Source: Brasilonema angustatum HA4187-MV1
GTDB taxonomy: Bacteria > Cyanobacteriota > Cyanobacteriia > Cyanobacteriales > Nostocaceae
DNA length: 64,000 nt
Direction: 5' to 3'
Assembly (NCBI GenBank): GCA_019359695.1
Contig: JAHHGV010000032.1
Span: forward strand, 1-64,000
The notes beneath the pieces were generated by a model. That model had not been told where the DNA came from and did not search any database. It saw only the letters and a list, made by a program, of their open reading frames with translations. This document shows, piece after piece, positions 1 to 64,000 of this stretch. Made by a program: the position numbers and the translations under genes. The number at the start of each line of letters is the position of its first letter. Within the stretch, counting starts at the first letter, position 1.

Positions 1-55
1 GATTCCGAAAAGCATCAATAATTTTTTGACGTAGGTCTCGGTCGTAAGCCTTCAT
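1..55 (-). pseudogene. IS630-family transposase, N-terminal piece running off the window
   Basis: Read on the minus strand from an ATG at 55-53, the sequence gives MKAYDRDLRQKIIDAFRN. This matches the conserved opening of IS630/Tc1-mariner transposases, where a helix-turn-helix domain follows. The window edge cuts the gene after 18 codons, so it may be intact outside. It points away from the transposase C-terminus at 100-376, so the two pieces cannot be one gene. I infer two neighbouring or rearranged IS630 copies. Confidence 0.65.
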
Positions 56-99
56 AAAGATCTGATTGATATACCCTTGTCTAATTTTACCAGACTGTA

Positions 100-376
100 T
101 TGGACTCAACCGAAAACTGCTATAATCTCTCGGTTCACCATGCCGAGTGTATACGAGTTGCGATTGAGTCGGTAGGCGCAAAAGTAAAGTTTAAGCCACC
201 ATTATCCCCAGACTTATCACCAATAGAGCAATGTTTATCAAAACTGAAGCACTTTCTCCGTTCTTGTGAGGCACGTACTCCTGAATCACTCGACCAAGCT
301 ATGGCTCTTGCTGTAAATTACATCACTGAAGATGACGCCTACGAGAAGGTTCAATCACTGTGGTTTATTTATCTGA
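100..376 (+). pseudogene. IS630-family transposase, C-terminal remnant with frameshift
   Basis: The plus strand encodes the C-terminal DDE-domain segment of an IS630 transposase. It includes the SPDLSPIEQCLSKLK stretch that holds the last catalytic Glu, followed by the helical tail ending ITEDDAY. Downstream of DDAY the reading frame slips by one base near 345. In the shifted frame the family's usual ending FNHCGLFI is followed by a stop at 374-376, while the unshifted frame runs on to 423 with unrelated residues. The N-terminal two thirds are missing. The piece is therefore a decayed remnant. Confidence 0.75.
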
Positions 377-508
377 AAATCGCTGTAAGGTTACGCTTTT
401 GTAGTTTCGAGAATTGTCGTTGAGGAAGACAACAACTCTACGATAATAGACCTTTCAATTCATACCATTTTGGCGAAGGTATTGCTTTGCCAACCTAGTT
501 TTTTCTGC

Positions 509-3500
509 TCACTTATTGTTGCCTGCGTCCAGTTTATACTCAATTGCCCCTAGAGTGTTCAGAGTGGCAATCGTCGCCTCCGTTAATCCGATAACGCCAG
601 TTAGCTTCATGCCCTCGTAAGGTTTTTTGCTTCTCAGACTTCTGATGCACTCACCTGTCGAGACATCCCAAATCCTAATTGTTTCGTCTTCACTGCCACT
701 AATAAAAGTATGGTCTTTGGAACTGAAGGTAACTGATAAAACTCCTTTACTATGTTCCTGTAAAGTTTTAAGGCACTTACCATCCGAGACATCCCATAAC
801 TTCACTGTTTTATCCGTACTACCACTGCTTAGAGTTTGCCCGTCTGTGGAGAAAGCGACTGACCAAACCCAGCCAGAGTGCCCTTGTAAAGTTCTGAGGC
901 ACTTACCATCCGAAACATCCCATAACTTCACTGTGTGGTCTTGACTGCCACTACATAGGATTTGTCCGTCTGCACTAAAAGCGACTGACCAAACCCAACC
1001 CGTATGTCCTTGCAAAGTTCTAATGCACTTACCATCCGAGACATTCCATAGCTTTACTGTGTGGTCTGTACTACCACTAACTAAAGTATTACCCTCAGGA
1101 CTGAAAGCCACTGACAAAACTCCATGATTATCTTCATGTAAAGTTTTGAGGCACTTACCATCCGAGACATCCCATAGCTTCAGTGTCTGGTCATGACTAC
1201 CACTAGCTAAAGTATGACCATCAGGACTAAAAGCAATTGACCAAACCCAACTTGCATGTCCTTGTAGAATTCGGTAGCAATTACCAGTATCAACATCCCA
1301 TATCCTTATTGTCTTGTCATCACTGCCACTAGCCAAAGTATGACCGTCAGGACTGAAGGTTACAGACCTGATGACATTGTTATGTCCTATGAAAGTTCTT
1401 AAGCATTGACCAGTGTTCATATCCCATAGCTTCACCGTTTTGTTATCACTGCTACTAGCTAGCATTTGACCATCAGGACTTAAGGCAATTGACCAGATCC
1501 TATCACCATATCCTTGTAGAGTTCTTAAACATTCACCAGTAGCAACATCCCACAATCTTAACGATTGGTCATCACTGCCACTTGCTAGGATTTGACCATC
1601 AGGGTTAAAAACAACTGCTCGCACAAGATTATTATGTCCTTGCAAAGTTTTTAGACACTGACCAGTACTGACATCCCACAACTTCACTGTTTGATCCCAA
1701 CTACCACTTGCCAGCGTTTGTCCATTTGGATTGAAGGCGACTGACCAAAGCCAGCCAGAGTGCCCCTGCAAGGTCATAAGACACTGACCAGTGTCAACAT
1801 CCCACAATCTCACCGTTTGATCGCTGCTAGCACTAGCAAGTATACGCCCATCTGAACTGAGGGTAGCTGACCAGATCGCCTCATCGTGTCCCTGCAAGGT
1901 TCTAAAACATTGACCAGTGCAAACATCCCACAGCTTCAGTGTTTTGTCCACGCTGCCGCTCACTAGCATTTGGTCATCAGGACTAAATATGACTGCTCTT
2001 ACCATATTATTATGTCCTTGCAAAGTTTTGAGGCACTGACCAGTACCGACATCCCACATCTTTATAGTCTTGTCATCACCGCCACTTACCAGCGCTTGCC
2101 CATTTGAGTTGAAGGCAATTGACCAGATCCCCTTTTCATGACCCCGCAAGATTTTGAGACATTCACCAGTCGTGACGTTCCAAAGTTTGATTGTTTGATC
2201 ATCACTGCCGCTTGCAAGAATACGACTATCAGGACTGAAGGCAATGGATGTTACCCAATCAGCGTGACCTTTATAGGTGAATAATTGTTTCCAATCAGCA
2301 ACTTGGTACAAGCGAATTTCACCATTCATATCGCCTGTAGCCAAAAATTTTCCATCGGGGCTAAATGCTACTGACAGCATTGCACTGAAGGTTTCCGCAA
2401 AAACAGATTTAGCCAAATTGGCATGACAGAAATTCGTACTGTGCAAATTCACACACCGTAAGTCTGCTTGCCAAACCGTCAAATGAGAAAAATCATAGCC
2501 ACTTAGATCAATTTCCAGATGACAAAGCAGATTAACAATATTTCCAGCCGTATAACTTTGTTCTAACGGAGATTCCTCTCGCAACCTTGCTAAAATTTGA
2601 GTTAGCTGATTTTCAAGGTTTCTTTTGCTTCTCAAGACAGTGAGCAGCCCATCTATAACTGGTTGGAGAATAAGGCGAACTTGAATATCTCTAATATAAT
2701 CTTTCGCTGTCGCCTTCATCAAAGCATGACACCTGGACAAATCGATATTCTGAGTAACAATCTCTTCACAAACTTGCTCTATCAATCGATTTGTCACATA
2801 CTCCATAACGACTGGTTGTAGCGTGAAGGTTACTGCACTTTTTTCTACTAGCGATCGCCTTACCAAAGACTCCAAAGCCTCCAGTAATTTCTGTGGTGGG
2901 ATCGGTGATACTATATCTTCTCGTAACTCTGATAGCGAAACTGGCTCACGATTAATTCCCAGCCAGTACATTATGTCCTTTTCTAAATTTGACAAGCGCG
3001 AAAACTGCTGGTCTAATAGTTCGTGAATGTCACCAAAAACAACACCGTCTTGTTTGAGAAATTCAGAAATATTACCATCAAACAAATCTTGTATCGTCGT
3101 CGCCACTATCTTCAAGGCTAAGGCGTTACCCCCATAGCGCTCAACGACTGCTTGCAATTCTGATTCCTGGCCAGAGAAACCCTTAATTTCAAAGATTTTT
3201 TGCCCATGTACCGCTTCTAAACCACTTAATTGTAATGAGCGAACGGGCAGTGCTAATCCTTCGAGTGACGCCACGTCTTTCGGTTTTTCCCGAGAAGTCA
3301 GCAGCAAGCAGCTTCTGTGGGAAACTTCTCCTAAGCGTCTGATCAACTGACCATAATCCTCGTAGCCTTCTCGATACTTTCCAGCAATAACGCCACTTTG
3401 CAGAATGGTCTCAGCATTATCTAGTATAATCAGACAGCGGTGTTCTCGCAAAAAATCCATCAGTCGCGAGATTCTTTCATCTACGCTATTTGGTAGATCA

Positions 3501-4087
3501 GCTTCTAAAACCTGGGCATCACAGAAAAATTGAATCAAGTTCGTCAAAAGCTCGAAAAGGGGAGGGGCATTGTAGAGTGATCGCCAGATAACGTACTCAA
3601 ACCGCTCCTGAATTTGTTGGGATAGCTTGACAGCCAGAGAAGTTTTACCAATTCCCCCCATTCCCAACAGAACCACCACTTGACAACGATCCTTAATGAT
3701 CCATTCCTCTAGCAAAGCTAGTTCTGCTGTGCGTCCATAGAAAATTGAGACACAAATTGCTTCTCCTAAATCAATGCGCTTGAGGACTTTCAAGTCTTCC
3801 TGGTTCACTAAATCTGAGTCTGGCTTTGTATAGTCGCTTTGCTGTAGTTTTAAATTAAACGCTATAAACAAACGAACAAGCGTTTGTTTGTCAACCCCTA
3901 TTTCGCGAGTTAGCACTTTCCTAAAAGTGACAGGAGTTATTCCAGCCTGTTCACTTAATTCTTCCAGGGTACACCTACAGCCAGAATTTTCCTGAAATTC
4001 CCACTCAACTTTGGCATTTTGAAGCTTTTGCCAGCCTTGAGGAGTCAGTATAAGCCCACGCTTGCGTTTTTGCTTTTGCTGTTTCAT
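509..4087 (-). CDS. HTH / NB-ARC ATPase / 14 x WD40 repeat protein (STAND family)
   Basis: A 1192-residue signal-transduction ATPase. Residues 1-90 form a basic helix-turn-helix-like region (TLEELSEQAG then VDKQTLVRLF). The NB-ARC module follows, with Walker A GMGGIGKTS (Lys148), Walker B CLIILDNAE, a TSREKP motif and GNALALKIV, then a helical region. A short pentapeptide-like stretch (DLRCVNLHSTNF) precedes fourteen WD40 repeats of about 42 residues, enough for two seven-bladed propellers. STAND proteins of this layout are ligand-triggered switches: the propeller senses and the ATPase oligomerises. The N-terminal domain carries no recognised effector enzyme, so output is unknown. The gene is the downstream partner of a paralog at 4959-8609 with the same domain order and the same C-terminal GxxxTGVIGLT motif. 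Confidence 0.9.
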   Translation of the reverse strand: MKQQKQKRKRGLILTPQGWQKLQNAKVEWEFQENSGCRCTLEELSEQAGITPVTFRKVLTREIGVDKQTLVRLFIAFNLKLQQSDYTKPDSDLVNQEDLKVLKRIDLGEAICVSIFYGRTAELALLEEWIIKDRCQVVVLLGMGGIGKTSLAVKLSQQIQERFEYVIWRSLYNAPPLFELLTNLIQFFCDAQVLEADLPNSVDERISRLMDFLREHRCLIILDNAETILQSGVIAGKYREGYEDYGQLIRRLGEVSHRSCLLLTSREKPKDVASLEGLALPVRSLQLSGLEAVHGQKIFEIKGFSGQESELQAVVERYGGNALALKIVATTIQDLFDGNISEFLKQDGVVFGDIHELLDQQFSRLSNLEKDIMYWLGINREPVSLSELREDIVSPIPPQKLLEALESLVRRSLVEKSAVTFTLQPVVMEYVTNRLIEQVCEEIVTQNIDLSRCHALMKATAKDYIRDIQVRLILQPVIDGLLTVLRSKRNLENQLTQILARLREESPLEQSYTAGNIVNLLCHLEIDLSGYDFSHLTVWQADLRCVNLHSTNFCHANLAKSVFAETFSAMLSVAFSPDGKFLATGDMNGEIRLYQVADWKQLFTYKGHADWVTSIAFSPDSRILASGSDDQTIKLWNVTTGECLKILRGHEKGIWSIAFNSNGQALVSGGDDKTIKMWDVGTGQCLKTLQGHNNMVRAVIFSPDDQMLVSGSVDKTLKLWDVCTGQCFRTLQGHDEAIWSATLSSDGRILASASSDQTVRLWDVDTGQCLMTLQGHSGWLWSVAFNPNGQTLASGSWDQTVKLWDVSTGQCLKTLQGHNNLVRAVVFNPDGQILASGSDDQSLRLWDVATGECLRTLQGYGDRIWSIALSPDGQMLASSSDNKTVKLWDMNTGQCLRTFIGHNNVIRSVTFSPDGHTLASGSDDKTIRIWDVDTGNCYRILQGHASWVWSIAFSPDGHTLASGSHDQTLKLWDVSDGKCLKTLHEDNHGVLSVAFSPEGNTLVSGSTDHTVKLWNVSDGKCIRTLQGHTGWVWSVAFSADGQILCSGSQDHTVKLWDVSDGKCLRTLQGHSGWVWSVAFSTDGQTLSSGSTDKTVKLWDVSDGKCLKTLQEHSKGVLSVTFSSKDHTFISGSEDETIRIWDVSTGECIRSLRSKKPYEGMKLTGVIGLTEATIATLNTLGAIEYKLDAGNNK

Positions 4088-4232
4088 TATTTCTCCAATT
4101 ATGACGCCCGACTTGGGCTATCTACTCCAAAACGGGTGCCACTTTTGCTACCTCCATTGACCACTGTCTACTTGATTTTATATCTTAACTTTTTTAGTAT
4201 AGTACTTGAAAAGTCATTGAAAAGCAATAACC

Positions 4233-4385
4233 ATGCCCAGACAAAATGCTGCCAACTTGACGATTCAGTTCTCGCAGGAGGAAAAAAAAATTTTGGAGAA
4301 ATATTGTCAGAAGATGCAGCGAACCAAGAGCGATGTTATTCGAGAGATGGTTCGCTCACTTAAAGAATATTTAGATGAGAGCTAA
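4233..4385 (+). CDS. Small ribbon-helix-helix (CopG/MetJ-like) protein, 50 aa
   Basis: A 50-codon gene opening MPRQNAANLTIQFSQEE. It contains a beta-strand (NLTIQFS) followed by two amphipathic helices (EEKKILEKYCQKM, then TKSDVIREMVRSLKEYL). This is the ribbon-helix-helix pattern of CopG-type DNA-binding proteins and of many antitoxins. An AGTATAGTACTTG stretch lies upstream; I see no clear Shine-Dalgarno site. It sits between the divergent NB-ARC gene start (4087) and the ankyrin gene, and its stop is 4 bases upstream of regulatory motif F. No toxin-like partner follows directly. A role as a local repressor is possible but inferred only. Confidence 0.6.
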   Translation: MPRQNAANLTIQFSQEEKKILEKYCQKMQRTKSDVIREMVRSLKEYLDES

Positions 4386-4388
4386 AAA

Positions 4389-4423
4389 AATACAATCTTC
4401 AAAAGAAAAATTGACCCTTGCAA
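4389..4423 (+). promoter_or_regulatory. Copy F of the shared 36-bp promoter/operator motif
   Basis: First half AATACAATCTT and second half TTGACCCTTGCA, with 17 bases from CTT to ACC. The element ends 62 bases before the ankyrin gene ATG. It has the same architecture as eight other copies in the window (10974, 11452, 25701, 29446, 36882, 36951, 37033, 43939). Confidence 0.6.
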
Positions 4424-4484
4424 CCTGAAAGCAGGATTTCTTAGACTTCTGTATATCAACGCGTAAATCCTTAATTTTGCAGAT

Positions 4485-4988
4485 ATGAGTAGTCTAGTTG
4501 CCGCAGTGAAGAATAACGATCTTGAATTAGTCAAAAAATTAATTGAAAATGGTGTAGACGTTAACCAAATAGACAGCAGTGGAAATAGCCTCTTGATTGT
4601 CAGTTCTGCTAACGGTCAATCTGAAATGGTGAAGCTACTTCTTGACTCTGGTGCTGATATTCACGCGGTAGACTCAAGTATGAAAGCCACTGCACTCCAC
4701 GCTGCTGCCTATTTGAGGCATCCAGAGGTTATGGAAATTCTGATTGAGTATGGAATTAATATAGATGCTCAGGGTCCTTACAACGGATACACTGCCTTAC
4801 ACGATGCGGTTTGGCAAAATAATGTTGAAGGAGTTAGGCTCCTGGTAAATGCAGGTGCGCGCTTAGACATCAAAGGCAAGAAAGGAAATACCCCGTTAGA
4901 TCTTGCCAAAAAAAGTGGGCACAAAGAAATTGTTAGCATCCTTTCTGGAGCGATCCCTCTAGTTAGTCATAGCTCCCAAAGCTTTTAG
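4485..4988 (+). CDS. Ankyrin-repeat protein, 167 aa
   Basis: About five ankyrin repeats fill the protein. Typical elements are DLELVKKLIENGVDVNQID, LLIVSSANGQSEMVKLLLDSGADIHAVD, TALHAAAYLRHPEVMEILIEYG, TALHDAVWQNNVEGVRLLVNAGA and TPLDLAKKSGHKEIVSIL. There is no signal peptide, so it should act in the cytoplasm as a protein-binding scaffold; the partner is unknown. The last nine codons (SHSSQSF region) overlap by 30 bases the 3' end of the convergent NB-ARC gene at 4959. The natural end after the last helix may thus have been replaced by antisense sequence. Regulatory motif F lies 62 bases upstream. Its position between two NB-ARC/WD40 paralogs suggests, without proof, a link to those sensors. 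Confidence 0.85.
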   Translation: MSSLVAAVKNNDLELVKKLIENGVDVNQIDSSGNSLLIVSSANGQSEMVKLLLDSGADIHAVDSSMKATALHAAAYLRHPEVMEILIEYGINIDAQGPYNGYTALHDAVWQNNVEGVRLLVNAGARLDIKGKKGNTPLDLAKKSGHKEIVSILSGAIPLVSHSSQSF

Positions 4989-7900
4989 AGAAGCAATAGT
5001 TGCTTGTGTTAAACCTATAACACCAGTAATGTTCATTCCCTCTAGTGGTCTTTCGTTTCTGAAAGTTTTTAAACACTCACCGGTCAAAACATCCCATAAC
5101 TTAACTGTCCCATCTTCACTGCCACTAAGCAAAGTTTTACCATCCGGACAAAAAACAACTGACCTTACCCAGTGGGTATGACCCTGTAAAGTTTTAAGAC
5201 ATTCACCGGAGTTAATATCCCACAATTTTACCATTTGGTCTACGCTACCACTGGCGAGGATATTACCTTGAGGACTAAAGGCAACTGACAACACCCAACT
5301 CGTGTGTCCCGATAAAGTTTTGAGACATTCGCCTGTGCCAACATCCCAGAACTTCACTGTTTTATCTTTACTGCCACTGGCTAAAATCCTACCTTGAGGA
5401 CTGAAAGCAACTGACAATACCCAACCGCTATGTCCCAACAAGTTTTTAAGAGTTTGACCTGTGCTGACATCCCATAACCTCACGGTTTGGTCATCACAGC
5501 CACTTGCCAATATATTACCAATCTCCTGAGCCTGCGGCACGGCTGCGCCGAACGCAGACGCTATGCCTACGGCACGGCTGCGCCTATCGCTAACGGGACT
5601 GAAGGCAACGGACCATACCCCATGACTATGTTCCAGTGTTCTCAAGAGTTCACCAGTGCTGACATCCCATAACCTCACAGTTTGGTCATCACTGCCACTT
5701 GCCAGGATATTGCCTTCAGGAGCAAAGGCTACTGCTTTTACCCAACCAGTATGTCCTTGCAAAATTTTATAGCATTGGTTAGTGCTAGTATTCCATAACC
5801 TGACTTCCTGGTCGTAACTGCCGGTTGCTAGAATATTACCTTCAGGACTGAAGGCAACGGTTCGTACTCGGTTAGCGTGTCCCAGCAAAGTTTTGTTACA
5901 CTGACCAGTGCTGACATCCCAACAGCGTACAGTTTGGTCATCACTGCTGCTGACAAAGGTTTTGCCACTAGGAGCAAAGGCAACAGACATCACCCCGTTA
6001 CTATATCCTTGCAAGATTCTCAAGGTTTGACCAGTGCTAACATCCCAAAGCTTGACAGTTTGGTCATCACTTCCACTGGCAAGGATATTACCTTCAGGAC
6101 TGAAAGCAAGTGACCAGATTAAACCAGTATGTCCTTGCAAGGTCATAAGGCATTCACCAGTGGTATGATCCCAAAGCTTGACAGTTTGGTCATCACTGCC
6201 GCTAGCTAGCATTTTACCTTTAGGAGCAAAGGTGACTGACCTTACCCGGTTGCTATGTCCCTGCAAAGTTCTGAGGTATTCACCAGTGATGGCATCCCAA
6301 AGCTTGACGGTTTGGTCATCACTGGCACTAGCTAGGGTTTTGCCATCCAGACTGAAAGTCACTGAAGAGATCGAACCAGTATGTCCCTGTAAAGTTATTT
6401 TACATTCACTTGTTGTGAAATTCCATAGCTTTAAAGTTTTGTCACTACTAGCAGTGGCTAGGATCTTACCTTGAGGACTAAAAACAACTGACAATACCCG
6501 ACCAGTATGTCCCTGCAAAATTTTATGGCACTGACTGCTGCGAAGATCCCACAAACTCACCGTTTGGTCATCACTGCCACATGCTAAGATATTACCTTTA
6601 GAACTGAAGGCAACTGTTTGTACGCGCTTAGGGTGTCGAGTGAAAGTTTTCAGGCATTCACCGCTGCTTGTGTCCCACAACTTCACACTCTGATCAGCAC
6701 CAGAACTACTGATGGTATCGCCATCCGGACTGAAGGCGATCGCTCGAACCCAACTGATATGTCCTTGACAGGTTAAAAGTTCTTCACTATCAGTAAAGTC
6801 TTGCCATAAGCAAATCTTACCATTAGCGTCACTCATCGCTAAAACTTTTCCGTTGGGACTGAATGCTACCGCAGAAACTCTACTGAAGTTTTTCGTAAAA
6901 ACAGACTTGGATAAATTAGCGTTTTGGAAATTGACTTGAGGTAAATTTACACCTCTTAGGTCAGCTTGCCAAATACTCATATTAGAAAAATCATAACCCC
7001 TCAAATCAATTTTTAGCTGACTAAGCATATTGATAATATTTCCGCCTGTATATCCTCGTTCCTGTAAAAATTCTTTTTGCAGCAATGCTTTTATTTCAAC
7101 CAGTTGATGTTCAAGTCTTTTTTGGGTTTTAAAAATAGTGAGCAATTCATCTATAAGTGGTTTGAGGATAAAGCGTATTTGAGCAACTCTTACATATTCT
7201 TTGGATTGAGCCTTACTCAAAGCATGATGTCTAAGAAGCACAATTTGCTGAGTGACTATCTCTTCACATACTTGCTTTATTAATTTGCTAGTCACATACT
7301 CCATTAATACAGGTTCTATTGTGAACAATCGAGTGCTTTTCTCTACTTGTGTAGGTGTAGCCTTGTCGATGAGACTTCTGCGCACCAGAGACTCCAAAGC
7401 CTCTAGTAATCTCTGTGGTGTTCCTATTGATATAATATCTTCTCGCAATTGGAAGAGCGTCATCGGCTCACGATTAATGCAGAACCAGTACATCACCTCA
7501 CGCTCCTTATCCGACAAGCGCTCAAACTGCTGGTCTAAAAGAGTAGTAATATCGCCAAAAACTGCGATTTCTTGGTTTAAAAACTCAGAAATGTTACCAT
7601 TAAAGACATCTTGAATCGTTGTTGCAACTATCTTCAAAGCTAATGGATTGCCACAATAGCGTTCAAAGAGTGCCTTCTTTTTAGAATCTTCTCCAGATAG
7701 ACCTTTGTGGCGCAAAATTCTTTCTCCTTCCTCCTCACACAGACCTCTCAGGTGTAATGAGCGAACAGGTAGTGCTTCTCCTTCGAGTAACGCCACGTCT
7801 TTCGGTTTTTCCCGAGAAGTCAGCACTAAGCAGCTTTGATGAATTGTTTGTCCCACCCGTTTTATAAGTTGACCATAATCCTCATAGTCTTCTCGATAGC

Positions 7901-8609
7901 TTCCAGCAATAGCGCCACTTTGTAGAATGGTCTGTGCGTTATCGAGTATAATGAGACAGTGGTATTGTCGCAAATATGAAATCAGTTGCGACAATCTGCC
8001 GTCTACGCTTTTTGGTAAGTCAGCTTCACAAATCTGGGCGTCACAGAAAAATTGAATTAAGTTAGCCAAAAGCTCGAAAAGTGGAGGGGCATTGTAGAGC
8101 GATCGCCAAACAACATACTCAAATTGCTCCTGAATTTCATGGACTAACTTAGCAGCAACAGAGGTTTTACCAATACCCCCCATTCCCAACAGTGCGACAA
8201 CTCGGCATTGCTCCGTCAGGAGCCATTGCTCCAGCATAGCCAATTCTGTTGTACGTCCACAAAAATCTGACACACAAACAGCTTCGTCCCAATCAATGCG
8301 CTTGAGAGTTTTCAAGCCTTGAAGACTCGCCGAATTGGGATTGCTCTTTGAATAGTCGCTTTTCTTCAATTCTAAATCAAATGCCATAAAGAAACGAACA
8401 AGCGTTTGTTTGTCAACCCCTTCTTGGCGAGCGAGTACTTTCGCGACTGTATTCGGAGTTAATTCAGCGCGTTCACTTATTTCTTCCACGGTGTACTTCA
8501 TACCAGATTTTTCGCGAAATTCCCATTCGAGTTTTCCTTTCTGAAGTTTTTGCCAGCCTTGGAGAGTAAGTATAACGCCACGACTCCGTTTTGAATTACG
8601 CCGATTCAT
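4959..8609 (-). CDS. HTH / NB-ARC ATPase / 14 x WD40 repeat protein, paralog with in-frame repeat insertion
   Basis: This 1216-residue protein has the same layout as 509-4087. It has a basic HTH-like N-terminus (TVEEISERAELTPNTVAKVL), NB-ARC with GMGGIGKTS (Lys148), Walker B CLIILDNAQ and TSREKP, a pentapeptide-like stretch, and fourteen WD40 repeats. The ATPase halves are strikingly similar, so the pair is a tandem duplication that has since diverged in the propellers. WD40 repeat 11 carries about 24 extra residues (SPVSDRRSRAVG...AQEIGNILASG) from a GC-rich repeat inserted without breaking the frame (5521-5594). The insertion lies in a loop between strands, so the propeller may still fold. 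The start ATG fits the N-terminus of the paralog. Confidence 0.9.
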   Translation of the reverse strand: MNRRNSKRSRGVILTLQGWQKLQKGKLEWEFREKSGMKYTVEEISERAELTPNTVAKVLARQEGVDKQTLVRFFMAFDLELKKSDYSKSNPNSASLQGLKTLKRIDWDEAVCVSDFCGRTTELAMLEQWLLTEQCRVVALLGMGGIGKTSVAAKLVHEIQEQFEYVVWRSLYNAPPLFELLANLIQFFCDAQICEADLPKSVDGRLSQLISYLRQYHCLIILDNAQTILQSGAIAGSYREDYEDYGQLIKRVGQTIHQSCLVLTSREKPKDVALLEGEALPVRSLHLRGLCEEEGERILRHKGLSGEDSKKKALFERYCGNPLALKIVATTIQDVFNGNISEFLNQEIAVFGDITTLLDQQFERLSDKEREVMYWFCINREPMTLFQLREDIISIGTPQRLLEALESLVRRSLIDKATPTQVEKSTRLFTIEPVLMEYVTSKLIKQVCEEIVTQQIVLLRHHALSKAQSKEYVRVAQIRFILKPLIDELLTIFKTQKRLEHQLVEIKALLQKEFLQERGYTGGNIINMLSQLKIDLRGYDFSNMSIWQADLRGVNLPQVNFQNANLSKSVFTKNFSRVSAVAFSPNGKVLAMSDANGKICLWQDFTDSEELLTCQGHISWVRAIAFSPDGDTISSSGADQSVKLWDTSSGECLKTFTRHPKRVQTVAFSSKGNILACGSDDQTVSLWDLRSSQCHKILQGHTGRVLSVVFSPQGKILATASSDKTLKLWNFTTSECKITLQGHTGSISSVTFSLDGKTLASASDDQTVKLWDAITGEYLRTLQGHSNRVRSVTFAPKGKMLASGSDDQTVKLWDHTTGECLMTLQGHTGLIWSLAFSPEGNILASGSDDQTVKLWDVSTGQTLRILQGYSNGVMSVAFAPSGKTFVSSSDDQTVRCWDVSTGQCNKTLLGHANRVRTVAFSPEGNILATGSYDQEVRLWNTSTNQCYKILQGHTGWVKAVAFAPEGNILASGSDDQTVRLWDVSTGELLRTLEHSHGVWSVAFSPVSDRRSRAVGIASAFGAAVPQAQEIGNILASGCDDQTVRLWDVSTGQTLKNLLGHSGWVLSVAFSPQGRILASGSKDKTVKFWDVGTGECLKTLSGHTSWVLSVAFSPQGNILASGSVDQMVKLWDINSGECLKTLQGHTHWVRSVVFCPDGKTLLSGSEDGTVKLWDVLTGECLKTFRNERPLEGMNITGVIGLTQATIASLKALGAMTN
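5521..5594. repeat. GC-rich repeat inserted in frame in a WD40 repeat
   Basis: About 72 extra bases interrupt WD40 repeat 11 of the 4959-8609 gene. The insert contains a 19-base direct repeat, CCTRCGGCACGGCTGCGCC, at 5531-5549 and 5566-5584. Its GC content is far above the flanks. The other thirteen WD40 repeats lack it, which fixes its boundaries to within a few bases. Confidence 0.75.
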
Positions 8610-9016
8610 AAATTTATAAGTTTTATATTTATCTTATAAAAATTAATCAGAGAAAAAAATATTGGGTTAACAGGCGATATTGCCAGTATGTACACTCTAC
8701 AAGCACTTGGAATCAATATTTTACTTATATATATGCCGTGTTTTGATTAGTAACAGATAAAAGAAGAAACCGCGTCATCGTCGAGAATAAAGACTGATTA
8801 ACGCGGTTTCATTTTGGTTTTTTATCTGTGTTTTTTGAGAGTTATAGCAGTCGCCAGGTAGATTAGGACACGAACTAATGAGAAAACACGGTCACCAAGA
8901 GACTTTCAAGTCTGTTAAGCGTTAAGCGCTATATGATCTCAAAAACAAGGGTGCGGAGTATGGGAACCGTCAATGTCCAATAAAATTCTGTCCCAGAATA
9001 CGTTTGCAATACCTGT
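8610..9016. other. Intergenic stretch between NB-ARC gene start and SDR stop
   Basis: No gene seen. It holds the upstream region of the NB-ARC paralog (AT-rich, 8610-8750), the hairpin at 8766-8810 and about 200 bases without recognisable structure. Confidence 0.5.
8766..8810. terminator. Long-loop hairpin with flanking T/A tracts
   Basis: GAAACCGCGT (8766-8775) pairs perfectly with ACGCGGTTTC (8801-8810) across a 25-base loop. A T-rich tail follows on the plus strand, and CTTCTTTTATC follows on the minus strand. It lies beyond the SDR stop at 9017 (minus strand) and could end that operon. The large loop lowers confidence. Confidence 0.4.
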
Positions 9017-9766
9017 TTACCAAGGCAAAGCAAAAGGCCCACCAAATTTTCTCATTTCTGCAAAAAAGCCGCCTTGAGAACCACCGTCTGGTAGTGTAGC
9101 TAAATAGACAGCGGTTTCTGCACCTTCCTCAGCAGTGAGCGGGGCATCTGCTCCTCCAATATCGGTTTTCATCCATCCTGGAGAATAGTTATTGATTAGG
9201 ATATTAGTATCCTTCAACTCCCTCCCCAACAAACAAGCAACTCCATTTAAACCAATTTTTGATAGCCGATATGACGGAGCAAGGGGATAATAATCATTGG
9301 GTATATAATTTAAGGAAGCCATTTCAGTAGATACATTGACAATGCGCCCATAATTATGCTCTTTCATCATAGGAATCAGTGCTTGACAAAGACGTAAGGG
9401 ACCCACCGAATTCACCGCAAATGTCGAGATAACCGTATCTAATTTAGCAGTCAAGACACTGCCTTCTTCAGCTTCTTTTGCAGGATTTACCCCTGCGTTA
9501 TTGACTAAGATGTCTACTCTCCCGTACTGTTCGTGTAGCGCGTTTACAAAGTTTTCAACACTCTTGTCATCAGTAACGTCCAGAGGTAGAAAGTCCACTT
9601 CAAGACCTTGTTGTGCTAATTTTTCGCAAGCTTCCAATCCCTTTGCTTTGTCCCGACCGGATATAATGACTTGAATATTGTCAAGCTTTGCCAGTTTTCT
9701 AGCAATCTCAAAACCAAGACCTTTGTAACTTCCTGTAACAACTGCAACTCTTTTTTCTGTGTTCAT
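9017..9766 (-). CDS. Short-chain dehydrogenase/reductase, carbonyl-reductase-like
   Basis: A classical SDR of 249 residues. The cofactor motif is TGSYKGLG (residues 11-18), NNAGV follows the fourth strand, and the catalytic pair appears as SYRLSK (Tyr-x-x-x-Lys). The ending NYSPGWMKTDIGG and VYLATLPDGGSQGGFFAEMRK resembles carbonyl reductases that reduce aldehydes and ketones with NADPH; substrate is not readable from sequence. The enzyme is cytoplasmic. It is the second gene of a two-gene minus-strand unit, 45 bases after the SDR at 9812-10528, so both probably share the upstream promoter region. Confidence 0.88.
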   Translation of the reverse strand: MNTEKRVAVVTGSYKGLGFEIARKLAKLDNIQVIISGRDKAKGLEACEKLAQQGLEVDFLPLDVTDDKSVENFVNALHEQYGRVDILVNNAGVNPAKEAEEGSVLTAKLDTVISTFAVNSVGPLRLCQALIPMMKEHNYGRIVNVSTEMASLNYIPNDYYPLAPSYRLSKIGLNGVACLLGRELKDTNILINNYSPGWMKTDIGGADAPLTAEEGAETAVYLATLPDGGSQGGFFAEMRKFGGPFALPW

Positions 9767-9811
9767 GATTGTGTCTTTTGTCGAATTGTAAATTAAAATA
9801 GACAGATGATT

Positions 9812-10528
9812 TTACACGGGCTGGGCGGATGGTACAACCAAAAGCCTCGGGATGAGGACGTGGGGAGGCTGCTCTAACACGAAACGAACGCAACGGGCGA
9901 TGTCCTGCGGTTGCAGTAAACCCCCAGAAGCGATGAATTCTTTGTGATTGTGATCCCAGTGGTCATACAAGCCTGTATCCACGCTGCCTGGGGCAATGGA
10001 CGCTACGCGAATGTTAGTTCCTGCGAGTTCCATCCGCAGCGAATCTGTGAACGCCTCAATGGCAAATTTGGTTCCGCAGTAGGCACCAAATTGCGGAGTT
10101 GTTTTCAACCCGGCGATACTCGAAGTGTTGATTAAAAAGCCGCTGCCAGATTCCTTGAAGTGCCGCAGCGCCGTGTAGGCCATCCTATAGGCAGATTCCA
10201 CATTGATCCGAACCATCTGGCAGATTGCTTCGACATCGACATCAACAATCGCCCCCACAGTCATAACGCCTGCGTTGTTGAAGACTACGTCGAGTCGGCC
10301 AAAAGTTTGGATAGCAAAGTCTACCAATTTTTGTGGCAATTCAGGGTCTGTGATTTCACTGGGAACGGCTTTAGCATTTTGTAGATTCGACGCGAGGTGT
10401 TCGAGTTTATCTTGCGATCGCGCTGTGAGTACTAGACTCATGCCTGCTGCATCTAGGTCCTTAGCGACAGCCTCACCAATACCACCACTAGCACCGGTGA
10501 TGATGGCAACTTTATTTTGTAAATTCAT
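9812..10528 (-). CDS. Short-chain dehydrogenase/reductase, classical family
   Basis: A 238-residue SDR with TGASGGIGEAV at residues 11-21, NNAGVMTVGA, a catalytic INTSSIAG serine strand and YCGTK (Tyr/Lys). This is the YdfG/3-hydroxy-acyl type fold used by many NADP-dependent alcohol or carbonyl reductases; the substrate is unknown. It is first in the operon with 9017-9766. Its N-terminus closely resembles the truncated SDR head at 44056-44139. Both loci have the same regulatory motif upstream, although here (copy G) it lies about 445 bases away, with a MITE in between. Confidence 0.88.
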   Translation of the reverse strand: MNLQNKVAIITGASGGIGEAVAKDLDAAGMSLVLTARSQDKLEHLASNLQNAKAVPSEITDPELPQKLVDFAIQTFGRLDVVFNNAGVMTVGAIVDVDVEAICQMVRINVESAYRMAYTALRHFKESGSGFLINTSSIAGLKTTPQFGAYCGTKFAIEAFTDSLRMELAGTNIRVASIAPGSVDTGLYDHWDHNHKEFIASGGLLQPQDIARCVRFVLEQPPHVLIPRLLVVPSAQPV

Positions 10529-10712
10529 GGGTGTGTCCCTTCAGTTGTTTTCAAAAGCGAGGTTGGTCGCAGCAGAGACCGCGTTCACATCTGCTTGTGT
10601 CACTTAAGTGATTGGAGTCGTTTTCTTTTTGGTGGTTGGATTAATTATGGGAAAAACGCGGTCGCTAAAAGTGCGTGCTTACTGTGCAATAGAAAAAGTA
10701 ACCGCTCCTTTA

Positions 10713-10864
10713 TATAGCAATCCTAAATCATAAGCCCTGCGGGCACACTACGCGTTCGCTCTTAGCGTGCGCTTGCGCTTACATGAGAAAAATAAAGGCT
10801 CAAAGGCTTGTCAAAACGCGCTTTTAAACTTCGTAAATTCTCACAATTCATATAGAATTGCTAT
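10713..10864. mobile_element. MITE with TATAGCAATCCTAAAT-type inverted ends
   Basis: Inverted ends TATAGCAATCCTAAATCAT and ATATAGAATTGCTAT bound 152 bases of non-coding DNA with a GC-rich core (CGCTCTTAGCGTGCGCTTGC). The same ends bound the element at 51286-51413. No transposase is present, so it is a non-autonomous element that would need an enzyme from elsewhere. It separates motif G from the SDR operon. Confidence 0.6.
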
Positions 10865-10973
10865 GGCTATACGGAATTTAACCACAGTAGCTCTTGTTGT
10901 TTGAGTTATTTTTATGAATGCACATAGGCTGCGCCCTGATCATTTTTACTTTAGGGAGTACAATACACAACCG

Positions 10974-11009
10974 CAAGGGTTAAAATTTAGAAGGAAGTGT
11001 GCATTTTTT
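10974..11009 (-). promoter_or_regulatory. Copy G of the shared promoter/operator motif (minus strand)
   Basis: On the minus strand it reads AAAAAATGCACACTTCC, then TTTTAACCCTTGCG, with 17 bases from CTT to ACC. It faces the SDR operon starting at 10528. The long gap (about 445 bases) includes the 152-base MITE, so the spacing was probably shorter before that insertion. Confidence 0.55.
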
Positions 11010-11059
11010 CGATTTTACTTCCTTCCCTGTCTAAGATTACCTGTCTTCTTTATTTTCTT

Positions 11060-11265
11060 CTTACCCTATGGCGGAGCGCCATAGAGCGGGGGTGCCTCTT
11101 TCAGAGGAACTTCGCTCTTCGCAATCGACGCTCACCGGAGCTACTCCTTCAAGTGCGGGTTTCCTGACTTGTAGACGCCCGCCAGAAGGCGAACCGTATT
11201 GGGGTAGGAAGTGGCGTCCAAGACTGCGACCCTCTCACCGCTGCGCGTCTACGTTAAATTAGGTA
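11060..11265. repeat. GC-rich dispersed repeat with nested insertion
   Basis: TTCGCAATCGACGCTCACCG (11118-11137) and CCAAGACTGCGACC (from 11218) are the two halves of a 49-base repeat that is uninterrupted at 43376-43424 and, inverted, at 32343-32391. Here the halves are separated by 80 bases, so a second repeat has inserted into the first. A 64-codon open frame across it is fortuitous. Confidence 0.6.
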
Positions 11266-11451
11266 TTCTTCTGGCGGTTCGAGAGTAGTCATTTTTTTAG
11301 TTTTTTTATCGATCTGGGTGTTTCATCGACATGAATATGGCTAAGTTAAAGAATAGATCGAACCTAAACTATTAACCATTTCTGCCGTTGAAAAAAATAG
11401 CAAAAATAAGATAAACTTTATCGGGGTTATATCAATATAAAAGCTTGAGCG

Positions 11452-11490
11452 AAAGAATACAAACTTCTTCCGAAAGTTCAACCCTTACAA
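11452..11490 (+). promoter_or_regulatory. Copy I of the shared promoter/operator motif upstream of glgX
   Basis: First half AAAGAATACAAACTTC, second half GTTCAACCCTTACAA, with 17 bases from CTT to ACC. It lies about 390 bases upstream of the glgX ATG, so it would give a long leader. It is the only copy seen ahead of the glgX-to-kinase gene run. Confidence 0.5.
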
Positions 11491-11877
11491 GGTTGTTTTG
11501 TACTCCTTAAACTTAATTATTACTGGTGAACTAAAAGTCAATGTAGTTACCAGTGCACAATTGACGCCTAAAGTACAAAAATTACCTTATTAAGCGCTCA
11601 AAAGTAAGGAGGTGCATCTTATAACTTTGCATAAAGATGTATCTGATTTACCTTTTTTTCAACGAGATAATTGTGACATTAAGAACAGAACGTACTTGCT
11701 AATCCAAGCCTTAAGTGCAACACAGGTAACGAATAAACCCTTAGCGGAATATTCCATAATGAATAAAAAATGTAAAAGTAGTTAACACAAAAATCAAGCC
11801 TTTCGCAAAGCCTTAAAACGTTGAGGCAAAATCGAAATAAACAACTAATTAAATGCCGTAAGGATAGAAAGGGCAAA

Positions 11878-13998
11878 ATGACTTTAACTACAGCTAAACA
11901 ACTGGTTAAACCAGCAACAAATCAATACCAATTTGAATCGGGATGTGCACATCCTTTGGGTGCAATACCGGACAAAAACGGAGTAAACTTCTCAGTATTT
12001 TCAGAGCATGCCAGATCTGTTGAACTTTTGTTGTTTGATAAGTCTGATGCTCCGGAACCTACACACATTATTCAATTAAACCCAAGGACAAATAAAACCT
12101 TTCACTTTTGGCATATCTACGTGAGAGGATTAAAACCCGGCGCTCATTACGCCTACCGGGTTGACAGTGCTCAGGGTTTACATGGGGAAGGACACCGCTT
12201 TAACAAAAATAAGGTACTGCTTGATCCCTACGCTAGAGGAAACACCAACACCCTTTGGAAGCGCAACGATGCTTTGGGATCACAAGACAACTTAGCGACT
12301 TCGATGCGTAGTGTAGTTGTCGATATATCGGATTACGACTGGGAAGGCGATCGCCCCATCAATCGCTCAATGAGTGAGACCATCATTTATGAAGTACATG
12401 TTGGCGGATTTACTAAGTCACCTTCCTCAGGCTGCAAACATCCCGGTACTTTTTCTGCAATCATTGAGAAGATTCCTTACCTCAAAGAGTTGGGAATAAC
12501 TGCTGTTGAACTCCTGCCAATATTTGACTTTGATGAAAAGAACAATCTCCGAGAAGTTGACGGCAACCCACTGAGTGATTACTGGGGATATAATCCACAC
12601 AGCTACTTTGCTCCTGAAGGTTCATATTGTGTTCTGTGTGATGTCGGAAACCATCTCACGGAGTTTCGGGATATGGTCAAGGCGTTGCACAAGGAAGGGA
12701 TTGAGGTCATCCTGGATGTGGTCTTTAACCACACCGACGAGGGAAACCATGAAGGTCCAATTATCAATTTTAAAGGCTTTTTCAATAGCATCTTCTACCA
12801 CCTAGTGTCCTGGGACAAGCAGTACTACATGGACTACTCTGGGTGTGGAAATACCGTCAACTGTAATCACCCAATAGTGCAGAAGTTGATTGTAGATAGC
12901 TTAGAATTTTGGGTCAAAGAGATGCACGTTGATGGCTTTCGGTTTGATGAAGGTTCTATTCTATCCCGTGGCCAAGACGGAGCACCAATGGTTCATCCGC
13001 CGGTAATATGGCAAATTGAAACGTCTGAAATTCTTGCTGACACCAAAATTATTACTGAAGCTTGGGATGCTGCTGGGCTTTATCAAATTGGTTACTTCCC
13101 TGGATATCGTTGGGCAGAATGGAATGGGCGCTTTCGAGACGATGTCCGGCGTTTTGTCAAGGGGGATGCAGGAATGGTTGGAGCAGTCGCTTGGCGTATT
13201 GCTGGAAGTGCGGATCTCTACCAATCAAGTGGACATTTACCAATTAACAGCGTTAATTTCATTACCTGCCATGATGGATTTACTCTCAATGATTTGGTTT
13301 CATACAATGACAAACACAATGAAGCCAATGGTGAAGACAATCGGGATGGTATTAATGACAATTTAAGCTGGAATTGTGGTGCTGAAGGAGAGACTGACAA
13401 TCCAGAAATTGATGCATTGCGTCGCCGACAGATTAAGAATTTTACAGCCATTCTGATGCTTTCCCAAGGAATACCAATGTTTGTGGCTGGTGATGAAATC
13501 AGACGCACTCAAAATGGTAATAACAACGCTTACTGCCAGGATAATGAGATTAGTTGGTTTGATTGGAGTCTTGTAGAGAAGAATGCTGATCTTTTCAGGT
13601 TCTTCAAGCTGATGATTAATTTCCGCAACTGCTATTGCCATTCTGCTTTACGCCGTCGTGATTTTTTCTCTGGTGAAGTTAATGAGCGGGGCTTGGCGGA
13701 TATTTCTTGGCATGGTTGTCAGTTATTTAACCCAGGTTGGCATGATCCTCATGCTAGAGTTCTCGCATTTACGTTGGGGGGTTTTGAAGAAGAAGCAGAT
13801 ATTCATGTCATGTTCAATATGTACTGGGAAGCACTCGACTTTGAAATCCCCTCTGTTGAAGGTAGGGAATGGTACAAAGTGGTAGATACCGCTCTTGCTT
13901 CTCCTATGGATATTGTGGAACCAGGGGAAGAGACTGTAGTTTCAGGCAATGTTTATTCTGTTAAAGACCGTAGCATTGTTGTTCTCATTTCTAAATAG
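11878..13998 (+). CDS. glgX: Glycogen debranching enzyme (isoamylase-type, GH13)
   Basis: A 706-residue alpha-1,6-glucosidase that trims branches of glycogen after phosphorylase action. Residues about 20-115 form the CBM48 domain (HPLGAIPDKNGVNFSVFSEHA). The GH13 barrel shows region I DVVFNH, the nucleophile Asp357 in GFRFDEGS, the acid/base Glu394 in IITEAWD and the third acid Asp466 in TCHDGF. GFRFDEGS deviates slightly from the usual FRFDLAS but keeps the catalytic Asp. I place the start at the ATG at 11878, preceded by GAAAGGG. A TTG at 11821 would add a 19-residue basic extension the family lacks. It heads a run of co-oriented genes; the next gene starts 38 bases on. A glgP gene lies at 59 kb. 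Confidence 0.92.
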   Translation: MTLTTAKQLVKPATNQYQFESGCAHPLGAIPDKNGVNFSVFSEHARSVELLLFDKSDAPEPTHIIQLNPRTNKTFHFWHIYVRGLKPGAHYAYRVDSAQGLHGEGHRFNKNKVLLDPYARGNTNTLWKRNDALGSQDNLATSMRSVVVDISDYDWEGDRPINRSMSETIIYEVHVGGFTKSPSSGCKHPGTFSAIIEKIPYLKELGITAVELLPIFDFDEKNNLREVDGNPLSDYWGYNPHSYFAPEGSYCVLCDVGNHLTEFRDMVKALHKEGIEVILDVVFNHTDEGNHEGPIINFKGFFNSIFYHLVSWDKQYYMDYSGCGNTVNCNHPIVQKLIVDSLEFWVKEMHVDGFRFDEGSILSRGQDGAPMVHPPVIWQIETSEILADTKIITEAWDAAGLYQIGYFPGYRWAEWNGRFRDDVRRFVKGDAGMVGAVAWRIAGSADLYQSSGHLPINSVNFITCHDGFTLNDLVSYNDKHNEANGEDNRDGINDNLSWNCGAEGETDNPEIDALRRRQIKNFTAILMLSQGIPMFVAGDEIRRTQNGNNNAYCQDNEISWFDWSLVEKNADLFRFFKLMINFRNCYCHSALRRRDFFSGEVNERGLADISWHGCQLFNPGWHDPHARVLAFTLGGFEEEADIHVMFNMYWEALDFEIPSVEGREWYKVVDTALASPMDIVEPGEETVVSGNVYSVKDRSIVVLISK

Positions 13999-14036
13999 TT
14001 TATCGTTAAAATATTTCAAATTTTGGAGAAAAACTC

Positions 14037-16208
14037 ATGAATAATATGGGCTTTCAATTTTCTGATTTGATTGCTGGGTACATTACAAATTTTGATTCCA
14101 CCAAGGAAGAGCTTGGTACTTTCAATCTGAAAACATCAGACGGGAGGGAATTTGAAGTAGCACTGACTTCAATGACGTATGCTGAGTTAGTACGCAATTT
14201 GGATGAGCCTTATTTTGATTGCACGAGCCAGATAAGTTCAATGCTCGTTCCAAATCGGTATCTTTTTGTGTATGGCACTTTCTATCCTGAAGCGAGTGAG
14301 TACAAGTTTGAAGCTAAACACATTGTTTTTCTGGGTAGAACAGAAAATGACTATCTTTTTGAAAGACCAGATTGGTGGGTCAAGCAAGTACGAAGTCTTG
14401 CCAATTTTTACTTAAAAGCCCAGTTTGAAAATGGCGAAATAGATTATCGCAAATATCGCACTGGTATCGGCTTGGTTGGTTCTAAAGAAGATAGTACTCG
14501 TCAAGAAACTGACACAATTTCACGCCTGGTTTACGGTTTTGCCACAGCTTATATGTTGACCGGAGATGAGCGGTATCTAGAAGCTGCGGAAAAAGGTACC
14601 GAATATCTGCGTGAACATATGCGTTTTCTGGATGAGGGCGAAGGTATTTGTTATTGGTATCATGCCACTGACGTGAAGCCAGATGGCAGTGAGCAAAAAA
14701 TATTCTCCTCGGAATTTGGGGATGATTATGATGCTATCCCAGCTTATGAGCAAATTTATGCGCTGGCTGGTCCTACCCAGACTTATCGGATAACAGGCGA
14801 TCCACGCATCATCAAAGATATCGAGTTGACCATCAATCTGTTTAACAAGTATTTTCTGGACAAGACAGATAAAGGGGGATTTTTCTCCCACATCGACCCG
14901 ATTACTCTCAGCCCTTACCCTAAGTCTTTAGGTCATAACCGCGCGAAAAAGAACTGGAACTCAGTAGGTGATCATGCCCCAGCCTATCTGATCAATCTCT
15001 GGCTAGCGACTGGCGAGGAAAAATACGCACTTTTCCTTGAGTACACGTTTGACACTATTGAAAAGCGGTTTCCAGATTACGAACATAGCCCCTTTGTTCA
15101 AGAACGTTTTCATGAGGATTGGAGCCATGATACAACCTGGGGGTGGCAACAGAATCGAGCAGTCGTAGGTCATAACCTCAAAATTGCCTGGAACCTGATG
15201 CGGATGAACCACCTGAAAGCAAAAGAAAAGTATGTGGATCTAGCAGAAAAGATTGCACAAATCATGCCTGCAGTCGGCAGCGACCAACAGCGTGGGGGGT
15301 GGTACGATGTTGTGGAACGCATTCTCAAACCAGGAGAAGAAGTACACCGCTTTGTCTGGCATGATCGGAAGGCTTGGTGGCAGCAAGAACAGGCTATCTT
15401 AGCCTACCTCATTTTGGCAGGCTCACTTGATAAACCTGAATATCAGCGCTTTGCACGTGAAGCCGCAGGTTTCTATAACGCCTGGTTCCTCGATTACACG
15501 GGTGGCGGTGTCTATTTCAATGTTCTGGCAAATGGAGTTCCTTACTTGCTAGGAACTGAGCGAGGCAAGGGCAGTCACTCAATGAGCGGTTACCACTCGT
15601 TTGAGCTAGCCTACTTGGCTTGTGTTTATACGAACCTTATGATTACTAAGCAGCCGATGGATTTGTACTTCAAGCCAAAAGCGGGTGGCTTTAAGGATAA
15701 CATTCTGCGGGTTGCACCAGATATCCTACCACCTGGTAGCGTGCGGATTGGCGAGGTATGGATCAACGGGCAAAAGCATTCCGATTTTGATACCGAAAGT
15801 TTAACAGTCAAATTGCCATCTACTCAAGACGAACTGAAAGTTCGAGTCAGACTTGTTCCTACTCAAGTATCTTTCGATGCAACATTGTTAGAAGTGACTG
15901 ATAATATTGCCAAGATTTCTTTAACTGGGTTATTAGATGCCAGTGCTATAGAACGTTTTCAGGAGGTGTTGATTAGAGCGACAGAACAGCCAGTCAAACG
16001 CGTTGTCTTACTGCTACAAGACTTAGAATGTATTACTGCTGCTGGTGTACGAGCTCTTATTTTCAGTAAACAAAAACTGGGACCTCATGTTGACATCTAT
16101 ATAGTTGGTGCTCCCGATAACGTGAAGCAATTCCTCAAGGCGAGCGCATTCTGCGAAGGTGTCACTGTGTTGGATCAGTATGAAACTGTTGAGATAGTCG
16201 GCGTGTAG
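14037..16208 (+). CDS. Epimerase-fold (AGE / alpha-alpha-barrel) protein fused to a C-terminal STAS domain
   Basis: A 723-residue fusion. Residues about 1-110 form a small N-terminal beta-rich region. From about 130 to 540 there is an (alpha/alpha)6 barrel resembling the N-acylglucosamine 2-epimerase/cellobiose epimerase family (RLVYGFATAYMLTGDERYLEAA, GGWYDVVER, HDRKAWWQQEQAILAYLI, YHSFELAYLA). After a linker, the last 100 residues are a STAS domain of the anti-sigma-factor-antagonist kind (LLEVTDNIAKISLTGLLDAS, VVLLLQDLECITAAGVRAL). A catalytic sugar-binding barrel joined to a partner-switching module is unusual and suggests that sugar status is tied to signalling. It follows glgX by 38 bases and precedes a response regulator and a kinase. 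Enzymatic activity is unproven. Confidence 0.8.
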   Translation: MNNMGFQFSDLIAGYITNFDSTKEELGTFNLKTSDGREFEVALTSMTYAELVRNLDEPYFDCTSQISSMLVPNRYLFVYGTFYPEASEYKFEAKHIVFLGRTENDYLFERPDWWVKQVRSLANFYLKAQFENGEIDYRKYRTGIGLVGSKEDSTRQETDTISRLVYGFATAYMLTGDERYLEAAEKGTEYLREHMRFLDEGEGICYWYHATDVKPDGSEQKIFSSEFGDDYDAIPAYEQIYALAGPTQTYRITGDPRIIKDIELTINLFNKYFLDKTDKGGFFSHIDPITLSPYPKSLGHNRAKKNWNSVGDHAPAYLINLWLATGEEKYALFLEYTFDTIEKRFPDYEHSPFVQERFHEDWSHDTTWGWQQNRAVVGHNLKIAWNLMRMNHLKAKEKYVDLAEKIAQIMPAVGSDQQRGGWYDVVERILKPGEEVHRFVWHDRKAWWQQEQAILAYLILAGSLDKPEYQRFAREAAGFYNAWFLDYTGGGVYFNVLANGVPYLLGTERGKGSHSMSGYHSFELAYLACVYTNLMITKQPMDLYFKPKAGGFKDNILRVAPDILPPGSVRIGEVWINGQKHSDFDTESLTVKLPSTQDELKVRVRLVPTQVSFDATLLEVTDNIAKISLTGLLDASAIERFQEVLIRATEQPVKRVVLLLQDLECITAAGVRALIFSKQKLGPHVDIYIVGAPDNVKQFLKASAFCEGVTVLDQYETVEIVGV

Positions 16209-16231
16209 GTTTACCTAAAAGACAGTTTGGT

Positions 16232-16298
16232 AGTCCTAAATCAGCTAACGGATACATGACTCAAATAAGAGAACTATGGTCTAAAGCTATTTAGGACT
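16232..16298. repeat. Small inverted repeat between co-oriented genes
   Basis: AGTCCTAAATCAGCT pairs with AGCTATTTAGGACT over a loop of about 40 bases. The arms resemble the ends of the TATAGCARTCC MITE family (10713, 51286), so this may be a worn, shorter member. It lies in the 184-base gap before the response-regulator gene and could also act as a weak transcription barrier. Confidence 0.4.
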
Positions 16299-16392
16299 GC
16301 GCTCTGCCTTTAATAATACCGCTACGGAATCATGTGTGAAAATTAGCTTTTTTGTATTATTTATTACATTAAAAATAAAATAAGGAGCGATT

Positions 16393-18054
16393 GTGGTTAA
16401 TCCTATACTACTTACAGTTGACGATGACCCTGGAGTTCTACGAGTCATAGAACGCGATCTCCGACAGGAGTACGGTAACCGCTTTCGGGTACTGCGAGCA
16501 GACTCAGGTGCAAAAGCCTTAAATGTGCTGCAACAGTTAAAACTACGTAACGAGATGCCTGCGCTGTTTCTGGTAGATCAACGGATGCCACAGATGACAG
16601 GCGTGCAGTTCCTCGAAAAAGCTATGCAAATTTTCCCGTCAGCAAAACGGGTTTTGCTAACAGCTTATGCAGACACCGATGCTGCTGTCTATGCTATCAA
16701 TACAGCAAAGATTGATTACTATCTCTTGAAACCGTGGGAACCCCCACAAGAACTCCTATACCCTGTTCTTAACGATTTGCTAGATGATTGGGTCTCGTCA
16801 TACCGTCCAGCCTTTGAAGGGGTTCGTCTTATTGGTTCGCGTTGGTCGCCCAAGTCGCATCAAATCAAGGACTTCTTGGCCCGCAACCATGTGCCTTATC
16901 AGTGGCTGGATATGGAGACAGAGGATGAGGCGCACGAATGGATTCTTTATACCCAATGTAATCCTGCACACCTACCACTAGTAATATACCCTGATGGTTC
17001 GTACATTACACAACCAACATGCGTCCAGATTGCTGAGAAAGTCGGGTTAAAGACGCGTGCTGAAATGCCGTTTTACGACGTAGTCATTGTGGGCGCTGGC
17101 CCGGCTGGTTTGGCAGCAGCCGTCTATGCCGCGTCTGAAGGTTTACGCACGGTATTGATTGAAAAAGAGGCTCCAGGAGGGCAAGCAGGGACGAGTTCTC
17201 GTATTGAGAACTATTTAGGGTTTCCAAATGGACTGACTGGAGCAGACCTGGCTCGGCGCGCCGTCACTCAAGCCAAACGATTCGGCGTAGAGATTCTGAC
17301 GCCACAAGAAGTCAGTGACATTCGCTTGCAAGACTCATATCGCATCGTTAAGCTAGCGGACGGGACAGAATTAAGTTGTCACTCGCTACTGATTGCAACT
17401 GGCGTCTCGTATCGCAAGCTTAATGTACCCGACATTGACAAACTGACCGGGGCAGGTGTTTACTACGGCGCAGCAACATCCGAAGTTCTCTCTTGCATGA
17501 ATGAAGATGTTTATATCGTTGGCGCGGCTAACTCAGCCGGACAGGCGGCGGTACACATCTCTAAGTATGCTCGTAATGTGACTATACTCGTGCGCGGCGA
17601 CTCACTGACTACAAGCATGTCAAAGTACTTAATAGATCAAATCTTAGCAACAGACAATATTACAGTGCGGTTTCACTCCAACATTGTCCAAGTTCATGGT
17701 GAAACCCATTTGGAGGCGATTACTATCGCCGATGCTACAATCGGCGAAAAGCAAACTGTTCCCACAAAGTTGCTGTTCATCTTCATCGGCGCGAAACCAC
17801 ACACTGATTGGCTGACTAACGTTGTGGAAAGAGACGAACAAGGGTTTATCCTAACTGGACCGAACTTGATGGGTAATGAACGATGCTCAAAGGCATGGAA
17901 GTTGGATCGCCAACCCTTCCTGCTTGAATCTAGTGTACCAGGTATCTTCGTGGCTGGAGATGTGCGTTGCGGATCGGTAAAGCGAGTCGCTTCAGGGGTT
18001 GGAGAGGGTGCGATCGCTGTTCAATTCATTCATCAATATCTTAGTAAGGTGTGA
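16393..18054 (+). CDS. Response regulator fused to a thioredoxin-reductase-like FAD protein
   Basis: A 553-residue fusion. Residues 1-130 are a receiver domain with the acidic cluster VDDD, phospho-acceptor Asp62 (LVDQRMP), LLTAYAD and the conserved Lys in LLKPW. Residues about 140-215 look like a thioredoxin/glutaredoxin fold that has lost its cysteines (SRWSPKSHQ). From about 228 on comes a pyridine-nucleotide/FAD oxidoreductase of thioredoxin-reductase type (VVIVGAGPAGLAAAVYAASEG, GGQAGTSSRIENYLGFP, YIVGAANSAGQAAV, GIFVAGDVR). The redox-active CxxC of true thioredoxin reductases is absent. A signal-controlled NADPH-dependent flavoprotein is the likely function. The GTG start follows AAGGAG by 5 bases. 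The stop overlaps the next gene (GTGA), so it is translationally coupled to the kinase. Confidence 0.88.
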   Translation: MVNPILLTVDDDPGVLRVIERDLRQEYGNRFRVLRADSGAKALNVLQQLKLRNEMPALFLVDQRMPQMTGVQFLEKAMQIFPSAKRVLLTAYADTDAAVYAINTAKIDYYLLKPWEPPQELLYPVLNDLLDDWVSSYRPAFEGVRLIGSRWSPKSHQIKDFLARNHVPYQWLDMETEDEAHEWILYTQCNPAHLPLVIYPDGSYITQPTCVQIAEKVGLKTRAEMPFYDVVIVGAGPAGLAAAVYAASEGLRTVLIEKEAPGGQAGTSSRIENYLGFPNGLTGADLARRAVTQAKRFGVEILTPQEVSDIRLQDSYRIVKLADGTELSCHSLLIATGVSYRKLNVPDIDKLTGAGVYYGAATSEVLSCMNEDVYIVGAANSAGQAAVHISKYARNVTILVRGDSLTTSMSKYLIDQILATDNITVRFHSNIVQVHGETHLEAITIADATIGEKQTVPTKLLFIFIGAKPHTDWLTNVVERDEQGFILTGPNLMGNERCSKAWKLDRQPFLLESSVPGIFVAGDVRCGSVKRVASGVGEGAIAVQFIHQYLSKV

Positions 18055-19559
18055 TTATGTTGGACGCTTTGCGCCAGGTGCCACTCTTTGCACAATTAAC
18101 AGATCAGCAATTGCAATGGTTGTCGGAACGCAGCCACCAATTATGGCTCATTCCAGGAGAATACATAGCCATTGAGGGAGAAGCGGTAGACAATTTCTAT
18201 GTGCTGATAGAAGGTGAGATTGAGTTTACAAAAAAGGTAGGCAATGCGGAAAGGCAAGTGATGACCTTTGGACCTGGAACATATACGGGTCATGAATTGA
18301 TCTTGTTAGACAAACCTCACCATCTTGTCAACGTGCGTGCCCTAAAAGCAAGCTATATGTTGAAATGGAACGTAGATACTTTCTGGCAAATGCTCACAAT
18401 CTGTCCTTCGATTACACGTGACTTTCTCATTATGACAGCACAGCGAGTGCAAATCCTGGAGTCAATGTCACAGCATCACGGAAAGCTAATAGCACTCGGC
18501 ACCTTAGCAGCTGGCCTTGCCCACGAGTTGAACAACCCAGCTACAGCGGTTAGTCGAAGTGCGACGTACTTGCACGACATCTTTCAACAGTTGCCATCCC
18601 TCGCACTCAAGCTCAATCAAAAGCAGATCACAAAAGAGCAACTGTTGTTTCTTGACAAATTGCTGCACGACACAATTGCCCAAACAGCAACATTATCCCT
18701 GCTAGACCCTCTAACGCAGAGTGACCAGGAACAAGAAATTACAGCCTGGTTAGATTTACATGACGTGGCTGATGGATGGAAAATCGCCTCTACCCTAGTC
18801 CGGGCAGGACTGAACACTCAATGGCTCAATACTCTGGTGGAGCATATACCCACTGAATCGCTTGGCGAAGTGTTGACTTGGTTTGAAGCCGCGCTAACAG
18901 GGGTTGAGTTGTTGGACGAAATCGACCAAAGCTCAGGGCGCATCTCCGAACTGGTCAAAGCAATCAAAGAGTACTCGTATATGGATCAGGCTCCGATGCA
19001 GGAGGTGGATGTACACCGGGGACTCGAAAGTACGCTGACAATTCTGGGTCACAAGCTAAAAGGTAGTGGTATAACTATAACCCGCGATTATGATCGGAGC
19101 TTGCCACCGATCTTTGCCTATGGTAGCGAACTCAACCAAGTGTGGACCAACCTGATTGACAATGCCATCGGTGCAATGGGTGGACAGGGACAAATCTGGA
19201 TTCGCACAGAAGGCGAGAATAGCTGTGTACTGGTAGAAATTACTGACAACGGTCCAGGGATTCCGCCAGAAATTCAACAGCGCATCTTCGAGCCGTTTTT
19301 TACTACAAAGGGAGTAGGGGAAGGAACCGGCTTAGGTCTGGTCATTACTTACCGGATTGTTGAGAAGCATAAAGGCGATATCCGCTTGTGTTCCGAACCG
19401 GGAAAGACTCGCTTTCAGGTTGTTTTGCCCATCGCTTTGGGCGGAACGACGCCTGAATGCGGCCAATGCGAAAAGAATAAAACCGGGGAGAATGCAGGTA
19501 TGCAATCTGTACACATTTCATTAGGGAGTGTGTGGGATCAAAAAATGGTTGAAAGATAG
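18051..19559 (+). CDS. Sensor histidine kinase with N-terminal cyclic-nucleotide-binding-like domain
   Basis: A 502-residue cytoplasmic kinase without membrane segments. Residues 1-125 are a CAP_ED/cNMP fold (VPLFAQLTDQQLQWLSERS, GEYIAIEGEAVDNFYVLIEGEIEF). The dimerisation/phospho-acceptor helix carries GLAHELNNPATAV with the His. The ATPase domain shows N-box NQVWTNLIDNAIGAM, G1 ITDNGPGIP, FEPFFTTK and GTGLGLVITYRIV. The Cys-containing tail (PECGQC) follows the ATPase domain. The start overlaps the preceding stop by 4 bases (GTGA); an ATG two codons later is an alternative. With the receiver-flavoprotein just upstream it forms an obvious two-component pair whose output is redox chemistry rather than DNA binding. 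The ligand of the cNMP-like domain is unknown. Confidence 0.88.
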   Translation: MIMLDALRQVPLFAQLTDQQLQWLSERSHQLWLIPGEYIAIEGEAVDNFYVLIEGEIEFTKKVGNAERQVMTFGPGTYTGHELILLDKPHHLVNVRALKASYMLKWNVDTFWQMLTICPSITRDFLIMTAQRVQILESMSQHHGKLIALGTLAAGLAHELNNPATAVSRSATYLHDIFQQLPSLALKLNQKQITKEQLLFLDKLLHDTIAQTATLSLLDPLTQSDQEQEITAWLDLHDVADGWKIASTLVRAGLNTQWLNTLVEHIPTESLGEVLTWFEAALTGVELLDEIDQSSGRISELVKAIKEYSYMDQAPMQEVDVHRGLESTLTILGHKLKGSGITITRDYDRSLPPIFAYGSELNQVWTNLIDNAIGAMGGQGQIWIRTEGENSCVLVEITDNGPGIPPEIQQRIFEPFFTTKGVGEGTGLGLVITYRIVEKHKGDIRLCSEPGKTRFQVVLPIALGGTTPECGQCEKNKTGENAGMQSVHISLGSVWDQKMVER

Positions 19560-19762
19560 GAATTCTAAATGATTCATTTTAAAATGTTTGCAAAGGTTTC
19601 TTTGCAGGATGAAGCTAATAGTTTTAACGTCAGAATTGTAAAACAGATAAATGAAACTGAATCTGGCGTTAACTGGATTTTTACTTTAACTTTTGAAAAA
19701 ATAGCTAATTTTTTCAAGCGATTTAGAACAAGTCAACTAATAATTCATACTCTGGAGAATTT

Positions 19763-21358
19763 ATGCCTCATATGTCTTATTGCCGCCGTCGCTTTCTTCA
19801 AACTGCTGCCTTACTCACTGCTGGTTTAAGTGCTTCAATAATTAATCCTCTTCGTACTAGGGCTACAAATACCCAGAATGAGTCTGTAGATGCTCTGATC
19901 ATTGGTAGCGGTTTTGGTGGCGCTGTTGCAGCTTTGCGTCTAGCACAAGCTGGTATCCATACAGTAGTACTAGAACGCGGTCGTCGTTGGGATATTCAAC
20001 CTGACGGAAATACTTTTGCTACTTTTCGTAAACCTGATGGTCGAGCTGCTTGGCTAAGTCCAAAAACTGCATTTGGGGATTCTGTAGACATATATCCGGG
20101 AATTTTTGAGAGGTTAGATGAAGATGGAATTACTGTTTTAACTGGTGCTGGTGTTGGAGGAGGTTCGCTAGTTTATAACGCTATTACTTATCAACCTCCT
20201 CGAAATTTATTTTATAGGGTTTTTCCTTCTAGCGTCAGCTATGAAGAAATGGACCAAATTTACTATCCTCTTGTTCGCTCAATGTTGGGAGCAACGCCAA
20301 TTCCACAAGACATACTATCAACAAAGTATTATGATACAGTACGGCTGTTACTTGAGAACGGAACTAAAGCAGGCTTACCTACTCGTTTATTAGACTTGGC
20401 TGTAAATTGGGATATAGTTCGTCAAGAACTCAGTGGGCAAAAGGTTGCTTCCACTATTCTTGCAGAAGTTTGGTTTGGAATTAATAGCGGAGCTAAAAAT
20501 AGCGTAGATCACAATTATTTACCCCAAGCAGAACGAACCGGATATGTAGAAATTCTCCCTCTACATGTAGTAACGGAAATTAGTGAATTATCGAGACATG
20601 GTTACCAGGTTTTATCTAATGAGATCAATGAAAAAGGAGAAGTTATTCGCTCAAAAACTTTTACTTGTCGCTATTTGTTTTTAGCCGCCGGTTCCATAGG
20701 CACTAGTAAGCTTTTGGTTAAGGCTAAAGCAAAAGGTACATTACCTAGATTAAGTCCCAGTGTTGGCAAATATTGGGGTAATAATGGAGATATGGTTGCT
20801 CAGCGTTCAAATTTACCAAATGGCGTAATTGATCTAGGAGGACCTTCAGGTGCCGTTGTTGAAAACTTCAGCAACACTCAAAATCCGATTTCTCTAATGA
20901 ATCTTCAAGATTGGACTGATGGTTCAGGACAACAACGGTGTCTGACATTAGGTTTGCCAAAACCTAATGGGTTCTTCACCTACGATCAATCTACAGATGC
21001 TGTCACACTACACTGGCCTACATCTGAAAATCAAAGTAACTTATCGGCAGCACAGAATACTTACAACACCCTTGATAGTAGAATTGCTACTTCTAGCACC
21101 ACACCTAAAACTGAAGTTGATGCCAGTATCTGTGCCCATCCCTTAGGAGGAGCTGTCATCGGGAAAGTTTGCGATGAATATGGTCGGGTGTTTGGTTATG
21201 AAGGACTATATGTCGTTGATAGTGCTTTTATCCCTGGCTCTACAGCGTGTACAAATCCTTCATTCACTATTGCAGCTTTGGCAGAACGTAGCATGAAAAC
21301 AATTCTTGCACAAGATATCACGTTTGGAAAATATAGTCGCCGACAAACTCGCCATTAA
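19763..21358 (+). CDS. Tat-exported GMC-type FAD oxidoreductase (cholesterol-oxidase-like)
   Basis: 531 residues. The N-terminus has a twin-arginine signal (RRRFLQTAALLTAGLSASII), so the folded flavoprotein should be exported to the periplasm. The FAD-binding motif IIGSGFGGAVAALRLAQAG follows at about 47-66, then GAGVGGGSLVYN, LFLAAGSIGTSKLL, the catalytic-region AHPLGG and the C-terminal FAD contact TNPSFTIAALAER. The layout fits cholesterol oxidase-type GMC enzymes that oxidise alcohols using O2 or a quinone; the substrate is unknown. The ATG at 19763 follows GGAGA and aligns with the start of a truncated second copy at 29586. It lies 203 bases after the kinase gene and may be part of the same long transcript. 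Confidence 0.87.
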   Translation: MPHMSYCRRRFLQTAALLTAGLSASIINPLRTRATNTQNESVDALIIGSGFGGAVAALRLAQAGIHTVVLERGRRWDIQPDGNTFATFRKPDGRAAWLSPKTAFGDSVDIYPGIFERLDEDGITVLTGAGVGGGSLVYNAITYQPPRNLFYRVFPSSVSYEEMDQIYYPLVRSMLGATPIPQDILSTKYYDTVRLLLENGTKAGLPTRLLDLAVNWDIVRQELSGQKVASTILAEVWFGINSGAKNSVDHNYLPQAERTGYVEILPLHVVTEISELSRHGYQVLSNEINEKGEVIRSKTFTCRYLFLAAGSIGTSKLLVKAKAKGTLPRLSPSVGKYWGNNGDMVAQRSNLPNGVIDLGGPSGAVVENFSNTQNPISLMNLQDWTDGSGQQRCLTLGLPKPNGFFTYDQSTDAVTLHWPTSENQSNLSAAQNTYNTLDSRIATSSTTPKTEVDASICAHPLGGAVIGKVCDEYGRVFGYEGLYVVDSAFIPGSTACTNPSFTIAALAERSMKTILAQDITFGKYSRRQTRH

Positions 21359-21545
21359 TTTTATGTATACTAGGAGACAAAAGCTAATAAAAAGTTGCAT
21401 TTCAGTTCACGTCTGGTAAAACACTTATAAAAAAGCATGTAGTTCTACTGTATTTGTTCAAATATTATTAACATCAAAAACAGCACAACTACGAACCTAT
21501 CTTTTACTTATAAGTAATTAATAAGACGTGATATCAAGGTACAAA

Positions 21546-21564
21546 TCCAAGTTTTGTACTTGGA
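21546..21564. promoter_or_regulatory. Operator-like inverted repeat upstream of the porin
   Basis: TCCAAGT, a 5-base spacer, then ACTTGGA: a perfect 7-base inverted repeat 105 bases before the porin ATG. Spacing fits a dimeric regulator. It does not match the classical Fur box. Confidence 0.35.
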
Positions 21565-21583
21565 CAAACAAACATTCCGTTTA

Positions 21584-21619
21584 TCCAACTAAAAAAACCT
21601 GGTTTTTACAATAGTTGGA
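21584..21619 (+). promoter_or_regulatory. Hairpin in the porin leader
   Basis: TCCAACTA and TAGTTGGA form an outer stem, and AAAAAACC with GGTTTTT extends it inward past a bulge. It lies 49 bases before the porin ATG. There is no U tract after it, so an attenuator or mRNA-stability role is more likely than termination. Confidence 0.35.
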
Positions 21620-21668
21620 TTAGTTCTTTAGAAAAAGAGGAAAAGTCTATAATTCGTTAGGTGGTCTC

Positions 21669-23471
21669 ATGTCCCTAACTAAAAACATAGAAGTGAAATT
21701 CCGTCAGTTGAAAGCGAACACCTTTAGTTTACAAGCAATGAGAAAGATTTATTCATCCCTTGCTGGGAGTATTAGTATTCTTTCTCTAATTTTACAGAAT
21801 GCTTCCGCAGTGGCTGAAACATCAACGTCTGTTGCTAATAGTTTTAAGGCAGTTGTTACAGATGAAAATATGTTTGCTGCAAGCCCTACTGTTTTTGAGG
21901 TTAAAGGTAGCGAATTTAGAGTACACGGACCTATTCCAGCAATTTCTCCTCTTTTAGCTCAAGTTGGAACGAAAACTGTTCCTCAAAAGCAGATCCTCCC
22001 GACAGATACTTTAAACCAAGTTACGTCAGTGAATCAGCTTTCAGATGTACAGTCTACTGACTGGACTTTCCAAGCTCTCCAATCTTTAATCGAGCGTTAT
22101 GGAGTTGTTGCAGCCTACCCTAATGGAACTTACCGGGGTAATCGGGCTATGACTCGTTATGAGTTTGCTGCCGGAATCAATGCAGCGCTTGAGCGAGTGA
22201 ATGAGCTCATTGCAACTGGGTTTAAGACCCACCAGGTATCCCGCGAAGACTTGCTAACGTTACAACGACTCCAGCAAGAGTTTGCGGCAGAACTGGCAAG
22301 TTTGCGGGGTCGTGTAGATACTCTGGAAGCTCATACGGCAGAGATCGAAGCCAATCAGTTCTCCACCACCACTAAGCTTACAGGTCTAGTAGTCACTGCT
22401 GTGACTGGAGGAAGCTTTAGCGGCGAGCGCATCATTGATCCAAAAGGTGCAGAAATTGCCAATAAACAACCAAATGCCACCATTGCCTATCGAGCTTCCC
22501 TAAATTTGAACACCAGCTTTAGTGGGACAGATTTCCTACTAGTCCGGTTGGAGACAGGCAGCGCTCGATCTGAGGATAACGCCTCTGGTTACTTGGAGCC
22601 CAACTTTGGTAGTGTCCTGGACTTCTCTTATCGCTCAGCCATCGACGACAAGTTTCTACTTACTCGGCTGTACTACAGCTTTAAGCCATTTAAGGACTTC
22701 AAAGTAACCCTCGGTCCAACGATTACCGCCCCAGATTTCGTTGACACAAATAGCTATGCCAACTATGGTCATTATGACTTCTCAACTTTGGCATTAACGA
22801 ATAACTATATCCTCTTTCCTGTCTTGAATTTGGGATCTGGGGCGTTTATCGAGTGGAAACCTGGGTCGGGGGCGTTTACGGTGCGGGCAGTTTATGTAGC
22901 TGGGGACGGGGCAAATCCCATCCCCAATAACCAGAGTTCTCGTGCTAGTGTATCGCCTCTAGTCAACCTGTTATATCCTAAAGGGGATGGTAAAAATGGC
23001 TTGTTCGGAAATCCTAATCAGACTACGGTTGAGCTGGAGTATGCACCCTCTAAAGCCTTCGCTCTACGCCTCCAGTACAGTGGCGGCAATTTATTCGATG
23101 GTCGATTTGATGTCTTCGGGGCAAACTTTGAACTAGCGCTCTCGCAACAACTGGCTATCTTTGGCCGTTACGGATATGGCAGCTACAGTAACACGGTTTT
23201 TGGTAACATCAACCCCAAATATTGGATGGCTGGGTTTGCATTCCGAGACCTGTTCAAGCCAGGTGCTTTAGCCGGTATCGCTGTAGGTCAGCCTTTTATA
23301 GAGACTGTGGTGGGTAACGCTACACAGACGAACTTTGAAGCATTCTACAATTTCCCAATTAACGATAACATTCGGATTACACCTGTAGTACAAATAATTA
23401 CTAATCCGGCCAATCAAGAAAGTAACGGCACAATTTACACAGGTACTCTACGGACAAGTATAACCTTTTAA
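21669..23471 (+). CDS. Iron-uptake-type outer-membrane porin with SLH domain
   Basis: A 600-residue porin of the cyanobacterial SLH/OprB class that lets small solutes or iron across the outer membrane. A signal-like segment ends ASAVAE at about residue 50. The SLH domain follows (SVNQLSDVQSTDWTFQALQSLIERYG, YPNGTYRGNRAMTRYEFAAG). Then comes a coiled coil (RLQQEFAAELASLRGRVDTLEAHTAEIEANQ) and a beta-barrel to the end, closing with the aromatic-rich strand FEAFYNFPINDNIRITPVVQ. The ATG at 21669 is preceded by AGGTGG. A second Met 23 codons in would give a shorter signal. Its place after the exported oxidoreductase suggests a shared role at the cell envelope. Confidence 0.9.
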   Translation: MSLTKNIEVKFRQLKANTFSLQAMRKIYSSLAGSISILSLILQNASAVAETSTSVANSFKAVVTDENMFAASPTVFEVKGSEFRVHGPIPAISPLLAQVGTKTVPQKQILPTDTLNQVTSVNQLSDVQSTDWTFQALQSLIERYGVVAAYPNGTYRGNRAMTRYEFAAGINAALERVNELIATGFKTHQVSREDLLTLQRLQQEFAAELASLRGRVDTLEAHTAEIEANQFSTTTKLTGLVVTAVTGGSFSGERIIDPKGAEIANKQPNATIAYRASLNLNTSFSGTDFLLVRLETGSARSEDNASGYLEPNFGSVLDFSYRSAIDDKFLLTRLYYSFKPFKDFKVTLGPTITAPDFVDTNSYANYGHYDFSTLALTNNYILFPVLNLGSGAFIEWKPGSGAFTVRAVYVAGDGANPIPNNQSSRASVSPLVNLLYPKGDGKNGLFGNPNQTTVELEYAPSKAFALRLQYSGGNLFDGRFDVFGANFELALSQQLAIFGRYGYGSYSNTVFGNINPKYWMAGFAFRDLFKPGALAGIAVGQPFIETVVGNATQTNFEAFYNFPINDNIRITPVVQIITNPANQESNGTIYTGTLRTSITF

Positions 23472-23713
23472 AATAATCAATCAAGTGCAATAAGTCGGTT
23501 AATAACAGAAAACGTAACTATATAGTGAAAGATAAAATATTCAAATTCCGTTCGTAGTTGCGTAAGGAGCGCTCTGTGCACAACTAGAAACCAGTTATAA
23601 GTATTAATACTTACTTACTTAAAGGCTCTGTTATAACATTGTAACCACAGAGCGAAGAGGCATTTATGTATGTGTTTATTAATTAGACGACTACGAACAG
23701 CGGTTTTTATATT

Positions 23714-24739
23714 ATGCGGAACTTTTGTTTGTTCATTTTTAGCTGTACACAACTCCTGCTGCTAGTTTCTTGTAATCAGACTACGCGGGACACCACATCT
23801 ACCTCGTCTGTACAAACGTCGCAGCAAGCTGATAAGGTTGTAGCTGCTACCTCTTCTGAGGAGGCATTGCTGCCGCCCGCGTATTTGGTTTCACCGACAC
23901 AGGTTTTGCAAAGTGACAAATACAGCGAAGGAGTTGTCATAGACCGTCAGGGCAACGTCTACTTCTCCCAAACAAAAGCCGGGACAATTACAGTTTTAAA
24001 TGCTAATGATCGCCGTTCTCGCATTTGGGCTAAAGTCCCAGGTGCCAACGGTCATAAAATTATGCCCGACGGCACTCATATCGTTGCTGCCCAAAACTCG
24101 GTTTTACAACTAGATTCCAATGGCAAGAACCTAAAAGTGATAGCAAAGGAATTTAACGGCAAACCCTTGCTGTATCCCAACGACATCACCATCGATTCTA
24201 ATACAGGTTTTTACTTCACCGACTCCGGCAGCGCAAACCCCAATGTCGCCAATGGCTCGGTCTACTACGTGAATTCTTCTGGAAAAATTAACTCTGTCGC
24301 TACCGGATTTGCCTTTTCTAATGGGCTTGTCCTTACTCAGGACCACAAACGCCTCTTTGTTGGCGAGAGTAATAAAAACCGAGTTTTAGTCTACGACGTG
24401 CTATCACCGGGAAAGGTAGGATCGCAAAAAGTGTTTGCTACTCTGCCTGTTAAACAGGGAGAGCAAATCGACAACAAGCCTGACGGGATGGCCCTAGATG
24501 CGATGGGTAACCTTTACATAGCTCACTATGGCATGGGTCAAGTAGAGGTTCTCAATCCAGGCGGTAAAGTGATCCGTCAGTACTCGACTGGCAACCTCAC
24601 CAATAGCAACGTTGCTTTTGCCGGTCAGAACCTCGACCAACTATTTGTGACCGGCGGCATAAAAACAGAAGACGGGAAAGGAGCGCTCCAGCGCCTAGAC
24701 CTTGGTGTTCATGGATTGGACATCCGCCCCAGTAAGTAA
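23714..24739 (+). CDS. SMP-30/gluconolactonase-like beta-propeller lipoprotein
   Basis: A 341-residue lipoprotein. The signal peptide ends in a lipobox LVSC with Cys20 as the lipidated residue, so it is anchored on a membrane facing the periplasm. The rest is a six-bladed propeller of the SMP-30/LRE family (EGVVIDRQGNVYFSQ, YPNDITIDSNTGFYFTDSG, NGLVLTQDHKRLFVGES, KPDGMALDAMGNLYIAHYG). The Glu, Asn and Asp metal ligands of lactonases appear in EGVV, PND and PDGM. It may hydrolyse a sugar lactone, which would fit an oxidoreductase in the same run producing lactones; that link is inference. A 29-base hairpin GCTCTGT/ACAGAGC (23625-23653) lies in the gap before it. Confidence 0.82.
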   Translation: MRNFCLFIFSCTQLLLLVSCNQTTRDTTSTSSVQTSQQADKVVAATSSEEALLPPAYLVSPTQVLQSDKYSEGVVIDRQGNVYFSQTKAGTITVLNANDRRSRIWAKVPGANGHKIMPDGTHIVAAQNSVLQLDSNGKNLKVIAKEFNGKPLLYPNDITIDSNTGFYFTDSGSANPNVANGSVYYVNSSGKINSVATGFAFSNGLVLTQDHKRLFVGESNKNRVLVYDVLSPGKVGSQKVFATLPVKQGEQIDNKPDGMALDAMGNLYIAHYGMGQVEVLNPGGKVIRQYSTGNLTNSNVAFAGQNLDQLFVTGGIKTEDGKGALQRLDLGVHGLDIRPSK

Positions 24740-24942
24740 TACCAATTTTGTAAACTCTGAAGAAACACTTTGCGTAAAGCTTTCTGACAACTGTCACACG
24801 GGTATAATTTGGCTAGAACGTTTATAAATCGATGTTTACGAGCATTTACCTCAATTTGAAATATATGTGCCAGTTGACCTTATATTGTGACGCTTGCGTA
24901 AGTCCTACAAGTATTTCCCAATTGAGTGACTGGGTACAGCAG

Positions 24943-25110
24943 GACTAACCGAATATTCATATGGATGAAACGCCCTGGCCGGTTAAAGGGTTAAAAGAAT
25001 GGTTGTGGGTAATTGCTCATCCTCAGGACCAACCAAATATTCATGTGGATGAAACGCCCTGGCCGGTTAAAGGGTTAAAAGAATGGTTGTGGGTAATTGC
25101 TCATCCTCAG
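24943..25110. repeat. 84-base tandem duplication
   Basis: Units 24943-25026 and 25027-25110 differ at only a few bases (for example ACTAACCGAATATTCATATG versus ACCAACCAAATATTCATGTG). The length is 28 codons, so the IS66 frame is kept across the duplication. Confidence 0.85.
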
Positions 25111-25424
25111 TTCTGTTTGTTTCAAGCGGCAGATACACGCTCTCGCGCCGAGTTAGAAGCCATTTTAGGGACTGAGTATACAGGGGTACACAGAGCGCGA
25201 TGAATGAGCGTGTTTACAACAGCTATGCAGTTACTGACCAACAGAAATGTTTGGCTCATCTACGCCATCACTTCAAGAAACTAAATGAACTTCCTGATCT
25301 TCACAACCAAGCTATTGGCGAAGCGTTTGTTAACTTGATTGATGAAGCCTTCAAAAACTACCGTCTGTGGCAACAGACGGGGGATGAGGTCAGTTACAAC
25401 GATTGGGTCAATCAATTCAAATAA
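24943..25424 (+). pseudogene. IS66-family transposase remnant
   Basis: Conserved IS66 transposase pieces are visible: DETPWPVKGLKEWLWV, FQAADTRSRAELEAILG, then after a frameshift near 25200 YNSYAVTDQQKCLAHLRHHFKKL. The first block is present twice because of an 84-base tandem duplication (24943-25110). The frame ends at 25424, well short of the usual C-terminal catalytic region. The element is dead. Confidence 0.8.
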
Positions 25425-25700
25425 TTTTGAGATGCTTCACTACGCTACCGCTATGTATGCCCTTCAGGCACGCTACGCGAACAGCATGACATTTTTGACT
25501 TCTCAGACATCCTCTGAACTCGACTTTATCCATTTTTTTGACACTGGGATCGCTATCGCTGAAACCTCTGTAGGATGGTAGTTTTACTTTTTGAACTTCA
25601 TCGAGAATCTGTGACGTGTAAAAAGTATTTGCCAAAAAGCCAAGGTTTTTGCCGGATAAAGAAAACCGAATTCTCAATTTTGGATAAAGTCGAGCTGAAG
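25425..25700. other. Debris region with GC-rich repeat
   Basis: Contains a GC-rich repeat (GCCCTTCAGGCACGCTACGCG, near 25459). The 15-base string GGATAAAGTCGAGCT (25682-25696) recurs at 29331. Inverted, a close variant lies at 25515-25530. Short open frames on both strands show no family features. I read it as mobile-element debris. Confidence 0.4.
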
Positions 25701-25740
25701 AAAAAATCTAACCTTGCAAACGAAAAATTAACCCTTGTGA
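25701..25740 (+). promoter_or_regulatory. Copy A of the shared promoter/operator motif
   Basis: First half AAAAAATCTAACCTTG, second half AATTAACCCTTGTG. CTT-to-ACC is 18 bases here, one more than in the other copies. The gene at 25877 starts about 137 bases downstream. Confidence 0.6.
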
Positions 25741-25876
25741 GCGGAAAGCCTCATTTGTTAGATTTGTTGCTGTCAAGTTTCGCATCGTGCGTAAAGAAAA
25801 ATTACCGTGCGGAAATACTAGATGTCTGACTGTATGAATGTGAAATCAATACTATCAAATAGATAATCAAAGTTTT

Positions 25877-26518
25877 ATGAAGTTCATGAAATTTTTTCGC
25901 TTTTTCGCTGTTTTTGCTATTGTTGTCAGTTTGTTAATCACCTTCAATACATATTCCCAAGCACAAGACAATCAACAGAACAATACAAATAACTGCATTG
26001 TTCATAATTTTAAGAAAGGGCAACGTCAGGATGTATTTCCTTCACTTCCAAGCAATTTAGTATTACAACAAAAAATCACTCACACTGCCGTCATAACAGT
26101 TAACCAGGATGACTTTTCTTACCAACAGAAAGCATTTGAGAATGCTGGCTTTAATTCTTGGACGCCAGTAAACACCGTCAACTCATCAGCCACTTATTGT
26201 GGCAAGCCTGTTCAATTGAAAGCAGATATCCTCTTATCTCAGGATTACCTAACTGCACCAGGTTACTTTGAGATCTTCTATGTTTATGGAGACGAGCCAA
26301 CCTTCTTCTCGGACTACTACAATATTCATGGACCAAGCTTATTATATACCGGATTGGAAGCTCTTCCGGGAGTTACCTATGAGCAAGTTCAAAATTTTCT
26401 TCAACAACAAAATATTCCTATCGTATTTCATAGTGAAGCGCTAGGAGCTATTGTCGATTTCATTCGCATTGGATATGCATACTTTGAAATCGTCACACCT
26501 ATATCAACCACCAACTAA
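25877..26518 (+). CDS. Secreted protein of unknown function, 213 aa
   Basis: I do not recognise the family. The N-terminus is a clear signal peptide (basic MKFMKFFR, hydrophobic FFAVFAIVVSLLITF, cleavage near SQA-QD). The mature part of about 180 residues has only two Cys (in NNCIVH and TYCGKP) that could form a disulfide, and many aromatic residues (YFEIFYVYGDEPTFFSDYY). The ending GAIVDFIRIGYAYFEIVTP suggests a beta-rich core. It is the first gene of a probable two-gene unit with another secreted protein 56 bases on, behind regulatory motif A and closed by the strong terminator at 27061. Confidence 0.75.
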   Translation: MKFMKFFRFFAVFAIVVSLLITFNTYSQAQDNQQNNTNNCIVHNFKKGQRQDVFPSLPSNLVLQQKITHTAVITVNQDDFSYQQKAFENAGFNSWTPVNTVNSSATYCGKPVQLKADILLSQDYLTAPGYFEIFYVYGDEPTFFSDYYNIHGPSLLYTGLEALPGVTYEQVQNFLQQQNIPIVFHSEALGAIVDFIRIGYAYFEIVTPISTTN

Positions 26519-26574
26519 TCTCAACAATCAGACCCACTTTAAATATCCTACAAAATTGGAAATTACTGAAACTT

Positions 26575-27030
26575 ATGAAAAATCTTTTCGCTGTTATATT
26601 TAGTGCTAGCCTTCTTTTGAGCGTTGGACTAAGCAATGCTCCAGCAGCACATGCTGACTCAAATACTGACTCAAAATGTACAAATGCGACTGTAGCAGGT
26701 AGCTTTGGAATTCAAACGACGGGAACTCTTCTTGAGGGTGCGGCAGTACAACCTGCTGGACCTTTTGCTGCAACTGGTGTGTATAACCTTGACGGTAAAG
26801 GAAACTTTAGCACGAAGCAGACTTATAGTGCCAACGGTCAAATTGAGGTGCTGAATGCATCAGGTACTTATAATTTAGAACAAGACTGCACTATAACGTT
26901 CAAATTTGCTGGACCTACAGCTGGTACTCAGTTAGGAACAAGCGGTGTTGTTGTTAAGCATGGTACAGAAATTCTGGTGATCGAAACGGATCCGGGCACG
27001 GTAATTACAGCCATTTTGAAAAAAATTTGA
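26575..27030 (+). CDS. Small secreted protein of unknown function, 151 aa
   Basis: The signal peptide (MKNLFAVIFSASLLLSVGLSNAPAAHA) is followed by a mature domain of about 123 residues. It has two Cys (SKCTNATVAGSF and EQDCTITFKF) placed for one disulfide. Alternating Gly/Thr-rich strands (GVYNLDGKGNFSTKQTYSANGQIEVLNASGTY) look like a small beta-sandwich or barrel. Similar Gly-rich secreted domains occur in many bacteria without known function. It ends 30 bases before a strong intrinsic terminator. Confidence 0.75.
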   Translation: MKNLFAVIFSASLLLSVGLSNAPAAHADSNTDSKCTNATVAGSFGIQTTGTLLEGAAVQPAGPFAATGVYNLDGKGNFSTKQTYSANGQIEVLNASGTYNLEQDCTITFKFAGPTAGTQLGTSGVVVKHGTEILVIETDPGTVITAILKKI

Positions 27031-27060
27031 CGCCGACTTACTTAGAGGGTGACAGACTCA

Positions 27061-27112
27061 AAATCAGACCTTGGTTTAATACAGTTAATTAAACCAAGGT
27101 CTGATTTTTTTT
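27061..27112 (+). terminator. Strong intrinsic terminator after the secreted-protein pair
   Basis: ATCAGACCTTGGTTTAA and TTAAACCAAGGTCTGAT form a 17-base-pair stem with a short loop, followed by eight T residues. This is the clearest terminator in the window. Confidence 0.92.
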
Positions 27113-27147
27113 GAAAAAATAAATTGATAACAAAAGCTAATAGATAA

Positions 27148-27561
27148 ACTCTAGCCCAGAAGCATAAAGTTAACCGTGTATTACTTGGTAAAAGGGCTTT
27201 ATTTGACTATCGTTGGGAGTCTTCAGGAGTCATAGTAGTTGCGCTTGCTACTCTTGTTGCCAGTGTAATTATCTTCCCTCACTTACACCCGTATTTCTCA
27301 CAAGTCCGCGCATTCATCATAACCTTTACCCAGATTATGTTTCGGACATTTTTGACGTTGAAACCTACCTTATCTCATCCGAATTTATCTGCCATCAGTT
27401 CTTATTGCTTCTTATTGATAATAGGTTTTGATGCTATTTTTGCTGATTCATGGCTGCTCAAATGTCTTTTTTTGATTCAGATGTCTATTTTTATGCTTAT
27501 TTTGCTTTTTTCTCTCAGTAATTTCCTGATTGTGACAGTTGGGGTGCGGAATGTGGGTTGA
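27148..27561 (+). pseudogene. Membrane-protein remnant without a start codon
   Basis: The frame is open for 138 codons after a stop at 27145-27147. It contains hydrophobic segments GVIVVALATLVASVIIF, AISSYCFLLIIGFDAIF and LIQMSIFMLILLFSLSNFLI, typical of membrane spans. The only ATG lies at 27337, after the first span. I do not recognise the family. It looks like the 3' part of a truncated membrane-protein gene; chance hydrophobicity in AT-rich DNA is the alternative. Confidence 0.35.
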
Positions 27562-27836
27562 AAATTTGCCTCCACCCCTAAACGCCTGAATCTAGGTTTT
27601 ATAAGGTTTTAAGAATTGTTGTGAAAAATCCGGGTTACTGTACCTCACCCAGTTGATATCCGCTATATTTATCCCAATTGTTCTTTTCTGAGATCTTGCT
27701 CCTTCTCAATAAGGGGTAGATGGCAGTGTCCAACAAACGACATCATGAGCCTTTTAAGCTTTGATTTTCCCAATAAGATGTTGGTGCAAGATCTGAGCCT
27801 CCCACGGGCGCGATTAACGCTCCCGCAAAATATGAA

Positions 27837-27899
27837 ACAAGCACATTTTTATAATGTTTCTCAAAACCTTACTGTATAACGGTTCTAAAATGTGCTTGT
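27837..27899 (+). repeat. 63-bp palindromic element, left copy
   Basis: The element begins ACAAGCACATTTT and ends AAAATGTGCTTGT, so it folds on itself. Nearly the same 63 bases occur in inverted orientation at 28931-28993. Homology extends a few bases outward on both sides (TATGA and TAAG). The pair encloses the cation-efflux gene. Confidence 0.8.
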
Positions 27900-28010
27900 T
27901 AAGAGTTTTCTTGATTGGGAATCATAGTATTTTATTGTAGTTTTTCGACAATTATTAAAACTATTGGAGAGAGAGTCGAGCGTCGCTTGACTCTCCCCCC
28001 ACCTCTTTGT

Positions 28011-28027
28011 GTGATTATCATTATCAC
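28011..28027. promoter_or_regulatory. Fur/Zur-like palindrome
   Basis: GTGATTATCATTATCAC. On the minus strand GATAATGATAATCA matches 14 bases of the classical Fur consensus and all but one of the palindromic Zur consensus TGATAATNATTATCA. It lies 47 bases beyond the stop of the cation-efflux gene, an odd place for an operator. As part of a hairpin followed by T residues it may simply be a terminator. Confidence 0.35.
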
Positions 28028-28073
28028 AGAGATTTTTTTAATGATGCATAACTAGCAACTTTGGTTAATATCA

Positions 28074-28685
28074 TTACATATTTAAAATTTCCCAAGATTG
28101 AAAGAGGACTTTTCCGGCTGATTTAGCAAACAAGACGGTGAGCAGGAGTCCGACAATCAAATCTGGTAACAATGAGCCTGTTAGAAATACCAATCCTGCT
28201 GCCCCAAGAAGAAAAGTGTTAGCGATGATGTCATTACGAGAACAAAGCCATACTGAAGACATATTGAGATTATCGTTTCTGTGTGTATTTAGCAAGTATA
28301 GACAAAGCAGATTGGCAAGCAAAGCTATGAACCCTATAGTACTCATAGCCCTAACTTCTGGTGTTGTTTCAGCTTGTATCTGGTAGCAGGCTCTAGCAAA
28401 CACAGTCACAGCTGATAGGAACATAATCACCCCCTTTAACAAGGCAGGTCTTGCCTGAGCTTCACTTCCTTTGTTGAGGACATACAAAATACTGCCATAA
28501 ACCAGAGCATCACCCAACATATCAAGCGAATCTCCTGTTAGTAAAAGGGAATTAGAGTTGATACCTGTACCCAATTCCACGACGAACATCACACTGTTAA
28601 TTAGCAAAACAGTCCACAGAACCTTTCTGTGCTGTTTTCTGAGCTGATTCAGTTTATAAGTTTTGTTTTGACCGCAATTACCCAT
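28074..28685 (-). CDS. Cation-diffusion-facilitator-like membrane transporter, short form
   Basis: A 203-residue membrane protein with about six spans. The second span carries LLLTGDSLDMLGDALVYG and the fifth CSRNDIIANTFLLGAAG, which correspond to the two metal-site helices of CDF efflux proteins (x-x-x-x-D each). The protein ends after the sixth span and lacks the C-terminal cytoplasmic domain of full CDF proteins, as in a known short subfamily. It would export a divalent metal in exchange for protons; the metal is not predictable. The gene stands alone between inverted 63-bp palindromes, and a Cys/His-poor N-terminus (MGNCGQNK) precedes the first span. Confidence 0.78.
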   Translation of the reverse strand: MGNCGQNKTYKLNQLRKQHRKVLWTVLLINSVMFVVELGTGINSNSLLLTGDSLDMLGDALVYGSILYVLNKGSEAQARPALLKGVIMFLSAVTVFARACYQIQAETTPEVRAMSTIGFIALLANLLCLYLLNTHRNDNLNMSSVWLCSRNDIIANTFLLGAAGLVFLTGSLLPDLIVGLLLTVLFAKSAGKVLFQSWEILNM

Positions 28686-29445
28686 AACTAGTACCTCTAA
28701 TCAGATATATACGTATTAGGCATCTCCGAAAAATGCCAATGCCTATCTATAACTGGCTTTTAACAGGCGATCGCCTTACATACCGAAAAATAAGAAAAAA
28801 GGGAATTAGTGATCGCAAACTAATAGAAACCTTCCAAGGAAGCCCAAACGATCAAATCCCATGTGAATAGGGGTTTTATATTTTTCAGGAGCGAATACCA
28901 GTGGCATAAGCCGCTAGTCGGAGGCTCTTAACTTGCACATTTTAGAACCGTTATACAGTAAGGCTTTGAGAAACATCATAAAAATGTGCTTGTTTCATAT
29001 AATGTTTTCGGTCTACTGAATTTCATTCTTAAAGCTCTATTCTGTAGAGCTTCATCTTAAATTGATATTCTCTCTACTTCACAAATTTTATGAAATGAAA
29101 AATATGACGGCAAGGGTTGTTTTTTCGGATTAAGTTTACATTTTTTATTTTCTAATTTGTGCATATCTAATTTAGACACTATCTCCAGGGTAAGCGCATC
29201 TCAAACCCTATTGACTCAGTATTTCTGGCCTTGTACTTTTTCGATGTCAGACTCACCTACTGAGATGGTAAAAATCCCTCGTGCTTTGTTGGAACGTTTG
29301 ACCGATACTTTGGGCTATGCCGCCTAAATGGATAAAGTCGAGCTAAATTTCTCGCCTTAACCAGGAAGTTTACAACTTCTGTATAAATGGCTATATTGCT
29401 AAAAAGCAATACTTTATCATTTAAAACCCCTAGATAAGTAAAACC
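28686..29445. other. Non-coding stretch after the right palindrome
   Basis: Holds a HIP1 site, the right palindromic copy (28931-28993) and a 27-codon open frame at 29244-29327 (MSDSPTEMVKIPRALLERL...). That frame has a plausible helix but no recognisable family, so I do not call it as a gene. The string GGATAAAGTCGAGCT at 29331 is shared with 25682. Confidence 0.4.
28931..28993 (-). repeat. 63-bp palindromic element, right inverted copy
   Basis: Same length as the left copy at 27837-27899 and nearly identical when reverse-complemented, with a handful of substitutions (for example GCCTTACTG for ACCTTACTG). With the left copy it bounds a segment of 1157 bases. Confidence 0.8.
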
Positions 29446-29484
29446 TAAAAAATGCAAACTTGCTGCAAAAATTAAACCATTGTA
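29446..29484 (+). promoter_or_regulatory. Copy B of the shared promoter/operator motif
   Basis: First half AAAAAATGCAAACTTGC, second half ATTAAACCATTGTA, 17 bases from CTT to ACC. It lies about 100 bases before the truncated GMC head at 29586 and drives, by inference, the MFS operon behind it. Confidence 0.65.
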
Positions 29485-29585
29485 TTCTTATTTTATTTTG
29501 TATACAGTTTTGAATATCAAGGTTAATAGTTTTAGCTTTATTTTTTGTCTAACTCTCACTAGGTAATCCATAATATGTAAAATTT

Positions 29586-29741
29586 ATGCGTTATATATCT
29601 TATGGTCGTCGCTTTCTTCAAACTGCCACCTTATTCGGTGCTGGTGTAGCAGCTTCAGTACTTAACCCTTTTCGTACTAGAGCTACAAATACTCAGAAAG
29701 AGTTTGTAGATGCTCTGATAATGCTACATTATCTTCATTAA
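29586..29741 (+). pseudogene. Truncated head of a GMC oxidoreductase gene (51 codons)
   Basis: MRYISYGRRFLQTATLFGAG and the following residues to EFVDALI align with the first 47 residues of the GMC oxidoreductase at 19763, including the Tat motif. After DALI the homology stops at the FAD motif. A few unrelated codons lead to TAA at 29739. The MFS gene starts 10 bases later, with its AAGGA site overlapping the stop. Divergence from the full copy (many substitutions) shows an old paralog, not a recent duplication. The short peptide would be a Tat-signal-only product. Confidence 0.8.
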
Positions 29742-29751
29742 AGGATGAAGT

Positions 29752-30960
29752 ATGAGAAAAATTATAGTAAATTATTTAGTGGTTTTTCTGATAACTTGTA
29801 TAACTGCGTTGGGGTCAATTTCCGTATCGGTATATTTACTTTCTTTACCTGTCATAACAAAATCCCTGAATTGCGACCCTTCAGCTACACAATTTACAGT
29901 TACTGCATTCCTTTTTATTTTTGCTCTATCCCAATTAGTGTATGGATCTTTGTCTGATCGATTCGGTAGAAAATCACCAATTCTAGCCGGAATAATTGTA
30001 TATACACAGGGAAGCATTCTGTGTGCTTTAGCTTATGACATAAATATATTGATCATTGGACGATTAGTACAAGGTATCGGCGCAAGCGCGGGTCCTTCAC
30101 TGGGAAAAGCAATTATCCGCGATATGTACGAAGGTTCTAAGTTAACATCGTCTTTAGCTATAGTTACAGCAGCGGTAGCTTTATCGCCTATGCTAGGTCC
30201 ATTTATGGGCGGTTATATAGATACTTTTTGGGGTTGGCGTGTTATATTTCTTGCTTTGGTAATTGTAGCAGTTATGCTTGGTTTAACCGTTAATTTTCTA
30301 TTACCAGAAACTATTCAGCAGCGGAACTCTAGAAGTACACATATCAAGGTAATTTTTCAACGTTATAAGATTTTAATTGCCGATAAAGAATATATTTTTG
30401 CGACGTTGTGTGCAGGGTGTCTTACAGCAGGTAATTTTGCCTGGAATTCTGCTGCTCCTTTTGTTTTTTCTGACTTTTTTCATGTAAATGCTGATAACTA
30501 TGGCACTCTATCAGTTTTTGTCGGTGCAGGGTACCTGACAGGCACGATATCTACCTCTTTTTTATCAAGATACCTGACAAATTATAGAATTGTCTACTCA
30601 GGTCTGTTACTGTCTCTTATTTCGTCAGTATTGTTGTTTTTACCGTCAATCTTTTTGTCATCTGCTTGGCAAATGTTGATACCTATGATAATGTACACAG
30701 TTGGAATGGGTATTGTTATTCCGGCTGCTGCTGCCTGTGCTATGTCTCGTTTTTCTGAAATTGCAGGTTCAGCAGCAGGTCTTTTCGGAGCAATTCAAAT
30801 ATTCATAGGGGCTTTAGGAAGTGCAATAATCAGCATATTTCACACGAGCAGCGCGCTACCTGTTGTTTGTATTCTTTTTGCATTTGCTTTGCTAGCATTT
30901 TATTGTGGTCAAATCGCACTTTTTCCTTTGCGAGCAAAAATCATCTCCAAACTCAAATAG
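29752..30960 (+). CDS. MFS multidrug exporter, Bcr/CflA type
   Basis: A 402-residue, twelve-span proton-driven exporter. Diagnostic motifs are LPVITKSLNCDPSATQFTVTAFL after span 1, the loop 2-3 motif GSLSDRFGRKSPIL, and the span 4-5 motif GRLVQGIGASAGPSLGKAIIRDMYEG typical of Bcr/CflA drug-resistance proteins. It should remove a small organic molecule from the cytoplasm. The ATG follows AAGGA with 6 bases spacing. It is the first intact gene behind motif B and the truncated GMC head, and it is followed closely by an isochorismatase-fold protein (32 bases) and a SnoaL-like protein, probably one operon. Confidence 0.9.
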   Translation: MRKIIVNYLVVFLITCITALGSISVSVYLLSLPVITKSLNCDPSATQFTVTAFLFIFALSQLVYGSLSDRFGRKSPILAGIIVYTQGSILCALAYDINILIIGRLVQGIGASAGPSLGKAIIRDMYEGSKLTSSLAIVTAAVALSPMLGPFMGGYIDTFWGWRVIFLALVIVAVMLGLTVNFLLPETIQQRNSRSTHIKVIFQRYKILIADKEYIFATLCAGCLTAGNFAWNSAAPFVFSDFFHVNADNYGTLSVFVGAGYLTGTISTSFLSRYLTNYRIVYSGLLLSLISSVLLFLPSIFLSSAWQMLIPMIMYTVGMGIVIPAAAACAMSRFSEIAGSAAGLFGAIQIFIGALGSAIISIFHTSSALPVVCILFAFALLAFYCGQIALFPLRAKIISKLK

Positions 30961-30992
30961 TAACCTATTAATCAACTTGAAAGGAATCACTC

Positions 30993-31568
30993 ATGAACAA
31001 GACAAAAATATATCCAAAAGATGTGGTTATCCTATTTGCTGATTTACAGGAGGGAATTGCTGAACTATCTAAAACTATTCCTTCTAATAGATTAAAAAAA
31101 GGGGTAACTGGACTCGCTAAGATCGCGAAAATTCTTGATCTGCCAGTCATCATTACTGCTGTGGCTGATGCGGAAGGTTCAGCAAAGATTATGCCCGAAA
31201 TTGCACAGGTTCTGGGCAACTTACCAGTTATTTATAGAACAACTGCTGACTCTATGTTGAATGAGGAAATAGTGGGAGCTATCAAAGCTTCGGGACGTCA
31301 GACAATTCTAATCTCAGGAGTTGCAACAGAATTAGCTGTTCAACTTCCCGCACTTAGTGGGGTAGATATGGGGTATCGCACTTTCGTAGTAGTTGATGCG
31401 TGTGGAGGTATGAGTGAGCGAACTGAAAATGCTGCACTCAGCCGTATTGAGCGCAATGGTGGAAATCTTGTGTCAGTTTTGACCTTAGCGGGTGAACTGG
31501 CAGGAGATTTTCGCACTGAAGTGGCGCAAGCACTAACTCCCATAATTTTTGAAATGGCGACTGCTTAA
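30993..31568 (+). CDS. Isochorismatase-fold (cysteine-hydrolase superfamily) protein lacking the catalytic Cys
   Basis: 191 residues with the isochorismatase Rossmann-like fold. The first acidic residue is present (ILFADLQEG, Asp17). The segment that normally reads GVxTExCV is GVATELAVQ here, so the nucleophilic Cys is Ala. The usual Lys of the triad region reads RTTADSML. The fold without Cys cannot act as an amidase or nicotinamidase. A water-based vinyl-ether hydrolase activity like true isochorismatase, or a non-catalytic role, remains possible. It lies 32 bases after the exporter gene and 69 before a SnoaL-like gene. Confidence 0.8.
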   Translation: MNKTKIYPKDVVILFADLQEGIAELSKTIPSNRLKKGVTGLAKIAKILDLPVIITAVADAEGSAKIMPEIAQVLGNLPVIYRTTADSMLNEEIVGAIKASGRQTILISGVATELAVQLPALSGVDMGYRTFVVVDACGGMSERTENAALSRIERNGGNLVSVLTLAGELAGDFRTEVAQALTPIIFEMATA

Positions 31569-31637
31569 ACCCGGATTTCTCACAAAGTCTGAAAAAATAG
31601 GGATCAAAAACTGCGAAAATATCTAGGATATACAAAC

Positions 31638-32012
31638 ATGACGACGCAACAGAATAAGGAATTCGTAATAAACCATTTCGAGCAGTTTGTGAACCAAAAA
31701 AATCTGGAGATTGCGGAAAAGAACTTTGCGGTAGATTTTCATGACCATGAGCAGCCGGCTGGGTTGCCAGGGGGACGTGTTGGAGCGAAACAGTTTATGG
31801 CCGGCACTTACAAGAAGTATCCCGATCTCCACGTCACTATTGAGGATATTGTTGCGGAGAATGACAAAGTGTGGGTGTGCAATACATGGCGTGGAACGGA
31901 CAGCGAGACTGGGAAAAAGATCGTATTTACAGGCGTGGTGATTTGGAGGTTAGCCGACGGCATATTCGTGGAGCGTTGGGCATTTGTGCAGCCCCCTAGT
32001 GAGAGCCACTAA
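31638..32012 (+). CDS. SnoaL-like polyketide-cyclase/ester-cyclase family protein
   Basis: A 124-residue protein with the cone-shaped NTF2/SnoaL fold: an N-terminal helix pair (NKEFVINHFEQFVNQKNLEIAEKNF), the family motif FHDHEQP, GxxGAKQFMAGTYKKYPDLHVTIEDIV, and closing strands VFTGVVIWRLADGIFVERW. Members bind small hydrophobic or polar ligands and some catalyse cyclisation or isomerisation. No substrate can be assigned. It is the third gene of the motif-B operon and the first of five SnoaL/NTF2-type units in the window. Confidence 0.8.
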   Translation: MTTQQNKEFVINHFEQFVNQKNLEIAEKNFAVDFHDHEQPAGLPGGRVGAKQFMAGTYKKYPDLHVTIEDIVAENDKVWVCNTWRGTDSETGKKIVFTGVVIWRLADGIFVERWAFVQPPSESH

Positions 32013-32288
32013 TCAAGTTAAACTCCGTAGTTTGTCGCTTGGCTGTTAACAGATGTGAAATAGTTGCTATCAGTAACTATCTCTAAGCATTTTTCTTACA
32101 TTGGCTCTATAGGAGTCATACTTGATTCTTGCTAGGTATACCGAGAACTAAACCGTTGTACGGTAGCTCTTAGGTCATTTGGTTTTGCAAAAATCAAATA
32201 CTAGTCGTATATAGCAATCTTATAGTGAGACTCCGTATTTCTTCGCTGCTGCCAATGCCACGCTCAGAAATATTTGGCTCAACCCTTT
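32013..32288. other. AT-rich intergenic stretch
   Basis: No gene. A single MITE-end-like string TATAGCAATCTTATAG occurs near 32213 without a partner. Confidence 0.4.
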
Positions 32289-32525
32289 AATAGACCTCTT
32301 GCAAAAGTCCAAAAGTTGGGGATGTCATTCTGTAGACGCTTTGCGGTGAGGGGGTCGCAGTCTTGGCGGTGAGCGTCGATTGCGAACCCCCGTTAGCGCA
32401 GCGAGACCGAAGGTCTTCCCCGAAGGGCTTCCCGCAGGGTACGAAACGTAGTGCAGTGAAGAATCTCGCGAGATGTTTCGCTCCGATCAACATGACATTT
32501 TAAGTATTTATGCAAGAGGTCTATT
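32289..32525. mobile_element. MITE-like element with 15-bp inverted ends touching the ubiD-type stop codon
   Basis: AATAGACCTCTTGCA (32289-32303) and TGCAAGAGGTCTATT (32511-32525) are perfect inverted ends around 207 bases of GC-rich repeat. The interior includes, inverted, the 49-base repeat also found at 43376. The right end contains CTA at 32521-32523, which is the TAG stop of the decarboxylase gene on the minus strand. No transposase is encoded. Confidence 0.75.
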
Positions 32526-34005
32526 GATAGCCGTAAGCATGCCAGTTATTTAAAACCCTTTCCTGTATTTCCTTAGGCCACCCCTCGCGGAACGAAGTTC
32601 GCCTCGGTCTATGCTCGGATGTCCAGCTATCCTGGCTCAAGCAGTTGTAAATGGCTTTGGTACTCATGAAAACCTTCTTTTCATCTGTACGCAGGAACAC
32701 AGGGAGGTTAAGCATACTTTCCATAGGAAAATGCACTTCGCCAGTGCCGGGATGGCATCGTGTCGCAAACGCCCACACTACCTCGGCAGTGTTTGTCGGA
32801 TCGATGTCATTTTCCATCACCAACACTTTCGGTATCCCATACCCAACGTGAGACTTGAAGATGATCTTGCCAATTTCCTGAATTAGCTGATCAGCATTCA
32901 GATTTGTCTTCTCCCGCCACTCCATGTCCATTGTAACTACCAGCCAATGCACAGCGGTTTCAAGCGGGGTGTAGCACATTGTGACTGGAAGATTGTGCTG
33001 GCGCAGTTCGTGTAGCACTTCTGCCGCTGCAGGTAAACCCCAAGCTGTATGGTCTTCCTCGACCGGCTCTCCTGCAACCACAACAGGCAGGATGGGATCG
33101 TTACGATAGGTTATTGCACTCACGTGGTAAACTGGTTTATTAGAACTCAGCCCCTGCCAAATGTATCCAGCATATTCTCCCATCGGTCCTTCAGGTGCTG
33201 TCTCTGTATGCGAGAGCAACCCTTCAATAACTATCTCTGCTGTAGCTGGAACCTCAAGATCCACTGTTTCACATCGCACAACCTCAAGCGCTTCATCCAG
33301 GTATGCCCCAATAAAACCCGACTCATCCACAAAGTCAGGTACTGGCATTCCTGAAACAAAGGGAATAGCAGGCTCTACTCCTAATGCCAGCGCAAAGGGC
33401 ATTGGTTTATCCAACTCTTTCCACATTGCATGGATCTTGCCTAAATGCTGGGCTGGAGCAACAATGCCGGCCATCCTGTTCTTGTCTAAGATCATCATCC
33501 GGGCAATAGACCAATTAGTCCACTTCTTGTCGGGCGTTTGTGCAACAATTGTCCCGATTGTATTGATGTAGCGACCACCGTCCCCTGCATGAATTATTGG
33601 AGCAGGGAATCTAAGTAAATCTACTTGGTTGCCGAGAAGAATATTTTCTTTGCATGAACCAGTCTGAACTAACTTCGGTGGAATAAGGGTTTTCAAGCGT
33701 GCTTGCGCCAGCTTTTCAATAATCTCCTGTCCACTTGCATAGGGGTCTAAGCCCAGAGATATAGCTATACGCGAAAGGTAAAGACCCGGTTGGCGACTTA
33801 CACCTCCGGGTGCGCCAAGTACCCGAAAGCCCTTTTCGATCCCTTTAATGTTATTGAACAACGGAGCCGGAGCCTTTAAGTCGTAAGACCGACGAGTAAT
33901 TGCGCCAATTTCCAGGTTCCAGTCTACCTCTTGATCAATTTCTTGAACCTCACCAATTTCCTTTAAAACATCAATGTATTCTCGGAGACTCTTCAAGTGT
34001 TTCAT
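32521..34005 (-). CDS. UbiD-family prenyl-FMN-dependent decarboxylase
   Basis: 494 residues, the usual length for UbiD enzymes. Characteristic parts are the N-terminal MKHLKSLREYIDVLKEIGEV, the cofactor-site TNWSIARMMI with its Arg, the acidic EGPMGEYAGY motif with the catalytic-site Glu, and LVVTMDMEW further on. The protein decarboxylates an aromatic or alpha,beta-unsaturated acid using prenylated FMN made by UbiX; sequence style is closer to phenolic-acid (BsdC/VdcC-like) decarboxylases than to ubiquinone UbiD. It overlaps the upstream UbiX-type gene by 35 bases, so both are co-translated. The stop codon lies in the end of a MITE, so the present C-terminus NNWHAYGYQ may be set by the insertion. 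Confidence 0.88.
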   Translation of the reverse strand: MKHLKSLREYIDVLKEIGEVQEIDQEVDWNLEIGAITRRSYDLKAPAPLFNNIKGIEKGFRVLGAPGGVSRQPGLYLSRIAISLGLDPYASGQEIIEKLAQARLKTLIPPKLVQTGSCKENILLGNQVDLLRFPAPIIHAGDGGRYINTIGTIVAQTPDKKWTNWSIARMMILDKNRMAGIVAPAQHLGKIHAMWKELDKPMPFALALGVEPAIPFVSGMPVPDFVDESGFIGAYLDEALEVVRCETVDLEVPATAEIVIEGLLSHTETAPEGPMGEYAGYIWQGLSSNKPVYHVSAITYRNDPILPVVVAGEPVEEDHTAWGLPAAAEVLHELRQHNLPVTMCYTPLETAVHWLVVTMDMEWREKTNLNADQLIQEIGKIIFKSHVGYGIPKVLVMENDIDPTNTAEVVWAFATRCHPGTGEVHFPMESMLNLPVFLRTDEKKVFMSTKAIYNCLSQDSWTSEHRPRRTSFREGWPKEIQERVLNNWHAYGYQ

Positions 34006-34618
34006 CGCTTAATGCTCCAAATGAGTGAAAATTATCAGTAAAAGTGGTACTGTGTTCGCCCCAGCGTTGAACACATCCCGCCTCAATGTCAAATAGGTCA
34101 AGTACTCTACCAACTGTATGATTAATGATGTCATCCAGCGTTTTGGGACAATTATAAAATGCTGGTACTGGTGGTGCGATAATGGCTCCGCTTTCTGTGA
34201 CTGCTAGCATGTTTTTGAGATGACCTGCATGGAGTGGAGTTTCACGAACCACCAACACGAGACGACGACGCTCTTTAAGTACAACATCAGCAGCGCGGCT
34301 TAGGAGATTACTGGTAATACCATTGGAAATTTCTGATAGGGTGCGAATTGAACACGGAATTATTACCATTCCCATTGTTTTGAATGAGCCGCTCGATATC
34401 GCCGCGCTAATATCGGAAATTGAATAGGTCACATCAGCTAGGCTGCGTAGCTCTTGAGCTGTCATATCTGTTTCAAAATCACGGGTGATCTCCGCTGACT
34501 TTGATACAACTAAATGACTTTCTATACTGACTCTCCTAAGCACCTCTAATAGTCTAATCCCATAAATAATGCCGGATGCACCACTTATACCAACAATTAA
34601 GCGTTGTTTTGGGGTCAT
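33971..34618 (-). CDS. ubiX: UbiX-type flavin prenyltransferase
   Basis: A 215-residue flavoprotein that prenylates FMN to make the cofactor for the adjacent UbiD-type enzyme. Typical signatures are the N-terminal GISGASGIIYGIRLLEVL, the SSGSFKTMGMVIIPCSIRTLSEI segment, RRRLVLVVRETPLHAGHLKNM and the C-terminal IIAPPVPAFYNCPKTLDDI. At about 215 residues it is slightly longer than the core fold because of a C-terminal tail reaching into the next gene. Gene overlap with the decarboxylase (35 bases) supports a dedicated pair. No copy of the shared regulatory motif is seen ahead of it. Confidence 0.9.
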   Translation of the reverse strand: MTPKQRLIVGISGASGIIYGIRLLEVLRRVSIESHLVVSKSAEITRDFETDMTAQELRSLADVTYSISDISAAISSGSFKTMGMVIIPCSIRTLSEISNGITSNLLSRAADVVLKERRRLVLVVRETPLHAGHLKNMLAVTESGAIIAPPVPAFYNCPKTLDDIINHTVGRVLDLFDIEAGCVQRWGEHSTTFTDNFHSFGALSDETLEESPRIH

Positions 34619-34759
34619 AAATTACCTCTTTGTTAAAGGTTGAAATATAAGTTGACCGCCATAAATCGTGGTCTTAAAACGGCAGATTGTGAAGGTTTCT
34701 TTAACCCCGGAATGGAGGAAGCAATCGTCAGCATAGAAGCAACGCGATGATTAACGTCA

Positions 34760-35185
34760 ATATGTCAAATCTATTCTGACCGAAACAATTTTAGATTTGA
34801 AATTTTAGATTTGAAATTGGGGAGCCAATACAGCAAGCGCGTAGCGTGGCACTTTGTGCCATAGTCCTTGTTTCCCTCACTTGGTACTTGGCGTTGATTT
34901 TCGGTACAAGCCCCGTCCTTCTTTGACCAAAACAATTTGAAATTTTAGATTTTAGATTTTAAATTGGGGATTTTCGGTATAAGCCCCGTCTTTCTAAAAT
35001 GGAATTAATCCAAAATCTAAAATCCTAAATCCAAAATTGATTGACGTAATTAATCCAAAATCGTAAATTTAAAAATCTAGGCTTCGTTTCGCTCCGCTCC
35101 AAGCAGAGCACTTTTAGGGTGGAGTTAATCCAAAATCTAAAATCCTAAATCCAAAATTGATTGACTTTTTGCTCTCCTTCATACA
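34760..35185. repeat. AT-rich short-tandem-repeat region (AATCCAAA / AAATTTTAGATT types)
   Basis: Multiple copies of CCAAAATCTAAAATCCTAAA and TTTTAGATTTGAAATT alternate. One block of about 40 bases ending CCAAAATTGATTGAC is present twice (35005-35045 and 35126-35165). TTCGGTATAAGCCCCGTC also recurs. The region of 580 bases between ubiX and the dehydrogenase holds no gene. Confidence 0.75.
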
Positions 35186-35195
35186 TATATGTACG

Positions 35196-36725
35196 TTATG
35201 AAAGGTCTACCCACACCGACTTAGTGTGTGTGTAATTCTCCATGACTTCGGTTCCAAGTTCACGCCCAAAGCCCGAAGCCTTATAGCCACCAAATGGGAT
35301 TGAGACGTCGAATAAGTTGTAAGTGTTGATCCAGCATGTGCCTGCCTTCATTGCGCGTGCAACTCGGTGCGCTTTCTTAATGTCACGCGTGTGTACGCCG
35401 GAAGCCAGACCAAACTGTGTGCCGTTGGCAAGATTTATAGCTTCTTCTTCGGTGTCAAACGGAGTAACAGCTAGAACAGGTCCAAAAATTTCTTCTTGAA
35501 CAATACGCATATCATAAATCGCATCAGTGAAGATAGTCGGTTCGTAATAGAAGCCCTTGTTGGAATTACCATTGCCATTAGGGTTGAAAGGTCTACCACC
35601 GATGCGTAGCTTTGCACCGTCTTCATGACCGAATTGAACGTACTGGGATATCTTCTCGAACTGCGACTTATCAGCCAGAGGTCCGAAGATCACAGTCGGG
35701 TCTAATGGATCTCCTTTCGACATCTGCTCAACATGACGAACGAGTTGCTCAATAACTTCTTCATAAACTGAACGCTCCACAAGAAGCCGAGAGCCAGCAG
35801 TGCAGATCTCGCCCTTATTGTAGAAGATACCAAAGAAAGCGCTTGTAACGGCTGAGTCCAGATCAGCATCGGCGAAGATCATATTGGCTGATTTGCCGCC
35901 CAGTTCCATGGTAACTTTCTTAAGGGTGTCAGCAGAGTTCTTGATAATGCCAATACCAACATCCGTGGAGCCTGTGAAAGCGATTTTATTGATACCAGGA
36001 TGCTTGACTAGTACATCGCCAATCTTGCTACCCGGTCCGGTAATGAGATTGAAAACACCTTCTGGAATACCAGCTTCGGCGAGCAGTTGGGCAAGTTTAA
36101 TGGCTGTGAGTGGAGTTATTGAGGCAGGTTTATGGATTACGGTGTTTCCAGCAGCCAGCGCTGGTGCAATCTTTGTGCCTGAAAGGATCATCGGAAAGTT
36201 GAAAGGTGTGATCGCCGCGACCACGCCCAAGGGCTCGCGTAACGTATAGGTAAGATTTGGTGTGTGCGTTGGTGGAGGGGACACATGCCGTGCTTTACCC
36301 TCGATTTGTGAAGCTATTCCACCATAGTAGTAGAATAAATCAGCCATTAGGGGCACATCAACTGTGTGGGAAAAAGCAATTGGCTTGCCCATGTCGATAG
36401 TTTCCCGATAAGCCAACTCGTCGCCATGCTTTAAGATTAAATCGCCAACTTTCGTCAAGATCCGTCCGCGCTCATGACCACTCATTTTTGGCCACGGACC
36501 ATCATCAAATGCTTTCCGGGCAGCTTTGATCGCTGCATCAGCATCTACTTCAGTTGCTTGTGCAATCTCAGTAATCGCTTCTTCAGTCGCAGGGTTAATG
36601 GTAGGTTTAGTTCGACCATCCTGCGCGTCGCGCCACTCACCATTTATGAAAAGTTTACCCGGGGCAATTTGCATCTCGTCTGGCGCGATCGCTGTGCCAT
36701 CTGCAAAGGTAATGCTTTGGTACAT
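35196..36725 (-). CDS. Aldehyde dehydrogenase family protein
   Basis: A 509-residue NAD(P)-dependent aldehyde dehydrogenase. The fold markers are all present: PFNFPMILSGTKIAPALAAGNTVIHKPA for cofactor binding, FTGSTDVG, the general base Glu in MELGGKS (about 270), the nucleophile Cys in GEICTAGS (about 305), EEIFGPVLAV and PFGGYKASGFGRELG. It converts aldehydes to carboxylic acids; substrate range is not predictable, but betaine-aldehyde and broad aliphatic/aromatic types share this pattern. The gene is divergent from the DJ-1/decarboxylase operon at 37169, and motif H faces it from the shared 443-base region. The two units are thus likely induced together. Confidence 0.92.
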   Translation of the reverse strand: MYQSITFADGTAIAPDEMQIAPGKLFINGEWRDAQDGRTKPTINPATEEAITEIAQATEVDADAAIKAARKAFDDGPWPKMSGHERGRILTKVGDLILKHGDELAYRETIDMGKPIAFSHTVDVPLMADLFYYYGGIASQIEGKARHVSPPPTHTPNLTYTLREPLGVVAAITPFNFPMILSGTKIAPALAAGNTVIHKPASITPLTAIKLAQLLAEAGIPEGVFNLITGPGSKIGDVLVKHPGINKIAFTGSTDVGIGIIKNSADTLKKVTMELGGKSANMIFADADLDSAVTSAFFGIFYNKGEICTAGSRLLVERSVYEEVIEQLVRHVEQMSKGDPLDPTVIFGPLADKSQFEKISQYVQFGHEDGAKLRIGGRPFNPNGNGNSNKGFYYEPTIFTDAIYDMRIVQEEIFGPVLAVTPFDTEEEAINLANGTQFGLASGVHTRDIKKAHRVARAMKAGTCWINTYNLFDVSIPFGGYKASGFGRELGTEVMENYTHTKSVWVDLS

Positions 36726-36881
36726 ATTGTTCTGCTTACTCTATCAAATGAGTTAGATCTGTTGAAAAGCGCCAGCCACTTAAAGTAAATGTCTTTAGAA
36801 AAAACTTTATTGGCGCTGTAAATGCTACCAAGTATTGCGGGGATCGATAATACTGTAAGCTTAGGAGGCGAAAAACACGGT

Positions 36882-36919
36882 TACAATGGTCTATATTTCG
36901 GTGAAAGTGTACATTCTTT
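36882..36919 (-). promoter_or_regulatory. Copy H of the shared promoter/operator motif (minus strand)
   Basis: On the minus strand: AAAGAATGTACACTTTC, then ATAGACCATTGTA, 17 bases from CTT to ACC. It ends about 157 bases before the aldehyde-dehydrogenase ATG. Confidence 0.6.
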
Positions 36920-36950
36920 CGGTTCTGTAGAACTCAAATTTTGTTATCTA

Positions 36951-36987
36951 AAAAAACAAACCTCTATCGAAGATTAGACCCTTGCAG
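36951..36987 (+). promoter_or_regulatory. Copy E of the shared motif, weaker first half
   Basis: First half AAAAACAAACCTC (CTC instead of CTT), second half GATTAGACCCTTGCA. The 17-base phase to ACC is kept. It is about 80 bases upstream of copy C in the same direction. Confidence 0.45.
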
Positions 36988-37032
36988 CTATATTTTACAT
37001 TTATTAAACTTACATCGCATCCAGTTATCAAA

Positions 37033-37070
37033 ACAATGTAAACTTGCTCCAAAACATTAACCCTTGTAGT
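37033..37070 (+). promoter_or_regulatory. Copy C of the shared promoter/operator motif
   Basis: First half ACAATGTAAACTTGC, second half CATTAACCCTTGTA, 17 bases from CTT to ACC. The first gene of the DJ-1 operon starts about 100 bases downstream. Confidence 0.65.
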
Positions 37071-37168
37071 TGTGTTTTACGCTTTTTAAACTGATGACTA
37101 AAGACTTAACAAAAAGTCACTAGCATTTTTAGTTAAGAATCTATTGCCCCTAAGGATATTTAACCAAT

Positions 37169-37852
37169 ATGATACCTAGATCCCTTGGTGGGAAAAAAAT
37201 TGCCGTTCTCCTCGAAAGTGAGTTCATTCCTGAAGAAATTGAAGCTTATCAAAAGCGCTTCTCGGAACTCAAAGCAACTGTGCATTTAATGTCTAGACTT
37301 TGGGGTAACCAGAGTGTTCGTTTTTTCAGCGATGAAGATACGGGCAATACACCTCAAACTATAGAGGTGAACGTTGATTTTCAGAATGTAGACGTTAACG
37401 ATTATGCCGCTGTGATTATGTCTGCAAACTACACCAGCGTGCGCCTGCGTTATTTTCAGCCGCCACAGGGTGAGCCAATCAGTGCTGAACAAGTTCGCAC
37501 CTCACCGGCAGTGCAGTTTTACGCCAAAGCGATGGCGAATCCCAAAATCGTTAAAGGGGCTCTCTGCCACGGGCTGTGGATACTGACGCCAGTACCCGAG
37601 TTGCTCAAAGGGCGACGAGTTATTTGCCACGAGGTAGTACTTGCAGATATCCTCAATGCTGGCGCAATTTACGAACCCTCGTCCTCTGGTGTTGTGGTAG
37701 ACAGCGACCTTATTACCGGTCGCTCAAAACACGAAGTTGAACCATTCATTGATGCCATTACTGAACAAATCCAACAAATATCTCTTGGCACCAATCGCTT
37801 TTCAAGCAAAAGACCTCCCACCTCTGTCTCAAGAGTAAGAGCCGCAAGCTAA
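37169..37852 (+). CDS. DJ-1/PfpI superfamily protein, 227 aa
   Basis: The fold of the DJ-1/PfpI class is visible. There is an N-terminal strand and acidic site (IAVLLESEFIPEEIE), a central beta-strand VIMSANYTS and the nucleophile elbow ALCHGLWIL with Cys133 followed by His134. The closing GVVVDSDLITGRSKHEVEPF matches the LITSRGPG-type segment of the family. Members act as glyoxalases/deglycases, chaperones or amidases; which one cannot be told. The basic Ser/Arg-rich tail (RFSSKRPPTSVSRVRAAS) is extra. It is first in a co-directional run with a second DJ-1-type protein, a ThDP enzyme and SnoaL-like proteins, behind motifs C and E. Confidence 0.82.
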   Translation: MIPRSLGGKKIAVLLESEFIPEEIEAYQKRFSELKATVHLMSRLWGNQSVRFFSDEDTGNTPQTIEVNVDFQNVDVNDYAAVIMSANYTSVRLRYFQPPQGEPISAEQVRTSPAVQFYAKAMANPKIVKGALCHGLWILTPVPELLKGRRVICHEVVLADILNAGAIYEPSSSGVVVDSDLITGRSKHEVEPFIDAITEQIQQISLGTNRFSSKRPPTSVSRVRAAS

Positions 37853-37889
37853 TTACCTCAAAATAAATTGATAACTAGGAGAGTGTCAG

Positions 37890-38717
37890 ATGAAAAAGAT
37901 TTTGACAATTTTATCGGAGTATGGCTACTGGGGTGAAGAACTGATTGGCCCCTTGGAAACCTTTGATGCTGCTGGATATCAGGTTGATTTTGCAACTCCA
38001 ACGGGAAAAAGACCAGTAGCGCTCCCTCCCAGCATGGATGCTACTTTTGTCGATCCACCTTTGGGTCGGGTAGTGGTATCAGAGGAGATGGTGGAAAAGG
38101 TTAAGCAGCTAGAAGATCCTAAAAATCCACGGCTAGACAACCCAATCATTCTCTCAGAATGGTTACCAGATCGACCTTACTGGAGTGCTGAGAAATTTCT
38201 TCGGGAAATGGAAGCCTACAACAATGCCGTGGACGCAATACAGAAGGACGTGGAACAATACGACGCGCTTCTGATAGTCGGCGGTAGTGGTCCGATTGTT
38301 GATTTAGCGAATAACCATCGGGTTCACGACCTCATCCTCACCTTTTACAAGTTGGGTAAGCCGATTGGCGCAGAATGCTACGGAGTGACTTGTCTTGCTT
38401 TTGCTCGCGACCTTGCAGACCGCAAGAGTATTATTTGGGGTAAGCATGTCACAGGTCATTGCAAGGAATATGATTATAAAGATGGAACCGGATTTGTCGG
38501 ATCTGACATTAATATGGGTCCACCTCCCTATCCCTTGGAGTATATCCTGCGTGATGCAACAGGTCCAGATGGGGGATATCATGGTAATTTTGGTAGAGAA
38601 ATCTCCGTAATTGTTGACTATCCGTTTGTCACGGGTCGGTCTACCGCAGACTCTTATACAACTGGTCAAAAGTTAGTGGAAGTGTTGGAAAAAGGACTTA
38701 AGCGGTACGGGTGGTAA
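37890..38717 (+). CDS. Class I glutamine-amidotransferase-like / Hsp31-type DJ-1 protein, 275 aa
   Basis: A second, longer DJ-1-superfamily member. ILTILSEYGYWGEELIGPLETFDAAGYQVDFATP is the typical N-terminus of the Hsp31/glyoxalase-III branch. Cys163 sits in the nucleophile elbow GAECYGVTCLA, and GREISVIVDYPFVTGRSTADS is the C-terminal strand-turn. A long insertion (about 60-115) resembles the cap region of Hsp31 proteins. A role in removing methylglyoxal or other reactive carbonyls is plausible and fits the neighbouring aldehyde dehydrogenase and VOC protein. It follows the first DJ-1 gene by 37 bases. Confidence 0.82.
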   Translation: MKKILTILSEYGYWGEELIGPLETFDAAGYQVDFATPTGKRPVALPPSMDATFVDPPLGRVVVSEEMVEKVKQLEDPKNPRLDNPIILSEWLPDRPYWSAEKFLREMEAYNNAVDAIQKDVEQYDALLIVGGSGPIVDLANNHRVHDLILTFYKLGKPIGAECYGVTCLAFARDLADRKSIIWGKHVTGHCKEYDYKDGTGFVGSDINMGPPPYPLEYILRDATGPDGGYHGNFGREISVIVDYPFVTGRSTADSYTTGQKLVEVLEKGLKRYGW

Positions 38718-38852
38718 ACCTGACCAAATTGACCATTGGCGAAAGTAGCAACAATTATGAGCGCCAATGCAATTAGAATTTAACGAATCGAACTTTGACA
38801 CAAATTTGTAAGTGCCGTAAGAAAACGGATTAAGCTCAAGGAAGCGGAAGTT

Positions 38853-40562
38853 ATGGCTAATAGAAATGGCCGCTTTGCAATTATCGAACAACTTCTCGCA
38901 GATGGTATACGCTATATGTTTGGTAACCCTGGCACAGTAGAGCAGGGGTTTCTAGATGCGTTGAAGGACTACTATCCAGAATTTCAATATATCTTCGCAC
39001 TGCAAGAAACAATAGCGGTGGGTGCAGCCGATGGCTATGCCCGCGCAACCAAGAAGCCCACCATCGTACAACTACACAGCGGAGTTGGTTTGGGGAACGG
39101 CATTGGGATGATTTACCAAGCTATGCGCGGTCATGCGCCTTTGGTAGTGCTCGTTGGCGAGGCTGGCATCCAATACGATGGTATGGACGCCCAAATGGCT
39201 GCCGACCTTGTGAGTATGGCAAAGCCAGTCACCAAATGGGCAACCCGAGTCGTTCATCCCTCTTCTTTGTTACGCATACTGCGTCGAGCCATCAAGATAG
39301 CTGCCACGCCGCCGATGGGACCGGTGTTTGTTAGCTTGCCGATGGATATTCTCGATGCTCTTAACGACGAAGAGGTCATTCCGACTTCTTTTGTGGTGAC
39401 ACAGGTTGCCCCTGAACCTGACCAACTTGCAAAAGCTGCTACTTTGCTAGCTGGTGCTCAGCAACCGCTGATCGTTATGGGGGATGGTGTGGCTTTTTCC
39501 GATGCACAGGCTGAATTGACCCGTGTGGCTGAACTCATAGGTTCACAGGTCTGGGGAGCAGACTCATCTGAACCGAATATGAGCGCAACTCATCCTCTCT
39601 TCGGAGGGCTGCTGGGTCACATGTTTGGGGAGCAAAGCCGTCGCATCACGACGCAGGCAGACGTGGTTTTAATTACTGGAACCTACCTTTTACCCGAGGT
39701 ATTCCCTGCCCTGTCGGGCATTTTTGCCCCGGATGCGAAAGTGATTCACATAGATCTAAATACCTATGAAATCGCGAAGAACTTTCCAGTCGATATCGCA
39801 CTGCTCGGGGATCCGAAAACCACACTTGCCAAGCTAAGCGACGCACTTGAAGCAACCATAACGCCTGAACAGAAGAAAGTCGCTTCTGAAAGAGCTGCCC
39901 TGATAGCTGAGGGCAAGAAACGGGAATTGGCTGCTCAACATGAGGCTGACAAAGCAGTTCGTGACTCAGTACCTCTGCATATGACTCGTTTTGCAGAAGA
40001 ACTAGCTGCTTATCTGCCACCTGATGCCATCATTTTCGATGAAGCTATTACCAATTCTCCTGAACTATGTCGCTACATACCACCAACCACGGTAGGACAG
40101 TATTTCCAGACACGAGGTGGTTCCTTAGGTGTTGGGATTCCCGGCGCAATTGGTATTAAACTGGCCAATGCAGACAAAACCGTGGTCGGGTTTACGGGGG
40201 ATGGTGGCAGCATGTACACCATCCAGGCGCTGTGGACCGCTGCACACCACAATATCGATGCCAAATTCGTCATCTGCAATAATCATAGCTATCAAATACT
40301 GAAGCTCAACATTTTGCAGTATTGGCGTGAGCAGCAGATACCGGAACACGCCTTTCCATCTTCTTTCAACATATGTGACCCAGACATTAATTTCACTGAG
40401 TTAGCAGGAGCATTAGGAGTTCAGGCGATTCGGGTAGAGAAGCCAGACCAAATTGGTCCAGCCATCCAAAAAGCATTAGCTCACGATGGTCCTTTCTTGA
40501 TTGATTTGGTGATTACAAACGAAATTCAAGGTCACAAGATTGGCGTTAAGTGTGGTCAGTAA
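38853..40562 (+). CDS. Thiamin-diphosphate-dependent 2-oxoacid decarboxylase (benzoylformate-decarboxylase-like)
   Basis: A 569-residue ThDP enzyme with three domains. The N-terminal domain has the cofactor-activating Glu52 in ALQETIAVGAADGYA and His75 in LHSGVGLGNGIGM, at the place of the catalytic His of benzoylformate decarboxylase. GNPGTVEQGFLDAL resembles the opening of that enzyme. The C-terminal ThDP motif reads GDGGSMYTIQALWTAAHHNIDAKFVICNN. Acetolactate-synthase and oxalyl-CoA-type enzymes share the fold, so a 2-oxoacid decarboxylase is the best general call. Its aldehyde product could feed the divergent aldehyde dehydrogenase. It is third in the DJ-1 operon, and a SnoaL-like gene follows after 38 bases. 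Confidence 0.87.
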   Translation: MANRNGRFAIIEQLLADGIRYMFGNPGTVEQGFLDALKDYYPEFQYIFALQETIAVGAADGYARATKKPTIVQLHSGVGLGNGIGMIYQAMRGHAPLVVLVGEAGIQYDGMDAQMAADLVSMAKPVTKWATRVVHPSSLLRILRRAIKIAATPPMGPVFVSLPMDILDALNDEEVIPTSFVVTQVAPEPDQLAKAATLLAGAQQPLIVMGDGVAFSDAQAELTRVAELIGSQVWGADSSEPNMSATHPLFGGLLGHMFGEQSRRITTQADVVLITGTYLLPEVFPALSGIFAPDAKVIHIDLNTYEIAKNFPVDIALLGDPKTTLAKLSDALEATITPEQKKVASERAALIAEGKKRELAAQHEADKAVRDSVPLHMTRFAEELAAYLPPDAIIFDEAITNSPELCRYIPPTTVGQYFQTRGGSLGVGIPGAIGIKLANADKTVVGFTGDGGSMYTIQALWTAAHHNIDAKFVICNNHSYQILKLNILQYWREQQIPEHAFPSSFNICDPDINFTELAGALGVQAIRVEKPDQIGPAIQKALAHDGPFLIDLVITNEIQGHKIGVKCGQ

Positions 40563-40600
40563 TTAACAAAAAAGTTCACTAATTAAAAGAGAGAAAAACG

Positions 40601-41050
40601 ATGACAGTAACTAATTTAAAGTCTCTGACTGAGAGTGAAGTACAACAACTAGCAAAAGACTGGTATTTGAAACTAGACGTTCACGCTCCGCTTGAGGATT
40701 ATGTTCCCTTCCTTGCTGAAGAAGGTTTAGAAATGCGCTTTCCGGAGGTTACGGTACGTGGTTTTGATGGATTCAAAGGTTGGTACGAGCGCGTTATCGG
40801 TATTTTCTTTGATGAAGTGCATACCTTAAAGCAAGTTAAAGTTACGCCTTCCGGAGATAAGGTAGATGTTAAGGTAGTCGTCAAATGGGAAGCTAGCGTG
40901 TGGAAGGCACCAGCAGCCAAAAGTGAACGGATTATTTCAGATGCTTATCAAACTTGGATAGTCAAGCGATCGCCCAACACAGGAAAGCCAGTGATTGAGA
41001 CATACATAGTTGATTCACTTGATTATTATGAAGGATCTGCTCAGCTTTAA
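40601..41050 (+). CDS. SnoaL/NTF2-like protein, 149 aa
   Basis: A single cone-shaped NTF2-like domain: helices (SLTESEVQQLAKDWYLKLDVHAPLEDYVPFL), motif GLEMRFPEVTVRGFDGFKGWYERVIGIFFDEVH, strands KVTPSGDKVDVKVVVKWEASVWKAP and the last strands IVKRSPNTGKPVIETYIVDSLDYY. No signal peptide. Such proteins bind or transform small molecules; the pocket residues do not point to a known subfamily. It is 38 bases behind the decarboxylase and so probably acts on or beside its substrate or product. Confidence 0.75.
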   Translation: MTVTNLKSLTESEVQQLAKDWYLKLDVHAPLEDYVPFLAEEGLEMRFPEVTVRGFDGFKGWYERVIGIFFDEVHTLKQVKVTPSGDKVDVKVVVKWEASVWKAPAAKSERIISDAYQTWIVKRSPNTGKPVIETYIVDSLDYYEGSAQL

Positions 41051-41215
41051 AATTGCAGACATCTCATAGAGAAAGAAGTTTTGGAGCGCACATGACCACT
41101 ACAAAGAGATACAAATGATTAAGCAAAAGTGGTCTGTGCATTTCTAAACTTTGCTCGCTTAGTAAGACCTTAGTTACGACAAATATTCAACTTGACTCTT
41201 AATGGAGATATAAAA

Positions 41216-41587
41216 GTGACAACTTCAACAGCCTCACCAGGACGCCTATTTTTTGACAAACATATAGAGACAATTTCTGCTGGAAAAATCGATGAAATGG
41301 TAGACAGAGATTATGCAGAAGATGCTGTCTTAATAACCTTTTTCAATGGCTTTGCCGATACACCACCACCTATCACAATCGAAGGTCGTGAAAATATTAA
41401 AAAATTCTTTCACGACTACCTGAGAACAATTGATTTTATTGATATTAAGTCTCTCGATTTTACTGAAGCTGAAAATGCTATTTTTTTCCAAGCAAAATTC
41501 AACTGCAAGCTTGGTCAAGTATCAGTTGGCGATGCTTGGACTATGCGTGATGGTCAAATAGCTTATCACTTTGGTTTTTGGAATTAG
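41216..41587 (+). CDS. SnoaL/NTF2-like protein, 123 aa
   Basis: One NTF2-like domain: GRLFFDKHIETISAGKIDEMVDRDYAEDAVLITFF, then GRENIKKFFHDYLRTIDFIDIKSLDFTEAENAIFFQAKF and GDAWTMRDGQIAYHFGFWN. The latter WTMRDGKI..H ending is typical of the family. I choose the GTG at 41216, which follows GGAG by 9 bases. A TTG at 41192 would overlap that ribosome-binding site. A weak match to the shared regulatory motif (AAACTTTGCTC then GACCTTAG, 18-base phase) lies at 41149-41176. Confidence 0.72.
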   Translation: MTTSTASPGRLFFDKHIETISAGKIDEMVDRDYAEDAVLITFFNGFADTPPPITIEGRENIKKFFHDYLRTIDFIDIKSLDFTEAENAIFFQAKFNCKLGQVSVGDAWTMRDGQIAYHFGFWN

Positions 41588-41905
41588 TAGAATAACACTA
41601 ATTAATGGCGAGTGGGGACTAAGCACGTAAACGTACTCAAAACAGCATTATTTGAGTGCGACTAAGTAAGTCGGTGTAATAAAACCAAACTGTGTGAATA
41701 AAAGTAAATAAGGCTCAAACTCTTTCTCTCCCTGCTCCCTGCTCCCTGCTCCCTGCTTTATTCCAAGAAGAATTATTTACGCCGACCTACTTATATCGGC
41801 TTGCCCAAGCCTAGATAGCGCTAACTAAAAACAAGCTATCTTTACCATCCTGTACTCGCTCACTACAATTTTCTTCAGTCTTAAAACCCTCCGTAAAGGA
41901 TTACT
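41588..41905. other. Gap holding a MITE
   Basis: No gene. Nearly half is the MITE at 41663-41793; the rest is the upstream region of the duplicated SnoaL gene. Confidence 0.5.
41663..41793. mobile_element. MITE with TAAGTARGTCGGYGTAA ends
   Basis: TAAGTAAGTCGGTGTAATAAA at the left and TTATTTACGCCGACCTACTTA at the right are inverted copies with few mismatches, bounding 131 bases. The interior contains the heptamer CCCTGCT repeated four times. No coding capacity. Confidence 0.7.
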
Positions 41906-42727
41906 ATGAGTACACCCATAGAACAACTGCTTGTATCTCCAATGAGCAAGCTCTATAAAGAGCATATTGGTTTCATCAAAGCGAAGAATGTCGAAGGTCT
42001 CCTCAATCAGTATGCCGAAGATCTCCTGCTTATTAGTACTCTCACTGAAGATCGCAAGCCGCTTTATATACGTGGACGGCAAGCGCTCAAAGAATTCTTT
42101 GAAAGCCGCATCTTCAGTTTAGAAGATATTGAAACCAACCTTAACCAGTGGGCTGAGACCGACAACACACTTATGATGGTGGAGGAGATCAAAACCACAA
42201 GCAAAACCGGTGAAGTTGGCAATGTCGAGTTCTACGATAACTGGTTTTTGCAAAATGGAAAAATCTCCATCCACTTTGCTGGCGTGGTTCGGTATCCAGA
42301 TGGAACCTATGCAAATGCAGGGGCGGTAAAAGCAGAAGTACCCACATCCCCAATGGGGAAGCTTTATAAAGAGCATATCGGCTTTATCAAAGCGAAGAAT
42401 CTTGACGGTCTCCTCAACCAATATGCTGAAGATATCCTGCTCATTAGTACTCTAACCGAAAATCGCAAGCCGCTTTATATACGTGGACGACAAGCGCTCA
42501 AAGAGTTCTTTGAAAGTCGTATCTTCAGTCTAGAAGATTTTGAGGTCAAGCTTGATCAATGGGCTGAAACCGAAAACACGCTCATGATGGTAGAAAGTCT
42601 CAAAACCAAAAGCGTTAATGGTGATGTTGGTGAAGTCAGTTTCTACGATAACTGGGTGCTGCGCGATGGAAAAATCGCCGTTCATTTCGCTGGTGTCGTT
42701 CAATACCCTGATGGCTCATACGCATAA
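41906..42727 (+). CDS. Tandem double SnoaL/NTF2-like protein, 273 aa
   Basis: Two nearly identical NTF2-like domains in one chain. Unit 1 begins PMSKLYKEHIGFIKAKN and unit 2 PMGKLYKEHIGFIKAKN, 137 residues (411 bases) apart. Both share LLNQYAEDxLLISTLTE, RKPLYIRGRQALKEFFESRIFSLED, QWAETxNTLMMVE and the ending HFAGVVxYPDGxYA. NTF2-like proteins are often dimers, so the fusion probably makes an internal pseudo-dimer. High similarity at base level points to a fairly recent intragenic duplication. Ligand unknown. It precedes the VOC gene by 38 bases. Confidence 0.82.
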   Translation: MSTPIEQLLVSPMSKLYKEHIGFIKAKNVEGLLNQYAEDLLLISTLTEDRKPLYIRGRQALKEFFESRIFSLEDIETNLNQWAETDNTLMMVEEIKTTSKTGEVGNVEFYDNWFLQNGKISIHFAGVVRYPDGTYANAGAVKAEVPTSPMGKLYKEHIGFIKAKNLDGLLNQYAEDILLISTLTENRKPLYIRGRQALKEFFESRIFSLEDFEVKLDQWAETENTLMMVESLKTKSVNGDVGEVSFYDNWVLRDGKIAVHFAGVVQYPDGSYA

Positions 42728-42765
42728 CTAAGTTCACTGATTTTGTGACAGGAAGGAGCGAAGTA

Positions 42766-43203
42766 ATGGCTTTGCTAAAAGTTTCTCAGATGGCAATGAG
42801 TTGCAAAGATCCGATTGCAACTGAAAAGTTCTACACGAAATATTTCGGCTTTAAGCGATCGCGAGTTGCACCAATCGGCAATAATGAGCAGATTGTCTTT
42901 ATTAAGTTAGGGGATATGTACCTTGAACTCTTCCAAGCGAAGGGAGAAACTCCTGTCCCTCCAACTGATAAAGATGGACCAACTTATCCAGCTTGGCGGC
43001 ATTTTGGTTTCCAAGTCGATGATGTCGATGCCAAACTGGCTGAAATGGGCAAAGATGCAAAAATTACCCTAGGCCCACTCAATTTTGATACCTTTATTCC
43101 AGGGTGGCGCACAGTTTGGGTATCCGATCCAGATGGCAATATCGTTGAGATAAGCCAGGGATATGTCGATCAGGATAATCCACCCCTTTTGGAGGCAAGT
43201 TAA
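42766..43203 (+). CDS. Glyoxalase/bleomycin-resistance (VOC) family protein
   Basis: A 145-residue vicinal-oxygen-chelate protein with the paired beta-alpha-beta-beta-beta modules. Visible are VSQMAMSCKDPIATEKFYTKYFGFK, the metal-ligand type strand DMYLELF, RHFGFQVDDVDAKLAEM and WVSDPDGNIVEISQ. The Glu of YLELF, the His of RHFGF and the Glu of VEIS are in ligand positions, but the first ligand position (usually His) is taken by MAMSC. Metal binding may be altered. I choose the ATG at 42766 behind AGGAAGGAG rather than a GTG 21 bases upstream. It is the last gene of the accessory run and could act on a reactive carbonyl. Confidence 0.82.
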   Translation: MALLKVSQMAMSCKDPIATEKFYTKYFGFKRSRVAPIGNNEQIVFIKLGDMYLELFQAKGETPVPPTDKDGPTYPAWRHFGFQVDDVDAKLAEMGKDAKITLGPLNFDTFIPGWRTVWVSDPDGNIVEISQGYVDQDNPPLLEAS

Positions 43204-43938
43204 CTAAGCGGGAAAACCTTCGGGTAATGTTCGCCACTTACATCCCTGACATAGAACATACAGCGGTTTTCTGTAAGGTGGGCATTGCTCATTAATATCT
43301 CAAATGTCTATCACATCGGCTTTTCTAAGCAATGCCCAACGCCAGATGCTACCCTACGGGAAGCCCTCCGGGTTCGGGGGTTCGCAATCGACGCTCACCG
43401 CCAAGACTGCGACCCCCTCACCGCCTTCGGCGTCTACAAGCCGGGAAACCCGTCCAACGCACTGGCTCCCCTACGATTTGTGGTCTATTCATATGAAAAC
43501 TGCTGTAAAGAATGGCGTAAATAACAGCATACATGCATACTTTACGAAGACGACCAGCAATTTTTGCCTTTGTAAACAGCTGTGCAATCAATTCCCACTG
43601 TTCCCATGTCTAATTACTAGTACAGTACCAATACGATTCAGTTAAGCATTTTTTTCTTCTCTGTGTGTCACACCAGGTGCTACGGCTGACGCCACGCCTT
43701 ACGGTGAGACCAGCGCTGCGGGAGGGTTTCCAACGCCAGATACCTAGGTCGGGAGACCCTCCTACAGTACTGGCTCCCCAACGCAGTGCTCCCCAAGACC
43801 GCACTGCGTCCTAATGACTAATGACTAATGACTGCCAAAACTAGTTAACTTTATTTGTACCGATCTACTTAGAGCCTTGCTTCAGTAGAACGAGTTGATA
43901 AATAATTTTTGTGGTTCAACTTTGAAAAAAAGAATGTG
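43204..43938. other. Repeat-rich intergenic region
   Basis: No gene. Two GC-rich repeat blocks (about 43340-43460 and 43680-43805) and a tandem heptamer run TAATGAC (near 43813). Short open frames across them are not genes. Confidence 0.55.
43376..43424 (+). repeat. 49-base dispersed repeat, intact copy
   Basis: The block starts GGGGGTTCGCAATCGACGCT and ends GACCCCCTCACCGC. I find it base for base, inverted, at 32343-32391, and split by an insertion at 11118-11137 and 11218-11240. Confidence 0.8.
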
Positions 43939-43980
43939 ACCTAAAAAATGCAACCTTGGTTCAAAAAATTAACCATTGTA
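43939..43980 (+). promoter_or_regulatory. Copy D of the shared promoter/operator motif
   Basis: First half AAAAAATGCAACCTTGG, second half AATTAACCATTGTA, 17 bases from CTT to ACC. It shares the extension ACCTAAAAAATG with copy B. It lies 75 bases before the truncated SDR head and 170 before the MIP channel. Confidence 0.65.
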
Positions 43981-44055
43981 ATTACAGCTTGCATTTCCTT
44001 ACCCTAGCATTGATATCTAAGCGTCGGCATTAGTGTTGTAAGAAGAAACAAGCAT

Positions 44056-44139
44056 ATGGATTTAAAAGACAAAATTGCTATTATTCCTGGAGCTAGCAGT
44101 GGTATCGGTGAAGCTGTTGCTCAAGATTTAGACTTTTAA
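44056..44139 (+). pseudogene. Truncated head of an SDR gene (27 codons)
   Basis: MDLKDKIAIIPGASSGIGEA then VAQDLDF and a stop. This is the first strand and cofactor motif of a short-chain dehydrogenase (TGASSGIGEAV, with Pro in place of the Thr). It matches the start of the SDR at 9812-10528. The rest is missing. The MIP gene starts 11 bases after the stop. The layout repeats that of the truncated GMC head before the MFS gene. Confidence 0.8.
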
Positions 44140-44150
44140 AACATCCTCTT

Positions 44151-44954
44151 ATGAATACTTTCACAAGTTGGAAAACTCTAAACTGGTCTGAATATGGAGC
44201 AGAAGTGCTCGGAACTGCATTCAATCTCTTCGTAGGATTCAGTATAATCACCTTCAATTTTGGTAAGGGCTTGCCTATGGAGCGTCTAATTCCCGCAGAG
44301 AGTCCTCGTTTACTAATTAATGGTCTAATCTTTGCTGGGAGTGGTGCACTATTTGCCATTTCGCCTTTAGGAAAACTGAGTGGTGCTCATCTCAACCCTT
44401 GCTTGTCGATGGCATTCTGGTTACAAGGCAAAATGCATAAACGTGACCTACTTGGATACATTATTGGTCAATTCATCGGTGCAATTTTTGGCACATTTCT
44501 GTCATTTTTTTTGTGGCGAAATTACTTTGTCAGCACCAATTATTGCATCACCTCGCCTGGGATAGGTCACCCCCTGTGGTATGTATTTCTAGCTGAAGTT
44601 TTCATGACATCTCTGTTAGTGCTGTCCATCTTTATATTTTTAAGCCATCATCAGTTAATGCGCTGGACACCTCTGATGGTGTGGCTTTTAGTGGCAACTA
44701 TGGTTTGGTTGGGAGTACCCATTTCTGGCACTAGTCTGAATACAGCACGTAGCGTTGGACCTGCTTTATTAGCATGGTCTTGGCAAGACCAGTGGCTGTA
44801 TTTTCTTGCACCTCCACTAGGGGCATTGGTTGCCGTAGGAGTTTTTCGACTTATAGCTATGGGTGAACGCGAACTTCTAACAGGCAAGCTTTTTCATGTT
44901 CCCAATTACCGTTGTATTTTCAAAAACGTTAAAGTCCCACATCTTAAGAAGTAA
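44151..44954 (+). CDS. MIP-family channel (aquaporin/glycerol-facilitator-like) with altered NPA motifs
   Basis: A 267-residue membrane protein with six spans and two re-entrant loops. The first loop reads SGAHLNPCLSMAF (NPA changed to NPC) and the second SGTSLNTARSVGPAL (NPA changed to NTA, with the Arg of the selectivity filter present). GxxSGAHLNP and SLNTARSxGPA are otherwise clear MIP signatures. Changed NPA motifs occur in unorthodox aquaporins and may alter conductance. The protein would pass water, glycerol or another small neutral solute. It lies behind motif D and a truncated SDR head and is probably transcribed from that promoter. Confidence 0.85.
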   Translation: MNTFTSWKTLNWSEYGAEVLGTAFNLFVGFSIITFNFGKGLPMERLIPAESPRLLINGLIFAGSGALFAISPLGKLSGAHLNPCLSMAFWLQGKMHKRDLLGYIIGQFIGAIFGTFLSFFLWRNYFVSTNYCITSPGIGHPLWYVFLAEVFMTSLLVLSIFIFLSHHQLMRWTPLMVWLLVATMVWLGVPISGTSLNTARSVGPALLAWSWQDQWLYFLAPPLGALVAVGVFRLIAMGERELLTGKLFHVPNYRCIFKNVKVPHLKK

Positions 44955-45165
44955 AAGTAGATTTCACTTTTAAGCAATAAGCGGTGCAAGCAAGACTTCA
45001 GCGACGAAAAATCTAGTCTATAAAGTTTATCCTAACAAAGCTGTTGATAAGCACAAGCTGAAAGCCCAAAAATATAGCTAAATTAATCACTCATTAGCAC
45101 AAGATTCCTCAATATTAAAGTCATTCTAAGCCTCAAAAAATATCAAATCTAGAAGGTAAAAATCA

Positions 45166-45939
45166 ATGAATAAACTCGAAGGTAAAGTAGCTTTAGTAAC
45201 CGGCAGCAGTGGCGGAATTGGTCAAGCTATTGCCGTACGTCTCGCCTCTGAAGGTGCAAATATTGTCATCGACTATCGCTCTCATCCTGAAGGGGCGCAA
45301 GAAACCTTGTCCAAAGTGGAAGCCGCTGGAAGCAAAGGTTTGACTGTTAAAGCCGACTTGAGCGTCATCAACGACATTCAGCAGCTTGTAGCCCAAGGCA
45401 TTGAACACTTTGGTAAACTAGACATTCTGGTGAACAACGCTGGCATCGACGGTAAGAATGCTGATTTCTGGAACATCACCGAAGCCGACTATGACGCAGT
45501 GATTGATCTCAACCTCAAAGGCACATTTTTCGCCACTCAAACGGTGGTTCAGCACTTAATCGAAACCAAGCGAACTGGTAAAATCATCAATATTAGCTCT
45601 ACCCATGAGGAAATAGCATTTCCCCACTTTACTTCTTACTGTGCCAGCAAGGGTGGTGTGAAAATGATGATGCGCAACCTAGCAGTAGAACTTGGTCCGT
45701 TGGGGATCACAATCAATAACGTGGCTCCAGGAGCAATTGAGACACCAATCAATACTAAGTTATTAAATGATCCCGAAAAGTTGGGAGCGCTATTGAAAAA
45801 TATACCCTTGGCTCGCCTAGGTAAGCCGGAGGATATTGCACCTATAGTTGCTTTTTTAGCTTCATCGGATGCTGACTATATCACAGGTGCAACCTTGTAT
45901 GTAGATGGAGGGCTAAGCCGGAACTATCATGAGCAGTAG
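45166..45939 (+). CDS. Short-chain dehydrogenase, glucose-1-dehydrogenase-like
   Basis: A 257-residue classical SDR: TGSSGGIGQAIAVRLASEGA, DILVNNAGIDG, INISSTHEEI with the catalytic Ser, YCASKGG (Tyr/Lys) and the C-terminal ITGATLYVDGGLS. The pattern, including DFWNITEADYDAVIDLNLKGTFFATQ, fits the glucose/ribitol-dehydrogenase branch close to Bacillus-type glucose 1-dehydrogenase. If so it makes gluconolactone from glucose, which could connect to the SMP-30-like protein; this is inference. It has its own upstream region (210 bases) with no clear copy of the shared motif. GAAGGT precedes the ATG. Confidence 0.85.
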   Translation: MNKLEGKVALVTGSSGGIGQAIAVRLASEGANIVIDYRSHPEGAQETLSKVEAAGSKGLTVKADLSVINDIQQLVAQGIEHFGKLDILVNNAGIDGKNADFWNITEADYDAVIDLNLKGTFFATQTVVQHLIETKRTGKIINISSTHEEIAFPHFTSYCASKGGVKMMMRNLAVELGPLGITINNVAPGAIETPINTKLLNDPEKLGALLKNIPLARLGKPEDIAPIVAFLASSDADYITGATLYVDGGLSRNYHEQ

Positions 45940-46135
45940 GTAGCTCGTGTCTTTTTACCATTGTTTGAGTTCTTCTCATCTAAAGGTGAAAATACGCTGT
46001 CTCCCATGAGCATTAACTTTGGACGTCAAATTTGTGGCGTTCTCGATTTGCCCCAAATGTGGGAATGGCTGGTCACTATAAAAACTCTTTTAACACCCAA
46101 AATCCAAAATCCAAAATCCAAAATCTAAAATCGCT

Positions 46136-48787
46136 ATGACCCAAGAAGAAGCAAGATTGGCAGCAGATCGTGAGCGTACAGCTTACTGGAAACGCTGGGG
46201 TCCCTACCTCAGCGAACGGCAATGGGGAACGGTACGGGAAGATTATAGTCATAATGGTACCGCCTGGGATTTTTTTCCCCACGACCATGCGCGTTCCCGC
46301 GCCTACCGCTGGGGAGAAGATGGGATTGCTGGAATTTCAGATAATCATCAGCGACTGTGTTTTGCTCTTGCTCTTTGGAATGGTGAAGATGCGATTCTTA
46401 AAGAGAGAATGTTTGGTCTGACTGGAAATCAGGGTAATCACGGGGAAGATGTCAAAGAATATTACTTCTATTTAGACAACACCCCCAGCCACTCCTACAT
46501 GAAATGTCTTTACAAATATCCTCAAGCTGCTTTTCCATACAACGATCTCATAGAAGAAAATCAGCGCAGGGGTCGCTTGGGTTTAGAGTATGAATTAATT
46601 GACACGGGTATATTTGCTGAAGATCGCTACTTTGATGTCTTCGTTGAGTACGCTAAAGCTTCACCTGAAGACATTTTGATTCAGATCAGTGCAACCAACC
46701 GAGGATCGGAAGCGAAAACACTGCATCTGCTGCCAACACTTTGGTTTCGTAATACTTGGTCTTGGGATTCTAGTCAAGAAAAGCCGTGGCTGAAAATTAG
46801 CGAATCTAACTCTAACTTTAGCGCGATCGAAGCTTACGATCCCTCTTTAGGAAGCCGATGGCTTTACTGCAATGGAGTACATGAACTACTATTTACGGAA
46901 AATGAAACTAATAATGAAAGATTGTTTGGGGTAGGCAATGCTTCGGCATACGTCAAAGATGGAATTGACAATTATGTCGTAAATGGGCAAAAAGCCGCTG
47001 TTAATCCAAATCGAATTGGTACTAAAGTCTCAGCGCGTTACGAATTAGAAATCGGTGCAGGCGAAACCAAGGTATTACGGTTGCGGTTAAGTGATTTGCA
47101 AAATTTAACTGAACCATTTGGGAGTGAGTTTGACACTGTTTGCCAGCAGCGCCAGCGCGAGGCAGATGAGTTTTATCAGCGAATTTGTCCGTTTGCGCGA
47201 TCGCAAGATGAACGTAATGTGCAGCGCCAAGCATTTGCAGGCATGTTGTGGAGTAAACAATATTACTTGTATGTCACTCATGAATGGCTAAAAGGCGATC
47301 CTGCCAGTATACAGCCACCAACATCACGTCTTCTTGGCAGAAACCACGAATGGATTCATTTACATAGCGATGACGTGCTTTCCATGCCCGACAAATGGGA
47401 ATACCCCTGGTTTGCAGCTTGGGACTTAGCTTTTCATGTTATTCCGCTTTCTATGATTGATCCGGACTTTGCCAAGCTGCAACTAAGCCGCTTGACACGA
47501 GAGTGGTATATGCATCCGAATGGTCAACTACCAGCGTATGAATGGGCTTTTGGCGATGTCAATCCGCCTGTGCATGCTTGGGCTGCATGGCAAGTTTATC
47601 AGATAGAGCAGAAAATCTATGGTCATGGGGATAAAAAATTTCTGGAACGGGTCTTTCAGAAATTACTGCTAAACTTTACTTGGTGGGTTAACCGCAAGGA
47701 CTTTGAAGGCAAGAATATCTTTCAGGGCGGCTTTCTGGGCATGGACAATATAGGTGTCTTTGACCGTAGCGCTCAACTGCCAACTGGTGGATATTTGCAA
47801 CAAGCAGATGGCACAAGTTGGATGGCGATGTATTCTCTGGATATGCTAACAATTGCTCTGGAATTAGCAAAAGACAATCCGACTTATGAAGATATTGCTA
47901 GCAAATTTTTCGAGCACTTCCTATATATTGCTGATGCCATGAACGGCGTTGGTGCTGGTGAAATAGCACTGTGGGATGAAGAAGATGGCTTTTACTACGA
48001 TGCGCTGCATTTACCAGATGGTGATCAATTCCCGATGAAAGTGCGATCGCTCGTAGGACTTATACCATTGTGTGCGGTTAGCATCTTAGAACCAGAAACT
48101 TTAGAACGCTTCCCAGGCTTTAGACAGCGGACAGAATGGTTTATTGAGAATCGTCCTGATCTAACCCAAAATATCGCCTGCATGCGCAAAGAAGGTGTTG
48201 GTGAACGCCGACTGCTAGCGATCACTTATCCAGATAAATTCCGTCGCATCCTGCAAAAGATGTTAGATGCAACAGAGTTTTTCGGATCTTATGGTATTCG
48301 TTCTGTTTCTAAAGTTCATGAAGCCCATCCCTACGTCTTGACAGTGGATGGACAGCAGTATCGGGTAGATTACGAACCTGGCGAGTCCTCCACAGGGATG
48401 TTTGGCGGTAATTCCAACTGGCGCGGACCAATTTGGTTTCCGATCAATTATCTACTGCTGGAATCGCTGCAAAAGTTCGATCACTACTTCGGCGACGATT
48501 TCAAAATTGAGTGTCCTACTGGTTCTGGGCAAATGATGACACTCAAGGAAGTCGCAAATGAATTAGCTCAAAGGATGATACAAATTTTTGTTACAGATGC
48601 TTCTAATCGGCGACCTTTTAATGGTGGAACGGAAAAATTCCAAACTGACCCGAATTGGCGCGACCTGATTCTGTTTAACGAATACTTTCATGGAGATAAC
48701 GGCGCTGGTATCGGTGCTAGTCATCAAACTGGTTGGACGGGTTTAATTGCCAAATTAATCCAGCAGTGTGGAGAAAGTGGTAAGTGA
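46136..48787 (+). CDS. GH63-family glucosidase
   Basis: An 883-residue cytoplasmic protein without signal peptide. The N-terminal half is a beta-sandwich ([41 protein letters not shown]). The C-terminal half is an (alpha/alpha)6 barrel with [41 protein letters not shown] and GRNHEW, typical of bacterial GH63 glucosidases (mannosylglycerate/glucosylglycerate hydrolase relatives). The Asp in WDLAF and the Glu in YEWAFGD lie where the catalytic acids are expected. It likely releases glucose from a glucoside or compatible solute. A heptamer run CCAAAAT (46092-46126) lies directly before the ATG, leaving little room for a normal ribosome-binding site. Confidence 0.87.
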
Positions 48788-48895
48788 ACACTTCGACAAG
48801 CTCAGTGCATCGCAGTGAACACTTCGACAAGCTCAGTGCATCGCAGTAAACAGTGAACAGTGAAGACTGATAACTGATAACTGATAACTGATAAC
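48785..48895. repeat. Tandem repeats after the GH63 gene
   Basis: A 32-base unit (GTGAACACTTCGACAAGCTC plus AGTGCATCGCA) is present twice. It is followed by the heptamer AACTGAT four times. Such runs are common filler in these genomes. Confidence 0.8.
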
Positions 48896-48966
48896 TAGAC
48901 ATCTCCAAAAATGACTATGAAACTTTTACAACGCTTGCACTAAAAATCGATTTTTGGAGATGTCTA
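48896..48966. mobile_element. 71-bp MITE with 17-bp perfect inverted ends
   Basis: TAGACATCTCCAAAAAT (48896-48912) and ATTTTTGGAGATGTCTA (48950-48966) bound 37 bases. The right end includes CTA at 48964-48966, the stop codon of the minus-strand toxin gene. Confidence 0.8.
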
Positions 48967-49281
48967 CTGAACTACTGTGGCTTGTCCTTTTGTTAGAGTG
49001 GGTAAGATAGCTAAAATCTTAGGTGCTAAAGGCTTCAGATCTGCCAATCGGTTGGAGGATGCCTGTAAAACAATTACAGTGATATTGAATTGTGGTAGAT
49101 TCTGTTGGAATGACAAATTACGATCAACTGTGATGAAAACATCAAACTCTACTTCTGCAAGGACAAGAAGTTGACCATTCTTAATTCCTGCCCACCCCAT
49201 CTGCGGAACTGTTTTCACCTCATAGCCAACAAACTCCCTTGCTAGTTTGCGATCAATACACTCATCCAAAAGAATCTTCAT
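48964..49281 (-). CDS. DUF5615 PIN-like toxin
   Basis: A 105-residue protein beginning MKILLDECIDRKLAREF. The first acidic cluster LLDEC, the middle ITVDRNLSFQQ and the helical region match DUF5615, a PIN-like nuclease family used as toxin in type II systems. I place the start at the Met of MKILLDE (49281). An upstream in-frame Met at 49332 would overlap the antitoxin gene by 50 bases and add residues the family lacks. The start is 1 base after the antitoxin stop, so the two are translationally coupled. The stop lies in the end of a MITE, so the C-terminus may be shortened or recoded. Confidence 0.82.
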   Translation of the reverse strand: MKILLDECIDRKLAREFVGYEVKTVPQMGWAGIKNGQLLVLAEVEFDVFITVDRNLSFQQNLPQFNITVIVLQASSNRLADLKPLAPKILAILPTLTKGQATVVQ

Positions 49282-49282
49282 G

Positions 49283-49501
49283 CTATGCCACCACGCCAAT
49301 AAGCTGTTTTTCTGCCTCTTCCAGCAAGGCAATAACCTGTTCTCTGGTTACAGTTGGAAATCCATCTAAAAAATCGTCTATCGATTCTCCTGCTTTGAGA
49401 TAATCTAAAAGCGTCTGTATAGGAACCCTAGTACTAGCAAAAACTGGGGTGCCGCCCATAATTTCAGGGGATACGCTAATAATTGGGGAGTCTTTAAGCA
49501 T
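49283..49501 (-). CDS. DUF433 antitoxin
   Basis: A 72-residue protein with the hallmark of DUF433: ISVSPEIMGGTPVFASTRVPIQTLLDYLKAGESIDDFLDGFPTVTREQVIALLEEAEKQL. The winged-helix-like fold binds DNA and neutralises the DUF5615 partner. Gene order antitoxin then toxin with a 1-base gap is the standard arrangement. The pair probably represses its own promoter upstream of 49501. Confidence 0.88.
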   Translation of the reverse strand: MLKDSPIISVSPEIMGGTPVFASTRVPIQTLLDYLKAGESIDDFLDGFPTVTREQVIALLEEAEKQLIGVVA

Positions 49502-49797
49502 AAGTCTTTAACCTCCGGTGTTTGTATTATGATAGTTGAGTGACGGCTTTGTGATATGTCATTGCGAGTGGAACGAAGTGAAACGTAGACGCGTTTGCGC
49601 AGCGCCCCCTTAGGGGCTAGCGGCTTCCCGAAGGGTAGCAATCGCAAGGGCTGGAGATTGCTTCACTCCGCTATCGCTCCGTATGCCCTATGCGCAAAGC
49701 GCACACCAAGGGCGAACGGACACGCTACACTAACCCAATGACAGGCATTCAAGCGGACATGATATAACTGATAACTGGTAACTGATAAACCTTTTTC
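49502..49797. repeat. GC-rich dispersed repeat block
   Basis: GTCATTGCGAGTGGAACGAA (49558-49577), AGCAATCGCAAGGGCTGG and CCAATGACAGGCAT are the parts of a common cyanobacterial repeat, with inverted GTCATTG/CAATGAC ends. The heptamer AACTGAT follows. No gene. Confidence 0.6.
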
Positions 49798-50120
49798 CTA
49801 ACGACTGACTGCGCTGCACATATTGTCAATTTCAGCATCATCATCATTGGGATTAGTTTTGAAATACTCACCCATGAACGCGCACCCTTGCCTGAGTAAA
49901 TTATCATAATCCAATTCTCCACAGTCTCACCGTGTTGTCAGCACTTATAGAAGCCAGCATTTTGCCATTCGGGCTGAAGCTCGTGCCATTAACCGCGCTT
50001 GTATGCCCGGTGAGGGTTTTGATTTCTTTAAGAGTGGCGGTATCCCACAGTTTCACTGTCTTGTCACCACTTGCCGTTGCCAGGATTTTGCCATCCGGGC
50101 TGAAGCTCGTGCCATTAACT
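49798..50120 (-). pseudogene. Broken 3' end of a CHAT-STAND-WD40 gene copy
   Basis: On the minus strand the last two WD40 repeats and the C-terminal tail of the 51629-55585 gene are recognisable (GTSFSPDGKILATASGDKTV, SADNTVRLW, then GCAFMGEYFKTNPNDDDAE). One extra base after VRLW (near 49913) shifts the frame relative to the intact gene, which reads VRLWKWDYDNLL. The 5' part is missing; homology stops near 50120. It is a decayed partial duplicate. Confidence 0.85.
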
Positions 50121-50402
50121 GGATGAAATTTAAGCTTGATTAATTTGGTTATAATGAAGGTAGGTGGTACTCACATCCCTACCTATTGCCTACTATCCAA
50201 TACAGTTCGGATAAGTACCTTTAGGCAGGGGAAGAAAAATCAGTTATTTTCTCCCCCCAGCAACTCTACTCCCCCTACCTAGCTCAACGAATAAATTCCT
50301 TAACCGAACCGTATTGCTAGTGGTGGCAGATGGAATTCACTCCATAATTCGAAATGCGACGATAATTTTAAAACCAGAAGAATATAATTTTCAACAGCAA
50401 AA
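50121..50402. other. Non-coding stretch before the acetyltransferase gene
   Basis: AT-rich, with no clear motif. CCCCTACC/GGTAGG-type short inverted sequences occur near 50160-50280. Confidence 0.35.
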
Positions 50403-51251
50403 ATGACTATTACAGAAGATAATTTTCGAGTTCGTCCCATGACCAAAGATGATCTAAAAATTGCCTTAAGCTGGGTAGCTTCTGAGGGGTGGAATCCGGG
50501 GATTGATGATGTTGATAATTTTTATATTGCCGATCCTGGTGGTTTTTTAATTGGAGAATTAAACGGTAAACCTATTAGTTGTATTTCTGTCTTACGATAT
50601 AGTGCTGAATTTAATTTTATTGGTTTTTATATTGTTAAGCCCGAAGAACGAAAAAAGGGATTTGGTTTAAAAACATGGCAAGAAGCATTTAAGTTAATTC
50701 CTAATCAACCTGCTGCTTTAGATGCCATATTACAACAAGTTAATAAATATCAAAGATTTGGTTTTAAACCGGTTTATTCTCATCTTGGTTATCAAGGGAT
50801 AATTACCGGAAAAATCTCGTCAGATGTAAGAGATTTAAAAACTATTGATTTTGATCAACTTTGTCGTTATGATCGACGATATTTTCCTAGTTATCGTCCT
50901 CATTTTCTTTCAACATGGATTAATCAACCTCATGGGCAAGGTTACGCTATTATCAACGATGCTGATTTGGTAGGTTATGGAGTGATTAGAAAAGCTATGG
51001 ATAGCTTTAAAATTGCCCCTTTATTTGCGGAAAATGAAGATATAGCAGAAAAGTTATTATTAGCTTTAGCTACTTATAGTGAAGGAAGTACTATTTATGT
51101 AAACGTTCCTAATATCAATAAAGCCGCTATTCTCTTATTGGAAAAATATCAAATGAAGAATACATATGAATGTGTACGAATGTACAAAGGAGAGCAACCT
51201 AATATTAATTTGCACAATGTTTTTGCTATTACTGGTTTGGAATTAGGATAA
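50403..51251 (+). CDS. GNAT-family N-acetyltransferase with C-terminal acyltransferase_18-like domain
   Basis: 282 residues. The N-terminal GNAT fold is seen in RVRPMTKDDLKIALSWVASEGWNPG, ISCISVLRY, the acetyl-CoA strand/loop FIGFYIVKPEERKKGFGLKTWQEA and RFGFKPVYSHLGYQG. The C-terminal half repeats a GNAT-like unit (GYGVIRKAMDSFKIAPLFAENEDIAEKLLLAL). The small-molecule or protein acceptor is unknown. The gene is visibly more AT-rich than its neighbours and uses many TTA/AAT codons, suggesting acquisition from another genome. It stands alone between a pseudogene and a MITE. Confidence 0.83.
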   Translation: MTITEDNFRVRPMTKDDLKIALSWVASEGWNPGIDDVDNFYIADPGGFLIGELNGKPISCISVLRYSAEFNFIGFYIVKPEERKKGFGLKTWQEAFKLIPNQPAALDAILQQVNKYQRFGFKPVYSHLGYQGIITGKISSDVRDLKTIDFDQLCRYDRRYFPSYRPHFLSTWINQPHGQGYAIINDADLVGYGVIRKAMDSFKIAPLFAENEDIAEKLLLALATYSEGSTIYVNVPNINKAAILLLEKYQMKNTYECVRMYKGEQPNINLHNVFAITGLELG

Positions 51252-51285
51252 ATTTAACTAGTAAGTAGGTAAGCTTAAATAAAGC

Positions 51286-51413
51286 TATAGCAGTCCTATT
51301 TCATTTGTGAAAAAACAAAGTACATTTGTACATTCTTCTTCCCTGTTCCCTGTTCCCTGTTCCCTGTTCCCTACCTCAACGAGTAATTTCACAATTCATT
51401 TAGGATTGCTATA
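51286..51413. mobile_element. MITE, same family as 10713-10864
   Basis: TATAGCAGTCCTATTTCATT at the left and AATTCATTTAGGATTGCTATA at the right are inverted copies, and TTTGTGAAA/TTTCACAA extends them inward. The interior holds five copies of the heptamer TTCCCTG. Non-coding. Confidence 0.75.
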
Positions 51414-51628
51414 TGTACCTCAATAAATTTTAAGCGTAGGGGAGGCAAATTGGGGTGTGGATTTTCGAGGCGGTTTGCGGTATAGATTTTCTTCCCGCAA
51501 AACTGCCGTCTTCCCCCAATATTGCTATTGCGTTACGGCTAACGCCTAACGCACAGGATATTTTTGTTTTTATATTGTGAGTATCGCACTCATTGCCCCA
51601 TGCTAAAAAATGCCGAAAAGCCAGTTTC

Positions 51629-54600
51629 TTACCGATTTGGTAGCTGATCGCACATATTGCTAATTTCAGCATCAGCATCATTGGGATTAGTTTTGAAATA
51701 CTCACCCATGAACGCGCACCCTTCCCTGAGTAAATTATCATAATCCCATTTCCACAGTCTCACCGTCTTGTCCTCACTAGCAGAAGCCAGCATTTTGCCA
51801 TCCGGGCTGAAGCTGACGCCATAAACAATGCCCGTATGCCCACTCAGGGTTTTAATTTCTTGACCAGTGGCGGTATCCCACAGTTTCACCGTCTTGTCAC
51901 CACTAGCAGAGGTCAGCATTTTGCCATCCGGGCTGAAGTTGACGCTATAAACCGTGTTTGTATGTCCACTCAGGGTTTTAATTTCTTGACCAGTGGCGGT
52001 ATCCCACAGTTTCACCGTCTTGTCACCACTCGCAGTTGCCAGCATTTTGCCATCCGGGCTGAACCTGACGCCATTAAGCGAGTTTGTATGCCCACTTAGG
52101 GTTTTAATTTCTTGACCAGTGGCGGTATCCCACAGTTTCACCGTGTTGTCAACACTTGCCGTTGCCAGGATTTTGCCATCCGGGCTGAAGCTCGTGCCAT
52201 TAACCGAGTCTGTATGCCCACTCAGGGTTTTAATTACTTGACCAGTGGCGGTATCCCACAGTTTCACCGTCTTGTCAAAACTAGCAGTTGCCAGGATTTT
52301 GCCATCCGGGCTGAAGCTGGTGCCATTAACCGGGTTTGTATGCCCACTCAGGGTTTTAATTACTTGACCAGTGGCGGTATCCCACAGTTTCACCGTCTTG
52401 TCAAAACTAGCAGTTGCCAGGATTTTGCCATCCGGGCTGAAGCTGGTGCCATTAACCGAGTTTGTATGTCCAGTCAGGGTTTTAATTTCTTTAAGCGTGG
52501 CGGTATCCCACAGTTTCACCGTGTTGTCACCACTAGCAGAGGCCAGGATTTTGCCATCCGGGCTGAAGCTCGTGCCATTAACCGAGTCTGTATGCCCACT
52601 CAGGGTTTTAATTACTTGACCAGTGGCAGTGTCCCACAGTTTCACCGTCTTGTCAAAACTAGCAGTTGCCAGGATTTTGCCATCCGGGCTGAAGCTGGTG
52701 CCATTAACCGAGTCTGTATGCCCACTCAGGGTTTTAATTACTTGACCAGTGGCGGTATCCCACAGTTTCACCGTCTTGTCCCTACTTGCCGTTGCCAGCA
52801 TTTTGCCATTTGGGCTGAAGCTGGTGCCATTAACCGTGTCTGTATGTTCACTCAGGGTTTTAATTTCTTGACCAGTGGCGGTATCCCACAGTTTCACCGT
52901 GTTGTCAACACTTGCCGTTGCCAGGATTTTGCCATCCGGGCTGAAGCTCGTGCCATTAACCGAGTCTGTATGCCCACTCAGGGTTTTAATTACTTGACCA
53001 GTGGCGGTATCCCACAGTTTCACCGTCTTGTCAAAACTAGCAGTTGCCAGGATTTTGCCATCCGGGCTGAAGCTGGTGCCATTAACCGGGTTTGTATGCC
53101 CACTCAGGGTTTTAATTACTTGACCAGTGGCGGTATCCCACAGTTTCACCGTCTTGTCAAAACTAGCAGTTGCCAGGATTTTGCCATCCGGGCTGAAGCT
53201 GGTGCCATTAACCGAGTTTGTATGTCCAGTCAGGGTTTTAATTTCTTTAAGCGTGGCGATATCCCACAGTTTCACCGTGTTGTCACCACTCGCAGTTGCC
53301 AGGATTTTGCCATCCGGGCTGAAGCTCGTGCCATTAACCGAGTTTGCGTGTCCTCCTAAGGTGTTTGGGGCTGCGACATTGTCAACTGTATTGAGTAATG
53401 TCAGTTCTACCTGTGTGCGGGTATTAGCATCTACCAAGGGTGTATGTTGCATTTGCACAACAGCTTTTAAACTGGCTTTTAAGGCTTTTGCCCCATCTGA
53501 GTTCAGCAGCGCATCTGAAGTAGTCGTAAGAGAATTAATTTGACTGATGGCAGCATTCCTCCAGCCCACACCAGCGACGCCTGCTAAAATTAGAGCTACC
53601 GCAGAAAAGCTACTGAGTCCAATAATTGTTAGTTGCCTGGTGCGATCGCGTTCTTGTTTCTCCCGAACCCGTTGACTGGCACTAGCCTGAATAAAGTCTC
53701 GTTCCTCCTGCGTCATTTCATCTGAACGTTTTTGCAACCAATCTTCTGCTACAGTTAACGGCACACCTCGCAACAACGCCCCAGAATCATGGTTATTATT
53801 TTTCCACTCCAGCATTGCAACTTTTAACCGTTCCTGCCAAACGCGAAACTGACGATTAGCATTCATCCACTCTCGCAAAGTTATCCATTCCCGAATCAGC
53901 GCTTCATGCACAACTTCTACTGCATCTTCTCCTGACTTGTCATCCCGTCCCGTAACAACTAAACGGGCTTGATATCCTGCTAAATAACTTACCAATCCCC
54001 AATTCTCTTCCCCAACTTCTTTGCGGGTAGCCAGCCGTCGAGTATCTTCCGTTCCTTCCCCCGGACGCACTAATTGTACAAAAATTCGCTGTGCCTGCTT
54101 TTGCTCTGTTTGGCTAAGTTGACTATAAACCTGCTGGGCATGATTAGCTAATGCCTTTTTCACACCGCCAATCTCAGTATATGCTTGGTGAGTTAACAAT
54201 CGGTTTTCCTGCTTTGACCACAATCGGGTAAGAGCAAATTCCAACAGTGGTAAATTGCCCGGTTCAAGTCCCACATCATCCAAGATTCGCTCTTGTAATT
54301 GTTCCTCAAATTGCACTTCCAGCTTTTGGGCTGGTAGGGCGATCGCTGCTTGTAGTTCCTCCCGACTCATGGAACTTACTAGTTGGGGTGTAAACTCCTG
54401 CAATGCATCCCGAAACGGGCGGTAGGAGAGAACATAGCCGTAGAAGTCAGCGCGTAAAGTAAAAACCAATGTTAAACTTTTCTGATGGATAGCTTCGAGC
54501 AACATATCAGTAAAGCGTTCTTGTTCTTCCTTCTGGCAAAGGGTGTAGAGTTCTTCAAATTGATCTACAAACAGTAGAAAACGTTTATCTGAGTTACGTT

Positions 54601-55585
54601 CTATAATACGAGACGCTACCCGCTGTAAGGTCACTTTACCCTGCTGTATATCTGCTGCTAGTTCAGCCGCTGAACGTAATAGTTGAGTCTCACCAATTTC
54701 TGGTGGTTCTAATTGACGCACGAATACAGAAGCAAGCTGATAAAATGGTTGATTACCAGGACGCAAAGACTCAATGAGCCAATTTCCTTCACCTCGCAAC
54801 TGTGGAATCAGTCCAGCAAACACCACCGAAGATTTGCCACTCCCACTTGGACCAATCACTGCTACCAACGACTGAGAGCGAGTTGCTTGCACTAAGCTGT
54901 TTACAAATGTATCACGTCCAAAAAAGAATGCTGCATCTTCTTCCCCAAATGCAGACAATCCTTGATAGGGGTTAGGAGGAATAACTTCTGTTTGGGGTAC
55001 TATGGGGGTAATTAACTGTTTTTTTCTTAGTAGCGGAGTTTGCTGTTCCAAAAAACCAATCATTTGAGAACAGCCAAGTTCATAGGCAAATTCCACCTCT
55101 TCCCCTGCTGCTATGGCATCATAAAACGCCACCGCAAAACCAACAGCTGCTTTATCCCCTACTGTCTGAGTCATACCAATCACATAATTGACGTGTTGGC
55201 GAATTGCTTCTGCTTGCATTTGGGAGTAACAAGCGTTTAAAAGGACACATTCAACTCCTTTAGTAGCAAACAGCTTAAACATGCTTCCCAGCGCCTCGGC
55301 GGAGATTAATGCAGGCTGTCCTGTTTCATCTTCCAAAACAATACCATCTTGCCCACCACCATGTCCGCAGAAGTGAACAATTTGCGGCTGATAATCTAAC
55401 ATGGCGCGGTAAAAGTCACGCTGACGTACCGCCCATTTTTGCTCTAACTTGAATTCTGCTCGTTTGTTAGCGCGTCGTAATCCTTCATCAATTTCCCGTA
55501 CCTCTTCATCAAGTCGTAGCCTTGAGGTACTTGTCGGATTTGCTGCCAGAATTAAAATGGTTTTGATCTGGGCGTTGTTGTTCAT
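51629..55585 (-). CDS. CHAT protease / nSTAND ATPase / transmembrane segment / 13 x WD40 protein
   Basis: 1318 residues. Residues 1-185 are a CHAT (caspase-like) protease domain with His75 (HFCGHGGG) and Cys119 (LLNACYS). From 205 a novel-STAND ATPase follows: NPYQGLSAFGEEDAAFFFGRD, Walker A GPSGSGKSS (Lys251), Walker B FLLFVDQFEELY, EVVHEALIREW. A hydrophobic segment (TIIGLSSFSAVALILAGVAGV) probably spans the membrane. Thirteen WD40 repeats of 42 residues and an acidic C-terminal tail complete it. The design is a sensor-switch-protease: the propeller detects a signal, STAND oligomerises and CHAT cleaves a target. Related proteins are proposed in prokaryotic immunity and programmed cell death. 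An orthocaspase gene lies upstream on the same strand, 197 bases away. Confidence 0.92.
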   Translation of the reverse strand: MNNNAQIKTILILAANPTSTSRLRLDEEVREIDEGLRRANKRAEFKLEQKWAVRQRDFYRAMLDYQPQIVHFCGHGGGQDGIVLEDETGQPALISAEALGSMFKLFATKGVECVLLNACYSQMQAEAIRQHVNYVIGMTQTVGDKAAVGFAVAFYDAIAAGEEVEFAYELGCSQMIGFLEQQTPLLRKKQLITPIVPQTEVIPPNPYQGLSAFGEEDAAFFFGRDTFVNSLVQATRSQSLVAVIGPSGSGKSSVVFAGLIPQLRGEGNWLIESLRPGNQPFYQLASVFVRQLEPPEIGETQLLRSAAELAADIQQGKVTLQRVASRIIERNSDKRFLLFVDQFEELYTLCQKEEQERFTDMLLEAIHQKSLTLVFTLRADFYGYVLSYRPFRDALQEFTPQLVSSMSREELQAAIALPAQKLEVQFEEQLQERILDDVGLEPGNLPLLEFALTRLWSKQENRLLTHQAYTEIGGVKKALANHAQQVYSQLSQTEQKQAQRIFVQLVRPGEGTEDTRRLATRKEVGEENWGLVSYLAGYQARLVVTGRDDKSGEDAVEVVHEALIREWITLREWMNANRQFRVWQERLKVAMLEWKNNNHDSGALLRGVPLTVAEDWLQKRSDEMTQEERDFIQASASQRVREKQERDRTRQLTIIGLSSFSAVALILAGVAGVGWRNAAISQINSLTTTSDALLNSDGAKALKASLKAVVQMQHTPLVDANTRTQVELTLLNTVDNVAAPNTLGGHANSVNGTSFSPDGKILATASGDNTVKLWDIATLKEIKTLTGHTNSVNGTSFSPDGKILATASFDKTVKLWDTATGQVIKTLSGHTNPVNGTSFSPDGKILATASFDKTVKLWDTATGQVIKTLSGHTDSVNGTSFSPDGKILATASVDNTVKLWDTATGQEIKTLSEHTDTVNGTSFSPNGKMLATASRDKTVKLWDTATGQVIKTLSGHTDSVNGTSFSPDGKILATASFDKTVKLWDTATGQVIKTLSGHTDSVNGTSFSPDGKILASASGDNTVKLWDTATLKEIKTLTGHTNSVNGTSFSPDGKILATASFDKTVKLWDTATGQVIKTLSGHTNPVNGTSFSPDGKILATASFDKTVKLWDTATGQVIKTLSGHTDSVNGTSFSPDGKILATASVDNTVKLWDTATGQEIKTLSGHTNSLNGVRFSPDGKMLATASGDKTVKLWDTATGQEIKTLSGHTNTVYSVNFSPDGKMLTSASGDKTVKLWDTATGQEIKTLSGHTGIVYGVSFSPDGKMLASASEDKTVRLWKWDYDNLLREGCAFMGEYFKTNPNDADAEISNMCDQLPNR
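52094..53353 (-). repeat. 126-base WD40 repeats with a duplicated four-repeat block
   Basis: Repeats 1-4 and 7-10 of the propeller region are nearly identical in order and sequence, for example the distinctive ATLKEIKTLTG in repeats 1 and 7 and NPVNG in 3 and 9. The two blocks are offset by exactly 756 bases (six repeats). Long antisense open frames across this region are by-products of the periodicity. Confidence 0.85.
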
Positions 55586-55649
55586 GGTATCTGGAAAAGG
55601 TTTTAGAGCTAGCCTATTGAGGATTTACGCACTGAAAACCCGAAACCTT

Positions 55650-55718
55650 GATCCCCCGTAGCCCTGCTAAAAAAGGGGGGAATCTCAAAAGCCCCCTTTT
55701 TAACTCTGTTGGGGGATC
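55650..55718. repeat. Large palindrome between the two protease genes
   Basis: GATCCCCC (55650) pairs with GGGGGATC (ending 55718), and inside AAAAAAGGGGGG pairs with CCCCCTTTTT. It sits between the orthocaspase stop and the CHAT gene start on the minus strand. It could reduce read-through or be another small mobile repeat. Confidence 0.7.
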
Positions 55719-55782
55719 TCTTATGCCTAAGTTCTACTATTAAACAGCTAACAGCCAATAGAACAAATTAGCCGTTAGCTAT

Positions 55783-57999
55783 TTAACAATTAACAATCTT
55801 CTTCACCACCAGTTTCACCTGTTCCGTTGTCCATTTGTCACTGGGATAAGCCGCAGCACTGACATCTCTATTTGGGGGTTGTTCACTCGCAACTGCTGCT
55901 AATAATTCTTCAAGTGGGTTAGTTGCTCTAAATACCTGTGTTCCTTTACGAGGTTTGTCTAGTGCTGGTAGTTCAAGACACCGGAAATTCGTTGCACCAA
56001 CTGTGGCAAAAACTTTGAGAACATCGGCACTTTCGTTGTAACCTTCAGAAAGGCTTGTATGGATGCGAATCAGTTTCTCCCTGCCCGGATCTAACGGTTC
56101 AAAGGCACCAGCACCTTCTGGGTGTAGCTGGGAAATACTCCAATCAGCTTGAATTGCCAGTACGGTAATATTGAGAACTTTGGTTGATTCATTGCGGATA
56201 CGCAGTATTGCATATTCATCTACGTCAAAGGTTGGGACGTTACCTGGAGCATTTAATGGCAGTAATTCACCTCTGTTTTCTCCTGGTAGGCAGATGTCAA
56301 CTTTTAGTTTTCCTGCAAATGATGATATAGGATCGTTGTTGTCTAGTTGTAAAGTCGCTTGATACTTGGAAAGATGCACTAAGCGGTTGACGACACTAGC
56401 TGCAGCATTGTGTTCGTCTACTTTGAGTAGAGGGCGCAAATTAATTAATTCTCCACCTGCATCCAGAATTTCATACTCACCTTCAGCGTTGACAGATACC
56501 TGATAGGTGACAGGTTCATCACTCGGTTGATCGCTAGATAAGAACTCTACCCAACCATTGCCTTCTACGTTTTCTTTAACGGCTTTGACTGCTGTCAATG
56601 CTTCTTTATAATCTATTTCTTTTGGTAGTTGCTGATTTTCTAAAGGAGGCAACAGGCGTACTTTTCGGACAAGTTTGACGCTAGGAGACAGTAGTATAGC
56701 AGAAGCACCATCTTCAATCATTCCTTCACTGAGGGTTTGCTGTGTTGAATTACCCGCTTTAGAAGGAGGAACATAAAGACGCAAGTTATTACCTGCTTGT
56801 TCTTGACGCAGGATTTTGGTAATTTCAGCAATAGATTCTTCTGCACCCACTTCTACAACTTTAGCCAGTGCGACTCGTTTATCAGTTTGGGAAAAATCGC
56901 TTATGCCTAATTGATAGATAGCAAACTCCGCGCCCTTACGCAAACCTTGTGCTTCGCCTGCTTGCAAGAGTACCTGATTCTTTGCCACATCTACTTTCTT
57001 GACAAGAATGGCAGACTGTGAGTTTGTAGATTTACCGCCGAAGATTAAGCGATCGCCTTCTCCTTGCAGCATTGGTGTTTGTTGTTGAAACTGACTGTTT
57101 ATTTTGGCGAGGATGCGATCGTGCAGTACCTTTAAAGTACAATCATTCCCCAGCTTCTGTAGAGAGTCTAATAACCAATAAGTTAACGCACCATTCCTTT
57201 CTTTACCATCAAAAGCATATTCATAAGCAGACTCATTATCCCGACAAGCAGCCAATAAAACATATCCTTTAGGTTCAGGTAACCATCCACTAGCTGTAGT
57301 TACGTTGCGAGTGTTTTGTTGTCCCTGTGTTAATCCTTGCCAGTTTTGGATCAATTCTTCAGTTGATGCAACTAAGCTTTGTGTTGGTCGTGGCGTTGTA
57401 TCTATAATATTCTTATTTAAACCGCGAATATTAGAATCATTAATTTCTCCTCGTGTTGCTCCTCCAGAATGACAGCTATCCAGAACCAGCGTGACCACTA
57501 ACTTTTTATCTACCATATTTTGTAGAAGTTTTGCCAACTCTAGATCACGAAGATAACGAGCTTCTGAATTACCAATATCTGTAGGGACAAGTGATTCATC
57601 TACCCCGTAGCTTCCTTTAAGATCAGGATAAATTGTTGTCGAACGTCCACCATGTCCGGAGTAGTGAATGTAGACTTGGTCTTGAGGTTGAGCTAAATCA
57701 GTGAGTTGCTTAAATTTGGCTACAATATTCTCATATGTAGGTAGCTGCTCGGATGGCTCTTGCGGTATGTTGGGACTCTCAGAGTTGGAAGCTGTGAGTT
57801 TAAGAATATCTGCTGGGGGTACTTGCAGTACGTTTGTTAAGAAAGATTCGACATGATTAATGTCGCGCACACAACCAGTAAGACTGCTGTAAAAACCTCC
57901 TTGTGGTAGCATGTTCGGTAAATAGCAATCAACCCCAATCAATAAAGCGAAGAATTTGGAGCTAGATTTTGCACTTTGTTGAATCATATAAGGCTGCAC
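55783..57999 (-). CDS. Orthocaspase (caspase-fold peptidase C14) with C-terminal beta-rich region
   Basis: 738 residues. The p20-like caspase domain spans about 14-300 with FFALLIGVDCY, the catalytic His116 in YIHYSGHGGR and Cys176 in LVLDSCHSGG, so it should be an active cysteine protease, probably cleaving after Arg/Lys like other prokaryotic metacaspases. GYVLLAACRDNESAYEY and FDGKERNGALTYWLLDSL are further family marks. The C-terminal 400 residues are beta-rich (VLLQAGEAQGLRKGAEFAIYQ; later a DUF4384-like part, YAILRIRNESTKVLNITVLAIQ) and may sense or bind a target. It lies upstream of, and co-directional with, the CHAT-STAND-WD40 gene. Confidence 0.9.
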   Translation of the reverse strand: MQPYMIQQSAKSSSKFFALLIGVDCYLPNMLPQGGFYSSLTGCVRDINHVESFLTNVLQVPPADILKLTASNSESPNIPQEPSEQLPTYENIVAKFKQLTDLAQPQDQVYIHYSGHGGRSTTIYPDLKGSYGVDESLVPTDIGNSEARYLRDLELAKLLQNMVDKKLVVTLVLDSCHSGGATRGEINDSNIRGLNKNIIDTTPRPTQSLVASTEELIQNWQGLTQGQQNTRNVTTASGWLPEPKGYVLLAACRDNESAYEYAFDGKERNGALTYWLLDSLQKLGNDCTLKVLHDRILAKINSQFQQQTPMLQGEGDRLIFGGKSTNSQSAILVKKVDVAKNQVLLQAGEAQGLRKGAEFAIYQLGISDFSQTDKRVALAKVVEVGAEESIAEITKILRQEQAGNNLRLYVPPSKAGNSTQQTLSEGMIEDGASAILLSPSVKLVRKVRLLPPLENQQLPKEIDYKEALTAVKAVKENVEGNGWVEFLSSDQPSDEPVTYQVSVNAEGEYEILDAGGELINLRPLLKVDEHNAAASVVNRLVHLSKYQATLQLDNNDPISSFAGKLKVDICLPGENRGELLPLNAPGNVPTFDVDEYAILRIRNESTKVLNITVLAIQADWSISQLHPEGAGAFEPLDPGREKLIRIHTSLSEGYNESADVLKVFATVGATNFRCLELPALDKPRKGTQVFRATNPLEELLAAVASEQPPNRDVSAAAYPSDKWTTEQVKLVVKKIVNC

Positions 58000-58261
58000 C
58001 TTCTAAGAACTTCCAGAATCATTCCAAAACAAGAGCAGTCAATGGAACTGTTCCATAGTTCTTACTAGATGTCACCAAGGCTGACTTATGCAGGAATCAA
58101 GTGAGTGTTCATATCTCATTACTGAATGAAGTACTATAGGACTCGTATTTGATTTTTGACGAAGCTAGGTACATTTTTATTGCTTCTTAAGCGTTAAGCG
58201 TTCCCTGTTAAGCGTTCCCTGCTATATGTCAAAGACTAAGGAGGAAACAATTCATACAACA

Positions 58262-59050
58262 ATGAAATTTCTCGGAATTGACTTAGGCTGGAAATCCCAA
58301 CCCAGCGGCTTATCCTACTTAGAATTAATAGATGGAAAACTGCAAATACAAGATATAGACCGCAAAGAATCTATTGCAGACATCTTAACCTGGATTGATA
58401 CTTGCGTTACACCAGAACAACCCGCCATCATCGGTGTAGACGCACCCACTCTCATTCCCAACGCTACTGGAAGTCGCTTACCCGACAAACTCACCCACAA
58501 ACACTTTGGCAAATATCACGCTGGATGCTATCCAGCAAATCTCGGCTTGCCCTTTGCAGAAAGAACAGTCAACTTTGGCTTAGAATTAGAAGTCCGTGGT
58601 TTCGCCCACGCACCAACTATCGAACCACAAAAACCAGGCAGATACCAAATAGAAGTTTTTCCTCATCCAGCCATAGTTAATTTATTTGGTTTAGAACGAA
58701 TTCTTAAATATAAAAAAGGACGCTTGAGCGATCGCCGCCTCGAACTCATCAAACTCTACAATTACATCACACAAATCTTACCCTCTCTCGATCCCCCTCT
58801 GTTTTCTCTGCGTCTGGGCGGTATGTCCTCCGGACACGCTGCGCGTTCGCTCAGCGTCTCCGCAGGAGATACGTTTCTTCCCGAAATTCCCACCACAGGC
58901 GCAGCCCTTAAACAAGTTGAAGACAAACTCGATAGCCTCATCTGTGCTTATGTCGCTGCATACTGGTGGTTTTGGGGGGAGCAACGTAACCTGGTTCTGG
59001 GCGATCGCACTACAGGTTACATTGTCGTCCCCTCAAAAAGTCAAAAGTAA
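58262..59050 (+). CDS. DUF429 (RNase H-like fold) protein with in-frame repeat insertion
   Basis: 262 residues starting MKFLGIDLGWKSQPSGLSYL, the actin/RNase-H-like DUF429 opening. IIGVDAPTLIPN, FGKYHAGCYPAN, YQIEVFPHPAIVNLFGLERILKYKKG and TGAALKQVEDKLDSLICAYVA are further family blocks. Function is not established; nuclease-like activity is only a fold inference. I prefer the ATG at 58262; one at 58226 would add 12 unconserved residues, although GGAGG lies between the two. About 20 residues (RLGGMSSGHAARSLSVSAGD) between FSL and FLPEIP come from a GC-rich repeat and are foreign to the family. Confidence 0.82.
   Translation: MKFLGIDLGWKSQPSGLSYLELIDGKLQIQDIDRKESIADILTWIDTCVTPEQPAIIGVDAPTLIPNATGSRLPDKLTHKHFGKYHAGCYPANLGLPFAERTVNFGLELEVRGFAHAPTIEPQKPGRYQIEVFPHPAIVNLFGLERILKYKKGRLSDRRLELIKLYNYITQILPSLDPPLFSLRLGGMSSGHAARSLSVSAGDTFLPEIPTTGAALKQVEDKLDSLICAYVAAYWWFWGEQRNLVLGDRTTGYIVVPSKSQK
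58806..58872. repeat. GC-rich repeat inserted in frame in the DUF429 gene
   Basis: CTCCGGACACGCTGCGCGTT and CAGCGTCTCCGCAGGAG form an imperfect palindrome. The encoded stretch has no counterpart in the surrounding conserved blocks. Similar CGGAGACGCTGCGCG-type repeats occur in intergenic DNA of these genomes. Confidence 0.65.
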
Positions 59051-59081
59051 TTCTTTTTACTTTTGACTTTTCACTTCTTGA

Positions 59082-61655
59082 CTATGCCCAAACAATTACC
59101 CTTGGCTCATAAGGACTGGAGAGGTATTTGTGGTCAGGCAAGACTCGTAAGGACAGCCCTTGTAAACCAGATATGTTATACATAATTTCTACAGTGTAAA
59201 TACTTAAGCCATCCTGATCTTCTCCTTGGTAATCCATGACCACAGGGACACCGTTGACAATATCGCCATCAGCATCAATGGCACCTTGGTACAGTTCCAC
59301 TTGTACATCCTTGTTTGTCAAAGTTGCCAGATCAACTTTGGCTTTGACGTTAACAATTTGGTTAACTTCAATATCTGCTCCTGAGGATACGTTAACATCT
59401 TTGATTTTGATGTCGGACCAGTGTGCAGTGAGATTCTCTTTCCAAGCAGCTAATTCTTTAGCTGGGGCGTATTTATCAGCAGTAAGAATGTGGAAGCGAT
59501 CGCTTGCTGGGAAATAAGCGCGTTCTGCATATTCTCGCACCATCCGTGCCGTGTTAAAGAACGGACAATTTAACCGGATTGCATCTTTCATTTTGTCAAC
59601 CCAGTGACGAGGCAAACCATCAACATCTCGGTCGTAAAACAGAGGAACAACTTCATTTTCCAGCAAATCGTAAAAAGCATTTGCCTCTATTTCATCTTGG
59701 TAAGTGGGATCATCATACATTTCCCCATGTCCAATCGCCCAACCAGTACGAACATAATCAGCTTCATCCCACCAACCATCTAGTACGCTTAAATTCGGCA
59801 AACCATTCATAGCTGCCTTCATCCCACTTGTACCAGAAGCTTCCCGTGGACGGCGCGGAGTATTTAACCAGATATCACAACCAGCAACCATCAACCGAGA
59901 TATATAAATATCGTAGTTCGGGACAAACACAATCTGCTTTTGCAAACCCTGTTCGTCGATGAAGTGATTGATCTCGCGGATAAGTTCCTTACCAGGAATA
60001 TCCTTGGGGTGTGCTTTACCAGAGATCACAAACTGCACCTTACGGTCTTTGTTGGCCAACAAAATCCGCTTAATTCGCTCAACATCCCGCATCCACAGAG
60101 TAGCACGTTTGTAGGTTGCAAAGCGACGGGCAAAGCCAATGGTGAGAACTTTGGGATCAAGAACTTCTTGTGCAGAGGCAATTTCTGAGGCAGAAGCACC
60201 ACGGTCTCGCAAATGCTTCACCAGACGCTCCCGCACATAGACAATCATATCTAAGCGGCAGCGCTCGTGATTACGCCACAACTCCTCATCGGGGATCGCG
60301 TCCATCCTTTCCCACAAAGGGTTATCAGTCGGTGCGGATGACCAGCTTGGTCCTAGATAGCGATCGTACAACTCCTGTGTAGATTTAGCAACACAACTGC
60401 GAGCATGAACGCCGTTCGTAATTGCTTTAATCGGCACTTCCTCTGTTGGCACATTTTGCCACAAACCCTTAAACATTTGCCGTGACACCACACCATGCAG
60501 TTGTGCCACACCGTTAGAGAATGTTGCCATTTTCAGTGCCAAAACCGCCATACTAAAAGGCGCAGACGAATCTTTACTATTTTCGCGTCCCAAAGCTAAA
60601 TATTGCTCTTTATCTAAGCCAAAGACATCAGCGTAATGTCCCAGGTAGTACAACATTTTGTCTGGGGGGAATAAGTCAATTCCCGCTGGTACTGGTGTGT
60701 GAGTCGTAAAGATATTACTGGAAGCCACCACCTGTTTGGCTTGGGGATAATTCAGCCCCTGTTCCTGAAGAAGAATGCGGATACGTTCTAGGGCAGAGAA
60801 TGCCGCGTGACCTTCATTCATATGATACGCGGTGATGTTGTATCCAAGGGCTTTTAGCATTCGCACACCACCGATACCCAGCATAATTTCTTGGTGGATA
60901 CGCATATCGATATCGCCACCGTAGAGCTGGTCTGTGATGTTGTGGTCGTAAGGATTATTGGGTTCAATGTTAGTGTCGAGCATATACAGGGGAACTGATC
61001 CCACTTGTACACGCCAAACTCTAGCATAAACAGTACGCCCTGGATAATCCACCTCAATCCGCAATTCTGAGCCATCAGGATTGCGTTCCAGGTGCAAAGT
61101 CATATTATAAAAGTCGTTGATTGGGTAGCGTTCCTGCTGCCAACCATCAGCATTCAGATATTGAGCAAAATAGCCTTGCTGGTAGAGTAAGCCCACACCA
61201 ACCAAAGGTAGCCCTAAATCGCTAGCAGATTTGAGGTGATCCCCAGCAAGAACTCCCAAGCCTCCAGAATAGACAGGCAAACAATCTACAAGCCCAAACT
61301 CAGCCGAGAAATAGGCGTAATATTCTTGTCCTTTGTCATCTGAGGCATGACCAATTCTTTGTTTCTGATACCAGGTACGCTCTTGCAAATAATCCTCTAA
61401 CTGGCGCGCGGCTCGATCCATTTGTGCCAGGAAGCCTTCATCTTCCACAACTTCCAACAGACGCGCTTGGCTAATGGTACCGAGCATCAAAACCGGGTTA
61501 TGACGGCTAGATTCCCATAAATCAGGATCTAAACGTCGGAATAAGTCTTTCGTCTCAACGTTCCAATCCCAGTGCAGGTTATATGCCAGCTTCCGCAGTG
61601 GCTCAAGTCGCTGCGGTAGTGAAGGGGAAACATTAAAAGTGCGAATCGGCTGCAT
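59082..61655 (-). CDS. glgP: Alpha-glucan (glycogen) phosphorylase
   Basis: 857 residues of the GT35 family, short-form branch with an N-terminal DUF3417-type region ([42 protein letters not shown]). The phosphorylase core shows [71 protein letters not shown], and the cofactor/substrate region [30 protein letters not shown]. It releases glucose-1-phosphate from glycogen or maltodextrin in the cytoplasm with pyridoxal phosphate. It complements the debranching enzyme at 11.9 kb. The next minus-strand gene is far away, so it is probably monocistronic. Confidence 0.93.
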   Translation of the reverse strand: [857 protein letters not shown]

Positions 61656-62048
61656 AGGTTAGCGAAACTATAGCTTTGGCTATAGTTATTGTTGACTGTA
61701 TTTTTGTTATCCAACCAATTCTTTATACTATGTTTGTAAACTTACGATGACATTGTTAAGCTGTGAAAAGTTCTCTCAGTTTTGTCGCTAAAGCTGATAT
61801 CAAGGGTATTTCAAACACTATGCCTTGCTCATTACCATATCTTGGATACAGAAAAACTTAATCATTTTCATATATGATCCCCGCAAATGTACTAAGGATA
61901 ATGAGTATCTTTCAATAATTTTAGATTTTTGTGAACAGCTTCGACAAAGCCTGAGTGGCTCAAGGGTTTAGAGGATACATCCTTGAGAATTACTGAAATT
62001 ATAATGGTAATATTTTTTATTGCTAACTGACCACTCAACGCCCTTTCT
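61656..62048. other. Intergenic stretch between glgP and the decayed locus
   Basis: AT-rich, no gene and no copy of the shared motif. The divergent promoters of glgP and of the former glutamine-synthetase-like gene probably lay here. Confidence 0.4.
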
Positions 62049-63000
62049 ATGACTGAAAACCATACATTTGAGCAAGTTAAAAAATCTCTTCAAGATGCTG
62101 GTATTTATTTTGTCCGAATTTTGTGGTGCGACAATGCCAACATCATTCGTGGCAAAGCGGTTCATGGGGAATGCTGTCCCACTATTTTGAACATGGTGTG
62201 GGTATATCCGCAGGACAACAAGGGCTTCCTGTGATGTACGATGCTGTTGTTCCCGAAACTGGTCTAGGTCCGGTAGGCGAAATCAGATTAGTTCCAGATT
62301 GGTCTAGCCTCACACCTTTGCCTTATTCTCCTGGACATGCCCGTGTGATGGGAAACATGGTACATCATGGGCAGCCTTGGGCGCTGTGTCCTCGCAACTT
62401 TCTGGGCAATTACACACTGGCTTTGGCGATCCAGATTTAGATTTGCGTTTTGCAAATCCCCTCTATTTGCGTCCTATCCTAGAATTACCTGAGTATCGCA
62501 ATGTTCCCCTTGTTCTTCTCCATGCTTCATATCCTTACATGCAAGAAGCTGGTTACTTGGCTTCTGTTTATCCCCAGGTTTATCTAGATTTTGGTTTGGC
62601 AATACCATTTTTGAGTGTATCCGGAATGCGGGAAGCAATGCGACAATTATTAGAGTTAACTCCTACCACGAAACTGATGTATTCATCCGATGCTCACCAA
62701 ATTCCACCAGTTGTATTATTTGGGAGCAAACTGGGGGCTTCAAATTTTGGGACAAGTGCTAGAGCAAGCAATTCAAGATTCTGATATAACTGCAAAGGAA
62801 GGAATGAAGATAGCTCATGGGATTTTACGCGAATACGCCAGTCGCTACAATGGAACGGCAGATGCACTCAACGCGCGGCTTCGCGATGCTCCGGCAGGGA
62901 GCCGCCTGCATGCGATCGCTTCTGGGGATGCAGGGTTTGTTGTACTGCCCAAACAAGGACACCAAATAAGATATAAAAAAGTTTTTGGCAAGACTAATTT
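62049..63000 (+). pseudogene. Fused remnants of a glutamine-synthetase-like gene and an amidohydrolase gene
   Basis: The first 350 bases carry glutamine-synthetase-family N-terminal sequence ([19 protein letters not shown], then in another frame [37 protein letters not shown]). After about 62400 the sequence becomes an amidohydrolase C-terminus (LPEYRNVPLVLLHASYPYMQEAGYLASVYPQVYLDFG, TKLMYSSDAH), again with frame changes near 62730 (DAHQIP to YYLGANWGLQILGQVLEQ). At least three frameshifts and a large deletion that joins the two genes make it non-functional. The order, synthetase-like then amidohydrolase, suggests two adjacent genes of a FluG-related pathway (inference). A GC-rich repeat sits at 62864-62930. 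Confidence 0.85.
62864..62930. repeat. GC-rich repeat in the decayed amidohydrolase
   Basis: CAACGCGCGGCTTCGCGATG and GAGCCGCCTGCATGCGATCG interrupt the reading between GTADAL and SGDAGF. It adds about 17 codons (NARLRDAPAGSRLHAIA) not seen around conserved parts. It is a third case of a GC-rich repeat inside a reading frame. Confidence 0.55.
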
Positions 63001-63130
63001 AGGTGCGTTTGCCCCTACACCCCTAGTTTTGGTCACTTTTTTTGTTGTTTTTCTAAAATGAATGCATAATTTTGAATTTCTAACCCTATGAAATCAAAAA
63101 TCGTATTCATAATTAAAATAAGAACTTAAA

Positions 63131-64000
63131 ATGACTGCAGAAATAAACCCAGGAACTTTAATCAATAATCGTTATCTGATTCAGAAGATTCTTGGACAAG
63201 GGGGGTTTGGACGAACTTACTTAGCATTTGATACTCAGCGTTTTGATGAAGCCTGTGTTCTCAAAGAGTTTGTACCTGCAACCACCAAAAAAGAGATTAT
63301 TCGTAAATCAAGAGAGTTATTTGAGCGGGAAGCTAAAGTTTTATACCAAATTCAACATCCCCAAATTCCCAAATTTCTGGCTTGGTTGACGGAGAACGAG
63401 CGGTTGTTTATCGTCCAAGAATATATTAATGGTAAAAATTATGCACAAATTTTATCCGAACGTCTTCATAACAAAGGTAGACCATTTTCCGAAACTGAAG
63501 TCAGAGCATGGCTACTAGATATGTTGCCAGTTTTGGAATATATCCACGATCGCAAGATTCTTCACCGGGATATTTCACTGGAAAATGTTATGCTTCGCCA
63601 TAACGAATCTAAACCCATGCTGATTGACTTTGGGGTGGTTAAGGAGAAATTGACCGAGATATTATCAGCCCAATCTCCAAATCACCAATACTCAGTTCAG
63701 AATTCAGTAGTAGGGAAAATTGGCTACTCTGCACCAGAACAGCTGCGTATAGGATGTTCCTACCCTTCAAGTGATATTTACTCACTTGCTGTTTCTGCGG
63801 TTATCCTTTTGACTGGAAGAATGCCACATGTGTTGATGGATGGTTCTCTAAACTGGCAATGGCGCTCCTATGTCAATATCAGTGACTCTCTAGCTCGCAT
63901 ACTAGAAAAAATGTTGGCAGAAGTACCAATAGAGCGCTACCAATCAGCAAAAGAAGTTTTGATTGAACTTAATGATAATAACTCATCATTATCACTTGGT
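63131..64000 (+). CDS. Serine/threonine protein kinase, 5' part (runs off window)
   Basis: The frame opens with MTAEINPGTLINNRYLIQKI and stays open for 290 codons to the window end. All kinase motifs are there: glycine loop LGQGGFGRTYLA, VLKEF with the ATP-binding Lys, LHRDISLENVM with the catalytic Asp, IDFGVV, and YSAPEQ in the activation segment, then SSDIYSLAVSAVILLTGRMP. This is the Hanks-type (Pkn) kinase common in cyanobacteria; C-terminal sensor domains, often WD40 or FHA in this group, would lie beyond 64000. The locus follows the decayed synthetase/amidohydrolase genes by about 130 bases. Confidence 0.92.
   Translation, partial: MTAEINPGTLINNRYLIQKILGQGGFGRTYLAFDTQRFDEACVLKEFVPATTKKEIIRKSRELFEREAKVLYQIQHPQIPKFLAWLTENERLFIVQEYINGKNYAQILSERLHNKGRPFSETEVRAWLLDMLPVLEYIHDRKILHRDISLENVMLRHNESKPMLIDFGVVKEKLTEILSAQSPNHQYSVQNSVVGKIGYSAPEQLRIGCSYPSSDIYSLAVSAVILLTGRMPHVLMDGSLNWQWRSYVNISDSLARILEKMLAEVPIERYQSAKEVLIELNDNNSSLSLG

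Follow-up and report, generated by a model that had tools for sequence, protein, structure and literature searches.

The window, i.e., the whole stretch of 64,000 nucleotides analyzed from Brasilonema angustatum HA4187-MV1, carries ten copies of a conserved element, here called boxes A to J, which are listed below with their predicted promoter hexamers and the genes behind them.

Box F, 4384..4447, plus strand, with -35/-10 (TTAGAC), upstream of the ankyrin-repeat gene 4485-4988.
Box G, 10948..11011, minus strand, with -35/-10 (TAAAGT), upstream of the SDR genes 9812-10528 and 9017-9766.
Box I, 11450..11515, plus strand, with -35/-10 (TAAACT), upstream of the GlgX gene 11821-13998.
Box A, 25700..25764, plus strand, with -10-like TTAGAT, upstream of genes 25877-26518 and 26575-27030.
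Box J, 29084..29147, minus strand, with -10 TAAAAT, upstream of the cation-efflux gene 28074-28685.
Box B, 29446..29509, plus strand, with -10 TACAGT, upstream of the MFS gene 29752-30960, an isochorismatase gene, and a SnoaL gene.
Box H, 36856..36921, minus strand, with -10 TAAGCT, upstream of the aldehyde dehydrogenase gene 35196-36725.
Box E, 36950..37012, plus strand, with -10 TAAACT, the distal member of a tandem pair upstream of the DJ-1 gene 37169-37852.
Box C, 37030..37092, plus strand, with -10 TAAACT, the proximal member of the pair, upstream of the run encoding DJ-1, DJ-1, a TPP enzyme, SnoaL, and glyoxalase.
Box D, 43942..44005, plus strand, with -10-like TTACCC, upstream of the MIP channel gene 44151-44954.

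Boxes G and I are divergent, as are boxes J and B, and box H diverges from boxes E and C. The distance from box G to the first SDR gene is 420 bp, and the cation-efflux gene starts 399 bp downstream of box J. In the run headed by box I, GlgX is followed by an AGE-epimerase/STAS protein, a fusion of a response regulator with thioredoxin reductase (RR-thioredoxin reductase), and a cNMP-binding histidine kinase, while Pfam assigns no family to the two genes behind box A. The original prediction described nine copies of a 36-bp motif. All nine were recovered at the same places and on the same strands, and the distance from CTT to ACC is indeed 17 bases in the seven copies with CTT and in box E (CCT), and 18 in box A, where the spacing between the halves is one base longer. 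The extent and number had to be revised: box J is a tenth copy (40.4 bits) absent from that account, and 36 bp understates the length of the conserved element, because a -10 hexamer stands 17 bp further on.

According to our analysis, the second half of the motif (ACCMTTGYA) ends in a σ70-like -35 hexamer of the form TTGYAN, and a -10 hexamer of the TAAACT type follows this predicted -35 at a constant distance of 17 bp. Among 102 unique sites in related records, TANNNT occurs at the 17-bp spacing in 80 and at any other offset in at most 22; this 78% is somewhat favored, as the related stretches were chosen by a match to the full model with the -10 included. The sites in which the upstream part alone reaches at least 40 bits answer this point, with TANNNT at 17 bp in 41 of 50 (next offset, 12), and once Brasilonema sp. 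CT11 is left out and near-copies are thinned the figure is 50 of 67 (next offset, 11). In the window, boxes A, D, and F lack TANNNT (3/10). The hexamers and a spacer near 17 bp together describe a σ70-type promoter, of which both hexamers are imperfect, and transcription would be predicted to start from it. The original prediction had also considered that the two halves themselves might serve as -35 and -10 for a special sigma factor, as two conserved blocks at a fixed distance would allow. We deem this very unlikely, given that a σ70-like -10 sits 17 bp further down from the second half in those 80 of 102 sites. The promoter element of one known alternative sigma factor offers a comparison: the SigJ J-Box of Nostoc punctiforme (GGGaAtacT, an extended -10), as given in the part of PMC6495340 available to us, is likewise a promoter element common to a Nostocales regulon, but it has no match by eye among the ten sites.

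The σ70-like -35 and -10 at their fixed 17-bp distance therefore make the 36-bp motif best read as an activator site. Identity between its two halves peaks at offset 20 (57%) and is 19 to 35% at offsets 14 to 17 and 22 to 26, which bears out the earlier suggestion of a direct repeat about two helical turns apart. The site is built from two asymmetric units (approximately CGAAARAATRCAAACTT and CGAAARATTRACCMTTGY) that form a direct repeat with a period of 20 to 21 bp. Direct-repeat units about 21 bp apart, of which the near one overlaps the predicted -35, are the layout of AraC/XylS-type class II sites. Conservation is strongest in both units and the -10, and the spacer is less conserved. Similar blocks found many times in one region could also be remnants of a recently spread promoter-carrying repeat; this is extremely improbable, considering that the units and the -10 are kept while spacer and flanks diverge, and that boxes stand before the same genes (DJ-1, GlgX, and SDR) across different genera.

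When the whole 8.5-Mb genome was scanned with a 66-position model, the ten boxes scored 40 to 58 bits, all of them between 4384 and 44005 of the window, and the best score elsewhere was 16.8 bits. With all ten strong sites in one 40-kb stretch and a runner-up of 16.8 bits, the boxes do not form a global regulon, contrary to the genome-wide regulon first proposed. The strict pattern AATGYAMMCTTN{10,20}ACCMTTGYA has four exact matches in the genome, all four in the window, and none for the reversed control. The looser CTTN{14,15}ACCMTTGYA has 11 genome matches, 5 of them in the window; the 6 found elsewhere are no more than chance would give, as the reversed control yields 7. When each of the nine copies was left out in turn, a 40-bp matrix scored it at 24 to 45 bits, whereas 440 kb of own-genome stretches, unselected for matches, gave a maximum of 11.3 bits and no site of at least 16 bits with this matrix.

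In 54 related stretches (925 kb), the 40-bp upstream matrix built from the nine copies found 104 sites, all of at least 20 bits. In a first control, which in part drew on loci where the absence of model matches had been established beforehand, 0 of 60 stretches (768 kb) reached 16 bits. In the related clusters, where matches as common inside genes as upstream would have refuted the original prediction, none of the 104 sites fell inside an open reading frame of at least 150 aa; a promoter-linked motif is supported. GlgX is preceded by a box at 14 of the 104 sites, and several Nostoc clusters likewise have tandem boxes ahead of the DJ-1 gene, at distances of about 101 and 182 bp. The idea of a shared regulon of unrelated genes is supported at the scale of this island, which is sporadic among genomes and plasmid-borne in two Nostoc.

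The candidate regulator is an AraC-family protein. Its gene (contig C48 of the own genome, 5330-6046; 238 aa by the longest reading) lies on another contig, which is probably just left of the window; Brasilonema sp. CT11 is the basis for placing it next to contig C93, and no exact overlap exists between the ends of the two contigs. The motif and the AraC ortholog were found together in 19 genomes, among them Brasilonema, Nostoc, Anabaena, Desmonostoc, Fischerella, Scytonema, Mastigocoleus, and Pleurocapsales. Filtering in these scans across genomes was strict, and scores were computed for a portion of the candidates. Five of 149 genomes, our own included, have the ortholog (E ≤ 1e-45), and the identical five have motif matches at E ≤ 1e-9; the other 144 comprise none with strong and seven with weak motifs (Fisher p 2e-9, or 1e-6 if those seven are counted as motif bearing, kinship being ignored in both). 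Of the 49 genomes that carry the AGE-STAS marker, 16 have AraC at a score of at least 200 bits, a cutoff placed after seeing the score gap from 203 to 142 bits; the motif is present in 16/16 of these versus 3/33 without AraC. Genome G157 lacks an AraC ortholog despite its strong motif, its 5.0-Mb assembly being perhaps incomplete; G156 has motifs and a diverged AraC only, and G192 a partial borderline match.

Co-occurrence alone does not separate AraC from other genes traveling with the island. Physical linkage is close: on the 16 contigs holding araC, all 56 listed sites lie 1.7 to 42 kb from it. In Nostoc sp. WHI, the sole listed motif of the genome is 1.7 kb from araC, and there is none in 22 kb around the GlgX-AGE run. 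In a Peltigera cyanobiont, an araC gene lies between the AGE-STAS and RR-thioredoxin reductase genes. In a tree of the helix-turn-helix (HTH) domain, with only 90 columns, AraCs from motif genomes form one group (support, 98/92). The next outgroups are mixed, with L109 (G103) and L221 (G156) from motif genomes, L112 (G099) from one with weak motifs, and L219 (G177) from one with none; the two changes that the motif group needs on this tree arise because our own AraC, kept there as L024, carried no motif label. No box was found within 800 bp upstream of araC or its partner gene in 18 loci (best, 5.7 bits), and there is therefore no sign of autoregulation. Npun_BF041, the plasmid AraC of N. punctiforme in the part of PMC7660261 at hand, is at most a possible ortholog of the candidate and was not used.

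The candidate scores above the cutoff for PF12833 (C48:5558-5791), as does a relative (L124, 80 bits), and the chains of MarA, RamA, AraC, and SoxS match it within residues 52 to 159. It thus contains the HTH_18, or double-HTH, domain of about 100 residues that marks AraC/XylS proteins. An N-terminal effector/dimerization domain was not recognized: an alignment of 22 sequences leaves about 50 residues before the DNA-binding domain, and the 25 NCBIfam matches listed for AraC start at residues 46 to 72. Such a domain is not known from the MarA subgroup either. Like MarA, SoxS, and RamA, the candidate, whose DNA-binding domain shares a 103-residue alignment with MarA, has no large sensor domain in front; it differs from them in a C-terminal extension of about 80 residues, a linked orphan gene, and strong sites confined to one island.

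The orphan gene encodes a 188-aa protein and lies beside araC in 15 of the 19 AraC-bearing genomes and on both plasmids. The copy in the own genome matches no family of Pfam or NCBIfam at E ≤ 0.001, and a 13-row alignment gave only chance-level matches (best PDB E, 0.076). Pfam UPF0669 matched five of the 13 members, with a best E of 0.012 and a score below its cutoff in the member shown, and a fold predicted from the sequence of one Fischerella relative alone was of unusable quality (mean pLDDT, 34.7). With so short a stretch, about 50 residues, in front of the DNA-binding domain of AraC, the signal may be passed on by this 188-aa protein. The OrrA/osmotic-stress lead gave no binding motif in the portion of PMC13131328 available and is kept as a possible signal, not as a site.

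Direct repeats near the -35 are used by OmpR- and NarL-type regulators too. A response regulator of this kind, which might receive its input from the cNMP-binding histidine kinase in the GlgX run, would suit both the repeats and an island that holds this kinase and the RR-thioredoxin reductase fusion. We consider it unlikely: in a Pfam scan covering part of the island genes, no DNA-binding domain was found in that fusion, the two boxes that make up a unit are unlike one another, which fits the pair of HTHs in AraC, and the motif is absent in 30 of the 33 marker genomes without an AraC ortholog.

XylS and its promoter Pm of the Pseudomonas TOL plasmid are among the closest known systems. As far as the available text of PMC5481539 goes, Pm has two homologous direct-repeat units, each made of an A and a B box, with overlapping activator and polymerase sites and an AraC-family activator encoded on a plasmid, as in two Nostoc here. 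The box sequences differ, and here a single box type is repeated ten times within the island. XylS also carries an effector domain at its N terminus, of which none is recognized in the candidate, and Pm is transcribed with σ32 or σ38, unlike the predicted σ70-type boxes. AraC might also bind as a repressor, since the near unit overlaps the -35 and a bound protein could block the polymerase; this is quite unlikely, the hexamers TTGYAN and TAAACT being weak, as suits an activator-dependent promoter, and the layout resembling that of XylS/Pm. No published description of such a box in cyanobacteria was found in the open literature, judged mostly from listings.

Taken from sequence, our preferred reading, at a probability of roughly 80%, is that the boxes are AraC-type activator sites on σ70-type promoters that switch on the operons of one island together. 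Each copy would be a promoter (-35 TTGYAN, 17 bp, -10 of the TAAACT type) directly adjoined on its upstream side by an activator site, whose near unit runs into the -35 hexamer. The island-encoded AraC-family protein would bind both units side by side and recruit RNA polymerase (class II activation), so that the island operons are switched on jointly, and the signal may enter via the orphan protein, whose gene neighbors araC in most of the genomes. A bolder reading, somewhat less likely than not, is a mobile multi-operon island with a private control pair, an AraC in which no sensor domain is recognized and the 188-aa orphan as a possible sensor, driving ten boxes with no strong box elsewhere in the genome. 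The gene content suggests mobilization of glycogen and glucose with detoxification of aldehydes and dicarbonyls under stress, the weakest step of the argument; the role in stress or carbonyl/redox metabolism proposed earlier would fit the gene list.

The control circuit is thus most likely private to a scattered gene island and not a genome-wide code. It would represent a defined AraC regulon in cyanobacteria, with one box, one candidate activator, and about ten operons in the own genome, in which a scattered island, plasmid-borne in two Nostoc, carries its own likely regulator.

All nine box copies claimed in the original prediction are present at the positions given, and alignment with their flanks revealed two common blocks and a third block downstream. 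The rough consensus consists of CGAAARAATRCAAACTT, 4 bases and CGAAARATTRACCMTTGYA, followed by the hexamers TTGYAN and TAAACT with 17 bases between them, and the proposed direct repeat is borne out by a unit-to-unit identity that is maximal at offset 20. A strict pattern matched exactly at 4 places of the 8.5-Mb genome, all inside the window. A 66-position sequence model built from the nine copies was applied to the entire genome at E ≤ 10, and the 150 candidates scored among 2500 from a first look yielded 29 matches. Ten of these, at 40 to 58 bits, all lie within positions 4384-44005 of C93, the contig of the window, while the remaining 19, outside this interval, reach 10 to 17 bits. The tenth strong copy (29084-29147, minus strand) was absent from the training set of the model, and leave-one-out scoring of the nine copies with a 40-bp matrix gave 24 to 45 bits. 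Within this genome the box is restricted to a single island.

Two weaker matches are recorded here. The one at window 50375-50414 (plus strand, 15.9 bits with the matrix) starts 28 bp 5' of the acetyltransferase ORF 50403-51251, overlaps its start and is probably due to chance. The best model match outside the window (16.8 bits), at 7845-7880 of the fetched stretch L196 (G000:C4:31845-31880), sits about 280 bp downstream of another AraC gene and may be a relic or a paralog's own box.

Genes for large WD40 proteins, of which one carries an nSTAND domain, and for a caspase-domain protein flank the island. Features in and around it in the window are as follows.

509-4087, 4959-8609, 51629-55585 and 55783-57999: WD40 and caspase-domain flanking genes
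14037-16208: fusion of a GlcNAc-2-epimerase and a STAS domain (AGE-STAS); relatives occur in Planctomycetota, Competibacter, Chloroflexi and Paenibacillus
16393-18054: fusion of a response-regulator receiver and a thioredoxin-reductase-like domain, adjoining a cNMP-binding histidine kinase
24961-25203: IS66 transposase fragment within the island
Targets of the boxes: ankyrin, SDR pair, GlgX run, two genes matching no Pfam family, cation efflux, MFS run, ALDH, DJ-1 run and MIP

The logo, based on 109 unique sites out of 114 model matches and on an alignment whose model contains the -10, shows T in 100%, A in 94% and T in 96% at -10 positions 1, 2 and 6 (after exclusion of 9, 11 and 26 gapped rows, respectively). 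A 40-bp upstream-only matrix, chosen to reduce the circularity of a -10-containing model, was scanned against 54 related stretches (925 kb, window excluded) originally chosen by full-model match, and found 104 sites scoring at least 16, every one of them at least 20. Among the 102 unique sites, TANNNT occurs at the 17-bp spacing in 78%, against at most 22% at the other offsets from 8 to 29. TANNNT was found at this spacing at 41 of the 50 sites whose upstream part alone reaches at least 40 bits, at 50 of 67 after removal of Brasilonema sp. CT11 and thinning of near-copies, and in 7 of the 10 window copies. With the same matrix, a control of 60 stretches (768 kb), 31 of them loci already lacking a model match, contained no site of at least 16 and a single match of at least 12, at 15.1, close to another AraC gene (L022). 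In 22 own-genome stretches picked regardless of matches (440 kb), no site reached 16, the best being 11.3. It is well supported that the box is of the activator type, with sigma70-type promoters.

The predicted placement in front of genes also held in the related stretches, where none of the 104 sites falls within an ORF of at least 150 aa; where a downstream ORF is present in the stretch (102 sites), it begins within 450 bp in 84. The commonest targets are DJ-1 (25), GlgX (14), SDR (13), GMC (6) and OprB (3), with ALDH, ankyrin, unknown-149, MIP and UbiX occurring once each; 36 sites have no window homolog at the cut-off and 2 lie at a stretch edge. The scanned part of these 36 includes 4-alpha-glucanotransferase, glyoxalases, a heavy-metal P-type ATPase, GMC, HlyD, SnoaL, a lactonase, P450s, a methyltransferase, a 2Fe-2S protein, a 6PGDH-like protein and CMD. 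We infer the function of the island from gene families only.

At E ≤ 1e-3 the motif was detected in 12 of 149 genomes, counting the own one, and five of these reach E ≤ 1e-9; among 80 loci surrounding the AGE-STAS gene, 15 carry it at E ≤ 0.2. The open-library literature, which leaves out most subscription papers, yielded no description of the box or its regulator. The AraC/XylS-like layout of the box was noted before any araC gene was found near the motif. PF12833 occurs at 23 places in the own genome, none on C93; the ortholog of the cluster AraCs lies on contig C48. In the C-terminal part of this protein (gene at L195:5330-6046; own sequence EAQRLQAC), 21 of 22 aligned orthologs share one cysteine, replaced by tyrosine in L281; it may have a redox role. 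In 15 of 19 genomes and on both of two plasmids, araC is immediately preceded by a gene for a 188-aa protein, whereas the stretches fetched from G042, G162, G170 and G171 showed no such gene; a sensor role for the 188-aa protein would be a guess. The plasmids are pNe_3 of Nostoc edaphicum CCNP1411, typed as conjugative, and pC052_B of Nostoc sp. C052, each with an araC ortholog near island genes; the stretches concerned also contain boxes, 3 and 5 of the 104 sites, respectively. NB-ARC genes lie near araC on both. Four further plasmid records gave AraC matches of HTH length only.

The AraC ortholog is present in 5 of the 149 genomes, all five with strong motifs. Among 49 genomes carrying AGE-STAS, 22 have an AraC match at E ≤ 1e-35, reaching at least 200 bits in 16, and 19 have the motif at E ≤ 1e-3; these 19 comprise all 16 genomes with the stronger AraC matches plus G156, G157 and G192. 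The two sets overlap by two genomes (G004 = G149 and G010 = G168, judged by their identical places), so that 19 different AraC genomes remain, and Fisher values for the co-occurrence overstate independence because of these shared genomes and the relatedness among genomes. All 56 listed sites on 16 araC-holding contigs lie 1.7 to 42 kb from araC, a count restricted to such contigs; fragmented assemblies put 28 sites of the same genomes on other contigs, and those of G000 (own genome), G153 and G170 are all on contigs other than that of araC. G004 belongs to the genus of the own genome and has its places in common with Brasilonema sp. CT11 (L115, G149), so the window probably comes from a Brasilonema. 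In CT11, araC and box F share one contig, about 10.5 kb apart, and our C48 and C93 are collinear with two successive parts of it, their ends lacking exact overlap. The AraC protein is likely the reader of the box.
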